Assembly: GCA_011033025.1 (NCBI GenBank)
Contig: WFMF01000035.1
Coordinates: forward strand, 682,001 to 746,000
DNA length: 64,000 nucleotides
Source of the DNA: Beroe forskalii
Lineage: Eukaryota > Ctenophora > Nuda > Beroida > Beroidae
Direction of reading: 5' to 3'
The notes beneath the pieces are model-generated. The model was given only the letters and a program-made list of their open reading frames with translations. It did not search any database and was not told the origin of the DNA. The position numbers and the translations under genes were made by a program. The first letter of the stretch is position 1. Each line of letters starts with the position of its first letter. This document shows positions 1-64,000 of this stretch, piece after piece.

Positions 1-449
1 ATAGGTGTGTGTACGCCGCGCGTCGATAACAAGGGTTGTCTGACAAGGGTTGTCTGACGGGGTCAGGCAACGCCTGACAAACAAGGGTATACGTGTTAAC
101 GTGTTTATCGTAGGATGTTACCCTACCCTCGCGCGCGCGGCGCAACGTTTCACAGTTGGACGTCACTTTGCAACCTCGCCCGGTTGATAGCCATCCAGTC
201 AGAAGAAATAGACTGGGCCACGTCCATCGACGAGTTTGGCAAGGTTAAAGGAAGCGCGCGCGCTTTCATAATTGCTAAACACGTTTATCCCTGTGTGGCT
301 TGCGCGCGTTCTCCTAATGCGGAATGCCTAAGCCCGCCCGGATAGGTGTGTACCCGCCGCGAAACGCAAACAGTGGTATACGTGTTAATTTTAAACGCGT
401 ATTTCCCTGTTATCGTCGCGCTTCCCGTAGCGTAGGGAAGCGCGCGGCG

Positions 450-483
<34 letters not shown>

Positions 484-665
484 TGCGGGCTTAGGAAACG
501 TGTTAAGCAAGATCGCGTTTCCGCCACAGTGAAGCGCGCAGCGTTGCAGTTGCCTGACCCTATATATCGCGCGCGCCACGACTCTTGTTAAACACGTATA
601 CCCCTGTTATCGTCGCGCTTCCTCAGAAGCGCACGGCGCGTACACACACCTATGCGGGCTCAGGC
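1..665. repeat. Inverted-repeat element fragment at the left edge
   Basis: GC-rich block of GCGCGC and (CA)n tracts. The motif CCTAAGCCCGC...ATAGGTGTGTAC at 327-352 is inverted as GTACACAC...CCTATGCGGGCTTAGG near 449-496, and again near 640-662 as TATGCGGGCTCAGG. The window begins inside the matching left copy (ATAGGTGTGTGTACGC). TAACAGGGGTATACGTG and its variants recur in both orientations. This looks like one DNA-transposon-like element, or two nested, cut by the window edge. No coding sequence is recognisable; short ORFs here follow the repeats. Confidence 0.5.
455..482. repeat. (CA)n microsatellite
   Basis: Uninterrupted CA dinucleotide tract of about 14 units inside the left-edge inverted-repeat element. 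Confidence 0.9.
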
Positions 666-1900
666 ACCACGACGTGCAAATTTACAATAATGGGTCTGAC
701 GACGTCAGACAGTTCTCGAATATGTAACGATTGTAGAAACATTCAAACAGTTGGATAAGAGAGAAATAAAATATAATTATAAAATGGACAACATAAAAAT
801 TAACAGCATATATTTTTCTAAAACTAAAGGAAAACCATCATACAATTAAATCTGTTGCTGTCATGATTATCATTATTGATCCATGATCATGGCACTGGCA
901 GAACATATCACTTCTACTCACACGAGCTCAACTATTCATTCATAAAAATTCAAATTTAAGCTCATTTATTGCAGTTTGTCAAACCCTTTTACTAAGGGAT
1001 TGAGAAAGAGAACAGTTTGGGACGTCAGTTAGTGGACATATTGTGACCACTAAGAGGATAAGACATAAGATAACTGTGCCAATATCTTGACCTTCTAGAG
1101 GCACAATTCAGGCGCAACTGTTACTGCAAGGAGCTGCTGGTTAAAGTATTAAAACTGTTTTAGTTCAACTGACATTGTAAAAAGAAAATCCCTCTAGAAT
1201 ATATCAAAATGTATTAAATTTAAAGCCAGCACACGGAAAGAAGTCGCAAAATTCAAAACATTTCGGAATTACAACATACCACGCTCATTCCTTCATAAAT
1301 CTAATATTATCAGAATAACTATACCGGCGTTCGACCTTAGAAGGAGGAACCACAATAAAAATTGTCCCTTAACAAATACATCAAGAATTTAAATACATAA
1401 AAATAACACAGATAAATACAGTTTTATACGTATTTACAACTTTATAATGTAAAGCTTATAAAAATGCTAAAAGATAAATGGTCCGATCAGCACGAGCGAT
1501 CAGGGTAGCGCTTGCAATCACAGCACTCATCACTTTACCTCAGAATTTAAACCTAACGCAAAATAATTTACATCATTTTCAGTCATTATATCATATTTAT
1601 TCTGCTTATTCAGTCTAATTTATCATAGAGGACTACGTACAAAGTCATATAATCCATTCTTATAACCAGGGTCGCGAGAATGGCTTAGAATTAATAAATA
1701 AATCATTGGTTATCATCTAAAAATCTATCTAGGGAGTTGAGTAGCCGTGAATGGTGTTTGCTGTCGCTCATCCACAAGCAGTCGTCGGACTGAGTCAGTC
1801 GGTAGCCTGTGTTTCTGACTTGGATGAACGTCTTTTTCTTCTTCACAACGACTTCTGATGCACTGGACAGACTCTGGAGCGAGCCTGAGAAATGGGTAAT
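666..1900. other. AT-rich stretch with no gene seen
   Basis: I see no convincing coding exon, transposon terminus or tandem repeat here. Reading frames are short on both strands. Confidence 0.6.
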
Positions 1901-1902
1901 GT

Positions 1903-3640
1903 GAGTCAAGTGAGTTAAGTGATTCAAGTGAGTAAAGTCGGTTAAGTTATTAAAGTGAGTCAAGGGAGTCGAGTGAGTCAAGTGCGTCAAATCAGTCAAG
2001 TGAGGTAAGTCAGTAAAGTTATTAAAGTGAGTCAAGTGAGTCAAGTGAGTCAAGTGATTTAAGTGAGTCAAGTGATTCAAGTGCGTCAAATCAGTCAAGT
2101 GAGTAAAGTCAGTAAAGTGAGTCAAATCAGTCAAGTGGGTAAAGTCAGTAAAGTTATTAAAGTGAGTCAAGAGAGTCGAGTGATTTAAGTGAGTAAAGTG
2201 AGTTAAGTGAGAAAAGTGCGTCAAGGGAGTCATGTCAGACAAGTTAATCCAGTCAGTTGAGTCAAGTGAGTCGAGTGATTCAAGTGAGTCAAGTGAGTTA
2301 AGTGATTCAAGTGAGTAAAGTCAGTAAAGTTATTAAAGTGAGTCAAGCGAGTCAAGTGATTTAAGTGAGTCAAGTGAGTTAAGTGAGTCAAGTGATTGAA
2401 GTGAGTCAAATCAATCAAGTGATTCAAATCGGTCAAGTGAGTTAAGTCAGTAAAGTTATTAAAGTGAGTCAAGGGAGTCAAGCGATTCAAGTGATTGAAG
2501 TGAGTCAAATCAATCAAGTGCGTCAAATCAGTCAAGTGAGTAAAGTCAGAAAAGTTATTAAAGTGAGTCAAGGGACTCGAGTGATTCAAGTGAGTCAAGT
2601 GAGTTAAGTGAGTCAAGTGAGTCAAGTGAGTTAAGTGAGCAAATTCAGTAAAGTGAGTAAAGTCAGTCAAGTGAGTAAAGTCAGTTAAGTTATTAAAGTG
2701 AGTCAAGTGAGTCGAGTGATTTAAGTGAGTCAAGTGAGTTAAGTCAGTCAAGTGAGTCAAGTGAGTTAAGTTATTCAAGTGAGTCAAGGGAGTCGAGTGA
2801 TTTAAGTGAGTCAAGCTCAAGTGATTTAAGTGAGACAAGCTCAAGTGAGTAAAGTGAGTCAAGTCAGTATAGTGAGTAAAGTCAGTAAAGTCAGTCAAGT
2901 GATTCAAGTGATTCAAGTGAGTTAAGTCAGTCAAGTGAGTCAAGTGAGTTAGGTGAGCAAATTCAGTAAAGTGAGTAAAGTCAGTCAAGTGAGTAAAGTC
3001 AGTTAAGTTATTAAAGGGAGTCAAGTGAGTCGAGTGATTTAAGTGAGTCAAGTGAGTTAAGTCAGTCAAGTGAGTCAAGTGAGTTAAGTTATTCAAGTGA
3101 GTCAAGGGATTTAAGTGAGTCAAGTGAGTTAAGTGAGCCAAGTGATTCAAGTGATTCAAGTGAGTTAAGTGAGTAAATTCGGTAAAGTGAGTAAAGTCAG
3201 TCAAGTGAGTAAAGTGAGTCAAATGAGTCAAGTCAGTAAGGTCAGTCAAGTGAGTAAAGTCAGTAAAGTTAGTCAAGTGAGTAAAGTGCGTCAAGGGAGT
3301 CATGTCAGACAAGTTAATCCAGTCAATTGAGTCAAGTGAGTCAAGAAGGTCATGTCAGTCAAGTGAGTTAAGTGAGTCGAGTCAGTATAGTGAGTAAGGT
3401 CAGTCAAATGAGTCAAGTGAGTAAATTCAGTTAAGTGAGTCAAATTAGTCAAGTGATTCAGGTGATTCAAGTGATTAAAGTGAGTCAAGCTCAAGTGATT
3501 AAAGTGAGACAAGCTCAAGTGAGTAAAGTGAGTCAAGTCAGTATAGTGAGTAAAGTCAGTAAAGTCAGTCAAGTGATTAAAGTCAGTCAAGTGATTAAAG
3601 TCAGTCAAGTGAGTCAAGTGAGTTGCTAACTTGATCAAAC
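1903..3640. repeat. 9-bp minisatellite, unit GAGTCAAGT
   Basis: About 1.7 kb of near-continuous 9-bp units (GAGTCAAGT, GAGTTAAGT, GATTCAAGT, GAGTAAAGT, CAGTAAAGT, TATTAAAGT). They are arranged in longer mixed blocks, for example CAGTAAAGT-TATTAAAGT followed by GAGTCAAGG. Because the unit is a multiple of three it opens long spurious frames of LTHLTHF type on the minus strand, which I do not call genes. Around 3641-3705 the orientation flips (ACTTGACT units), so the right end can fold back. The heptamer TGAGTCA recurs throughout. Confidence 0.95.
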
Positions 3641-3716
3641 TAACTTGACTGACCTGACTTAAATAACTCGACTGACTTAACTTGACTAACATAACTAACT
3701 TGACTTGACTGGTCAG

Positions 3717-4060
3717 TCAGGGTCTGTAGGGGCTCAACAAGGGGTCATTGGTATACTCAACTACGACCGGAATAATCATTTCCTTACCGAGAATTCCAGT
3801 GATCTCATCATCGATCTCCTCGACTCTGAGATTAATCCCGGGCGAGAGAGTGATCTTGAACAACCCCTCCTCCACTCCACTCAGCACCACTCGTCCCCTC
3901 CTCCTCCTCAAGTTGACTGCCCCCACTCTGGTTTGAGTGGGTGGGTCGAGGGAGTGGAGAGCCAGGGACTCGTTACCGGAGAAAACGGTGATGGAGGAAT
4001 AGGATCCGTCCTGGTGAAAGAAGGGTTGTGAATCGGGAGCAACTCTCATCTCTATTGTTC
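3717..4060 (-). CDS. Candidate terminal exon, function unknown
   Basis: Minus-strand open frame of about 114 codons after a plausible acceptor (ATCACTCCAG, just above 4060), ending at TGA (3719-3717). The product contains TIEMRVAPDSQPFFHQ, an ITVFSGNESLAL stretch with a sequon, an arginine cluster and a beta-rich LFKITLSPGINLRVEEI segment. It enters in phase 1. A weaker minus-strand frame at about 4570-4740 ends in a donor (CAA A|GTAAAT) of matching phase 1. It could be the 3' exon of the giant minus-strand gene or of a separate gene. I do not recognise the domain. Confidence 0.35.
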
Positions 4061-4588
4061 CTGGAGTGATCATTGAAGAACTTTTTGGACTTGAACTTCA
4101 AATACTTAGAAAAACTCAAGATTTGAGTACTAAGCTCATGCTCATTGTTAATTGTTCACTTGAACTTCAAATCATTCTGATGACGATTATGAAAACAACT
4201 TTGGTGAAAGCTTGTTGAATACTCATCGTGAGTTAATTTGAAGGTTATGAGTGTCTCTGGAGGAAAATAACTTTGGGCGGAATAGAATCATAATGAAGAA
4301 CATAAATAATCGATTCTAAGACATTATCATGCATTAGTAGAGATAGGGAACATATTTCTGATTAAAATTCTGTGATTCCGAACTACCCTAAAATTAAGTA
4401 GCTTCGTCATAGGGTGCTGGATGGCAGAAAATTGCCTTGTTGAATATTAGTGACAATCTTCCTTCATTCTGATAGGCGTAAGATTGTCGATTGAAAATGT
4501 TTCGAATTTTCCCTTTGCTCATAATTTGCAGTGATTTTCTACACTTGGGTTCAGGAATTTACTTTGAAACAACTGATGAATCTCGGGA
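4061..4588. other. AT-rich non-coding stretch
   Basis: Nothing recognisable except possible minus-strand intron sequence between the candidate exon ending at 4060 and the weak frame near 4570-4740. Confidence 0.45.
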
Positions 4589-4784
4589 TTGGAAAACACA
4601 ACTGGGGGGTTTCCATATGCTGGTGCCACCAAAGGTGACAATGTTATGTCAAATATGGCGCTAAAACCGAGTACCAAAGAACCGGAAATGATGCGGACTC
4701 GGGTATCGTTACATTTATCAACATCCACAATGAATAGCACTACTTCAAGCAGTTATACAGAGGAGTCTCATATGAAGGATCGAA

Positions 4785-4992
4785 TGTGGGGAAACAAGGA
4801 AGAATTTTGGGGAAACAAGGAAGAAAAAAAGAAAGAAAAAAAGAAAGAAAACAAGAAAGAAAGCAGGGAAGAAAGCAAGGAAGAAAGCGAGGAAGAAAGC
4901 AAGGAAGAAAGCAAGAAAGAAAACAGGGAAGAAAACAAGGAAGAAACACAAGGAAGAAAGCAAGGAAGAAAACAAGGAAGAAAGCAAGGATT
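4785..4992. repeat. GA-rich GGAAGAAAGCAA-type microsatellite
   Basis: About 200 bp of purine-only repeats (GGAAGAAAGCAA, GGAAGAAAACAA and variants) directly upstream of the GPCR start. It opens frames in several registers (Lys/Glu-rich on plus, Phe/Leu-rich on minus). A plus-strand frame beginning ATGGAAAACACAACTG at 4589 runs into it and could be an alternative N-terminus, but it is in a different register from the GPCR. Confidence 0.9.
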
Positions 4993-4997
4993 TGCCA

Positions 4998-6394
4998 ATG
5001 GTGAAGCCATTCAATGAAGTCCCATCGTTTGATAACGAGCCTCAAAACAGTATGGAGCAAACAAAGTCAGATGTTAACAAGAACAAAACATGGGGGATAC
5101 AAAATATTGATCCCTATGCAATGTGGATTCCGATACTTCACACAGACGAACGAACATACCCTGCTATGGGATCTAGGATCTCAAAAACCACAGAAAATCA
5201 ACATAATAATGACGGAGGACAGATGACAACGGTATCGGTGTCATCGAGCACAGATCAAGTAACTGAGGAGGTCATGGGAGGTCAAATCTTCACAAATACA
5301 CTGGGGAATTCTATCACTTCCAGCACAAGTGACGCTGTTCGAGAATCAGGGAACAGTAACGCAACATCGTCATTTTCTGAAGAATTCGGCGGTAAAATGG
5401 ATGCTTTAGTGATAGGTTGCAACATGTTTTTCGTGGTGATTGCAATAATATTCAATTCCACAGTCAGCTCTTTCTATCGGAAACAAGTCAAGAAGCTGAT
5501 ACCCTTCATCTACTTCACAGTCTCTGCAACAGATCTCATCACAGCTGTCACATGTTTGTCTCATCCCATCATTCTGGCTCTGATTCTCTTCACAGAGCAA
5601 AGCCTCCTCTCCTCTCTCCTCATCTTACTCTTCTACTTCATCTGCAGCATCTCAATAAGGGCCGGAGTGTTCTATAACCTTGTGCTATCCGTGGTAAGGT
5701 CTATCAACATCGTACATCCCTTCTACCAGATCAAGCTCAGATGGGTAAAGACAGCCTGCGTTATCTGTCCTATCATCTGGTGCTTCATTGTTCTCTACGA
5801 CATCTACTGGCTCCTGAAACTGGACTACATCCACCATCCCACCACCCTTTTCAAGTTCCTCGTCTACATGCCCATGGCAGGTAATGGGGCTGCAGGAGCC
5901 ATCCTAGGTCCAGATGCCTCCTACTTGGAACTGATCCTGATCGGGATGACCCTCCCGTTTCTCGTCCCTTGTCTCCTCGTCTCAATCTGTCTTGTTTTCC
6001 AGATCTACCATCTGAATGTCTCTAAAGGTAGAGATGAGGAGCAGTCAGAAGATAGTACCCCGGAGGCCTGCCATCACCATATTCCAGCTGACCCTCCTCT
6101 TCCTTGGTCTGCAACCTGTCTGCAACCGTTGTCTACCTCTACTTCTTCGAACCGAGTGGGCGGGAGCAGCGTAAGACGGGGGTTAGAGAAGCCCGGATGA
6201 TGTACCTTTCCTCGTGTGTTCTGCATGTGATAAACGCCATGTTCAGTCCCATGATCATGATTCTGAGGGGCAGATCCCTGAAGAAGGGGATCAGGTCTGA
6301 GATCATGTACCTCCGATCCCGGCTCAGTACCAAGTCTTCTAGTTCTGGAAGCAGATTCAATGAAGGGGTGAAAGCCGTGATGTACCGATATTAG
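4998..6394 (+). CDS. Rhodopsin-like GPCR, intronless, frame broken twice
   Basis: Seven-transmembrane receptor read on the plus strand. About 133 N-terminal residues are Ser/Thr/Asn-rich with sequons and should be extracellular. TM1 starts near residue 135 (GCNMFFVVIAIIFNS). TM2 has TVSATDLITAVTCLSHP with the class A Asp. TM3 ends LSVVRSINIVHPF, where VRS replaces DRY. TM4 has IIWCFIVLY. TM5 has LPFLVPCLLVSICLVF. The frame then breaks twice: near 6058-6063 (CCCCGG run) and near 6102-6108 (CTTGGTC). Bridging both restores TM6 (ITIFQLTLLFL then VCNLSATVVYLYFF) and TM7 (VINAMFSPMIMILRG), ending at the stop at 6394. The ATG at 4998 is the first after the microsatellite; 5052 is an alternative. 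Ligand unknown. Either a recent pseudogene or consensus indels. Confidence 0.75.
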
Positions 6395-6634
6395 AGAGTA
6401 GAAGGGATGTGAAGACTGAACGGTATGTGATGATGTGAAAATGTGAGATGAGCCAACTGAAACTGAACCGGAGACTATAACAGTAATCAACAATAGGAGA
6501 GTGATGATTTTAATGATTACCATCGAATGATGGCGTATGATTTGAAAATTTCCAAAATAATTCTAGTATAAACAATATTTGATAAACTCTATAAGTCTAT
6601 ATATCAACATTCGGTAGTATTATTTGTTCCTCAC
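6395..6634. other. Convergent gap between GPCR and giant gene
   Basis: About 240 bp between the GPCR stop and the lowest confident exon of the minus-strand gene. No clear poly(A) signal pair is visible. Confidence 0.5.
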
Positions 6635-7055
6635 CTCTCTCAGCACTCCGTAGATCTGTACGTTGGGTGTATCCAGCAGCGTGTAACTCTGTCCTGGCAC
6701 AATATCACCCAGCAAACACACATCATAACGCCCAACCCTGACTTTAAACGGCACCTTCACTTCACTCCCCACTGTCTTCTTAGTCAGTCTCAGAGGAGCA
6801 GGATCCCGGTTTCTGCCTCTGTCTCGGGATCTAGGATAGTCCATAGCACCCTCCCTAGAATAGTCCCTCGCACAGTCCCTGGTGTTACAATCCCTGACCT
6901 GGTTCTCGCCACACTCCCCTTCTCACTACACTCCCTGCCTCGTGTCTGAGTGCCACCTCCGCAAGCAGCTGAGCACTCACTCCACGTGCTCCAGGAATCA
7001 GTGGAAACCTTCCTCCTGCACACGGGTTTCAGGGAGCAGGACCTGGACTCGTGAC
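6635..7055 (-). CDS. Exon: TSP1 repeat 4 and C-terminal tail
   Basis: Starts in phase 1 at CAG|GT and first finishes TSP1 repeat 3 (SCSLKPVC). It then encodes TSP1 repeat 4 ([20 protein letters not shown]) and a basic tail ending [17 protein letters not shown] before a good donor (GAG|GTGAGG). Reading through that donor instead gives the stop VRNK-stop. The end of repeat 4 ([15 protein letters not shown]) sits one frame away from its start. A single base missing in the GGGG run near 6938 would explain it; exon length (421) is one short of the phase expectation. WxxW motifs are typical C-mannosylation sites. Confidence 0.75.
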
Positions 7056-10000
7056 CTGAGGGGGAACGGATGGTTGATATCACGACTTTTCTTCTCCGAT
7101 ATTTGATTTCACGCACTTTATCTCGTAATATTTAAACTCTGAGCAAAGGTTGGGGTCTGTGTTAGGGATAGGGTTAGAGTCAGTGTTAAGGGGTTCAAGT
7201 CAACACAGGGAGATTCTACCAACCTGAACCCTCTGGGTTAGGGTAAAGGTTAAAGTTAAGGAAGATGGTGTGCTACCCATCCCGCTTGGTTAACGGAAGG
7301 GCTGGGTAAGGTTTGGGGTTGAGGTAAGGGTCTGAATAGGAAGATTATGTGTCGTACCTGATCCCTCTGGGTTAGTGTAAAGGTTAATCCTAACCCTCGC
7401 AGGGCTAGGGTTAAAATAAGAGTAACAGTTAACAAGGTTAAGTTACCTGATCCCTCGCATGTGGCGCCGCCCCCGGAGGGCGCGGGGTTAGTGCAGGTGC
7501 GGGTCCGGCGCTGTGTGCCCGTACCGCAGGGGACCGAGCAGTCGCTCCAGCCACCCCACTCTGTCCAGTCTCCGTTAACTGAAGTGGGGGATGTGAAAAG
7601 GGGGGAACATTGGGGCTGTGGAAATAACAAGGTTTTTGGAATATTTGTATTGGGAATATTTACAATTCAAACAGGAACAAGCAACAAAAAGAACAATTAT
7701 TCCCGGATCTACTTCGAACATCTCCCTGGCATGGGTCCAACTAACCTCTTTCCGGGCACCTCTTCAGATAACACACAGTCTTCTCCACTGCTAATCCTTC
7801 GCACTCCAACCCACTGCCTTTCGGAGGGGGTGGGTTATCACACACCCTTTCCCTCTTCTTACTCCCATACCCACACTCTTTGGAGCAGGGACCCCAGGAA
7901 CCCCAATCAGAGAAACCTGGACACTCGCCAACCCCACACTTCTCTACTTCGTCTTGGGAGGCGCACGTGGGCGAGCCATCTGGGGTGAGAGATGAGAGGG
8001 TTTTGTAAAGGTTGTGAGCAAAAATGGTAAATATAAACAAGCCAAAATTCCAAAATTACCCAAAGCAACAGACTGAGAACACTGAATCACAAAATGTTTC
8101 CTCAACTAACTATTTCTCCTTACCTGATGTGTTGTCATCATCACAGGTAGTTCTAGACCTGGTCCTGGTGCCGCCGCATTCAGCGGAGCAAGGCGACCAC
8201 TCACTCCACTCTTCTGAGAGGGGTGGTTTGTAAGCGGGGGGGGGGGGCACTGGTTCGTAAGCGGGGGGGGGGAGCATTGATAAGAGGGGGAACGGGTAAG
8301 AATAAGGGTGGATTTTAAGATATTGGCATTCAGGGAAGGGGCTAACAGTAACAGGAGTGGGTATGACGTGGGGAAGCCACTGTCCAGAAACGTAATCGAT
8401 GGAAATTGGATACTGTAGCAAAGTAAGGCGAATGAGATAATGGGTTCAAACCTAAGTAATAGGTAAAAATCAAAAGATTCCACAATCCTCACTCTGATAC
8501 CCCCCAGTACTCACCCTTATGTCTGACTAGCTGCACTTCCACTTCCTCCTCAGCCCTTCCCACATTGTTAGAAGCGACTACTCTGTACCTTCCCTCATCC
8601 TCCCTCTGCGTGTCCAGTACACTCAGACTACCGTTACTGTGCACGGTGTAGTCCTCTCCATCACTTGTAATGGGGGTGGTGGCTCCTTCATCATCAGGGT
8701 GCACCTTGTACCACCGGACCTGGGGTGGGGGTCCTTGGAATGTTGGCACATATTATATTCCCCCAAGTCCTAGAATGTAGGAGGATTTTCTGAATTTTGA
8801 TGATCATTGATCAGGGGTTTGGGGGTGGGGGGGTCCTTCTTATAAAGTTACTAGTTAACTCATAAAAGTTTGCATGTCACTACCGTTTGATCCAACTAAG
8901 AAATGCTGCTTTCCGAATTTTGAATTTCGGCCATTTTTACGATTTACAGCGTCTTCAAAAACCCACATTTTTGTGCTAAAATGGACTTATTTGTCCATAA
9001 TCGGCCAAAAAGACCAAGAATTTGGCTAACAACTGTTTTTCCAATGTGACTGCATTGCAGAGAGTGCACTAGAACCAAATAATAATGCAGTTTTACACAG
9101 ATATTTCTCCACGTCCAAGCGTGTAGGAGGATTTTCTGAATTTTGATCATCAGGGATTCATTCGGTGGGGGGGGGGGGTCGTCCTATTAAAGTTACTAGT
9201 TAACTCATGAAATTTTGCAGGTCAGTACAGTTTGATCCAACTAAGAAAATGCCGCTTTCCGAATTTTGAATTTCGGCCATTTTACGATTTACAGCCTCTT
9301 CAAAACCCACATTTTTGTGCTAAATGGACTTATTTGTCCATAATTGGCCAAAAAAGACCAAGAATATGGCTAACAACTGTTTTTTTCCCATGTGACTGCA
9401 TTGCAGAGAGTGCACTAGAACCAAATAATAATGCAGTTTTACACAGATATTTCTCCACGTCCAAGTGTGTAGGAGGATTTTCTGAATTTTGATCATCAGG
9501 GATTCGGTGGGGGGGGGGTCGTCCTACTAAAGTTACTAGTTAACTCATGAAATTTTGCAGGTCAGTACAGTTTGATCCAACTAAGAAAATGCCGCTTTCC
9601 GAATTTTGAATTTCGGCCATTTTTACGATTTACAGCCTCTTCAAAAACCCACATTTTTGTGCTAAAATGGACTTATTTGTCCATAATTGGCCAAAAAGAC
9701 CAAGAATATGGCTAACAACTGTTTTTTCCCATGTGACTGCATTGCAGAGAGTGCACTAGAACCAAATAATAATGCAGTTTTACACAGATATTTCTCCACG
9801 TCCAAGTGTGTAGGAGGATTTTCTGAATTTTGATCATCAGGGATTCGGTGGGGGGGGGGGTCGTCCTATTAAAGTTACTAGTTAACTCATGAAATTTTGC
9901 ATGTCAGCACAGTTTGATCCAACTAAGAAAATGCTGCTTTCCGAATTTTGAATTTCGGCCATTTTTACGATTTACAGCCTCTTCAAAAACCCACATTTTT

Positions 10001-13000
10001 GTGCTAAAATGGACTTATTTGTCCATAATTGGCCAAAAAGACCAAGAATATGGCTAACAACTGTTTTTTCCCATGTGACTGCATTGCAGAGAGTGCACTA
10101 GAACCAAATAATAATGCAGTTTTACACAGATGTTTCTCCACGTCCAAGTGTGTAGGAAGATTTTCTGAATTTTGATCATCAGGGATTCGGTGGGGGGGGG
10201 GGTCGTCCTACTAAAGTTACTAGTTAACTCATGAAAGTTTGCATGTCAGTACAGTTTGATCCAACTAAGAAAATGCTGCTTTCCGAATTTTGAATTTCGG
10301 CCATTTTTACGATTTACAGCCTCTTCAAAAACCCACATTTTTGTGCTTAAATGGACTTATTTGTCCATAATTGGCCAAAAAAACCAAGAATATGGCTAAC
10401 AAATGTTTTTTCCCATGTGACTGCATTGCAGAGAGTGCACTAGAACCAAATAATAATGCAGTTTTACACAGATATTTCTCCACGTCCAAGTGTGTAGGGA
10501 GGATTTTCTGAATTTTGATCATCAGGGATTCCGTGGGGGTCGTCCTATTAAAGTTACTAGTTAACTCATGAAAGTTTGCATGTCAGTACAGTTTGATCCA
10601 ACTAAGAAAATGCTGCTTTCCGAATTTTGGATTTCGGCCATTTTTACGATTTACAGCTTCTTCAAAAACCCACATTTTTGTACTAAAATGGACTTATTTG
10701 TCCATAATTGGCCAAAAAGACCAAGAATATGGCTAACAACTGTTTTTCCCATGTGACTGCATTGCAGAGAGTGCACTAGAACCAAATAATAATGCAGTTT
10801 TACACAGATACTGGCCTCGACGGATCGCTCAATTTACCAACTGTTAATTATAGAAGCAATTACCTTGAGTGGTTTGGATCCTCTAACGCGTGTATCAATC
10901 AGCCCATCCTTCCCAGCTTCCACCTCCACGCTCTTTGGCACAGGATCGAAGAAGGGGGCTCTTCCCTTGCCTATCATAACCAGTTTAGTAGCTGTAAAGT
11001 CACTGCTGTGATCGTCCTTGACACTGAGACTCAGGTTACCGGAGGACTGGGAGTGAGGGTACGGCAGCACCATGTCGATATTCCACATTTTACCGGCCTT
11101 GCTCTCCTTCTCTCCGGCATCCTTGTCAGCAGCTACTTCGTACATGTCGTAGAGCAGGTACTGAGAGGAGGGAGCTGATCAGCAGGGGAACAGGGATGCA
11201 GAAGCAGGAAGTTGAGATAACACAAGTATACCCGGAGGTCATATGAACAAGATTCAAACTGAAGTTGTCTTGAATAGTTCACAAAATATGCGGAAGAATG
11301 TAAAAGTAATTCCCATGAAGCATGAAAATTTAATTGATGCAATCTAATCATGTAATATCAAAGTGAGCGACATTCCAAACAGAGCAAGTAGATACCTACT
11401 TGCAAAAACAAGAAGTTGAGATAACACAAAAAAGCCGGGCAAGAATCAAGCAGAACAGAAATTCCCATGTATATTTGAATTTACAAATGAAATAGATAAA
11501 ACTGGGCAACATGCCAAGCGCTGCAAGTAGTTACCTCTGTAAGGTTCTGGTATTCTCCCCTTGCAGAGTGTCCCAGGCTCACAGACACGTTGTCAGGGTG
11601 GGAGAAGTCACCGAACACAGTGATGCTCATGTTAAGGTCCGAGTTGGGGGTCAGGTACGTTTCTTTGGGGAGCGGCTTAACGATCTCCAGCGCTGGGGAA
11701 GGGGTGTTTAGTGTGGGTGGGAGGGGAAGGGGTTTAGTGTGGGTGGGGAGGGGAATTAGTTTGGGTGAGGGAAGGGGGGCTTTAATGAGGGAGGGGGAAT
11801 TAGGTGGGTGGGGGAAGGGGGTTTAGTGTGGGTGGGGGGGGTTAGTGTGCGTGGTATTTAGTGTGGGTGGGGGGAGGGCGTGTGGGTGGGGGAAGGGGGT
11901 TTAGTGTGCGTGGGAGGGAAGGGGCTTAGTGTGGGGGAAGGGAATTAGTGGGGTGGGGGAAGGGGGTTTTTTTAGTGTGGGTGGGGAAGGGGGGTTTAGC
12001 TTGGGTGGGGGGGAAGGGGGGTTTAGTGTGGGTGGGGGAAGGGGGGTTTAGTGTGGGTGGGGGAAGGTGGTTTAGTGTGGGTGGGGAAGGTTGGTTTACT
12101 GTGGGTGAGGGAAGGGGGTTTAATGTGATGTGTGTGGGGGAAGGGGTTTAATTTGAATTTTAGTGTGGAGGGGGGTTTAGTGTGGGTGGGGGAGGGGGTT
12201 TAGTGTGGGTGGGGGGAGGGGCTTAGGGGTTTAGTGTGGGTGGGGGAGGGGTTTAGTGTGGGTGGGGGGAGGGGGTTTAGTGTGGGTGGGGGAGTGTGGG
12301 GGGGAAGGGGGGTTTAATTTTTAGGTGGGTGGGGAAGGGGTTTAGTGGGGTGGGGGAATTTTAGTGTGGGGGGGGGGGTTTAGTGTGCGTGGGAGGAGGG
12401 GGGGGTGGGGGGAAGGGGTTTTTGTGTGGGTGGGGGTAGAATTTGGTAAGGGGGGTTTAGGTGGGTGGGGTTTGGGGGTGGGGGAGGAGGTTTAGTGTGG
12501 ATGGGGAAGGGGGTTTAGTTAGTCTAGTGTGGGTGGGGGGCTATGGGGGGGGGTGGGTAATTTTAGTGTGGGTGGGGAATTAGTGTGGGTGGGGGTAGAA
12601 TTTAATGTGGGTGGGGGAGACATTTTACATTTAGTGTAAGGAATTGAGATGTAAGTGTGGGTTGAAGAAAGAAATCATAATCCAGAAACTTTGAGAGAAG
12701 AATTAAGATTTCAACCTTCAACCATCAATATAACGCCACAATAATATCTTCCACCCTAAAACCTAAGAATGTTCCACTCACGTGTCCTATATCCCTCCGT
12801 GCTAGCAGGAGCACTGGAAGTGTAAGGGTGGATTCCGTTGGATGAGGTTACTGTGGCAGAAACGTGGACTGTAAAGTTGGCTTTGACTGGGGAGCCGAGT
12901 CCGTTGTAAGCTTGGATGGTGTAGACTCCAACATCAGCGTTCTGAAATGGAAGTCCGATTCATATTTTTACACGCATTAAAAGAGACAGTTTTGGATTAC

Positions 13001-16000
13001 TTTGCATCTTCATAATGCCAGATATGGCCAGATAAGATAATTTTGAGGGGAATCGAAAGAGTAAAGGTGGGAAAATGAAAAGGACTGTGTTCCAGGAAAT
13101 AGTCGCCATGACCCACCTGCACATCCGTAAGAATCAAGGTGTACATCCAAGTGTTGATATCCACCAGTCTCATCTGACCCCTGTCACCGGATCACCAGCC
13201 CCATCAGTCACATTAACCACAGGTTTAGGTATCCCAGTCACCACTGCAGTCACCACATGATCACTTCCCTCCAACAAGCTCACATCACTCGGAGTGGACA
13301 CGAACTCAGCTGGTCTCAGACTCATGTAAACGGAAAGCAGGGCTGTGGACTGCGCGTTGCCAAGGGGGTTGGATGCCATGGCAACCAGGACTCCGGTGTC
13401 ACTAAGCTGTGCGTTGGGGATATCGTAGGTGTAGCGAGTACCATCGACTTCAGGGGTGCTGGTGATGGGAACCAGAACACCGTCCTTAACAAGGATCACA
13501 TCCGGTTCTGGGATTCCTGTAAGGGAAGAGGGTTACTTAACTGGAGCAAAAGACAGTTTTGTTCATGGTTGTAACTTATGATCGCATTCAAATGAAAGTT
13601 AAGAACCTAGAACCGAGCAACCTGGCAGGAGAGCCACTTTACTTCGAGTGGCAGTAAGGAAACTCACCAGAGACAACGAATGTTATGCGATGGTTGTTTC
13701 CTTCCTTTATGAATGCACTCTGCAATTCCTCAACGAATTCAGGGGCTTTTTGCTCTGAAATGAACGATTCAGACTCTATCAGATTCAGACTCTTTATTTC
13801 TATCGATACGAAATCATTTTGATTGATGAGAATGTCACAAGAACAAAGATATCCAAAGAAAACATTGGTGATATCAATAATCTTCACTCACTTGTTCTTG
13901 AAATCAATTCCACTTCTATCTCCGCCTCAGCGATTCCTCCCTTATTCTTTGCCACGACCTTGTAACTGCCCACGTCATCTTTATCTACATCAAGGATAGC
14001 AAGACTACCGTTAGGGTAGACTGTGAACTTTTTATCGTTTTCAATGAGGGAATGCGGAGGGTAGGAACTGAGCTTGTACCAACGAATCTGAGGATTTATT
14101 GATTAATTAAGTAAATATTGATTAATATACTTTTCAAAGTTTTTAAACTTGACTGAAAATTGAAAAGAGAACGTCAATAGAAAATGAAAAGAGCACTCAC
14201 AGTTATTGGTTCTGTTCCTATCACAGCGGTATCAATGAAAACATCATCGCCAGAGTCAACTTTCACAGGCTTCGGTGCTGGATCAAAGAAAAGAAATTCC
14301 TCCTTCAGAATGAGACGAGTTGTGGTGATATCGCCACTGTGGCTATCCCCCACACTCAAAGTCAGATCTCCTGAGGCTTGGGAGTGAGGGTAGGGAAGGG
14401 TCATGTTGATCTTCCAATACCGACTCTTTTCTGTCTTCTTTCCCTCCTCATCATCTTCTGAGATCTCGTAAGTGAGGTACTTGGTGAGGTTCCTGTACAC
14501 TCCTTTGGAAGAGTGACCCAGGGAGAGAAGGATCTCGTCTTCACTGGACACACTGGCGTTTATGGTAATGTTCAGGTGCAGGTCTTCTCCGGGAGTCAAG
14601 TAGGTTTCTTCAGGGAACGGCTTGACGATCACCAGAGGTGAGGAATAAGTTACTTATTAGAACTGGAAGGAAAGATCAAAGAAGTATTAAAAAGTACATG
14701 AATTTGTCAGAAAACAGCATAAAATAGCAGGCCATGAGTTGCAATTGTTGTGGCCTGATAGTTCATGGTTGATTTAGAAATACAAAATAGGCCTACTTAC
14801 CTATTAAATTTAAATGATTAAAACTCACGTGTTCGCTCGATGAGTTCCACTTCCACCTCCTCCTCCTCCCTACCGAAGTTATTAGCTATCTCCACCCTGT
14901 AACTCCCCTCATCTTCACTCTGCAGATCAGATATCTCCAAACTTCCGTTAGAGTGGAGTGTGTACTTCTCATTACTCACCAGCTTCTTCAGTTTGGAGGC
15001 AGGCTCTACCTTATACCAATTTACCTGAGGAAAGAGGGGGTCAGTTGTTCATAACAAAAAATATTTTAAGGGGAATCATGATGACAGAATCATGGTAATG
15101 ATTCCAATTGAAAACTAGCATTGAGTTGAATTTAACTAAGGAGATAAATGTATAAGATCAAATTTTGATGATACTAATTGAGTGGTAAATTCAGATAAAT
15201 TTCTTACTGTTAAAGGCGTGGATCCTCTAGCTTTAGTATTTATGAGAACATCCTTCCCTCTGTGCATCTTCACATCCTCTGGAATGGGATCAAAGAATGG
15301 TGCAACCCCTGGCCCATCCTTCCCGATTATCAGTCGAGTTGAGGTAATATCTCCACTGTGAGTGTCTCCCACACTCAGGGTCAAGTCTCCAGATCCTTGG
15401 GAGGAGGGGTGGGGAAGAGTCAATTCAATACCCCACAACTCCCCATAGATATCGTCTTCAAAATCTTCGTCGTCTTCATCCTCTTCTTCCTTTGTGATTT
15501 TATACAGAAGATGCTCTGTTAGATCAGAATACAACCCATTAGTTGAGCGACCGAGTGAGAGTGTTATTTCATCCTCACTGACGATGCTGGCATTGATAAC
15601 GATGCTCATGTTCAGGTCTTCTCCTGGATCTAGCTTGGTTTCTCTCGGAAGAGGCGAGACTATGACCAGTGCTGGGGAGGAGGTTTTTTAATAAGTGTTA
15701 ATGAATGTGAAAAAGGCGATTGGAAGGGACAAATTTCTGAAATTGATACAAAGATTTCAAGAATTCATAGTGACTAATTTTCTCAAAAACTCCAGTTAAA
15801 CTTGATGACGCAAGATATCAAAGGAATCTCACCTTTCTGGGAGAGTAGGTCAACCGTTATTTCCTCAGCCGCTTGTCCCACATTGTTAGATATTTCAACT
15901 CTGTAAGTACCTTCATCTTGTCTTTGAGCCTCAAAGATGCTAAGACTACCATTGGGATGGATTTGATACTTCTCATCACTTTGGAGCTCAGTGTATTCGG

Positions 16001-19000
16001 AGTTCATAGGATCAAACTTCAGCCACTTCACCTGTGAGTTGAAAACAGTTGATATAGACATCATAGTGTAAGGAAAATTTAAAATTATGTGTGACTTCAA
16101 TTCAAAAACCCATATACCTTTAATTTATTGGTTTGAAACCTCATGAAAATATATTGAGACTTACAGATATAGGTGCAGATCCCTTGGCTTCTGTGTCAAT
16201 CAGCACATCATGTCCCCTGTAAGTCTTCACAGACTGAGGCAGTGGGTCAAAGAATGGTGCGACCCCTCGCCCTTCCTTCCCAACAACCAGTCGGGTAGTA
16301 GTGATGTCTCCACTGTAAGTATCTCCAATACTCAGTGTAAGGTCACCAGATGCTTGGGAGTGAGGGTAGGGAAGTCTGAGATTAATCTCCCAGTTCCTGC
16401 CTGACTCCTTACTCTCATCTTCTCCTCCTAACTGAGTTATTTCGTAAGTGATGTGTTTTGTGAGATCATGGTAGATTCCTCGAGATGAATGCCCAAGAGA
16501 CACGGTTATTTCGTCTTCTGTTGCTATGCTGGCATTGATCACCACGCTAAGGTTCAGGTCTTCTTTAGGAGTGAGATGTGTTTTAGGTGGCAGAGGTTCC
16601 ACAATAACCAACGCTGGGGAGTGTGGATGGTTATGATATTGAGATAGATAAATAGGTAGATGAGAGATAGTTGACATACTAAAATCATCATAGTGCACCC
16701 TACGCACAGGGTAGAAGATCATCTTTACATAAATATTCTGATGACTACGATATAGGGAGTAATTTAGAGCATAGGAGACTGGAGAAATATTCTGAACAGT
16801 GTTCACCCACTGCTTACCCAGTAAAATCTGTGGAACATAATCTTAATACAAACCTATTCGTGGGATGAGTTCAACTTGAATTTCTTTGGAAGCCTTGCCA
16901 AAGTTGTTGGATATTTCAATCACATACGATCCAGCATTCTCCATACTAGCACCAAGAATACTGAGACTACCATTGGAATGAATCTTGTATTGAGAATCAC
17001 TGAATACTTCCATGTAGTCAAATGACTCCTTGTTCAGTTTGAACCACCGGATCTGAAATGATTGGGTTATTCAGAAATTAGCAAGTGATAGTCGAACTAA
17101 TGGCATAAAAAAGTAAAAAGATATAAATTTTTTCATATAATAATGGATGAGGCAAGTACATCGGAGTAGTTCAGGAAGTCTAAATTGACCTTTATTGGAG
17201 TTGATCCCTTGGCTCGTGTATCAATGAAAACATCCCTATTGAGGTACACAGTCACAGACTTTGGAGGGGGCTCAAAGTATGGAGGTGTATTGTACTCATC
17301 CTCGCCCATAACTAGTCGAGTAGAGGTGATATCCCCAGAATAACGATCTCCCACACTCAGGGTCAGATCACCCAAGGATTGGTAGTAGGGATAGGGAAGA
17401 GTCATGGAGATGTTCCATACCCTCACCACTTCCTCATCCTCTTCTGTCTCTGTCACCACGTACTCAAGGTATTTGGTGAGGTTTTGTTGGACCCCCTTGA
17501 AGGAGTGTCCAAGAGACAATATGATGTCATCTTCAGTGGTTGATAAGCTGGTGTTGATTAGGATGCTCATGTGAAGGTCATCCCCACTCACTATGTACGT
17601 TTCAGTGGGAAGCGGTTCTGTGATGACAAGTGCTGAAAGATTTACTAATTCATGTTAGAAACAAACGGATCTGTGAGGTGTAATATTGGAACTTAAGATT
17701 TCTATTAACATAGAACGTATGCATCAAAAGAAAATAGATGACAGCTAAAATCTCAATTTATTTTTTTCAGGTTTGAAAGTTGTGGCGTTGATAAAACTCA
17801 CGTGTCCATGGTACAAGTTCAGCCTTCACCACTACAGTAGCGGCCCCAGCATCATTGGTAATCAATACTCTGTAGAAACCCTCATCTTCCCTCTGTGCAT
17901 CACGAATACTGAGACTACCGTTAGTGTAAACAGTGAACTTCTCATCAGATGTTATAGCCTCATCATCAGATAAAGGTCGAAGCTTATACCACATCACCTA
18001 GGAACATAATCGGTTGCTTTTACAGACAGATATTCACCACTCAGTGTATGTCAGATTGAAAGGAAAAAAAGTAAATCAACTAAATTTGATGTCTTGAAGA
18101 AAGTTTTCTTTATGATTCAAATCAACTAAATGAGTCTCAAATCTGCAAGTGGCATAGAAGTTATTAGAACTCAACACTTACACTTATTGGCTGAGGCCCT
18201 CTTTTCCTAGTATTGATGAACAGGTCTTGACCAGGGTTGAATTTAACAGATTTTGGGATAGGGTCAAAGTAAGGAGTCCTATCTCGTTTATCCTTCCTGA
18301 TAACTAGCTTGGTGTCTGTAAAGTCACTGCTGTGACTGTCATGAACACTCAGAGTCAAGTCTCCTGAGGCTTGGGAGTAGGGGTGAGGTAGGGTGACGTT
18401 GATTGTCCAGGATCTTGTGTTGTGTTCATCAATTTGTCCTTCTGCTGAGATGTTGTAAGAGATGTACTGGGTAAGACTCTCTGTAACTTCTTCAGAAGAG
18501 CGTTGTAGGTTTAATGAGAGGTCTGATTCATCTGTTACACTGGCATTCACTGTGATTCTCATGCGAAGGTCTCTTTCAGGTTTCAAGTAGAGAATGCTTG
18601 GTAATGGCTCTGTGATCTTCAGTGCTAGAGAAATGCATTCTAATTTAGAAATTAAAAAAAACATTGAGTGAAAGATATTATGTGTAACTAGTGAATAATG
18701 AATATTGTCAACAAAAAAGTTGTGAACATGTCTACAATAAAAGTTGTGAACATGAAATCTAATCACTTTAGTCAAGTTCTGAATTCAGCCATTCATACCT
18801 GTTTGTTGCATAACTTCTATATCAATTTCTTCAGTTGTCTTGCCGTCATCATTTGAAATCTCAATGACGTATGTTCCTTCATCTTCTTTTTCGATACCAC
18901 GAATACTAAGACTGCCATTATCATGGACAAAGAACTTCGGGTCACTCAATACATCAAGCTTTGGTAAGCCAGGCATCAACTTATACCAATTGATCTGAAG

Positions 19001-22000
19001 GAAAATGTTCAGCCTATTGGAGTATTGAATATTTAATAAAATATTATATTGCAACTGTTTGATAAAACTTCAGTTCATACTTTCATTGTTCATACTAACT
19101 TAAAGTCTTAATAAAATAGATATGCAAGCGTTAAAATGCAAACAATATTAACCATTAATGGCTCAGATCCAATAGCACGAGTATTGACAAACACATCCTC
19201 ATCTATGTAAGCTTTCAGTGATTCTGGTAAGGGATCAAGGAAAGGCTCATCTCTTCTATCATCCTTTATAATAACACGGGTTGAAGTGAAGTCACCACTG
19301 TAATTATCCCCGACGTTGACAATAAAATCACCAGTTGCCTGACTATAAGGGTAAGGGAGAGTCATTTCTATGTCCCATATTCGGCCCTTTTTGTTATCAG
19401 CCTTCCCATCCGCATCCTTCACTTCTTCAATTTCGTAAATCAGATGCTCAGTTAGATCTTGATAGATTCCTCTGGCAGAATGGCCAAATGATAGCGTCAA
19501 ATCCTCTCCTTGGGAAACACTAGCATTTACAGTTATACTCATATTCAAGTCATCCCCAGGCAACAGATATGTTTCCTTTGGAAGTGGTGTCACGATGGTC
19601 AGCTCTGAGGAAGGTAGGATCGTTGAATTTCACAATATAATAACTTGAAACTGCATAGTAAGTAATGATCAATTCTGATTGATGAGTTTATGGTTTGAAA
19701 AATTTAACATACATTAGGGGCTGCACACACGTGGCTTATAAGCCATATCGACTACAGTCTACGTCAAGTTTTGGGGTGAAGACACACGTCGTGGAGTATA
19801 AGCCACGAATCCTACGTGTGTCTTGTAGACTATAGTCGACACTTCATATTTGTAACCAGACACCGGAAACGGCCCGTTTACAGTGGTATAAAGTTACGCG
19901 CGGTCGCGAAACACTGCGGTAGGCTGTCAATGTGGAAACTATTTTGATGAATTTACGAGTGTATATGCCAATCTAAAATAAATCAAACTCATGGATGATA
20001 ATTTTCGACGGCCAGATAAAAGTTTTTTATGCAAACACGGGGATTCAAAATGATAGAATATCAGGCTAATTGAATTACATTTGCATATCTATTCAATTTC
20101 AAAGTTTATGTTATGACATATAATGTTCTGGGGTTAAATTAAGACGGCTTCCATCCGGTGAGTTTCATGAGCAGATCTTTTCTCTTCTCCACTGCACTGT
20201 TTGTTTCTTCCTTATTTCTCTTCTCCTGATCAACATTCTTCTTTTTCAGTTGCTCAACTTCTTCTCTCAACACTTGATTCTCAGAGTCTTTCAGAGATAT
20301 AAGAAAATTGTGGAGAAGGACGCAAACGGTTGTCACTTTGCATGATGTTTCAATGGTTCTGAATGGGCTGTTGTTTTTAAACACCGGAATCGTTCTTTAA
20401 GTATGCCGAAAGCACATTCAATAAGCATTCGTGTGGATGAAAGTAAGTAGTTGAACAGTCTTATGAGTGGGTCTTCTAGTGCTGCTTCCTGGGAAAATGG
20501 TTTCATCAGACCTTCAAGCAGAGAGAATGCACTATCACCAAGAATGTGATATTTATTTGTTTCAGTAGCTATAGCTAAATTCTCAACCAAGTCTGACAAT
20601 ATACATCTTTTATAAACTCCACCATCAGATTCTCTTCCAGGACAACCTACGTCAAAAAATGTAAATACATATCAGCATTGCAGACTGCAAGAAGTATTAT
20701 ACTGTAGAATTTCTTGTAGCACCAGTAATCCTCACGGCTCGAGGGGTGCATTGATTGGGATATGACTGCCATCCACTGCGCCGACAACGTTAGGAAAGGT
20801 ATGTTTCACGTCGAATTCAAGAGCTGTGGTTATTATCTCCTCCTTTGTGGTTGGAAAAGAGGGAGCGGGTGTTTGCCAACAAAATCTCGGTTACATCAAC
20901 AACTGTCTTTCTGAATGTGGAGACCCCAACGCCAAAATTATCGGCCAAAACACTCATCTCAGATCCTGTTGCATAAACCGAAGAGCCATAGCAAGGCGTT
21001 TGTCGGGCGAAATTGCTTGCCTCATAGCTGTGTTTTTTTGTAGAGTGAGTGACGGTTCAACAACTTTGAGGAGTGACTCCAAACGAATCTCGTGTGACTC
21101 GAAAGCGCTTTGTGAATAAATCCTCAGGCCAACTTTTGGCATGTCTTTTCCAAAATTGGCAGTGCCTTTCCCATTCCCAACTCCTCCGACACCGAACAAC
21201 AGGAAGTTTGCGGTTCATCTCGCTTAAATTGTGATTCTTTGCGATGAAAGTCTGTAGAAAGGCTTGATCGACGGTCATAGATTCTTGGAGCAGGGCGAGT
21301 GATGTAGTTGTCTGCTGCATGAACATGTTAATGAGGAATGCGGCTTCTTCGTCATCCATTAGGTGTCTTACTACAAAAACGTCTGGAAGTGAAGTCATGA
21401 ATAATATCAGATATTCAGAAAACATGTAAGTACTAATTAGAATTACTTATGATCTTAGTGTATTAACTACAATTGCTGTAATTGGGTAGTTAGTTTCAAA
21501 CTAGTAATTCGAGCATCCCACAGCATAAATTTAAGATCAATTAAATGTCAACCAGACTATATCCAGGTGCTAACAAAACAAAACACGAACCGGAAATATG
21601 TCTAATGACGTACGATTATTTTTGGTTGATAATCATTCGAATAGATCCAAAAAAATTGCTGTTCCCTTGACTCTGTTTCAATCAGGTGCATTTGATTTAT
21701 TTATGAACTATGAATTTATGACATAATAAGGAGTGTTGATTTGCTTCGGGTACCAAATATCTACATTTTATCCATTTTTGTCGGAAAAGAATTGCTAGTT
21801 TTTTGCAGCTCAAATTTTCACGTTTTTCTCGCCAAACAAAAACATTTGCTGTCATTTACTTCAAATTTTAGTGTATAAGATTGTACTATAATTTTATAAG
21901 ACTAGTTTTAATTTTCTTTTTGATGAACGAATATTTCACATATAAATTGCAGCACAGAAAGTTGTACGACCACATATGGATGACCAGCAATTTTCCAGAC

Positions 22001-25000
22001 CTCGAAATCACTTCTGATGCTGATGACGATCACGAGCGTGTCGAGATGCTAGTAGACGGAGGAAGACGTTGACATAGACTGCACTCAAAACCTTTGATCC
22101 AGAGAGCCCATCGCCATCAAAACGAGGCAAGAAAAGATCGACATCAAACGATGACTCAGTTTCAAACGCTGATAAAGGGACTAAAAATGCTAAGAAGGTC
22201 AAAACACGAGTGAAGTGGCCTGAAAAGGTCGTGGCCGATATGCTGAAATATATGCCGAAGAGAAGTTTCAGACAGCTTTTAGCAGTGGGAAGAAGTCACA
22301 CGCTGCTGTCTGGAAGGAAATTTGTAAGAAACTGATTGAGCGGAATCCTGGATTTCCTGCAACTTATGCGAACTGTCGTGATAAATTCAAGACACTGCGG
22401 AATCGCTACCTAGAGCTGAAGAAAGGGACGGGAAGCAGCGGTTCGGCGAACAACGAAGATGAACTGGTACTGATTCTGCCACAGTATTCAACCTTGGACA
22501 AGATGCTCTCTGAAAGCCAACAACGGAACCCAAGATGACGATATCCAGTGTAGGCGGTGACACCCTCCCCTCATCCCCAGGTGATAACAGTTGTGGAGTT
22601 CAGAAGAAAGCTGCTAAGTTGACTCAGAGAGAAAAGTCTACGGCGGAGTTGTCAAAAGAGATGAAAGCTCAAACAGAACTGATGAAATCTTTCATGGACA
22701 GATCATTTGAAAATCAGCAGAGAATGATAACAGCTCTTGAGGGTCAGGCTAAATCATTTTCAGATTTTCTAGATTTCCTGAAATCTCGATCTCATGCTGA
22801 CCGTGTACCTGCTCCTAGGACTCCCGCTGCACCTTCGGATCATTCAAGCTATCAGACACCTGGTAGGAACAACTACAGTCATGCTGTGCAGAACCCCCGT
22901 GTTTTAAATCGCGATACTTATCCAGATGCATACATTAGTAATTATGAAAATGGACAGATATTTCGAAATTTGTAATACCTATTTACAAAACCTATGTAGG
23001 CAATATTTGATTTATTGTTTTTTGGTGAACTGTATCTGAATAAGTGCATTGGGATTTATGTTCGAACAGCAAAGAAGTGTATTTGACGTTTTGATCATGT
23101 TTATAAGATGTTAAGGCTTTAGGTTTTTAAGAGTATCTTTTACCAATCTTCTAAAATATTGAGTGCAACAAAACAGGACTTATCTGATTATATTTGGGAG
23201 TTTTATACAATATGACAGTTCTATTTTACATATACTCATATATTCAATTGTATATTCAAAGTATAGTAGTTAAAAGTTTCTATGATTCAAATCAATTTAT
23301 AAACAATATCGCAAAGTAAACAAGGTGGAACTAGAGAACTTCGAAATTCAGGACTCACAGCTGACCGTAGGTAATAAGTGAAATTCAACGCTCTTCAATT
23401 TCCTGCTCGCTGATTGGTCTGCGTCGTATGCTAAACGTGCTCTCATTGGCTAGTAGTAATGTACATGATTGCGTGAGTGCTTTTCCGAGAATATGTATTC
23501 TGTCGACTATAGTCTACAAGACACACGTGGCTTACAAGCCATGTGGATTGTAATACCACATTTAAGACCGGCTATTTTTCATGGACTAATCTCCACACTT
23601 TTGTAGAGTATAGTCGATACTTTCACCCAAGACACACGTATGGATAATAGTCCATGGGTAAGTTATCGACAGCACACACGTGGCTTACAAGCCATGGCTT
23701 ATAGTCCATGGCTTATAAGCTACGTGTGTGCACCCCCTTACATGTTTACATAATATTCGCTTCAGCCTACCTGTACGTTGTATTACAATGACTTCAATCT
23801 CTTCAGATGCTTTACCAACATCATTTGATAAACCAACTCTGTAGACTCCTTCATCTGCTTTCTGTACATTGGAGATTCCGAGACTAGCATTGGGATGAAT
23901 AGTGTACTTTTCTTCGTCACTTACAATGTCCATATATTTGAAAGTCTCTGTGTTGAATCTTATCCAACTAACCTGATCATTAGAAACAAAATAATTGTTG
24001 ATAATACAGACATATATCATTTGGCAGATCTATGATCAACATGGAAGATGATGAAATCTTGAGAGAATTAACAAGAATTGGGCCTGCTGGCACAAATTTT
24101 GTTTGTCCATTGTTCCCATATTATGTTGTATATAGTTAAAAAGTTTAGCACTGACCTGAATAGGAGATGAACCCCTGGCAGTTGTATTAATCAGTACATC
24201 TTGATTAGCAAACACAAATACAGATCTTGGGACAGGATCAAAGTATGGGGCCATCAAGTCAACAACTTCTTCAGTAACAAGCTTAGTGGTTGTTATTGCA
24301 CCACTATGACTATCTCCAACACTTAATACCAGATGACCCTTGACTTCAAGATGTGGATACATTACAACCATATCAATGTCCCACATGCCCACACCATCTT
24401 CTTCATCGGCTCTTGGAGTGTAATCTTTTTCTTGTAGGTGGTAGTCAAGGTTTTCAGTAAATTCATGGTACACCCCCTTGACAGAATGACCAAGAGACAG
24501 AGTTAAATCATCTTCACTCCTTAAAGTGGCTTTGATTGTAATAGTCAAGTTAACTGTTTCCTTAGGCATCACGTAGGTGGTTCTTGCAAATGGCTTCACA
24601 ATAACTAATGCTGAAGGAATGTAGAATGTTGAATGCTATTTTCATAGGCAGAATATTCTGCCATCAAAAAGCATATAAATTCAAAGCAAAAATTCACATT
24701 TATATTGTCGATCTGAGCCACATAATTTGGTTAGCAAAGTTTAAAGAATGGAAAAATTAATAGTCCAATAAGAGAAACACTTACGTATCCTTTGAATCAA
24801 ATCGACTTCAACATCCTCAGTAGCTTTACCATATTTATTTGATATTTCAACCCTGTAAGTTCCCTCATCATCTTTCTCTCCATCTCTAATAGTGAGACTT
24901 CCATTTGCATGAAGGACAAACTTGGGGTCACTCAAAACATCCATGTATTCAGAGGATGGAGCGTGTAGCTTATACCAATTAATCTCTATTGTAAATATAC

Positions 25001-28000
25001 TTTAATGACTGGCATTGTCAAAAGTTTTCTTGTTAAGCTAGAAGGCTTAATCTGGGATAATGAAATATTGATAAAACAAAGTTCTTATCAAAAGTTCTTT
25101 TGTACTATAAAGTACAAAACTCAAAAGTAGTTACCTCTATTGGAGTGAATCCTCTGACTCGTGTGTTGATTAATACATCTTCACCAATGTACTCCACAAC
25201 TGACTTTGGAACAGGATCAAAGAATGGAGGTCTCAGTTCATCTTGTCTATAAACAATGTTACTTGTTGTCGTTGCACCACTGTGATCATCACCAACACCC
25301 AGTATAATGTAGCCTTCATCCACATGAGGGTTAGGCAAGGAAATGTCTATTTCCCAAGTTGATGTTATTTGTCCATCATCACCTTTTTCCTCAAAATCCA
25401 ATGATTTTTTGTGAGTGATGAAACTGGTAAGATCTTTAAATTGTCCCTTTGAAGAGCTTCCAAGGGATAGTGTGATATCATTTGGGTTGGCTGCACTTGT
25501 AGAAATTGTTATACTCATCTCTAAATCTTGCTCTTGTGTTAGGTAGATGAAACTGGGCAAAGGCTCCAGAATTATCAGGTCTGCAGGGGATTTGAATTTT
25601 CAATCAGATGGCTAAATGTAAAATTACAACATGTGATAATTGTTGACCACTATGCATAATAGTCTGTAAACCTTGGCCATCGAATGAGTTATGAGACTAA
25701 CAAAATCCCTAGATACATAGCATAACTTGATTAAAATATCATTTCTTATATACTTACCAATAGGGTCTGGTGTCTCTACTTCTATCACTCTTGTTTCACT
25801 TCCAGCATTATTTGATATCTCAATCATGTAAGTGCCCTCATCAAATTGATCTAAATCTGGAATGCTGAGACTACCATTAGAGTGAACTGTGAATTTGTCA
25901 TCAGTATCAAGTTCTGTGTATTCATTGTCATCTGGGTTCAGCTTATACCAGTGTACCTGTAGTAATAGACAATTAAGGTTTGATTAAACGAAATGAATTA
26001 AAAATGGGAGAAAATAAGTTAGCTATAATGACTGAGCCCATTAAGAAGAATAAGAAGCAAACCTCTATTGGAAGGGACCCTTGTACTTGAGTATTAATTA
26101 GAACATCATCACCATGAACAGCTTTAACAGATTCTGGCTCAGGATTGAAGAATGGATGTATCCCTTCTCCATAAACAAGACGAGTTGTTGTGATGGCTCC
26201 ACTATAGGTGTCACCAATACTCAAAATAAGGTGCCCTGAATCGGTCAAAAAATTATCAGTTGATAAAGCTAAATTTATCATCCAAATTCTTCCCATCTTT
26301 TCATCATATCCTTTAACTTCCTCCTCTGTAAAGGTTGCTTCTACAATGGCATCAGTGATATCCTTATAGTATCCACTAAATGAATGACCCAGAGATATTG
26401 TGAAGTCGTTTTCACTAGCTACACTGGCATTAACTTTGATGTTTGGATAAAGATCATATCCCCATTGGAAGTAGATTTGTTCAGGAAGTGGTTTGATGAT
26501 AGTCAAATCTGAGGAAAAAGCAATATAGCTATCAAAGTATCAAGTGGCATTCAAAAACATTTTAAATTTTCAAATGGAGGATGATATTATTGTGGGCAAT
26601 TTTGAGAGTTAACCAACAAAATGGAAAAGAATAAATTCAAAACTTACTTATCCTATGCATCACATGCACATCTATCTCTTCTGTCAACATGCCTACATCA
26701 TTAGAGACCTCTACTCTATATTTTCCTTCATCATCTTCCTCTGTGTCTCGAATACTAAGGCTACCATTAGGGTGAATAGTAAACTTGTCATCATTATTTA
26801 TTTCAGTGAAGTCCAAGGAGTTTGGCGTCAAGCTGAACCAGCGTACCTGGGATGATAATGACTGGAAATATAACATTCTAACATTGCAGTGATTCACAGG
26901 GATGAATTTCAGAATGTCAGGTTATCAACTTAGAACATAATCTCACAATTACAAAGCAAATTGTGGAAAAAAAAACTTTACTATTGCTAGGAAAAAGAAT
27001 TAGAAATACAGTTACTTACGACGAGAGGAGGGTATCCCCTTGCTGTCATGTTAACCAGTGCATCCTCGTCAGTGAATGCTATCACATCTCGGGGGGCAGG
27101 ATCTAGGTATGGCATTCCTTCAGGACCATCTGGAGTAACTATAATATGCGTTGAAGTGGTATCAACACTGTGAGTATCTCGGACTTCCAGAGTTAGGTTA
27201 CCAGAGGACTGAGAGTAAGGGAAAGGTAGATTAATGTCCATTTTCCACGTCTTTTCTCCAGTTTTGTTTTTATCTTCAGTATTTGTAACCTCAGTTGTTT
27301 TGTAGGAGAGGTAAGTTGTAAGATCTTGTAAGATAGTATCATCAACAGAATGTGTCACAGACAGTTTCAACTCTTCTCCATTAGTTACACTGGCATTGAC
27401 AATAATGCTCATGTCTAGGTCCTCTCCAGGTGCCACAATGATTTCCTCTGGTAGTGCCTCAATGATCAGCACATCTGAAAGAGAAAATAATGCATGTAGG
27501 CATACAGATTTTCTCAAAATCCAGGAAAATATATTGAAATATCAAATATTATAGCAACCAAAAATGTAAAAATGGAACATGCAGCTGGTTCTGGTAGGTG
27601 GATGTAATGTTATATAGACAGAATTTCAGCACAGTGAATATATCCTAACCTGTGTGATCTTTAACTCTAATATCTACATCCATGGCAGCCTCTCCAACAT
27701 TATTTGATATCTTTACAAAATAAATTCCATCATCCTCCTCAACTGCATCATAGATAATGAGACTTCCATTAGAAAGGATGTCAAACTTTATATCATCATC
27801 CTCAATGTCCTTGTTCTCAAAAATGCCCACTGATTTCGACCAACTAACCTGAGTTTCATTTGGATGTAGTAATTGTTTCGTTATTGATTAATCCATTTAA
27901 ATAAAACCAAGGTACCTAGATCTCTAGATGAATCCAACATAGAAAGAAAGGGATGAAAAATTGATTTATAAAAATAAAATCTATAAAAAATCTATTCTTA

Positions 28001-31000
28001 CCACTAAAGGATAGGATCCCACAGCTTTGGTACTGATAAAGACATCTTGGTGTGGATAAAATTCAACTGATATAGGAGCAGGATCGAAGTAGGGCCCCCT
28101 GCCTCCCTCAGGTCTAACAATCAGTTGACTCATGGTTTCATCACTACTGAAGCCATCACTCACTACCAGTGTAATGTTTCCTGAAGCCTGAGAATGTGGG
28201 AAGGGGAGTGTCACTTCAATGTCCCATATTTTACTGATAGTTTCTTCCTCTTCCTCATCACCATGCTCTTCAGTGATTTCATACCACATGTTCTCAGTCA
28301 TATCCTTGTCGATTTCTTGAGAAGTATGCACCAAAGATAAGGACAGGTCTTCTTTTGTGAGAACACTTGCATTTACTTTGATGCTCAGGCTCAAAGAATT
28401 CAGAGGAGTTATAAAGATCTCTCTTGGAAGGGGCTTCACGATGTTTAATGCTGCAAATATGAAAATGATCAAGAAAAAGCTTGGTTTTGTTTTTATCATG
28501 AAATCAGAAGAATAGCTAAGTATGATAAGACAAGGGGCAATAAAGACAATTGGATAGGTATGGCTGAACCAAAGTCAAATAAACAAATAATTTCAATAGA
28601 CCTCTCCTTTGTTTCACTAGAACTTCCATTTTCTCAGAAGCAGTACCAGCAGCATTTGTAGCTACTACCCAGTAATTGCCCTTGTCGACTAGATCAGCAT
28701 CCAAAATACTCAAACTGCCATTGGAGTGAATGGTATGTCTAGAATCACTAGTTATTGGCTTAAAGCCAAACAATTTAGGGTCCAATACATACCATTTTAC
28801 CTGAAACATAAACACAAATTATACATTTGGATATTACCTTGACAAAAACGTAACGAAAAAAACTATTCATTACTTCATTATAGTAGTCTCACGACAAGTT
28901 TTGACCGATTTAAAGGGTAGTACTATATGCGTAGAGTCGTGTTCTACACGCGTTTTATATCATGTGTCTGTTGTATTTACAACTTTAAATGTAAATCTAT
29001 GCGACCTTTGTATTTTGGTGTTACAAAAATGTGCATATCTCCGAGGTTTTTTGAGCAAACTTGATGAAACTTTCAGGATATTTAGAGCTAGATATAAGCA
29101 ACATCTCAGTGAAGTTTTGATTCATTTTTGAGCCCCAGAAGCGGAGTTATGACCGAAAAGCCACTTATTAAGCGGTAACTTAAAAACAAAACACCAGTTT
29201 ATTTGTCATATCTCAATTTTTGGAGGTCAAAAATGTTAGCTACTCCAGGATTATATTGGTCATATCTTGCCCGTAATATCCTGAAAATTTGATCAAAATT
29301 GCCCAAAAAACGGCTGAGTTATGCGCTTTTTTGTTATGTGCAAACAAGCAATTTGCTTATTACCATATAAGGTAATGTGTGCTTGTTGTGTATAGGGTGT
29401 GTCTTCTGTACACCGTTCGACTACTATAGTGCTTTAGAGGCTCAAACTCACCGCAGAAATATGATTTAGAGCACTACCATTTTACCTCGAAAATTATTTA
29501 AATGTCTCAGCCATTGTCGACATTTAAATATTATATAGAGCCTTGCCTGCATAAAAACTCTATATTGTCTGCGTGTTCGTCTTACGCCTCTAAAGTACAT
29601 AGTATATCATCAACATTAAGCAAAAATTTGTTTTTTAATAAGGAAGAATTTAATTTTTGGTGTAATTTGAGCAAAAAATATAAATATAAAATAAATGAAT
29701 TCTACCGTCAGAGGACTAGATCCTTTAGCTTCAGTGTTAAGCATGCCACTTTGTCCAGTTAATAATGTAATTGAATTGGGTGCAGGATCAAAGTAGGGAG
29801 CACCATTTTTAGGCGAAGCAATAATCAGTTGGGTGGTGGTGATATCACCAGATCTGCCATCTCCAACACTCAATGACAGATCTCCTGACGCTTGAGAGTG
29901 GGGGTGAGGCAGGATCATATCTATTCTCCACAACCAGGAAGCATCATCCCCTTCTGACTCTTCATAAATCTTATAGACAAGATATTGAGTGATGTCTTCG
30001 TATATACCCTTAGAAGAGTGTCCAAGGGACAAAATGAAGTCATCCTCACTAGAAATAGTAGCATTTACTATGACGCTCATGTTCAAGTCATGAGATGGAG
30101 CCAGTACAATTTCTTTGGGCAGGGGTTTGACAATCATAAGATCTGAGAAAATAAGTTCCATTAATTGATATGATTGAAAAGAAATTGCAATTGTATACTG
30201 CGACCGTACAGTGAAATGCAACAATGAACAATCATCTATTATTTGAGATTAACTGAACTGAACAGATTGTGGGTAATAACTAGAAATATAAATACCTGTG
30301 TAGGGTATCAATTTAAGACTGATTTCTTTAGAGGTAGAACCAGCAGAGTTGGACAGTTCCACTCTATAAGTTCCTTCATCATATTCATCAACATGTGAAA
30401 TGCTGAGGCTACCATTAGGGTGAACAGTGTATCTATAGTCTGTTTTGATTTCAAAATAACCATTGATATCATAGGTTATCTTCATCCAACTTATCTGAAA
30501 ATAATGGATAGTTTAGATAATAAACATGGTGAAGTACCAATGATTTCATTCGGCTTCACTATTGATAAAATTGAACTGCCCAATGATCAGAAGACAAAGC
30601 AACATTTATGATTTACCTCCATAGGGAAGGATCCTTTAGCTTGAGTATCTATGAACACATCATATCCAGGGATACTCCATACATCTTCTGGCTCAGGATC
30701 AAAGAATGGTTTTATGCCCTTGCCAATAACAAGACGGGTAGTGGTAATGCCTCCACTGTAACTGTCACCAATACTCAAAACAAGATGTCCTAAATCTCCA
30801 GGGAATGAATATGACAGTGTCATTTCTATCCTCCACAATTGACCATCACCCTGTAATAGATCATTCATATCTTCTTCCTCAGACACATGATATGTAAGAT
30901 ACTCTGTGATATCGACATAATAACCTTTCAGTGAGTGGCCCAGAGATAAGGTTAAATCACTCTCACTGGTAATGCTTGCAAAAACTGTTACATCCATGTT

Positions 31001-34000
31001 CACACTTTCTCCATGCAGCACTTTAGTTTCTCTTGGAAGAGGTTTCACAATAACAAAAGCTGAAAGAGAAACAGGTTTAAACTTATAAATACTTGAGCTA
31101 TACAAGAGTTAATACTTAAATAGTGGCTAAGTCCAATGCCAATTCATAGTTGAAACAAAGAAAAGGGAATAATTACTACGTGCATCATGTGACCTCTTGA
31201 TTAACCAAAGAAAAAAAATCGAATTTTTCTCACCAGTTCGCTGAATTACTTCTACTTCAATATCTTCAGATGCTGAACCAACATTATTTGAAACCTCAAC
31301 CCTGTATGTAGCTTCATCAGCTTCTTCTGTGTCACGAATACTCAGACTGCCATTGGAGTAGATGGTAAACTTGTCATCATTCACTATTTCAGTGGTATCA
31401 AGAGAATCAGGGTCCAATTTAAACCAGCGAACCTAAGATAGTTGTCATATCAATAGCTGATATTCTAATATTGAATACAATGCCTTATGAGACATATTTA
31501 TGTAATTATGTAGAACGAAATATTTTGAAATATTACAAGAAATTATTATAAAGTATAAAAGTATAAAGTATCATGAAAAATACCCTTATTTTGACACCAA
31601 TGAAATTGCAATATGATGTAATCACCATAACTAATTAGACTTATTACTCACAGTAATTGGCTCCAAGCCCTTCACACCTGTTCCAATATACAAATCTTCA
31701 CCAAGGTAACTTCTGGCAGAACTTGGTACAGGGTCAAAGAAGGGTGCTCCATCATTTCCATCAAGTGATATAATTACATGAGTTGAGGTTACATCACTAC
31801 TATGATCATCTCTTACAGTAAGAGTAAGGTCTCCTGAGGCTTGGCAATGTGGGTTTGGAAGAGTCATGTTAATTAGCCATTCTCCAGCACGTTCCTTGCT
31901 ACTCAGGATGGTATCAAGTTCATCTGAATGTTTGTAGGTAAGATATTTTGTGAGATCTTTATGTACATTCTTTGAAGAGAACTCAAGAGACAACTTAATG
32001 TCTGATTTGCTATTTATTGTGGCAGAAACAATGATACTCATCTTAAGATCTTCTCCTGGTTCCAGATTGATTTCCTCTGGCAGGGGCTGTACAATAACCA
32101 GATCTGAAATTCAATTTAATAACATATTTGATATATTGATAGTGTTTAGTGTCCACCTGTTCAAAAAATTGCTGACCATCAAACAGTTTTAAAATTTTAC
32201 AATCTATTATCAAATATAAATATAAACATAGACTGAAATTTCGTTGCACACCTCTTGGAACGACTTTCAGCTCAATTTCAACAGAGGTCATTCCATTCCC
32301 ATTGGATAGCTCAACTATGTAAGTTCCTTCATCTTCTTTCTGTACATCAGGAATACTGAGGCTACCATTAGCATAGATATTTATCTCAGAGTCATTCAAA
32401 ATCTGTTTCTCACCGGACAGTGGATTTAATTTGAACCAACGAATCTGAAAATTGTAAAAGTATTGAATAATGTAAGTTGTCTAGTTCCTTAAAACATTAG
32501 TACTTTAATAAGATAATTCAAAACAATGAGAAAAATTGATGCATGGAAGACTAGGTCCTTTCGAAGTGTACCAATCCATACTTACATATAAAGGACTTGG
32601 TCCCTTGGCTTCAGTATTGATGAAGACATCTTCCCCAGGGTGAGCTTCAACAGATTTTGGTACTGGATCAAAGAATGGAGAGAGATCATCTTCTGGTTGG
32701 ATTATAAGTTCTGTAGTTGTGATAGCCCCACTGCGGCTGTCTCCAACACTCAGTGTCAGATCTCCAGAAGCTTGGGAGAATGGGTAGGGTAGTTCCAGGT
32801 CTATATTCCAGATCTTACCTGAACCTTCTACATTGTTCATTTGCTCAGTTGCTTCAGAAATATTGAAGGTAATATAATCATTGAGGTCTTCATAGACTCC
32901 TCTTAATGAGCGACCAAGTGACAGAGTAATGTCTTCTGTGCTTGTAATGGAAGCATTGACTGCAATACTCAGATGGAGATCTTTCTCAGGAATCAGGTAT
33001 GTTTTTACAGGAAGAGGCTTGACAATAACCAGATCTGAAAGGTTTAATTTGTAAGTTTGTAATCGATTTTATAACTTTTGTGCCCCCATTGTACTTTATG
33101 CCCTCAGTATGTCCTCGGTGACCAGTATGCCCGAGGTGTTGCCCTCAATGTGCAGATTTTCCCAAAGTCCAAGTACCTATGCCAGAGAATTTTCTTAATA
33201 TTGACCAGAGCCAATGTCATCTGGATTTTTTTTATTGGTTAACTCATAAAACTTTGCATGCCAGTACAGTAATTTGACACAACTTAAAAAATGCTTCTTC
33301 TGGAATTTTGAATCTTGGTAAGCTTCAAAAATCTGATTTTTCCTTTCAAATGGCCAAAATGGATTTTGGTCCATGAATGACCAAAAACCCAAAAATATGA
33401 CTTAAAACTGCACTTTCCCATGTGGAAGCATTGCAGAGAGTCCACTCAAACCAAATCATCACACATAACGATCAGTGAAACTTCAACTAAAAAAGATTCA
33501 AAGATCTTGAATTTTGATTAAAAAAGGCAATACCTATTCTCTGAATGGTGGAAACCTTTACATCTTCTGATACAGTTCCAACATCGTTGGAAACCACAAC
33601 CACATAATTACCATCATGCTGCACATTGTGAATACTCAGACTACCATTGTTGAGAGTAGTGTACTTTCCATCATCGGAAATTTCAGTAAAGCCTGGAGAG
33701 TCTGTGTTCATCATGTACCATTTCACCTGAAAGTGCATGATCAGCTCAATGATGGGCAAAATTTTTTTGGTAATGTCAAAGGAGAAAATCTGTGAAAAGT
33801 CCAAAGCTATAAGAAATTTTTCAAAAAGAAAATCAGTTTACTGACCATTAAAGGTGTTGACCCCTTTGCTTTTGTATCAATCAAAACATTATCTCCAATA
33901 AAAGCGGTGACAGATTTTGGCACTGGATCAAAGAATGGAGCAACATTGTATCCATCTTCTCCAACAACTAGACGTGTAAATGTAATGTCACCATTATGAC

Positions 34001-37000
34001 TATCACCTACACTGAGAGTTATATCACCGGATGATTGAGAGTGAGGATAAGGAAGGAGCACATCTAATTTCCATGTAATGACATGATCATTCCTATCAAT
34101 TTTGGACATTTCATAAACTATATGTTCAGTGAGATCCTCATATATGCCTCTGGAGGAATGACCAAGAGATATTGTGAAGTCCTTTTCCATTGATGTGACA
34201 GTGGCATTAAACAAGATGCTCATGTTCAAATCATTTCTTGGTATCAGAACTGTTTCTTCGGGAAGATGCTTGATGATTATCAGATCTGTTGAGAGCACTT
34301 CAAGTTTAATTTCCTCTGTAGCAGCTCCATGAGGATTAGATATTGCGACTTTATAAACACCGCTGTCAGCTGTTTCTGAATCAGAGATACCAAGACTACC
34401 ATTGGAGTGTAGAGTGTACTTAGCATCATCCATTATTTCAGTGTACTCTGATGTTTCAGTGTCCTGTTTGTACCACTGTACCTGGAGAAAAATCCATAAT
34501 CAGTTGTGGTAATTGGTATACAAAGTTTTAATTATGGTCCTACATAAACACAATAAACACAAAAACCCTGATGCTCTTGAACAATAGAGACCATATAAAA
34601 TGTTTTCAATTATTATTTAAAAAGTTACCTTGATGGGAGCTGATCCCTTTGCCCCAGCATCAATGAGCACCTTTTGGCCATGATAACTAATTACATCCTC
34701 TGGTTTTGGGTCAAAGTAAGGTTTGATTTCTTCATCCCCTCCTATGAATAGCTTAGTTGTTGTGATTCCACCACTGTATTCATCACCAATACTCAGAATT
34801 AGATGTCCTAAATCATCAGTGAATGGATAAGACACGATAAATTTTATTAGCCAGGTACTTCCATCATCTGTTCGATCATCATTATCATCTTCTTCAGATA
34901 TTGTGTAAGTGAAATAGTCTGTAATGTCCTTATAAGATCCTTTCAGGGAGTGTCCCAAAGAGAGGGTCAGGTCATCTTCACTAGTGATTGCTGCATAGAC
35001 TGTCACTTCAAGATCCAAATCTTTCCCATGATAAACATGAGTTTGTCTTGGAAGGGGCTTGACAATTACAAGATCTGAAAATATAGATATGAATAGTCTT
35101 TCAGACAAGCAATGTACTAAACATTGACTCTAAAAGCAGGAGCCAGAAACGACACAAACCACCAAACTCAACTGAACCCAACAGATTTGGCCTTTCAACG
35201 ACCTAAAACATCCTTAACCAACCCAAAACAACCCAAAAAATTCGAAACCAGCCTGAACCCAGACTTAAATGAGCTAAAAGTTAACTAAAATGTGGAACCA
35301 CCCGTAACAAGCAAAATCAATCAAATCTAGCCATCTTCAGAAGTGATGAAATTTCTTGAAGTGTCCTCATAACACTAGTTTATAAAATGTCTTTAAATTC
35401 TTACCAATTCGCTGTATCACTTCAATTTCAATGTCCACCTTGGCAGATCCAGCATTATTGGCAACCTCGACTCTGTAGCTGCCTTCATCTTCTTCCATTG
35501 TGTCTAAGATACTAAGACTACCATTTGAATGAATGGTAAACTTATCATCATCCACAATTTCTATAAATTCAGAAGAATATGGGTCCAACTTGAACCAACG
35601 AACCTGAAGAAGGGTAATAATGTGTCAGTTTTTGTGATATGATGAAGCATCCATATCATGCCATCTGTATCAAGATGAAAAAGTGGACCTGATGTTTTTT
35701 GAGTTGAATTGTTCATTGATTACTTTTACAGTTTTCATTCAACCCAAATATGAAAACTTACAATGAGTGGAGTTGATCCTTTAACACTGGTTTGGATGAA
35801 CAGGTCATCACCATGGAAGGATTTTACAGAGCTTGGGACTGGGTCAAAGAATGGAGCTTCATCATTTGCTTCTTTTGCAATTATCAGATGTGTTCTTGTT
35901 GAATCACTGCTGTGGCTATCCCTGACAACCAGAGTTAGATTTCCTGATGCCTGGGAGTGCTGATAGGGCACTCTTAGGTTTACCTCCCATATCCTTGCAT
36001 TATCTTTGCTGTATTGGTTTTCAGCAGTAAATTCTAGGAGGTTGAATTCAAGATATTTGGTAAGATCTTTCTTTATTTCATTAGATGAGTATTGTAAAGA
36101 CAAAGTGATATCATCTTCAAGTGTTGAAGTAGCAGTTGATACAATCACTTCCAAATTCAGATCTTCCTCTGGTGCTATGATGATCTCTTCAGGAAGTTGC
36201 TTCTCAATAACCAAAGCTGAAAAATTTCAGTTTCACCTGTCAGCATCATGAAGCCAGTCAAATTATTTTAGTGTTAAGCAATGAAATGCACAAAATGATG
36301 AAAATAATCAAATTTTTATTGATATGGCTGTCAGTGCATTGAAATGATATGAAACAACTAACCTATATCCAACACTGTAACTTCAATATCAACTGAGGTT
36401 GATCCATCACCATTGGACAAGACTACCCTGTAAGTGCCTTCATTATCAGCATCAATATCTGGGATAGCTAGACTTCCATTAGGATAAACTTTGTAATCAG
36501 AACTGTCCACTATTTCTTGGACTTCCTCAGGTTCAGATTCCACTCTATACCAACGGATCTAGATTGAAAAATTAATCAGCATGGAAAAACCTTAAAATTC
36601 TGCTTAGTGCTATCAACATTGTAGTATTTCTGATTTCATAAAACAAAGACTACAAGTCAAATATATTCAATATTCTGGAAAACTTGACTGAATCAATAAA
36701 TATATCACTTACAGTGAATGGAGGTGAGCCCCCTGGAGTAGCATCAATAATCACATCTTCCCCTTGATGAGCTTCAACAGATTTTGGAACTGGATCAAAG
36801 AATGGAAGAAGGTCATCTTCTTGCTGGATGATAAGCTTGGTAGTTGTGATAGCCCCACTATGGCTGTCACCAACACTCAGTGTTAGGTCCCCAGAAGCTT
36901 GAGAGAATGGGTAAGGTAGTTCCAGGTCGATATTCCAGATCTTACCTGAACCTTCTACATTGTTAAATTGCTCAGTTGCTTCAGAAATATTGAAGGTAAT

Positions 37001-40000
37001 GTAATCATTGAGGTCTTCATAGACTCCTCTTAATGAGCGACCAAGTGACAGAGTAATGTCTTCTGTGCTTGTAATGGAAGCATTGACTGCAATACTCAGA
37101 TGGAGATCTTTCTCAGGAATCAGGTATGTTTTTAAAGGAAGAGGCTTGACAATAACCAGATCTGAAGGGATTATTTTATTAGCAAAGAAAGTTGTCTATA
37201 AATGAGACATGAAAATGATTGATAAAGATGATACTTGCACAGTTTGATCAAGAAAATAAGAAAGATCTAAAAACCCAGCAGGAAGATACCTGTCCTCTGA
37301 ACAGTGGAGACCTTTACATCTTCTGATGTTGTTCCAGCAGAGTTGGAAATCACGACCCAATAATTACCATCTTTCAGCACATTTTTAATACTTAGACTAC
37401 CATTGCTATGGATTTCATACTTTCCATCATTTTCTATCTCTGTAAAACCAGGAGAATCTGTGCCCAATATGTACCATTTCACCTAAGAAGCAAGATTTAA
37501 TCAAGGATAACTAAAGAGAAAATTCTTTGCTGATACCAAAAAGATATTCCTTTATCAGGTGGTTAGATTGCTGACCAGTGATTGATTGAACTGCACTGTG
37601 ATCATGAAATGATAGTGGCAATATTAATGTGATTTCATGGATGTGCATTTTTATACAACTGATCATGTATCATTGATACCACACCTGAATTTGATAGCTT
37701 GGTCAGATTGATCAATAACCAACAATGCAGGTGCATTATTTACTTACTAAATGAAAATTTTAAAGCAAAAAGCTATTTTCACAAAGAAATTGAATTCTAA
37801 TTACCATTAGAGGAGTTGATCCCTTTGCTTTGGTATCAATCAAAACATTGTCTCCAATAAAAGCTGCCACAGATTTTGGCACTGGATCAAAGAATGGAGC
37901 AACATTATCTCCATCTTCTCCAACAATAAGACGAGTAAATGTAATGTCACCATTATGACTATCACCTACACTGAGAGTCAGATGCCCAGATGATTGAGAG
38001 TGAGGATAAGGAAGGAGCACATCTAATTTCCATGTAATGACATGATCATTCCTATCAATTTTGGACATTTCATAAACTATATGTTCAGTGAGATCCTCAT
38101 ATATGCCTCTGGAGGAATGACCAAGAGATATTGTGAAGTCCTTTTCCATTGATGTGACAGTGGCATTAAACAAGATGCTCATGTTCAAATCATTTCTTGG
38201 TATCAGGATTGTTTCTTTGGGGAGATGCTTAATGATTATCAGATCTGTTGAAAGCACTTCAAGATTAATTTCCTCTGTAGCAGCTCCATGAGGATTAGAT
38301 ATTGTGACTTTATAAACACCACTATCAGCTGTTTCTGAATCAGAGATGCCAAGACTACCATTGGAGTGCAGAGTGTACTTAGCATCATCCATTATTTCAG
38401 TGTACTCTGATGTTTCAGTGTCCAGTTTGTACCACTGTACCTGAAAAAAATCCATAATAAGTTGTGGTAATTGGTATACAAATTTTCTAATGAAGATTCT
38501 AAAAAAACATGATAATATACCTGGTCCTCTTAAACAACAGAGACTGTTTCAAAGGTTAGAAGATAGTAATTCAAAAAAGTGAATAACTTGGTGGGGGACT
38601 GGCCCAACGATCTCTTACTCAATATCTATGCATCATTGCATATTGCTTACATACAATGGCCTTAAAGTCAGGACACTATTAATGCCAAAAGTATGGACAA
38701 GAAGAGTTGGGACCAGGTAAGTTTAGTTAAGTGATTATTCGAAAAGTTACCTTGATTGGAGCTGCTCCCTTTGCCTCAGCATCAATGAGCACCTTTTGTC
38801 CTTCATAACTAATTACATCCTCTGGTTTTGGGTCAAAGAAAGGTTTGATTTCTTCATCCCCTCCTATGAATAGCTTAGTTGTTGTGATTCCACCACTGTA
38901 TTCATCACCAATACTCAGAATTAGATGTCCTAAATCATCAGTGAATGGATAAGACACGATGAATTTTATCACCCAGGTACTTCCATCATCTGTTCGATCA
39001 TCCACATCATCTTCCTCAGATATTGTGTAAGTGAAATAGTCTGTAATGTCCTTATAAGATCCTTTCAGGGAGTGTCCCAAAGAGAGGGTCAGGTCATCTT
39101 CACTTGTGATAGCTGCATAGACTGTCACTTCAAGATCCAAATCATTACCATGATAAACATGAGTTTGTCTTGGAAGGGGCTTGACAATTACAAGATCTGA
39201 AAATATGGATCTGAAATCACCCAATAAGTTTCTAAACCAGCCCGAAACCAGACTGAGATGAGCTAAAAGTTAACTAAAATGTGGAACCACCCATACCCAC
39301 TCATAACAAGCAGAATCAACCAAACCCAGCTATCTTCAGAAGTGATGAAATTTCTTGAAGTGACGTCATAACACTAGTTAATGAAATGTCTTAAAATTCT
39401 TACCAATTCGCTGTATCACTTCAATTTCAATTTCCACTTTGGCAGATCCAGCATTATTTGCAACCTCCACTCTGTAGCTGCCTTCATCTTCTTCCATTGT
39501 GTCAAGGATACTAAGGCTACCATTTGAATGAATGGTAAACTTGTCATCATTCACAATTTCTATGAATTCAGAAGAATATGGGTCCAACTTGAACCAAAGA
39601 ACCTGAAGAGGGGAATTATTTGTTGGGGTCTTTGCTACCTATAACTCTGTAATGAAAAAATCCATTTGATATTATTTGTAACAAGATCAAAATGAGTGAG
39701 TGACTGAGTGAGCATTTACATTCGAAAGGGTGTTTCATTCAACCCAAATATGAAAACTTACAGTGAGTGGAGTTGATCCTTTAACACTTGTTTGGATGAA
39801 AAGGTCATCACCATGGAAGGATTTCACAGAGCTTGGGACTGGGTCAAAGAATGGAGCTTCATCATTTGCCTCTTTTGCTACTATCAGGTGTGTTCTTGTT
39901 GAATCACTGCTGTGGCTATCCCTGACAATCAGAGTTAGATTTCCTGATGCCTGGGATTGCTGATAGGGCACTCTTAGGTTTACCTCCCATATCCGTGCAT

Positions 40001-43000
40001 TATCTTTGCTGAATTGGTTTTCAGCAGTAAATTTTAGGAGGCTGAATTCAAGATATTTGGTAAGATCTTTCTTTATTTCATTAGATGAGTATTGTAAAGA
40101 CAAAGTGATATCATCTTCATGTGTTGTAGTAGCAGTTGATACAATCACATCCAAGTTCAGGTCTTCCTCTGGTGCTATTATGATTTCTTCTGGAAGTTGC
40201 TTCTCAATAACCAAAGCTGAAAATTTCCAGTTTTAACTGTCAGTTTCATGAAGCTAGGCAAGTAGGCTAGGGTGCGCCCTTTTTTCAAAGTTTTTTAGGC
40301 TCTTTGACTCGATTGTAGATCTCAGTGAGCTGATCACGATGATATCAAGTTTTTTGAAAATGGACAATGTCTTCCTTTGCCTCTGGGCGTTTTTCTGTTT
40401 CAGACGTCACATCACGTGACCTGTCACGTGATCCGCCTGCTAGTACTTTGTGCGCGCTCTGATTCCGCGCGCGCAATTGCTATTCTATGCGCGTTCGCGG
40501 ATTTGAGTTGTCCGTGTCAATTCTGTGCTATCTATGGCATTGGTAAGACTTATCTTTATTGAATAATGGAATTTTCTGATAGTTGATACCAATCTATGAT
40601 AGACGCAGATAGCAAATAATTTAAGGATCAGCTTATCTTGCCAGTGACATTTTCAAGCTGATAATTGCGATTACTTGGAAAATGGAAGCTCAAGTTTATA
40701 CATTGAGAGCTGAGAAGTACATTAGTACTATACAGGGTTAAATTGTACATCCCTATCAGGAGTGTCCCCAGTCAGATCACATGATAAAGCAGAGGACACT
40801 CCTCAACCATTGATAGAGCAGAACAAGGTTCACGTGACTGATAGAGGCCGAGGAAGCAAGCAGTATCTCTTTGACCATGAAGAAATCCAGTTAACAGTTT
40901 GTTATATTTTAACGAGTAGGCACTCTTGCTAATTCTATTTCATCGTTCGGCAGTCTTGAAGCTTATTACGATCCCGAGATCTGTGAAATGTGAAACACAA
41001 AAAATCCGTTCTATTGTTTTGCATTTTTTGTCTGGCGTTGCTACACCCCCTGGGTCTGAAAAAGGCGGACAAAGCGGATTCAAAACGACGCGGAATGTCG
41101 CTCGGAATAATAGAATCGAGGTCTAACCCCATAGTCAGGGATTAGACCTGCACTTCTGTTGTCTGAGATCGCGAATTCGTACTCTTCTGATTCAGATGAT
41201 TAGGAAACGGCCAAGATAACGGGTATACAAGTTCCTCAGGATTGTGAACCGTCGCTCAAAATCTGGGCTTCTCTGACACCACCGGCTGGCCGGCCGGCTG
41301 GCCGACTTGCCAGACAGCCAGCTAGCCGGTTAGCCAGCCGGCCAGCAGGTCGGCTAGCCGGCCGGTCAGTTGGTCAGCTGGTCGGCTAGCCGTCAGCCGA
41401 CCGTCTTGCCAGTGCAATTTTCGAGCTGATAATTGCGATTACTTGGATATGGAAGCTTTAGTTTGTACATTGGGAGCCAAGAAGTACATTAGTACTATAC
41501 AAGGTTAAAATTGTACATCCCAATCAGGAGTCAGGGTGCATGTGAATGCCGAGTGTCCCCAGTCAGATCACATGACAAGGCAAGGGACACTCTCCCTCAA
41601 CCAATGATCGAGCAGAAAAAGGTTCACGTGACTGATAGAGAAGGAGGAGGAGGAGGAGGAAGCAAGTAGTATCTCTTTGACAATGAATTAAGATCGGGGA
41701 ACGGACATTTCATCTCGCGACACCTCATCTCACGACATTTCATCTCTGACACTTCATCTCAAAGTACGACATTTCATCTCGTACTGTAAATTGATTTTAT
41801 CCTGAAGTACGACATTTCATCTTCAGAGTGCGACATTTGACGTTTCATCTCAAAGGGTACGACAATTCATCTTTTACTGTAACTTGATTGAACTGTAACT
41901 CTGTAAAGTACGACATTTGATCTCGAGAGCACGACGTTTCATCTCCAAGGCTACGACACTTCATCTCTAAGGGTGACACATCTTATCAGGGTGGGAAACT
42001 TGATTTCAGGGCACGAAACTTCATCTCAACGTACGACACTTCATCTCAGTGTACGACCCTTCATCTCAGACTGCGACATTTCATCTCTCGGTGTGTCACT
42101 GGTAAAGGGACACTTGACCCCCGACATTACATCCCCCGACACTTCACCCCCTACTACAGTACTTTAAATCTAAAGAGGAAAGCGGGGGTCAAACGTCGCA
42201 GTTCGACGATTGCTGCGACATTTGACCCCCCGACAATACATCCCCCGATGAATAAACATAGATCAAACGCACTGATCCGCGGCTTGACCAAGGTGTCTAA
42301 GTGCGACATTTGACCCCCCGACATCACATCCCCTTTATAGGCACAGTAAACTCCCATGCAACTTTGCTTGGGAACGGGGGTTCAGGTGTCGCACCATCGA
42401 CTGAGTTGTGACGTAGAGTCAATGGTTGTTCGAGGCCTTTCTGTCGGACTATGAGCAAGGTGCTTTTCAGGCTGTTCTGGAAGTGTTTCCTGGGATTGGA
42501 GCAGAAGGCTGCTTCTTCCACTTGTGCAAGCGGCTGGTTAAGGAGCATGGTCTGATGAGGAAGCACCGGTCGGACGACGACTTCAAGCTCACAGTGAAGA
42601 AGCTGGCGGCACTGGCCTTCCTTCCTGCTGCGGATGTCGTGGCTAGAGGACCTAGATCGGACTTCCAGCTGGAGGACGACGACTTCCCCCAATCTTCCCT
42701 CTCCACATGTGGAACGTCCGTGACAGAGCTTCGGCTGGATCTGCCCGCACCACCAACGCCCTTGAGTCCTTTCACCACCCTTCAACTCCTGCTGTCCTGC
42801 CACCACCCCTCCATCTGGACCCTCCATCTGGAGAGAAGGAGAACGACAGGGTCCAGAACCTCCTCCGAACTACTCCAGACCTTCTGCTGACACCTTCCTG
42901 ACTGGAATTGCTTACAACCACATGTCTTAGAGTGTTTAATCCGATATTTTGTGTGAAAAATTTGTGATATACAATTATTCTATACACTATAAAATTATTG

Positions 43001-46000
43001 CAATATCCAAATCCTGTCTATCACATTTTTAGTAACTACAGGGGGTCAAGTGTCGGGGGATGTAATGTCGGGGGATGTAATGTCGGGGGGTCAAGTGTCG
43101 GGGGGGTCAAATGTCGCACTTTCGTGTCACTTCATCTCAAGGAACGACACAACATCTCTGGCGGGTACGATACTTCATCTCCAGGTACGACACTTCGTCT
43201 CAGACTGCGATATTCTATCTCTGGGTACAACACTTCATCTCAGGATACGACGACACTTCATCTCAGACTGCGACACTTCATCTCAAGGAAGGAAACTTCA
43301 TCTCAGTGTACGGCACTTCATCTCAGGTTCGACAATTCATCTGGTACGACACTTCATCTCCGACTGCGACATTTCATCTCGGATACGAAACTTTATCTCA
43401 GGGTAAGACATTTCATCTCAGGTACGACACTTAGTCTCAGGGTAAGACACTTCATCTCTGGGTACGACACTTCATATCAGGGTATTTACTTCTTGGGACA
43501 TTTCATCTTTAGGTACGACACTTCATCTCAGGGTACGACACTTCATCTCAGACTGGGACATTTCATCTCTAGGTACGCCACTTCATCTCAGATTACGACA
43601 CTTTATCTCTGGTTACGACAGTTCATCTCGGAGTACGACAATTCATCTCAGACTGCGACATTTCATCTCAGAGTCAGACTGGGACGTTTCATCTCTAGGT
43701 ACGACACTTCATCTCAGACTGCAACACTTCATCTCTGGGAAGTGTCGTATCCAGAGATGAAGTGTCGCAGTCATACTCATAGATGAAGTATCGTACCCGC
43801 CGGGCCAGATATGAAGTGCCGAAGTCCGATATTAAGTGTGGCACCAAAAGATGAAATGTCGTTGTCTGAGATGAAGTGTTGTACCCTGAGATGAAGTGTC
43901 GTACCCAGAGATGCAGAAGTGTCGTACCCAGAGATGAAGTTTCGTACCCTGAGATGAAATGTCGTAGTTTGAGATGAAGTGTGGTACCAAAAGATGAAAT
44001 GTCGTTGTCTGAGATGAAGTGTCGTACCCAGAGATGCAGAAGTGTCGTACCCTGAGATGAAGTGTCGTACCCTGAGATGAAATGTCGCAGTCTGAGTGAA
44101 GTTTCGTACCCTGTGTTGCAGTGTCGTACCCTGAAATGAAATGTCGTTGTCTGAGATGAAGTGTTGTACCCTGACATGAAGTGTCGTACCTGAGATGAAA
44201 TGTCGTACCCTGAGATGAAATGTCGTTGTCTGAGATGAAATGTCGTACCCTGAGATGAAATATCGCAGTCTGAGACGAAGTGTCGTACCTGGAGATGAAG
44301 TATCGTACCCGCCAGAGATGTTGTGTCGTTCCTTGAGATGAAGTGACACACCGAGAGATGAAATGTCGCAGTCTGAGATGAAGTGTCGTACCCTGATATG
44401 AAGTGTCGTACCCAGAGATGAAGTGTCTTTACCTGAGACAAAGTTTCACCTGAGATGAAATGTCGCAGTCGGAGATGAAGTGTCGTACCTAGAGATGAAT
44501 TGTCGAACCCTGAGATGAAGTGCCGTACACTGAGATGAAGTTTCCTTCCTTGAGATGAAGTGTCGCAGTCTGAGATGAAGTGTCGCAGTCTGAGATGAAG
44601 TGTCGTATCCTGAGATGAAGTGTTGTACCCAGAGATGAAATATCGCAGTCTGAGACGAAGTGTCGTACCTGGAGATGAAGTATCGTACCCGCCAGAGATG
44701 TGGTGTCGTTCCTTGAGATGAAGTGACACACCGAGAGATGAAATGTCGCAGTCTGAGATGAAGGGTCGTACACTGAGATGAAGTGTCGTACGTTGAGATG
44801 AAGTTTCGTGCCCTGAAATCAAGTTTCCCACCCTGATAAGAGGTGTCACCCTTAGAGATGAAGTGTCGTACTCTCGAGATCAAATGTCGTACTTTACAGA
44901 GTTACAGTTCAATCAAGTTACAGTAAAAGATGAATTGTCGTACCCTTTGAGATGAAACGTCAAATGTCGCACTCTGAAGATGAAATGTCGTACTTCAGGA
45001 TAAAATCAATTTACAGTACGAGATGAAATGTCGTACTTTGAGATGAAGTGTCGGAGATGAAATGTCGTGAGATGAGGTGTCGCGAGATGAAATGTCCGTT
45101 CCCCGATCTTTTCATTGTCAAAGAGATACTACTTGCTTCCTCCTCCTCCTCCTTCTCTATCAGTCACGTGAACCTTTTTCTGCTCGATCATTGGTTGAGG
45201 GAGAGTGTCCCTTACCTTGTCATGTGATCTGACTGGGGACACTCGGCATTCACATGCACCCTGACTCTGATTGGGATGTACAATTTAACCTTGTATAGTA
45301 CTAATGTACTTCTTGGCTCCCAATGTACAAACTAAAGCTTCCATATCCAAGTAATCGCAATTATCAGCTCGAAAATTGCACTGGCAAGACGGTCGGCTGA
45401 CGGCTAGCCGACCAGCTGACCAACTGACCGGCCGGCTAGCCGACCTGCTGGCCGGCTGGCTAACCGGCTAGCTGGCTGTCTGGCAAGTCGACCAGCCAGC
45501 CGGTGGTGTCAGAGAAGCCCAGATTTTGAGCGACGGTTCACAATCCTGAGGAACTTGTATACCGTTATCTTGGCCGTTTCCTAATCATCTGAATCAGAAG
45601 AGTACGAATTCGCGATCTCAGACAACAGAAGTGCAGGTCTAATCTCTGACTATGGGGTTAGACCTCGATTCCCATTATTCCGAGCGACATTCCGCGTCGT
45701 TTTGAATCCGCTTTGTCCGCCTTTTTCAGACCCAGGGGTGTAGCAACGCCAGACAAAAAATACAAAACAATAGAACGGATTTTTGTGTTTCACATTTCAC
45801 AGATCTCGGGATCGTAATAAGCTTCAAGACTGCCGAACGATGAAATAGAATTAGCAAGAGTGCCTACTCGTTAAAATATAACAAACTGTAAACTGGATTT
45901 CTTCATGGTCAAAGAGATACTGCTTGCTTCCTCGGCCTCTATCAGTCACGTGAACCTTGTTCTGCTCTATCAATGGTTGAGGGAGTGTCCTCTGCTTTAT

Positions 46001-49000
46001 CATGTGATCTGACTGGGGACACTCCTGATAGGGATGTACAATTTTAACCCTGTATAGTACTAATGTACTTCTCAGCTCTCAATGTATAAACTTGAGCTTC
46101 CATTTTCCAAGTAATCGCAATTATCAGCTTGAAAATGTCACTGGCAAGATAAGCTGATCCTTAAATTATTTGCTATCTGCGTCTATCATAGATTGGTATC
46201 AACTATCAGAAAATTCCATTATTCAATAAAGATAAGTCTTACCAATGCCATAGATAGCACAGAATTGACACGGACAACTCAAATCCGCGAACGCATAGAA
46301 TAGCAATTGCGCGCGCGGAATCAGAGCGCGCACAAAGTACTAGCAGGCGGATCACGTGACAGGTCACATGATGTGACGTCACGAAACAGAAAAACGCCCA
46401 GAGGCAAAGGAAGACATTGTCCATTTTCAAAAAACTTGATATCATCGTGATCAGCTCACTGAGATCTACAATCGAGTCAAAGAGCCTAAAAAACTTTGAA
46501 AAAAGGGCTCACCCTAAAGTAGGCAATTAAGGACCTATAATACACACAAATTGTTAACAATACCTTATCAATATGATATTCAAGGCATTGAAATGATATG
46601 AAACAACTTACCTATGTCCAATACTGTAACTTCAATATCAACTGAGGTTGATCCATCATCATTGAACAAGACAACCCTATAAGTGCCTTTGTTATCAACA
46701 CCAATATCTGGGATTACTAGACTACCATTAGGATAAACTTTGTACTCAGGACCATCCACAATTTCTTGGAGTTCCTCAGGTTCTGATTCCACTTTATACC
46801 AACGGATCTAGGATTGGAATGTTATAAGATATGAAGAATCTTTAAATCATAATTCTTATGTGCTAAAACACTGTCCAGTATTTCTGATTTCGTAAAAAAG
46901 TATCAATAAGTATCAAATGAAACATAAAATATCTGGGAAATCATTATAATGTAATCGGTTGTGATATCACTTACAGTGAATGGAGGTGAGCCCCCTGGAG
47001 TAGCATCAATAATCACATCTTCCCCTTGATGAGCTTCAACAGATTTTGGAACTGGATCAAAGAATGGAGTAAGATCATCTCCTTGTTGGATGATAAGTTC
47101 AGTAGTTGTGATAGCCCCACTATGGCTGTCACCAACACTCAGTGTCAGATCTCCAGAAGCTTGGGAGTATGGGTAGGGCAGTTCCAGGTCGATATTCCAG
47201 ATTTTACTTATGGTTTCATTATCTTTAATGTCATTTTGGGAGACCTTGTAGACAAGATAGGCAGTAAGGTCTTCATAGGTTCCTTTCAATGATCTGCCAA
47301 GGGAGAGGGTGATCTCATCTACATCATTTATACTGGCATTCACTGATATGCTCAACTTAAGATCTTCTCCAGGAGTAACAATAGTTTGCCTTGGAAGTGG
47401 CTTCACAATAACCAGATCTAAGGGGAAAAAGGTTTTTGGTGATATAAATTGTTAGAAGGTAGTTAAAGAATACATGTTTTAGAAGAAAAAAGATGACTAG
47501 TAGGGAGCACCAGTGGAAATTCCAAACAGGAATCATTGTTTGAAAGGTTAAATTAATTAATTCGTGTACTGAGTACCTACCGGTTCTTTCAGCTACAGTG
47601 ATTTCAATCTGCTCAGTGGCAGTTCCAGCATCATTGGTGATCACAACCCAGTAGTTACCACTGTTCTTTAGCAGTACATCACGTATTGTGAGGCTGCCAT
47701 TGCTGTGAACTTCATACTTCTGATTACTGATTAACTCTACGAATCCTGGAGTTTCAACATCTAACAAATACCACTTCACCTGGGAGAAATATGGTCAGAA
47801 TAGTAAGAGCAAGAAAACTAACAAATCTAAATGATAGTCAGCTTATATGTCATAAATTTCATTTTCAGATCATCAGGAAAGGAAAAGCAAATGCCAAACA
47901 AACCACTATTGGAGCTATTCCTCTTGCTCTGGTATTTATCAGTAAATCCTGTCCAACAAAAGCTCTTTGAGATTCAGGAACCGGATCAAAGTATGGTGCT
48001 CCATTTAATCCATCTCCTTTAATAATCAGGCTAGTAGAAGTTATATCCCCACTGAAGTGATCACCAACACTGAGAGTCAGGTTTCCTGATGACTGGGAGT
48101 AGGGGTGTGGTAAAACCAAGTTTATCCTCCATGATTCAACATCACCATGTCCTTTATCATCACTGTCTTCATGATCCTCTTTGCTTACTTCATAGTCCAG
48201 ATGTTGTGATAGATCCTCATAGATTCCCCTGGAAGAACGACCCAGGGAAATTACAAGATCATCTCCACTTGTTATACTTGCATTAATTGTTATGCTCATG
48301 TTCAGGTCGAATCCAGGTTGAAGGAATGTTTCTTCAGGAAGAGGCTTAACAATAACAAGATCTGAAAGTAAAATTAAGGTTCAAAACAGACAATTGTTGG
48401 AGTTCATCATGGTTTTATTGTAAAGTGAATACTTTACTGGAGTAAAGTGAATAATTACTGGAGATTTTAAGATGAAGAATCTGGTATACAGTTTAGAAAT
48501 TTTTTCAAAATTTTGATGGGGTTTGAGGAAGTTTTACAAACCTGGCTGATCTTCAACTTTTACAACAACCTCTTCTGAAGCTGAACCACCAGTATTCGAT
48601 ATCTCAACTCTGTAGTAACCTTCATCATCTTTTTCTACATCTAGTATAACAAGGCTACCATTTGTATGAATATCATACTTGGAATCATCTTTTATTTCGA
48701 CAAATCCAGAGGACTCTTCATACTTATACCAGTGAACCTGGGCGAAATATACATTTAATGAAGATAATTAAATAAGAAGGCACCTAGTCTAAGCAGAAAC
48801 CTATTGCAAGAGAATTATCAGTTGAAATTTAGAGGTTAATTGGCATGTATTGGTTAGATTATTAATTGGCCTGTATTGGTAAGATAATTTTCTGAATTTG
48901 AGGGATGGTGAATGATTAAATGTGAATTTAAATCTATTTAACCTCAATAGGAGTTACACCCCTCACAGAAGTATTGATCAAAACATCCTCATTTAATCTG

Positions 49001-52000
49001 ACAGTCACATCTGAGGGAACAGGATCGAAATATGGTCTATCAGCTTTTCCAATAATTAGTCGTGTGGTAGTTATAGCCCCACTGTAACTATCACCAATAC
49101 TCAAAATAAGATGTCCCAGCTCTTTTGATGAAAATACATTAACAAGTCTCATTTCTATCTTCCATAGTTCTCCATCCTCATCATAATAATCATGATCTGG
49201 ATCCCCTTCAGATACTTTGTAGATGAGATGTTCTGTGATATCCTCATAGATTCCTCTCAAGGAGTGTCCCAAGGACAGCTTTAGATCATCCTCACTGGTT
49301 ATACTAGCAGAAATGGTGACTGTCATATTCACATCCTTCAAGGGAGTTAGATATGTTTCACGAGGAAGAGGCTTCACTATGACCAGAGCTGAAATGATTA
49401 TGATCATGTTATTTTGATAGTTTATGGATGAAAACTCAAAAGGTCTTTTAAGAACATTCATCAAGAAAGAAATTACAAAGGATTGAAAATTTTCAAAATA
49501 TGGCATAGAAATAACAAAGGATTGATAAATTTCAAAATATGACATAGTCTCATAATGACTTACATGTTTGGTGTAAGAGTTCAACTTCTACTTCTTTTGA
49601 TGTGGTTCCAGCTTCATTAGATACAACGACCCTGTATGTGCCTTCATCATCTTTTCCCGTATCACCAATGCTTAGGCTAGCATTTGGGTAAATGGTGAAC
49701 TTGGTATTATTTACTATTTCAACAAATGCTGGAGAATCAGGGTCAAGTTTATACCAGCGAACCTGTGGAAAATACCTATGTGAAACAGGGAAGGTTGGAT
49801 AGAGGCAAAGTATTGAGGATGTAGGAAATAAAAAGCTTAGGAACAGGAAACAGCAACATGTCTACATAGAAGTGTAACTAAGTAACTAACTGAGATATTC
49901 AACTTTCTGGAAAAATTTAGTTTACTATTACACTCACAGTCACTGGAGTTAAACCCTTGACACCGGCTTCAATGAACAAATCTTCACCAAGGTAACTTCT
50001 TGCTGAACTAGGTGCAGGATCGAAGAATGGTGCACCATTGTTGTCCTTGGGTGTAATCACAATCCTTGTTGAAGTCTCACCACTGCTGTGCTGATCTTCA
50101 ACAATCAAATAAAGGTCTCCTGAGGCTTGGCAATGTGGGTGTGGTAGTTTCATATTTATTCTCCACATCCTCACATTACTCTCACGATCCATTGCATCCC
50201 TAGTTTCTTCTGAAATTTTGTATACAAGATGCTTAGAGAGGTCTTGATGGTGCTGGCCCTTTCTGGAAGAGCGGCTTAGAGATAGTGAGATGTCATCCTG
50301 GTGCGGTATTGAAGTCGAAATTAAGATTGTCATGTTCAAATCCTCTTGAGGTCTGAGGGTTATTTCTCCTGGCAGGGGCTCCACAATAACTAATTCTGTA
50401 AAGGGTTCAAGTATTCAGTCACGTAAATGAAAAAATTATTCAAGTTTTGTGAATGAATGGAATTATATAAATTGTAGTATACAAGAAATAAATTTTCACT
50501 ATTAATGTTCAGATTGCAGATGCCAGCAAACTCAAAAATTTTACATTTGCTAACACCTACTCACCTATTTGTTCAATAACATCAACTTCAATCTGAACAG
50601 AAGATTTTCCATCTCTATCAGACAGCTCTACCACATAGATACCCTCATTTTCCTTCTGTATATCAGCTATACTTAAACTACCATTAGTGTGGATGGTGTA
50701 CACAGGGTCATCAGAAATTTCTTTTTTCTTGCCAGATTCTGGCTCTAATTTGTACCAGCGGATCTGTAAAGGTGTTATGAAAATATAGCAATATCGAGAA
50801 TAATCTAGTACAGTAGGGACTCAATTCAATAGTCAGTTTAATTTTCCGAATTTTGTGGGATAATTTTATACCTAATAAATTCAAGAACCCCTTGCAATGC
50901 CTTCCAATACATACTTTGGATGGACTTGAAGCCACTGCTTCAGCATTGATCAGCACATCATCACCAGGATGAGCTTTGACAGAAGTTGGAGCTGGATCAA
51001 AGAATGGTCCAACTGTAGCATCATCTTCTCCTCTCTCTATAACAAGTCGTGTAGAGGTTATATCACCACTGTGACTATCTCCAACACTAAGGGTTAGGTA
51101 TCCTGATGCTTGAGAGTAGGGATGAGGTAATGATATTTCAATTATCCAGTCCTTCCCAACATCATCATCTTCTTTCTCATCACCTTCAACTTCAGTGATG
51201 TTGTAGGTGATTTGCTGTGTTAGATCTGTGTAGACACCTTTTGAAGAACGTCCTAAAGAAATGATGACATCGTCTCCACTTGCTACACTGGCAGATATGC
51301 TAATGTTCAAGTTTAGACTATGTCCAGGAGACAGTTGTGTTTCATCAGGTAGGGGCTTTGTTATCACCAAATCTGAGATTGCATCATTATCAATTTTTTA
51401 CAGAATTTCTATGGACATAAAAAGACTTTTATTTGACAAGTTTATAGATTTTAGACCCATTGCACATTGCATTAAAATTCATTTCGCCTATGTTTGTATG
51501 AATTATTGATGATAATTGATCATTTGAAAACTCTGGAATGCCATAAACCTGTTCTTTGCCTCACACGTATTCCAAATTCAAATGATACACTTCCATAATC
51601 ATTTGTGAGTTGGATTAAATATGGTGCATGATCTTCTTTCTGGATATCAAAAATACTACAACTTCCATTTTGGTGTATGAAAAACTCAGGGCTACTTTCT
51701 TTTTCAAAATACTTATTGTTTCTGTATCTGTACTTGTACAATTTAACCTGAATGATAGGCAGAATATTAAGTACATGGAGACTGGTACAAAGCTTACTTT
51801 GAAAGAATTGATTTAAATTTCATAGATAATTACTGGAAGGAACCAAGCTTGAAGTGATGGGAAATTGCATAATGCATATTTATCATTAATTGGACTTGAA
51901 ACCCAATACTCACTGATATGGGACCAGATCCACCCACTCCAGTATTTATAAAGATATCATCACCAGTGTAAGCTTCATAAAGATCCTTTGGATAAGGATC

Positions 52001-55000
52001 AAAGTATGGTGGGTTTTTATTTCCCTCCTGTTTGATAGTAAGTTGGGTAGTTGTAATATCACCACTGTGATCATCACCAACACTCAGGATGAAGTCTCCA
52101 GATGATTGGGAGTGAGGATGTGGCAGGACAAAGCTTATGTTCCAGAATCTACCATCAAGGTCTTTGTCATCTAGTTCAAGTATGGTGAATGAAGTGTGTT
52201 CAGTAACATCATGATAGGTTCCTTTTGAAGAGTGACCAAATGTCAGGATTAGATCTTCTGGACCAAATATGCCTGCCTTTATTGTAATGTTTCCAATCAA
52301 GTCATTCTCAGGGCGAAGGAATGTTTCATGTGGTAGTGGCTCAACGATAACTAAATCTGAAGAAATGATATTGTAAAATAGGTATTGCAGCCAAAATCAT
52401 GTTTTTCATTCTAACATGAAATTGTTATAAGCACCTTAATATAGCAAGTTGATATTGCATGAAAATATTAATTAGAAAATTGCATCCAGGCAAATTGTTA
52501 AAAAATCCTTGAAAGAAACTAATCAAACTTCTGAATGATTTCAACTTCCAGTTCAGCAGAAGACATGCCACCCTTATTTGCTAGTACAACCCGATATTTT
52601 CCTTCATCATCCTTTTCTGTATCTCGAATAACCAAGCTACCATTGGGGAAAATTTTGAACCTTCCATCAGTTTCGATTTGCTTATACCAATCATTAGTCT
52701 CGTCATGTTTAAACCAGTTGACCTGCGTTGTACAGAGTTCAAGGAAAGGTGTTGGTATAAAAGTGGGTAAAAAGGTGGGAGTAAAGCAAAACATTTTGTG
52801 GTTGAAGTAAAGCAAGACATTTTGTGGTTGTAGTGAAGAAATAAAGCAAACTATTTCATTTCAATTGAATCTTTTTTTTACACACCTCAATGGGATGTGA
52901 CCCATTGGCATGGATATTGATGAAAAGATCCTCGTTTGTTTTGCCAGTAATATCTTCAGGTTCTGGATCAAAGAATGGTTTCTCAACGTCTCCAGAAACA
53001 AGACGAGTAGTGGTGATTGCACCACTGTGTTGGTCTCCAATACTCAGGATAAGGTGGCCAGGATTCTTAGCGAAAGTGTGAGTAAGATGCATATTGACTT
53101 GCCAAGTTTGATTTCCTGATGCCATAGTTTCATTTTCTTTGAATAACTCAAAGGAAAGATGGTCAGTGATATCTGAATATTCGCCTTTGTTAGATTGACC
53201 TATTGAGATGGTGATATCATTTTCATTTCTGATATTAGCAGAAATAGATATTGTCAATTCTAAAGGTTTATTGGGAGACCAATATGTTTCTTCTGGTAGA
53301 GGCTTTATGATGACCAAAGCTGAAAATGAATTGTTAGCAAAAAGCATGAACAAATTTTAATTCCCTGACTTGGACTATCATGAACAAAGTACTTCCAAAT
53401 TATCAAACTTCTAAATTTGACCCAAATAAATGCTATTCTACCAATGTTGAGATATAATGGATCAAAATACTGAAATATGAACTCACGTATGCGTTCTATA
53501 ACCGAGACTATAACAATTTCCGTAGTACTTCCATATCTATTAGAAACTTCAACCAGGTATTTTCCCTCATCCTCCTTCTCAATATTTTGGACAGTCAAAC
53601 TACCATTGGAAGAAAGCAAATACTTCCCATTATCGAAAACTACCACATCCTCTTCATCATCCAAATTCAACTTGTGATTCTTCAATTCATTCCAGTATGT
53701 GGTGGCCTTCTTATACCATCGCACCTGTTAAATGTTGATGTGTGGAATTAGAAATGGATGCAATACGATTTAAAATACACCTAAATTGCTTTCATTGCAG
53801 ACATAAAATAACCTATAATTTGATTAAAAATGGTTATAATAAGAGAAAATGCATATTAGCATAGCTAAATTTCGTTGGAACCATGTACTTACAGTCATTG
53901 GATAAAATCCTCTTGCTTGGCAGTCAAATATCACAGTTTGGCCCGGGAATACAATCACTGATTCTGGTCTGGGTAGGAAGAATGGAACACTCCCCTCTCT
54001 GTCCACATTGAGACGAGATTTTGTTACATCACTGCTGTGTTGATTTGCAACTCTCAATTCTAGGTCACCAGATATCTGGGAGTATGGATATGGGAGTGTT
54101 ACTTCAACAGACCAAGTTTGGGTTTCTGAGTCTTCTTCATCCAGGTCCATATTTTCCACTTGAGTTAGTGTGTAGTCCAGGTATTCGGATAAATTTTCAT
54201 GGATTCCTTCTGAGAAACGATCAAGATATACAACAATGTCATCGACAGAATTCATCCCAGTTTTTATTTTTATGCTCATGCTGAGATTTTCTTCTCCTTC
54301 CAGATATAATAGTTTGGGAAGAGGCTTTGTGATTTCTGAAATTAATATATTATAGTGTTTAGATAGAATTATCATTCATCAAGGATAAATCAAATTCCTC
54401 ACATAATTTACAGAGTCAATAAGGTTCTAGTTGATAGTGAAATCTATGATTGATGGCAATCAGTGATCATATATCAGAAGTTTTTTCTTACCTATCTTAT
54501 TGATAACCACTACATCGATTGCCAATTCAGTATATCCATCATCATTGTAGACAATCAGAACATAAGTGCCATTATCTGCAGGCTCAATGTCCTGTATACT
54601 GAGACTTGCATTAGGATGGACAGTGTATTTACCATCAGTAAGAATGCCTTCCACGTACCCTTCAGGTAAAACTTTGAACCATTCAATCTGAGGGAACAAT
54701 TGATTGAAATCCTAACCTCTATATTAATAAATGTGTGGAACCTTTGAAAATTGGAGTAATATGGGTAATGGGTATTCATTTCTATGCACAATGCTACCTT
54801 ACAAGACAAAATAACATGGGACAATAATTCCGGGGATCGAAATTTTGGGGGTTCGAAAATATGGGGATTTTTAGCAAAAATCCCCAAATTTCGTACCCCA
54901 AATTAAATAAAAGGATTTTCGCCTTTCTTTCAAATTCAAAAACATGGGGTAACTTTTGGAAATAAATCAGAACTTCAGGAAGGCCAATATCACTGAAGTG

Positions 55001-58000
55001 ATCGAAGCAGTAGAATTTCCAGTACAAGATCCCTTTTATCGAGTCGAGTGTAGAAGGTCTTATTTGGAATTACTGCTTTTAAGATATTTTCAACTCTTCT
55101 GCACTGATATACTTATTGAAATTTGTCAGGGAATTCCATATTTTATGCACTGTTTTTTTAATCACAAACTCGCAATTAATTAATTTGGGGGAAATAATTT
55201 TGGGGACCGAAATTTTGGGGGTACGAAAATATGGGGATTTTTTCGAAAAATCCCCAAATTTCGTACCTTTTAAATATGTCTCGTAAGGTATCTAATTTTA
55301 ATGACACCATGAGAAGTGGAAAGTTTGGTGCAATATCGAGACAAATCGTATGAAATCATATGAATAAAACATACTTGTATTGGAGCATCTCCCTTGGCTG
55401 CAGCTTTGATCAGTACATCTTCACCAGGATAAACAAGTACAGATCTTGGCGCTGGATCAAAGAACGGCCCCACATCATCTCCATCCTCCTGTCTGATAAC
55501 AAGGTTAGTTGAAGTCATGACATCATCACTATATCCATCACCAACATGCAGAGTCAGGTTTCCAGATTCTTGAGAGTGTGGATAGGGTAAGGTGAGATCT
55601 ATTCTCCATTTTGTAGCACCATCATCAATGTCTTCAGAATCATCCACTTCCTCTATTTCAGAAATTCTATATTCCAGATACTGGGTTAGATCTCTGGTAG
55701 TTCCATCAGAAGAACGATCCAAAGACAGTGTGATTTCATCGGTGCTGACAACACTGGCACTTATTGTTATGCTAAGGCTGAGATCTATATAGGGAGCAAG
55801 ATAATGGTTGGGAGCAAGATATGTGTTCTGAGGAAGAGGATCCACAATAGCCAATGCTGAAAAATGAAAATATCATTGAAATGAAAATATTGATAACAGA
55901 CAAAATACCTATAAACAACTAGGATTTTATCAGTGAATGGTCTCAAGAGCAGTTAGTTTCTAAAACGAAGAACAGTGCACGTAAAGATTTCAGCATAAAA
56001 ATTGGCATGAAAAATCAGCAAATTTTTTGGCATAGTGACACAACCAAAGTACCTGATCTTTTTTGGACATCTACTTCTAACATTGCTGTTGCTTCTCCGA
56101 ATTCATTGGATATCAGTGCCACATACATTCCTTTCTCATCATATCCTATGTCAAGGATACTCAGGCTGCCATTAGGATAAACTCGGTAAGTTTCATCATC
56201 GGTTATTTTCTGATACAGATAGGAACTTGGGTCTACTTTTAGCCAAGACACCTGAAAGTGGTATCTGTTGGTAGACGGTAGTTGGAAGGATTCGGGATGG
56301 TGCCATTATTTATTATCTAATGACATCAAATTATGGCAGGAACGATGAAAAGTTTCTAAAATTTCTGATCATAAAGTAAATTCTTAGCTAGTAAGTTGCC
56401 AACCTCAATAGGAGAGGAGCCCCTAACTGCAGTTGATATCAGAACATTTTCTCCAGGGTAGGTCCTTACATCCAGGGGAACGGGATCAAAGAAGGGTGCA
56501 CCCTCTTCCCCTTCCTCACTGATCACTACACGTGTTGATGTAATATCACCACTGTGGCCATCTCCAACATTCAATGTTAGGTCTCCTGTTGCTTGGGAGT
56601 AGGGGTAGGGGAGAGTCGCGTTTATTTGCCATAAGTCGGTGTAATCTTCACCACTGTCTTCTTCAGTTGAAGCATCAACTTTGTAGATAGTAACCCTCAG
56701 ATATTTGGTGGTATCCTCGTACACACCCTTAGAAGATCGCCCAAGAGATACAGTGATGTTGTCATCACTTGGTGCACTGGTTTTTACCGTGATATTCATG
56801 GTCAGGTCTTCTCCAGGGTTCAGGGATGTGGTGTCAGGGAGGGGTGTGACAATCTCTAGATCTGAGAGTGAAATGGCAAATGATAAATAAGTATCCTGTG
56901 AACTGAAATCACACTTGAAATTGAGAAAAAAAAAGGAGTATGAGTTTGAGCAATGTCTAGACACATTCTGAGTTTCTTACTTCAATAATCTGAATATAAA
57001 CTGTAAAAACAAACCAATCAGAATATTTTCGTTCTCAGATTACATAAATTTCTAGATACTCACCAAATTGGACAATAAGTTCAATCTCCACAGAACTAGA
57101 TCCAGCGCTATTGGAAACCTCGATCTTGTACCTTCCCTCATCCTCCCTCTGTGCATCAAGAATACTGAGACTGCCGTTAGGGAAAACAGTGAACTTGTCA
57201 TCAGATGTTATAGTCTCATATCTTCCAGTCTCTTCTTTGTACCAAGTAATCTGGAGTTTAAAAATAATCATCCATAACAGATTTATTAGAAAAGACTCAG
57301 ATAAACTGATAAACCATGGAAGATCATGTTGTGGTAATTATTGGTATGTCATTTGAACACAAGTGATACACATCACGTCATGATGTGTACAGATGGATCG
57401 ATCAATTAAAATTATCTATCCTTCACCAAATCAGACAAATCCATCTGCACACAATTTGGTTGAAAACAGGATTTAGTCAAATTTAACTTAGCTATAATTT
57501 GCAAAATTCAAAACCTACCTTGATTGGAGCAGATCCCTTCACAGACACGTCAATAAGAACATTCTCCCCGGGGTAGAATGGAATGGAATCTGGCAATGGG
57601 CCAATAGTTGGTTCCTCCACCACATCCACTCCTCCAACAACAAGTTGAGTGGTTGTTATTGCACCACTGTGAGTGTCACCAATGCTCAGAATAAGGTGTC
57701 CCAGATCAGAGAATGGATGTGAAACCACAACCTCGATAGTCCATGCTTGCTTGGTGAAATCTACATCAAAAACTCGAGATATTTCGTAGGTGAAATGCTC
57801 GCTGGGAATTCCTTCGACTATTCCCATGAGTGAATGTTCCAGTGACAAGGTGAAGTCATCTTCATCTGTCGCAAAACCAGTGCTAACTTTCACACCCAAC
57901 AATAGATCTTTTCCAAGCGTCAGGTTCGTTAGTTTTGGAAGTGGTTTGATGATTTCCAAGTCTGAAATAAATTCTTCATTAGAAAATTATTCAATACTAT

Positions 58001-61000
58001 ACTTTAAGATTATTTGCAGTAAATTCAAAACCGCTACTTGCTCATTGAACGATTAATGAATAACTTCAATGCTGAATACAATTAGGTAATCTAAGGAAAA
58101 TACCCTGGTACATTCACAAACTCGCTAAGATGATGAAAAGAAAATGAGAAGTGATTTACCTGAACGTTCAACCACCACAACCTGTATTATTTCTCCAGCA
58201 ACATTACCAAACCGATCCTTTATTTCAATCATGTAATCCCCACTATCCTCAATTCTTGCTTTAGGAATAGTAAGACTACCATTGGTATGTATATCATACT
58301 TCGAACGGTCAGTTAATTTAACATAACCCCGTTGTCTGTCCCATTTATACCACTCTTCCTGAAGAGATGGGAGATTTAAAAAATGTAATTTGTAGATGGG
58401 ATAGGTGTCTTCCTTCAAATTTCAAAACACAAAATAACCATTGGATAATAATGATATTACTTACAGCGAGCAGCTCGTTTCCCTTTACTTCAGTGTTGAA
58501 AACAACATCTTCACCAACATAAACAGTGACATAATCTGGCACCAAAGGATCAAGGAAAGGACCATATCTTCCCCATCCATTTCTAATAACAAGACGAGTG
58601 CTGGTTTCATCGCTGCTGTGTTTGTCCTTGACAATCAGTGACAAGTCTCCTGACGCTTGGGAGAAGGGGAGAGGCAGTACAATACCTACTTTCCAAAGTC
58701 TGATACCATTGACTTCATCAAGATCTTTTAGGATAATGTCATGGCTGATGTGTTTTGTCAAATCCTGCTTGATTCCTCTGGCAGTGTGTATCAGGGTGAG
58801 CGAGATATCGTCTTCTTCTTCAGTGGAGATGTCAGTGGTAATTGAGGTGTTCAGGGTGAGGAATTCGCCAGGTGAGAGTTGTGTTACTTTAGGCAATGGT
58901 CTCTCAATGAGTAGATCTGCAAAAGTGTTTTAAAATGACAGGATTGGTTAGAAAATGACAGAATTGTTTACAAAATGACAGAACAGCCTACAAAATGACA
59001 GGAGTCAGGATGTTCAATTGTTTTATACAAGATTTAGGAAATAGGAATTCCTTATGAATTGTCTGTGCTTTATCTGCTATCGCGATTCAAGTCAGTAAGA
59101 TAGTAAACAGCAACAATTCAAAACCTGCCAGTTTTTCAACCACATTGACTTGGATTTCTACAGTAGAATTCCCATCTCTGTTTGCTATCTCCAGTCGGTA
59201 AGATCCTCCATCTTCCTCCTGGATGTCCGAAATGCTCAAACTCCCATTAGCATGAATCTTGTACTTCTCATCGGCAACAACTTCAGAGTACTCAGGGGAT
59301 CCAGGAGTCTTCATATACCACCGAATCTGGAAAAAGTGTTCTTCATTGAAATTTCAATGCCATGACAGAACTTCGAAGATGAATTATCCATAAAAAATGT
59401 TCAAAATCGAGTAAAATCTCAAGCACCATTTCAAAAAAAAATCTTACAAAACTCACTGTAATAGGACCAGGTCCTTGAGTGTCGGTGCTTATCAAGACAT
59501 CCTCCCCAGGATGCACTTCAACAGATCGAGGAAGAGGATCCAGGAATGGACCTCGACCTTCCTGCTCAATAATGAGTTCAGTTGTGGAAATATCTCCACT
59601 GTAAGTATCTCCCACACTCAGCGTCAAGTCTCCGGATGCTTGGGAGAAGGGGTGGGGAAGAGTCAGGTTCAAAGTCCAATACTTCACATCCGAATCCATG
59701 CCATCATCTGGACTTATCTCAGTGAGTTTGTAAATGATATGTTCTGTGAGATCTTCGTATATGCCCCTAGAAGAGTGACCAAGAGATACTACGATGTCTT
59801 CAGGACTTCTGATGCTAGCTGTCATGGTGATGCTGAGGTTTAGGTCTTTCCCTGGCTCCAGATAGGTTTTTCTGGGTAGCGGTTCAACGATGACTAAATC
59901 TGAAATAATAAAATTCAATTATACCAAGTGGGGCGTGTTATAATTTTGTTGGGTTATAGGCATTCCCGTACCATTGAACAAAAGATTCATCAAGGCATTA
60001 TGATCGAATTACTTACCAGTTCTCTCCGACACTTGAATTCTTGTGGAAGCTTCTACACGTCCGAAATCATTGAATATTTGCACTGTGTACCGGCCAGAGT
60101 GTTCCAATTCAGCATCAGAGATGATAACACTACCATTGGTGAAAACAGCCGTGAACTTCTCATAGGGCTTATTGAATCCCAAGATACTCTCATCATCTTT
60201 GTACCACACAACCTGGAAAGGTTTTTTATATTTCCAACAGTTGGTTGTCTTCCCTTGTTTGGTGTTTAATGTTTGTTATTAAAAACAGTCCTGAGGCTTT
60301 ATTAACACATCACTTTAAAGAAGTTCACTGCATCCAGCTGAAAAAAAGAAGCCCAATTATAACTATGAAAGTGTATAATATCTAATACTCAGAACTCACT
60401 GATATGGGCTCAGATCCTCCATATCCAACGTTTATAAAGATTTCATCACCAGTGTAAGCTTCATAAAGATCCTTTGGATAAGGATCAAAGTATGGTGCTC
60501 TCTCATCTCCATCCCGTCTGATAACAAGCTGAGTAGTTGTAATATCGCCACTGTGATCATCTCCAACACTCAGGATAAAGTCACCAGAAGACCGGGAATG
60601 AGAATACCTGGAAATTTAGAATTTAGAATATATAACTTGATGATAATATCTAATAATCAATATAGTTTGCCAACGATGACTATTGAAGCATGTACAAACT
60701 ATAAAAGATCCCATCACTGAGGAAAATATCGCCAGTTCCCCTAAGAAAATTTATCAGTTCTTACCTCGGCAGAGTCACGTTTATGACCCACACCACGCCA
60801 TCCTCCTGCCGTTCTCCCTTGGAAATATTATAGGAAATGAACTCTGTCACATCCTCGAACACTCCCTGAATAGAGTGTCCTAAGGATACGGTGATATCGT
60901 CTTCATTGCTTGCGGAGGACAGTACGGTTACATCAAGATGCAGGTCATCCCATTGATGTAGGAGGGTTGTTTCTTCCGGCAGTGGTGTCAGAATCACCAG

Positions 61001-63756
61001 GGCTGAAACAGTGAAGGTCTGTTTAGAATGAAACCATTTTCGTTAGCGATTTATTGAACATTATTGGTACTTAAAATGGGTCTTGCACAAATTTGAAGCA
61101 ATCATGGTGAGTGATGACTCTATTATGGGTTCATATGGCGGATTCATTGCATCAAGATACCACTGTGACTTACGTCTCAACTCATACTCAATAACTTCCA
61201 AATCAATCTCTGCCTCTTCACTCCCCACACTGTTAGATATCAGAATCCTGTACACTCCTTCGTCTTCCTTCTCAATGTCAGGGATAGAGAGACTTCCGTT
61301 AGAGTGCACCTCGAACCGGTCATCATCTGTGATGTCTGTGTAGGATTCAGAGTCTTCTTCGAGCTTAAACCATTGAACCTGAAAGTAGATGGATGTTATC
61401 CCATTCTTAGCACACAACGCTCAGGCATTTGGACGTGATGCTTTACAAGTGTACGTGACGGCAAGGCATCATAGTAAACTGAGAAATAGAAATGGAATCC
61501 GTAATTTTCAGCTATCCGTAGTTCCAAAGCAAATTATATCTTACAGACCATGTCAAAAATAATAACATTTACTTCTATTGGAGTAGCACCAATCGTCCCC
61601 ACATCGATGAACACATCTTCACCAGACTGCGCAGTCACTGACTGGGGTTTAGGATCAAAGATCGGAGGACCATCCCTGACCGTCTGTTCGTATATCAGTC
61701 GAGTTTCCGTACTATCACTGCTCTGATAGTCCCTGACAGTGAGCCTAAGTCTTCCTGTCAGCAGGGACTTGGTGACAGGTAACTTCATCTCAACCCGCCA
61801 CATCTTGCTGGTTTTCCTGGACTCATCCACCCAGCCTTCCTCGTGTATTTCGTACGAGAGAATGTCGGTGATGTCATCTTCAGCTTCGTTGTCAGAGTGT
61901 ACTAGTTTCAGGAATAAGTCGCGTTTCCCGAACACACTGGCAGATAATCTGACTTCCATGCTCAGGAATTTGCCGGGTGTGACGTACGTGTTTTCAGGGA
62001 GTGGCTCAGTGATGTAAATAGCTGAAGAAAATGGACTTTTTCAGCCATTTGGTAATTATTGAAAGGTAGAAATAAATGTAATTTTCATCAAAAATATCAT
62101 GAATTTTCTCAAGGTTTCCGCGTTTGTCATCGAATACTAAACTCAAATCATATTTACCGTAAATCTCGGGCGATTTTTTGAGAGAAAAACTAACATGTAT
62201 AGGCAAAGGGATCAAAGGTAGTTGTCTCTGGAGAAGATGTGGTAGGTTGAGTCATACCATCGGTGGTAAAGCTGTCTGGGGTGACTTTAATCTCGAAACT
62301 GTGCTGGATTGGAGTTGAGTCTTGGTCACTCCTTGCGTTCAGAACGTATGTTCCAGCATCTTCCATCTGCAATGTTTCATAATTATCACAGCACTTACCC
62401 GGACATAACATAGGGCAGTCTAAATAAAATATAATAAAATTAGAACCCCGGAGCCCATGACATAGTACTGTCTAAATAAAACAAAATAAAGTAACTTTTG
62501 AACCCCAGAACCCTCAACTCTCTCATATCATTCTAACCTTGACATCGGAGAGCAGGAGAGTGAACATCCACACATTTCCCCCCTCACTCCTCGTACTACC
62601 ACCCTCCATCACTTCCCCATCTCCATCCTCAACATACACCTCCGGCTTACTCGCACCGGACACCAGTGCAATTATCACATAATCACTCCCCTCGCGCAGC
62701 GTCACATCCAGCGGAGTCTGTGTAAACACATGGGTATCGTAGGTTGGGCGGATGTAGATTTGAGCGCCGGATTGTTCCGTGCCGTGATCGTTTGTAGCGA
62801 TGGCCGTGTAGAGTCCGGCGTCGGAGGGTTGGGCCGTGCGGATGTCGTGGGTGTAGCGCGTTCCGTCGGCGTGCGATTCTTTGTAGAGGGTGAGGCGCTC
62901 GCCGTCTTTTAGCAGACGGACTTTAGGACTGGGAACACCTGTTTAGGGAAAGAGGTGATATTTGTTGTAAAAGTTTGAAGAGATAGTAATGCGTAAATAA
63001 TATTTGCCATAATGATCTGCATGTAATGTTGATCATTGGTATTCTGGGCATTCATCTATCAGACTGAATTAAAGTAGAATTAAAGTAGAATTTATAAAAC
63101 AAAAAAGGTTGGGTTCTACATACCGGAAACTACAAAGGAAATCTGGTGATTTGATCCTTGTTTTATGGTTTCACCTTTCAGTCCAATCTCGAATTCAGGA
63201 CGCTTGAAGACTGAAATTTAAAATGGTTTGAAGTAATGAACAATTGCCAGTAATCCAGGAAGGATACCCCAGTATTCGAATTTCAAATCTTATAGTAATG
63301 TTAACTTCAGAATTGAGAAGGATCTGCCTTCATAAATAGTAAATAGTGATTCACTTTGTTTCTAACCTGGAGTAAAGGTAATGTAAGCTTGTGTAGAGAT
63401 TTCTCCGAACTCATTGGATGCTGTCACAAGATACCACCCACTGTCCGAATCCTGAAAATAAAATGGTGTCAAGGGGAATTGGTGTCAGGATGAAGTCATT
63501 GTGGAAAGAAGTAGTGAGAGAAAATTGGTGTCGAGGTGAGGTGGTGTCAAGGTAAATTGGTGTCTACATGAAATGGTCTCAGTAATAAGAGATGACAGAT
63601 AAAGGGATTTCCTCCTCTCACCTTTGGATTTTTCAGAGTTAATGAGGCTGTTGAGGTAGTTCCGCTGGTGTACAGCTGGGGATTGAACACAGTCTGTACA
63701 TCTCCCGGATATCCGAGCTATTTCGATGCTGGGAGCCGGGAGTCCGACAGCAGATA
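6635..63756 (-). CDS. Giant multidomain Ig-like/TSP1 gene (partial, spliced)
   Basis: One minus-strand gene of about 90 visible exons and about 9,000 codons, with its 5' end beyond the window. Domain order is Ig(3 or more)-linker-[A-B]x37-Ig block-[A-B]-TSP1x4-tail. The A domain consensus runs PLPxETYLxPGEDLxMSI, NASVxSEDD, [15 protein letters not shown], an acidic insert, WxIxxxLPxPHSQASG, then [18 protein letters not shown]. The B domain starts FFDPVPKSV, loses the Ig B-strand Cys (VLINT), keeps Trp (VKWYK), has HSNGSLSI and EDEGxYRVEISN with no F-strand Cys. Donors and acceptors are GT-AG with regular phases: A exon 1 to 0, B exon 0 to 1. Sequons, TSP1 repeats and phase-1 module borders argue for a secreted or cell-surface matrix/adhesion protein of hemicentin-like order. 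No transmembrane segment is seen. Function is inferred only from architecture. Confidence 0.85.
7056..7446. repeat. Intron with degenerate TTAGGG-like repeats
   Basis: This intron is filled with imperfect GGGTTAGGGTTA-like units and copies of the neighbouring exon border: ACCTGATCCCTCTGGG near 7357 and AACCTGAACCCTCTGGG near 7222 resemble the true donor region at 7445-7460. No coding sequence. Confidence 0.5.
7447..7578 (-). CDS. Exon: TSP1 repeat 3
   Basis: Phase 1 to phase 1, 132 nt. Encodes [34 protein letters not shown] and CEGS. The last cysteine pair comes from the next exon. WxxWxxW and CSxxCGxG are the TSP1 signature. The exon is much more GC-rich than the A/B modules. Confidence 0.85.
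7746..7979 (-). CDS. Exon: end of TSP1 repeat 1 and all of repeat 2
   Basis: Phase 1 to phase 1, 234 nt. Finishes repeat 1 ([16 protein letters not shown]) and encodes repeat 2 ([20 protein letters not shown], then [16 protein letters not shown] and VCYLKRCPE). Cysteine spacing fits TSP1. Confidence 0.85.
8124..8213 (-). CDS. Exon: start of TSP1 repeat 1
   Basis: Phase 1 to phase 1, 90 nt. Encodes [20 protein letters not shown] and TTCDDDNTS, the first half of a TSP1 repeat. The flanking intron (8214-8514) carries two direct copies of GTAAGC followed by a long G run (about 8230-8275). Confidence 0.85.
8515..11692 (-). CDS. Module 38 (last A-B module, A split by an intron)
   Basis: Exons A 11535-11692 (phase 1 to 0) and 10864-11160 (phase 0 to 0), then B 8515-8719. 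A begins [15 protein letters not shown] and has [16 protein letters not shown], then an extra intron, then [25 protein letters not shown] and [14 protein letters not shown] has [22 protein letters not shown] and [16 protein letters not shown]. It is separated from module 37 by the downstream Ig block and lies directly before TSP1. The A/B intron is long because it holds the 345-bp satellite array. The 11161-11534 intron has two diverged copies of an AAGTTGAGATAACACAA-containing segment. Confidence 0.85.
8774..10809. repeat. 345-bp satellite array, about six monomers
   Basis: Tandem monomers with boundaries (GTGTAGGAGG) at about 8774, 9121, 9467, 9808, 10150 and 10492; the last is truncated at about 10809. 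Spacing is 341-346 bp. Each has a G homopolymer of variable length, TTACTAGTTAACTCATGAAA, GAATTTCGGCCATTTTTACG and CATGTGACTGCATTGCAGAG. Internal similarity is high, so the expansion is recent. The array sits inside the A38-B38 intron, and minus-strand frames in it are repeat artefacts. Confidence 0.95.
11700..12640. repeat. G-rich minisatellite, TTTAGTGTGGGTGGGGGAAG type
   Basis: About 940 bp of irregular 20-30 bp units with many runs of three to ten G on the plus strand, so C-rich in the giant-gene transcript. It occupies the intron between the downstream Ig block and A38. The G-run spacing is compatible with DNA G-quadruplexes on the plus strand. Confidence 0.9.
12782..13754 (-). CDS. Downstream Ig block (three exons)
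   Basis: Exons 13668-13754 (87 nt, [15 protein letters not shown]), 13117-13516 (400 nt: [39 protein letters not shown], then [18 protein letters not shown] and [11 protein letters not shown]) and 12782-12941 (160 nt: [16 protein letters not shown] and a Ser/Thr-rich linker). Exon order, size and phases match the upstream block at 62195-63210. The 400-nt exon is one base shorter than its 401-nt paralogue and its frame breaks near 13180 (GGGG run). This points to a 1-nt deletion or a base-call error. Confidence 0.8.
13892..14637 (-). CDS. Module 37
   Basis: A exon 14201-14637 expected ([65 protein letters not shown]); B exon 13892-14087 ([37 protein letters not shown]). The expected A acceptor reads CCTCAC instead of CCTCAG (plus-strand base 14638 is G where C is expected). 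An AG 15 nt further upstream (TAATAAG) would keep the frame and add five residues. Confidence 0.8.
14829..15671 (-). CDS. Module 36
   Basis: A exon 15208-15671 (464 nt: [67 protein letters not shown]) and B exon 14829-15024 ([37 protein letters not shown]). The acidic insert is unusually long (about 14 Glu/Asp within [13 protein letters not shown]). Outside the four-module periodic part of the array. Confidence 0.87.
15833..16613 (-). CDS. Module 35
   Basis: A exon 16165-16613 ([67 protein letters not shown]) and B exon 15833-16031 ([39 protein letters not shown]). Close to the array consensus; both splice borders are canonical. Confidence 0.9.
16854..17632 (-). CDS. Module 34
   Basis: A exon 17190-17632 ([66 protein letters not shown]) and B exon 16854-17052 ([39 protein letters not shown]). 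In B the usual EDEG turn is replaced by ENAG. Confidence 0.9.
17802..18624 (-). CDS. Module 33
   Basis: A exon 18182-18624 ([66 protein letters not shown]) and B exon 17802-17997 ([39 protein letters not shown]). It shares the SSDFTxTKLV variant with module 38. Confidence 0.9.
18799..19604 (-). CDS. Module 32
   Basis: A exon 19153-19604 ([65 protein letters not shown]) and B exon 18799-18994 ([38 protein letters not shown]). The intron before A32 carries the Harbinger element and is about 4.2 kb. Confidence 0.9.
20139..21425 (-). pseudogene. Harbinger DDE transposase (degenerate)
   Basis: Fragments in changing frames preserve the family order: RFRVTRDSF and [13 protein letters not shown], then [14 protein letters not shown], then [17 protein letters not shown], then [12 protein letters not shown] (first catalytic Asp), [11 protein letters not shown] (second Asp), [19 protein letters not shown], and [19 protein letters not shown] (catalytic Glu). 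At least two frame changes (near 21085 and 20750-20830) and in-frame stops break the gene. The C-terminal part after about 20340 is a Lys/Glu-rich coiled-coil-like stretch. Confidence 0.85.
22140..22975 (+). pseudogene. Harbinger Myb/SANT-like partner gene (degenerate)
   Basis: A trihelix (Myb/SANT-like) DNA-binding region is readable at about 22205-22535 across one frame change: [52 protein letters not shown]. It ends at a TGA near 22533. The next frame (22535-22975) supplies a C-terminal coiled-coil-like part ([20 protein letters not shown]). In intact elements this protein helps the transposase bind the termini and enter the nucleus (family knowledge). Confidence 0.75.
23771..24610 (-). 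CDS. Module 31
   Basis: A exon 24156-24610 ([65 protein letters not shown]) and B exon 23771-23972 ([39 protein letters not shown]). The PHSQAS loop is lost from A, and the B sequon is NAS rather than NGS. Confidence 0.9.
24785..25580 (-). CDS. Module 30 (type N)
   Basis: A exon 25135-25580 ([67 protein letters not shown]) and B exon 24785-24983 ([39 protein letters not shown]). Divergent A at the downstream edge of the four-module periodic array. The B acceptor is an unusual AGAG|ATT. Confidence 0.88.
25758..26508 (-). CDS. Module 29 (type G)
   Basis: A exon 26063-26508 ([34 protein letters not shown], then [10 protein letters not shown] and [12 protein letters not shown]) and B exon 25758-25956 ([39 protein letters not shown]). 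The GHLILSIGD...SGAITTTRL form marks type G, seen every fourth module. Confidence 0.9.
26648..27474 (-). CDS. Module 28 (type S)
   Basis: A exon 27020-27474 ([68 protein letters not shown]) and B exon 26648-26846 ([39 protein letters not shown]). The RDxHS-D-TSTHIIV signature places it with modules 12, 16, 20 and 24. Confidence 0.9.
27650..28450 (-). CDS. Module 27 (type E, divergent)
   Basis: A exon 28002-28450 ([67 protein letters not shown]) and B exon 27650-27848 ([40 protein letters not shown]). It occupies the type E position by spacing, but its A domain is diverged. Confidence 0.9.
28602..30142 (-). CDS. Module 26 (type N)
   Basis: A exon 29706-30142 ([67 protein letters not shown]) and B exon 28602-28800 ([37 protein letters not shown]). 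GNYWVV is the type N B signature. The intron between them is about 0.9 kb and holds an unexplained insert. Confidence 0.9.
28876..29604. mobile_element. Possible MITE-like inserts in the A26-B26 intron
   Basis: Two inverted pairs are visible. An outer TATAGTAGTC near 28880 matches GACTACTATA near 29420. A second pair, CTTTAGAGGC near 29432 and GCCTCTAAAG near 29590, bounds about 165 bp with CCGCAG/CTGCGT inside the ends. I could not define target duplications or coding sequence. Confidence 0.35.
30296..31059 (-). CDS. Module 25 (type G)
   Basis: A exon 30617-31059 ([34 protein letters not shown], then [10 protein letters not shown] and [13 protein letters not shown]) and B exon 30296-30494 ([40 protein letters not shown]). 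In type G A domains the PHSQAS loop is replaced by a shorter segment before GHL. Confidence 0.9.
31234..32103 (-). CDS. Module 24 (type S)
   Basis: A exon 31652-32103 ([67 protein letters not shown]) and B exon 31234-31432 ([39 protein letters not shown]). The PHCQAS cysteine is shared with module 12, another type S copy. Confidence 0.9.
32252..33034 (-). CDS. Module 23 (type E)
   Basis: A exon 32586-33034 ([67 protein letters not shown]) and B exon 32252-32444 ([39 protein letters not shown]). The upper (N-terminal) half of its A exon is almost identical to that of A19, while the lower half is not, which marks a recombination junction. Confidence 0.9.
33046..33480. repeat. Intron with a diverged copy of the 345-bp satellite
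   Basis: About 33190-33470 aligns with the 8.8-10.8 kb satellite (GGTTAACTCATAAAACTTTG, CAGTACAGT, GGAATTTTGAAT, CCCATGTGGAAGCATTGCAG). It is single-copy and much diverged. Just before it (33085-33165) are short CCTCAGTATGTCC-like direct repeats. Confidence 0.75.
33534..34281 (-). CDS. Module 22 (type N, A part of a fused exon)
   Basis: A domain is the lower part of the fused exon 33846-34481 ([67 protein letters not shown]); B exon 33534-33726 ([36 protein letters not shown]). The usual phase-1 intron between B21 and A22 is absent. Near-duplicate of module 18. Confidence 0.9.
34282..35074 (-). CDS. Module 21 (type G, B part of a fused exon)
   Basis: A exon 34629-35074 ([58 protein letters not shown]). 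The B domain is the upper part of exon 33846-34481 ([38 protein letters not shown]) and runs straight into A22 without an intron. Near-duplicate of module 17. Confidence 0.9.
35405..36216 (-). CDS. Module 20 (type S)
   Basis: A exon 35762-36216 ([66 protein letters not shown]) and B exon 35405-35603 ([39 protein letters not shown]). Copy of module 16, offset exactly 4,000 bp. The intron after B20 (35075-35404) has CCAACCCAAAACAACCC-rich sequence. Confidence 0.92.
36363..37161 (-). CDS. Module 19 (type E, chimeric A exon)
   Basis: A exon 36713-37161 and B exon 36363-36558 ([39 protein letters not shown]). Within A the lower part (36713 to about 36880) is almost the same as A15 (for example GAGCCCCCTGGAGTAGCATC). 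The upper part (about 36945-37161) is almost the same as A23 (TGACAGAGTAATGTCTTCTG). The switch lies at about 36880-36945. Confidence 0.92.
37290..38240 (-). CDS. Module 18 (type N, A part of a fused exon)
   Basis: A domain is the lower part of exon 37805-38440 ([65 protein letters not shown]); B exon 37290-37482 ([36 protein letters not shown]). The 37483-37804 intron holds nothing recognisable. Confidence 0.92.
38241..39196 (-). CDS. Module 17 (type G, B part of a fused exon)
   Basis: A exon 38751-39196 ([58 protein letters not shown]). B is the upper part of exon 37805-38440 (636 nt, phase 0 to 0: [38 protein letters not shown], then [13 protein letters not shown] into A18). The 38441-38750 intron has no recognised element. 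Confidence 0.92.
39404..40216 (-). CDS. Module 16 (type S)
   Basis: A exon 39762-40216 ([66 protein letters not shown]) and B exon 39404-39602 ([39 protein letters not shown]). The intron upstream of A16 in sense direction carries the MULE element only 51 bp from the acceptor. Confidence 0.92.
40268..42100 (+). repeat. Left long terminal inverted repeat of the MULE element
   Basis: About 1,833 bp, inverted relative to 44722-46516. It contains two direct internal copies of one segment (about 40655-40880 and 41408-41690, both with GCTGATAATTGCGATTACTTGG and TTCACGTGACTGATAGAG). Also present are a GGCTGGCCGGCCGGC/GGCTAGCC palindromic tract (41283-41402) and a short 20-bp minisatellite (41698-42100). 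Confidence 0.9.
42426..42900 (+). pseudogene. MULE transposase fragment
   Basis: Reads [36 protein letters not shown] and [14 protein letters not shown], which fits the MULE transposase core (tDxE..A, GCxFH, alanine-rich helix). One base later, near the CCCCC at 42685-42690, the second frame supplies [20 protein letters not shown] and ALESFHH, the WNv-dR...RTnN..E motif; HPSIW follows in the first frame. The N-terminal catalytic part is missing, so no active enzyme is expected. Confidence 0.8.
43129..45080. repeat. Palindromic 20-bp minisatellite (CGACACTTCATCTCAGGGTA)
   Basis: Units run as CGACACTTCATCTC on plus from 43129 to about 43740, then reverse to GAGATGAAGTGTCG from 43741 to about 45080, so the array is a large palindrome centred near 43740. 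Unit length 20 is not a multiple of three, yet three frames stay open for long distances, giving false proteins of repeated [15 protein letters not shown] type. Confidence 0.9.
44722..46516 (-). repeat. Right long terminal inverted repeat of the MULE element
   Basis: About 1,795 bp, the inverse of 40268-42100 with few differences, including the same internal duplicated segment. The near-terminal region holds CACGTG and a TGACGTCA box (46374-46381); the left arm has AGACGTCA at that site. Confidence 0.9.
46612..47417 (-). CDS. Module 15 (type E)
   Basis: A exon 46975-47417 ([67 protein letters not shown]) and B exon 46612-46807 ([39 protein letters not shown]). Its acceptor is TTAG rather than the usual CAG. 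Donor of the lower part of the chimeric A19. Confidence 0.92.
47581..48361 (-). CDS. Module 14 (type N)
   Basis: A exon 47904-48361 ([67 protein letters not shown]) and B exon 47581-47779 ([37 protein letters not shown]). GNYWVV links it to modules 18, 22 and 26. Confidence 0.92.
48542..49388 (-). CDS. Module 13 (type G)
   Basis: A exon 48943-49388 ([34 protein letters not shown], then [10 protein letters not shown] and [13 protein letters not shown]) and B exon 48542-48737 ([38 protein letters not shown]). Upstream of A13 a 40-bp segment (GAAATTACAAAGGATTGA...) is tandemly duplicated near 49470-49545. Confidence 0.9.
49564..50395 (-). CDS. Module 12 (type S)
   Basis: A exon 49938-50395 ([69 protein letters not shown]) and B exon 49564-49762 ([39 protein letters not shown]). 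The B sequon is NAS. Confidence 0.92.
50565..51372 (-). CDS. Module 11 (type E)
   Basis: A exon 50915-51372 ([66 protein letters not shown]) and B exon 50565-50763 ([39 protein letters not shown]). The SDRDG...VQIEV end is the type E B signature. Confidence 0.92.
51549..52356 (-). CDS. Module 10 (type N, degenerate B)
   Basis: A exon 51914-52356 ([66 protein letters not shown]) and B exon 51549-51747 ([40 protein letters not shown]). The core Trp of B is Leu and a Cys appears in the sequon strand, although the splice sites are intact. This B may not fold as the others do. Confidence 0.88.
52529..53319 (-). CDS. Module 9 (type G, unclear B donor)
   Basis: A exon 52886-53319 ([34 protein letters not shown], then [10 protein letters not shown] and [12 protein letters not shown]) and B exon about 52529-52722 ([39 protein letters not shown]). 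The nearest GT donors (after about 52529 or 52520) leave phase 2, not the phase 1 that A10 needs; reading on reaches TAG at 52519. Confidence 0.82.
53487..54335 (-). CDS. Module 8 (type S)
   Basis: A exon 53893-54335 ([66 protein letters not shown]) and B exon 53487-53724 (238 nt, long: [40 protein letters not shown]). A8 ends VIFDCQARG, one of the few cysteines in the array, at the Ig B-strand position. Confidence 0.9.
54492..55856 (-). CDS. Module 7 (type E)
   Basis: A exon 55375-55856 (482 nt, with a short internal duplication of [67 protein letters not shown]) and B exon 54492-54687 ([38 protein letters not shown]). The intron between them holds a repeat pair (54824-55268). Confidence 0.9.
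54824..55268. repeat. Two direct copies of a hairpin repeat flanking 280 bp
   Basis: About 54824-54902 and 55186-55268 are close copies (CGAAATTTTGGGGGT, CGAAAATATGGGGATTTTT, AAAAATCCCCAAATTTCGTA). Each copy is itself an inverted repeat with arms of about 20 bp. The 280 bp between has a plus-strand frame ([20 protein letters not shown]) that I cannot assign. Possibly a small mobile element with repeated ends. Confidence 0.6.
56053..56861 (-). CDS. Module 6 (type N)
   Basis: A exon 56404-56861 ([67 protein letters not shown]) and B exon 56053-56251 ([39 protein letters not shown]). Confidence 0.92.
57064..57961 (-). CDS. Module 5 (type G)
   Basis: A exon 57519-57961 ([34 protein letters not shown], then [10 protein letters not shown] and [13 protein letters not shown]) and B exon 57064-57250 (187 nt, short: [38 protein letters not shown]). 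The A-B linker is [14 protein letters not shown] instead of FFDPVPKSV. Confidence 0.92.
58160..58916 (-). CDS. Module 4 (type S)
   Basis: A exon 58465-58916 ([67 protein letters not shown]) and B exon 58160-58358 ([39 protein letters not shown]). Confidence 0.92.
58933..59003. repeat. Short minisatellite (AAAATGACAGA), four units
   Basis: Four imperfect units of about 20 bp with AAAATGACAG(G/A)A in the intron between B3 and A4. Confidence 0.85.
59125..59899 (-). CDS. Module 3 (type E)
   Basis: A exon 59457-59899 ([66 protein letters not shown]) and B exon 59125-59326 ([39 protein letters not shown]). The B donor is a weak CAG|GTTTTG. Confidence 0.9.
60017..61002 (-). CDS. Module 2 (A split by an intron)
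   Basis: A exons 60765-61002 (phase 1 to 2: [38 protein letters not shown]) and 60400-60607 (phase 2 to 0: [45 protein letters not shown]); B exon 60017-60212 ([39 protein letters not shown]). The second A exon is short and easily missed. It shares about 50 identical bases with A10 (TAAGCTTCATAAAGATCCTT). Confidence 0.88.
61174..62021 (-). CDS. Module 1 (first A-B module, divergent)
   Basis: A exon 61573-62021 ([67 protein letters not shown]) and B exon 61174-61378 ([39 protein letters not shown]). The PHSQASG loop is absent. It follows the Thr/Ser/Pro linker of the upstream Ig block, joined in phase 1. Confidence 0.9.
62195..63210 (-). CDS. Upstream Ig block (three exons) with T/S/P linker
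   Basis: Exons 63124-63210 (87 nt: [17 protein letters not shown]), 62538-62938 (401 nt: [38 protein letters not shown], then [16 protein letters not shown] and [11 protein letters not shown]) and 62195-62366 (172 nt: [16 protein letters not shown], then a linker rich in Thr, Ser and Pro). These are Ig-like beta-sandwiches without canonical cysteines. The block is paralogous, exon by exon, with 12782-13754. Confidence 0.87.
63367..63756 (-). CDS. Most upstream Ig domain in the window (two exons, frame break)
   Basis: Exon 63622-63756 encodes [12 protein letters not shown] and, one frame away, [18 protein letters not shown] and ASLTLKNPK. Exon 63367-63451 encodes [17 protein letters not shown]. 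Exon length (135) has one base too many for its phases, with the break near 63715. An alternative acceptor (AAATAG|CTCGG) would start in the second frame but lose the conserved GLPAPSIEI. Confidence 0.75.
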
Positions 63757-64000
63757 CTGAAATGAGGGGCATTTTTATTGCCTCCGTTACGGCGTCACTC
63801 CATGAGACTATTTCAAACCTTGATTAGCAAACAAATCAATAACGCCCAAGGAAACAAATATGGGCCTCATGAACATGGGGAACGAGGATTGGAGTTGCTA
63901 TGGGCTGCTGTAAGACCCGTTCTAGACAGGGATTTTTAGGGGCTAAAGCTCGAGCTATGGCTCAAGCAAGCCTGTCTAGAATAGGAGTTTTCGCTGACCC
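63757..64000. other. Intron at the right edge with a short inverted repeat
   Basis: Intron sequence towards unseen upstream exons. TTCTAGACAGG at 63920-63930 is inverted as CCTGTCTAGAA at 63971-63981 around AGCTCGAGCT. This could be the end of a small transposable element. Confidence 0.45.

Follow-up and report, generated by a model that had tools for sequence, protein, structure and literature searches.

Does a long repetitive gene of the ctenophore Beroe forskalii owe the order of its modules to duplication in blocks of four? The gene lies on the minus strand of the window, the 64,000-nucleotide stretch of contig WFMF01000035.1 analyzed here. By HMM search and splice-site checking, it was resolved into 38 modules, each made of one exon A and one exon B (38 copies of each; Table 1). 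Numbering follows an earlier note on this DNA, with A1 at the high-coordinate end and B38 at 8513. That note proposed that four module subtypes recur in strict order and that the gene grew by duplicating a four-module block of about 4 kb. As modeled, the array encodes 8,195 residues, with a few residues at B-exon ends omitted. The I-set Ig exon beside the array shares 45% identity with one at 13179-13520, and Rfam gave no match at the gathering threshold. Because TSP1 and Ig domains lie nearby and each Ig carries a conserved NGS/NAS glycosylation site, we infer that the protein is extracellular. Most likely, the protein forms an extracellular rod of great length, built from about 76 small beta domains and flanked on both sides by TSP1 and Ig domains; hypothetically, it may carry a binding surface that recurs every four modules.

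Table 1. Coordinates of array features in the window (position 1 is its first letter)
Feature	Position	Strand	Basis
Whole array, 38 modules	8513..62019	-	HMM search and splice-site check
Periodic core (modules 2-29), with the four position classes in order	25774..61003	-	Lag tests, trees
Modules 30-38, without periodicity	8513..25581	-	Lag test
TSP1 domains, C-terminal side of array	6793..8445	-	Domain scan, three pieces
I-set Ig exon, N-terminal side of array	62526..62942	-	Domain scan
Class 0 example, module 24	31232..32104	-	Module tree
Class 1 example, exon A25	30617..31060	-	Trees
Class 2 example, module 26	28600..30143	-	Module tree
Class 3 example, module 23	32253..33035	-	Module tree
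A2, 3' half: matches A10, a same-class exon at lag 8, with 85% nucleotide identity	60394..60605	-	Self-BLAST
Young copy 1, modules 16 to A18	37752..40261	-	Self-BLAST, exon comparison
Young copy 2, modules 20 to A22	33793..36261	-	Self-BLAST, exon comparison
Intron A16-B16	39603..39761	-	Base-by-base comparison with intron A20-B20
Exon A19, chimera: 5' part A23-like, 3' part A15-like	36713..37162	-	Synonymous sites
Interval within A19 where the switch falls, at the conserved [13 protein letters not shown] motif	36869..36906	-	Diagnostic sites
B17 + A18, one continuous reading frame, usual B-A intron absent	37805..38440	-	
B21 + A22, one continuous reading frame, four modules from the other fusion	33846..34481	-	

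The earlier note read A and B as two domains. Both are instead exons: exon A encodes one complete all-beta domain plus the opening third of an Ig domain, and exon B encodes the remainder of that Ig. Spliced A+B sequences gave a nearly full-length I-set match that passed the cutoff in all cases tried (4/4; E values of 1e-11 to 2e-14), while exon A alone gave none (three A exons tried). With B starts and A ends set by hand from splice signals, a phase-0 acceptor was present at all B exons (38/38) and a phase-0 donor at all A exons (38/38). A phase-1 acceptor lies within 12 bases of 37/38 A exons, and a phase-1 donor lies within 15 bases of 35/38 B exons (modules 9, 17, and 21 lack one). None of the 38 modules contains a stop codon, and the Ig core residues are well kept (Trp in 37/38, Tyr in 38/38). 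The canonical Ig Cys pair occurs in none of the 38 Ig domains (B-strand Cys in 1/38, F-strand Cys in 0/38); the entire array has four cysteines. The beta domain of exon A had no Pfam match in 36/38 A domains scanned (best E value, 0.019) and no sequence match in a PDB profile search (best E value, 0.098), and three queries matched this array alone among the matches listed. A structure model predicts nine strands (pLDDT, 87.3). Exons A2 and A38, each split by an extra intron, are absent from the structure alignment (36/38) and were retained in the trees and lag tests.

The recurrence of every fourth module is real. Within modules 2 to 29, mean exon-A identity was 0.52 at lag 4 and 0.41 to 0.43 at lags 1 to 3 and 5 to 7. 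Over all 38 modules, none of 10,000 shuffles of the module order matched the lag-4 excess, whether in A, B, or A+B, and the excess survived removal of the young copies described below. With modules 16 to 19 taken out of the 2-29 range, it was matched in 0 (A), 2 (B), and 0 (A+B) of 20,000 shuffles; with modules 15 to 19 and 23 taken out, in 0, 23, and 0. On this last set, each of four module parts carried class signal on its own, matched in 3 (beta-domain N part), 0 (beta-domain C part), 50 (Ig start), and 6 (Ig rest) of 5,000 shuffles. The finding named beforehand as fatal to the idea, neighbors as closest relatives, came out in its favor: with modules 16 to 19 left out of 2-29, a neighbor was the nearest relative in 1/24 cases for A, B, and A+B each, and growth neighbor by neighbor was rejected on that count. 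Such greater likeness of n-th than of direct neighbors is one mark of a coding higher-order repeat. The nearest relative was of the same class for 27 (A), 22 (B), and 25 (A+B) of all 38 modules and for 23, 19, and 23 of the 27 modules from 3 to 29. The signal was weaker in modules 3 to 15 (5, 4, and 7 of 13; P = 0.03 by shuffling for B). It was absent from modules 30 to 38, where the period-4 excess was -0.006 (A) and -0.020 (B) and shuffles scored as high in 57% and 81%, respectively.

Self-BLAST gave, per lag, bit sums of 6211 (lag 4), 1874 (lag 8), 1343 (lag 12), 1075 (lag 1), 944 (lag 3), and 463 (lag 2). These sums are uncorrected for how many pairs each lag has, and matches touching 41.0-46.4 kb, the array ends, or no module were excluded. 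Six best young-pair matches account for 4656 of the lag-4 bits, and 1555 remain. The four-module pitch is 3.8 to 4.6 kb outside large introns, 10.1 to 10.3 kb (starts 12 to 15) and 7.9 to 8.0 kb (starts 28 to 31) across them; the final step measures 5.9 kb. Low block-to-block divergence in the style of alpha satellites does not extend along the array: lag-4 pairs from 15/19 to 19/23 are 0.77 to 0.95 identical, and all others are 0.34 to 0.58 identical.

As the earlier note anticipated, the whole-module tree groups position classes rather than neighbors. With module 1 left unlabeled, five labels required 7 changes on this tree (minimum possible, 4; shuffled mean, 23.0; 0/200 shuffles as low). 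Class 1 (modules 5, 9, 13, 17, 21, 25, and 29) forms one clade (96/95; other tree, 96/92), as does class 3 (modules 3, 7, 11, 15, 19, and 23; 95/98). Module 27 falls outside class 3, and a clade with it held in is borderline (p-AU, 0.053). The core of class 2 (14, 18, 22, and 26) is one clade (97/97), with modules 2 and 10 paired apart and 6 unplaced; the core of class 0 (12, 16, 20, 24, and 28) is likewise one clade (95/82), with modules 4 and 8 near it at a placement that lacks resolution. The unconstrained tree recovers neither class 0 nor class 2 as a single clade, but forcing each together was not rejected (p-AU, 0.065 and 0.24). The four-step order is broken at module 27, and module 1 lies outside its class.

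The signature motifs reported for these classes hold in most copies but not literally in all. HSSD, assigned to every class 0 A exon from A4 to A28, is literal in A4, A8, A16, A20, and A24 (5/7), but A12 reads HSSG and A28 HSVD; HSSD also occurs in A33 and A38, and A27 has FSSD. A1 reads [13 protein letters not shown]. GHLILSIGD is present in 6/7 class 1 A exons (A25 has GHLVLSIGD), with relatives in A18 and A31. GNYWVV, the class 2 motif, is found in B14, B18, and B26 (3/4), but B22 has GNYVVV. For the type E B exons, described as sharing VEIEV or VQIEV, the actual sequences are VEIQV (B3), VQIEV (B11), VDIEV (B15 and B19), and VEIEL (B23), the last also found in B5.

The best reading of the period is in-register duplication of four-module blocks. 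Very unlikely, by comparison, is a history in which modules were added singly and the four types arose by selection for position, on a four-module structural pitch. Same-class synonymous sites are as close to saturation as others, so protein constraint does separate the types, and nearest relatives in modules 3 to 15 are only partly same-class, as that history would have it. It is opposed by the rarity of neighbors as nearest relatives, by the supported class clades of the whole-module trees, and by class signal in four module parts separately, and it is contradicted for the young blocks. Fused exons also recur four apart: among 37 B-A junctions, B and A are fused only at 17/18 and 21/22, and junctions 13/14 and 25/26 keep introns (about 177 and 150 nt).

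For the old block duplications, it is protein similarity alone that points to this history, because the introns and the majority of synonymous sites are uninformative. Synonymous sites are mostly near saturation: for pairs a multiple of four apart, the median ps is 0.72 (A) and 0.75 (B), the same as for all pairs. Among 1,394 old exon pairs (six young module pairs, or 12 exon pairs, excluded), only A2/A10 retained a codon-identity excess after correction (0.026), and no single window passed (best, 0.60). Widespread old conversion is disfavored by this result (1/1,394), and exchange may not be pervasive. Old-pair self-BLAST matches were exon-sized among the best 45 of 252 matches listed. As a post hoc observation, the six strongest old pairs all fall at lags divisible by four, as do 312/1,394 pairs.

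Modules 16 to 18 and modules 20 to 22 do not make a single clean 4-kb copy of recent date. Five of their six exon pairs are 0.945 to 0.960 identical, and the sixth, B18/B22, is 0.774 identical. In 16/20, 17/21, A18/A22, and the A19/A23 pair over its 5' part, dS is 0.08 to 0.19, but B18/B22 has a dS of 0.51; dN/dS, computed by division, is about 0.13 to 0.32 in the five near-identical pairs. Intron sequence is only partly common to the two blocks. Intron A16-B16 matches A20-B20 at 29/30 bases next to A16, 44/86 in the middle, and 21/30 next to B16, the middle differing from neighboring synonymous sites (Fisher P = 2e-9, exon site numbers being approximate). Intron B16-A17 is 0.87 identical to its counterpart over 194 aligned bases (27/30 and then 119/134), and A17-B17 is 0.77 identical to its own, with a dispersed 150-bp repeat making up the length difference. 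Introns A18-B18 and B18-A19 (0.55 and 0.52) are no more alike than unrelated introns (mean, 0.48; maximum, 0.62; 30 random pairs from 12 introns of the gene). Exon A19 is chimeric: its dS to A23 is 0.08 and then 0.68, and its dS to A15 is 1.25 and then 0.15. The switch maps to 38 bases within a conserved coding motif.

One recent unequal crossing-over in A15/A23-type exons, leaving a clean 4-kb copy of modules 16 to 19 whose introns then changed fast, is unlikely. It would produce exactly the hybrid seen in A19, and the low dS of these pairs, the well-preserved intron B16-A17, and the repeat that accounts for the A17-B17 length difference all suit it. A single event would give equal divergence, however, and B18/B22, introns A18-B18 and B18-A19, and the middle of A16-B16 are too diverged, which weakens a clean single duplication. 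A lone crossing-over junction as the sole explanation of A19 was given up, as the intron upstream of A19 is only 0.52 identical to that upstream of A23. Near-identical tandem exons are classic sites of misassembly, but it is hardly credible that the young copy arose through read-path duplication during assembly: the copies differ by 4 to 6% in five exon pairs, by 23% in the sixth, and much more strongly in some intron stretches. In the 216-Mb assembly, a search in which 40 of 432 candidates were scored yielded no match outside the array except the dispersed 150-bp repeat. Spliced RNA copied back into DNA could have homogenized the exons while removing the B17-A18 and B21-A22 introns; exons match where parts of introns do not, and both losses preserve frame and junction residues. 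Yet high identity enters the introns, both next to A16 and through B16-A17, so a cDNA template does not suit these patches, and we regard this origin as highly improbable.

Since five of the six exon pairs are 94 to 96% alike, parts of the introns stand at the unrelated level, and A19 is chimeric, the pattern suggests DNA exchange centered on exons. The proposed block growth survives as the best reading of the lag-4 signal and the class clades, but not as one clean 4-kb copying step in the young pairs. We consider growth in blocks of four, followed by later exchange, the probable history. A two-exon module, comprising the orphan beta domain and the Cys-less I-set Ig, would have diversified into four types first; being bounded by phase-1 introns, whole modules could be gained or lost in frame. 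Four-module blocks would then have duplicated in register several times to give modules 2 to 29, each event being read from the pattern, and the central blocks would be the youngest or the most recently homogenized. After duplication, modules four apart would have exchanged sequence, presumably by gene conversion (repeated crossing-over is less likely), homogenizing exons and tens of intron bases while other intron sequence drifted. Judging from dN and dS, purifying selection would hold the four types apart in protein while synonymous sites approach saturation. Possible, though we lean against it, is a stronger version in which same-position modules keep exchanging DNA, with exons whose likeness is maintained by protein function serving as homology patches, and the four-type order steers the choice of recombining copies and so renews itself while introns drift.

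Coding higher-order repeats are already known, and this protein-coding array is a variant of that kind. The titin C-zone unit comprises 11 domains. Titin differs in being an intracellular muscle protein with FnIII partners, whereas the array has a Pfam-less beta domain and a four-module unit. In the cited part of the titin study, same-position domains of the A-band super-repeats are most alike, most clearly in the central C-zone, which is attributed to super-repeat duplication (PMC10665226); the array is likewise Ig-containing with same-position likeness. Nebulin, with its seven-domain block, shares block duplication and a recurring exon pattern, and internal repeat duplications often fall in the middle, according to the relevant section of a 2006 survey (PMC1553488). 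For Ig repeats, the survey found single-domain duplication to be the commonest mode (PMC1553488), compared with four Ig-bearing modules at once here. Nebulin differs in its domain and in having exon borders inside domains.

Complement receptor 1 differs in its SCR domains, its four units, and its nature as a membrane receptor. SCR domains are disulfide bonded. As described in the cited passage, it is an extracellular coding higher-order repeat with seven SCR domains per unit and four units (PMC10605242). An extracellular location, offered earlier as what sets this array apart, is therefore not distinguishing: coding higher-order repeats that are extracellular or secreted include complement receptor 1 and spider MaSp2. 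The cited account of NBPF 3mer higher-order repeats (Olduvai triplets) gives a two-exon monomer, three ordered types, and a unit of about 4.8 kb (PMC9584774). The two-exon monomer and ordered types resemble the array, but NBPF is not Ig-type and its tandem arrays are reported only in human. In the Argiope MaSp2 ensemble repeats, the portion cited describes a secreted silk gene with alternating exon/intron types and homogenization in which introns average 97.6% similarity (PMC9779670); introns are homogenized there, whereas the present array combines similar exons with partly dissimilar introns.

Hemicentin-like matrix proteins also combine an Ig array with TSP1 nearby. Hemicentin starts with a VWA domain and ends with G2F and EGF domains; none of the three was matched in the pieces scanned, which cover the gene piecewise rather than end to end. 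A literature search on hemicentin and Cys-less Ig domains returned no paper tied to this gene. The array differs in its modules of orphan domain and Cys-less Ig, setting 38 Ig domains without the canonical disulfide pair beside an all-beta domain without a Pfam match. The 2006 survey left undecided whether long domain arrays grow through exchange in introns or inside exons, for want of exactly identified segments (PMC1553488). In this array, one junction is placed in a 38-base interval inside a conserved coding motif, and exchange patches can be read base by base.

A minus-strand predicted gene apparently extends into the left part of the window from a point past the right edge, and the middle of the gene is formed by 38 modules of two exons each, numbered from the high-coordinate end and spaced at ∼1 kb except at a few long introns. 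Exon A (∼150 residues) encodes a complete all-beta domain (∼118 residues) plus the first third of an Ig domain, and exon B (∼65 residues) encodes the rest of that Ig domain. The earlier note took A and B as domains; 38 of each are indeed present, but their boundaries are those of exons, and the Ig domain spans both. Splice signals fit intron phases of 1, 0, and 1 as modelled (B acceptor and A donor, 38/38; A acceptor within 12 bases, 37/38; B donor within 15 bases, 35/38), a pattern that makes the module a symmetric unit.

All four of the spliced Ig domains tried matched nearly the full length of I-set, and one matched a solved titin Ig (1.3e-10). The core Trp (37/38) and Tyr (38/38) are kept, while Cys occupies the canonical position in 1/38 B strands and 0/38 F strands. 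Four cysteines occur in the whole 8,195-residue array: modules 12 and 24 have one each in their beta domains, and modules 8 and 10 one each in their Ig domains. For the exon-A beta domain, neither Pfam (36 members scanned; best E, 0.019) nor PDB sequences (best E, 0.098) gave a match; its AlphaFold2 model has nine strands (mean pLDDT, 87.3). Searches of the 216-Mb assembly (1,134 contigs) with three different members gave 40, 38, and 40 matches, all within this array, among 40, 39, and 40 candidates scored, a depth at which remote copies elsewhere could be missed. The window belongs to contig 414 of this assembly, and its split genes mark the genome as eukaryotic.

Judged from sequence, an extracellular place for the protein is likely. 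N-glycosylation sequons number 112, whereas 500 shuffles averaged 53 and reached at most 73, and one sequon, NGS or NAS, is common to all 38 Ig domains. By eye, TSP1-like and Ig-like frames abound upstream of the window; among the pieces scanned there, three TSP1 and four Ig pieces score above Pfam cutoffs, two Ig pieces score below them, and two have no match. Some 20 to 40 kb to the right of the window (stretches L024 and L023), short open frames lying between Ig-like frames carry segments that recur, contain CC, and look propeller-like by eye; the two pieces scanned had no Pfam match.

Coordinates of features in the window and, for L010, in a stretch outside it
Feature	Position	Strand	Remarks
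9-bp tandem repeat	1901-3623		∼194 copies, GTGAGTCAA; strong G skew; minus strand has long THLTHL-type open frames
TSP1 domains	6.8-8.4 kb		
342-bp tandem unit	8755-10810		Six copies, 95% matches; long intron A38-B38
A38, extra intron in beta domain	10864-11693		
A2, extra intron in beta domain	60403-61003		Beta domains other than A2 and A38 (36) unsplit
Open frames	20142-21446	-	4.2-kb intron B31-A32
DDE_Tnp_4 transposase match	20336-20671	-	In one piece, intron B31-A32; Harbinger-type
150-bp repeat	38578-38729		Intron A17-B17, absent from A21-B21; dozens of copies elsewhere (83-88%) among candidates scored, some ∼540 bases apart on contig 66
Dispersed element	40384-46400		6.4-kb intron B15-A16; contains 20-bp minisatellites; parts match many genome places (393 matches reported)
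Left part of element	40384-42100		
Right part of element	44722-46400		Inverted match of left part, 97%
Open frames	L010:5821-7546	+	Signal-peptide-like MSFRFALLLALLAGTAAL; possible nested gene among minus-strand TSP1- and Ig-like frames

The modules recur with period four. Across all 38, mean exon-A identity between modules one to eight positions apart (lags 1 to 8) was 0.428, 0.421, 0.417, 0.521, 0.407, 0.419, 0.417, and 0.468, with 0.461 at lag 12; exon B gave 0.496 at lag 4 versus 0.40 to 0.41 at lags 1 to 3 and 5 to 7. The lag-4 excess was reached by 0/10,000 module-order shuffles for A, B, and A+B. Within modules 3 to 29, exon-A lag-4 identity was 0.569. Of 20,000 shuffles, the excess was reached by 0 (A), 2 (B), and 0 (A+B) for modules 2 to 29 minus 16 to 19, and by 0, 99, and 0 for modules 3 to 14 plus 24 to 29 only. 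Modules 3 to 15 alone showed a weaker excess (A, p 0.0001; B, p 0.03), with a same-class nearest relative for 5/13 (A), 4/13 (B), and 7/13 (A+B). Four module parts carry the signal separately, most strongly the C-terminal part of the beta domain.

Classes (module positions in the four-step order) were largely recovered in the module tree: class 1 (GHLILSIGD type; 5 to 29; support, 96/95), class 3 (3 to 23; 95/98), modules 14, 18, 22, and 26 of class 2 (GNYWVV type; 97/97), and modules 12, 16, 20, 24, and 28 of class 0 (HSSD type; 95/82) each form a clade. Modules 2 and 10 pair apart, module 1 falls outside its own class, and 4, 6, and 8 have no resolved placement. Module 27 leaves class 3 (p-AU 0.053 when held there); forcing class 2 or class 0 whole is not rejected (p-AU 0.24 and 0.065). 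Class 1 is again a clade (96/92) in the A-exon tree; the remaining classes (0, 2, and 3) are each split there, yet more clustered than in most shuffles, of which 0, 4, and 0 out of 500 were as low. The clustering of same-position domains anticipated in the earlier note thus holds for classes 1 and 3 and the cores of 0 and 2, with modules 1, 2, 10, and 27 departing from it and modules 4, 6, and 8 unplaced. Its four subtypes in recurring order are likewise upheld by lag test and trees, with details corrected and no period four in the lag test for modules 30 to 38.

Module identity at lag 4 is highest in the middle of the array (0.78, 0.94, 0.95, 0.88, and 0.77 for 15/19 to 19/23) and is 0.34 to 0.58 elsewhere. 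Outside the young centre (modules 16 to 18 versus 20 to 22), synonymous sites are mostly near saturation, which indicates that the four types are old and have been maintained by constraint on the protein. For lags that are multiples of four, median ps is 0.72 (A) and 0.75 (B), the same as for all pairs; some pairs are lower (e.g., 7/11 and 12/24, 0.56 to 0.61). Among 1,394 other exon pairs, excess codon identity was found only for A2/A10 (lag 8; 0.026 after correction), which match over 212 bases at 85%.

At first sight, modules 16 to 19 are one fresh 4-kb copy of modules 20 to 23. Best DNA matches lie 3,958 to 4,127 bases apart at 87 to 95% (B18/B22, 78%), junctions 17/18 and 21/22 both lack the B-A intron, and two introns are still like their counterparts: B16-A17 (identity, 0.87 over 194 aligned bases) and A17-B17 (0.77 to A21-B21, the dispersed repeat of copy 17 aside). 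A single event, however, predicts equal age everywhere, and B18/B22 (0.774; dS, 0.51) stands against 0.945 to 0.960 for A16/A20, B16/B20, A17/A21, B17/B21, and A18/A22 (dN, 0.02 to 0.03, versus dS, 0.09 to 0.19). Intron A16-B16 also matches at 29/30 bases adjoining A16 and then drops to 44/86, while A18-B18 and B18-A19 (0.55 and 0.52) lie at random-intron level (mean, 0.48; maximum, 0.62; 30 random pairs from 12 introns).

This pattern is explained most simply by an in-register duplication of older date, after which patches of exons and some intron would have been exchanged. Exon A19 is a chimera of A23 and A15 types: its diagnostic sites are of A23 type as far as 36906 and of A15 type from 36869 on, apart from discordant A15-type sites at 36965 and 36929 before the switch and an A23-type site at 36819 after it. 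Synonymous divergence past the switch goes from 0.08 to 0.68 relative to A23 and from 1.25 to 0.15 relative to A15. The switch falls at a 13-residue motif common to the A15, A19, and A23 proteins. Spliced RNA was rejected as the exchange template in favor of DNA because the patches include intron. Growth by duplication of a four-module, ∼4-kb block, as originally suggested, is retained as well supported, but probably not as one clean copy in the young centre, where exchange is likely.

Literature searches returned no paper that could be tied to this gene, a result of little weight. Coding higher-order repeats are described for titin super-repeats (PMC10665226), the nebulin seven-domain block (PMC1553488), CR1 long homologous repeats (PMC10605242), NBPF 3mer HORs (PMC9584774), and Argiope MaSp2 ensembles (PMC9779670). 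Since such repeats are already established, neither the pattern nor the probable extracellular place, which had been thought to set the array apart, is new, and the array belongs with them as a variant within a known kind. In contrast to these five, its unit is four modules, each pairing an orphan beta domain with a Cys-less Ig. Its exon patches are alike whereas parts of its introns differ, the opposite of the situation in MaSp2, and, compared with known coding higher-order repeats, it has a junction that maps within a coding motif.
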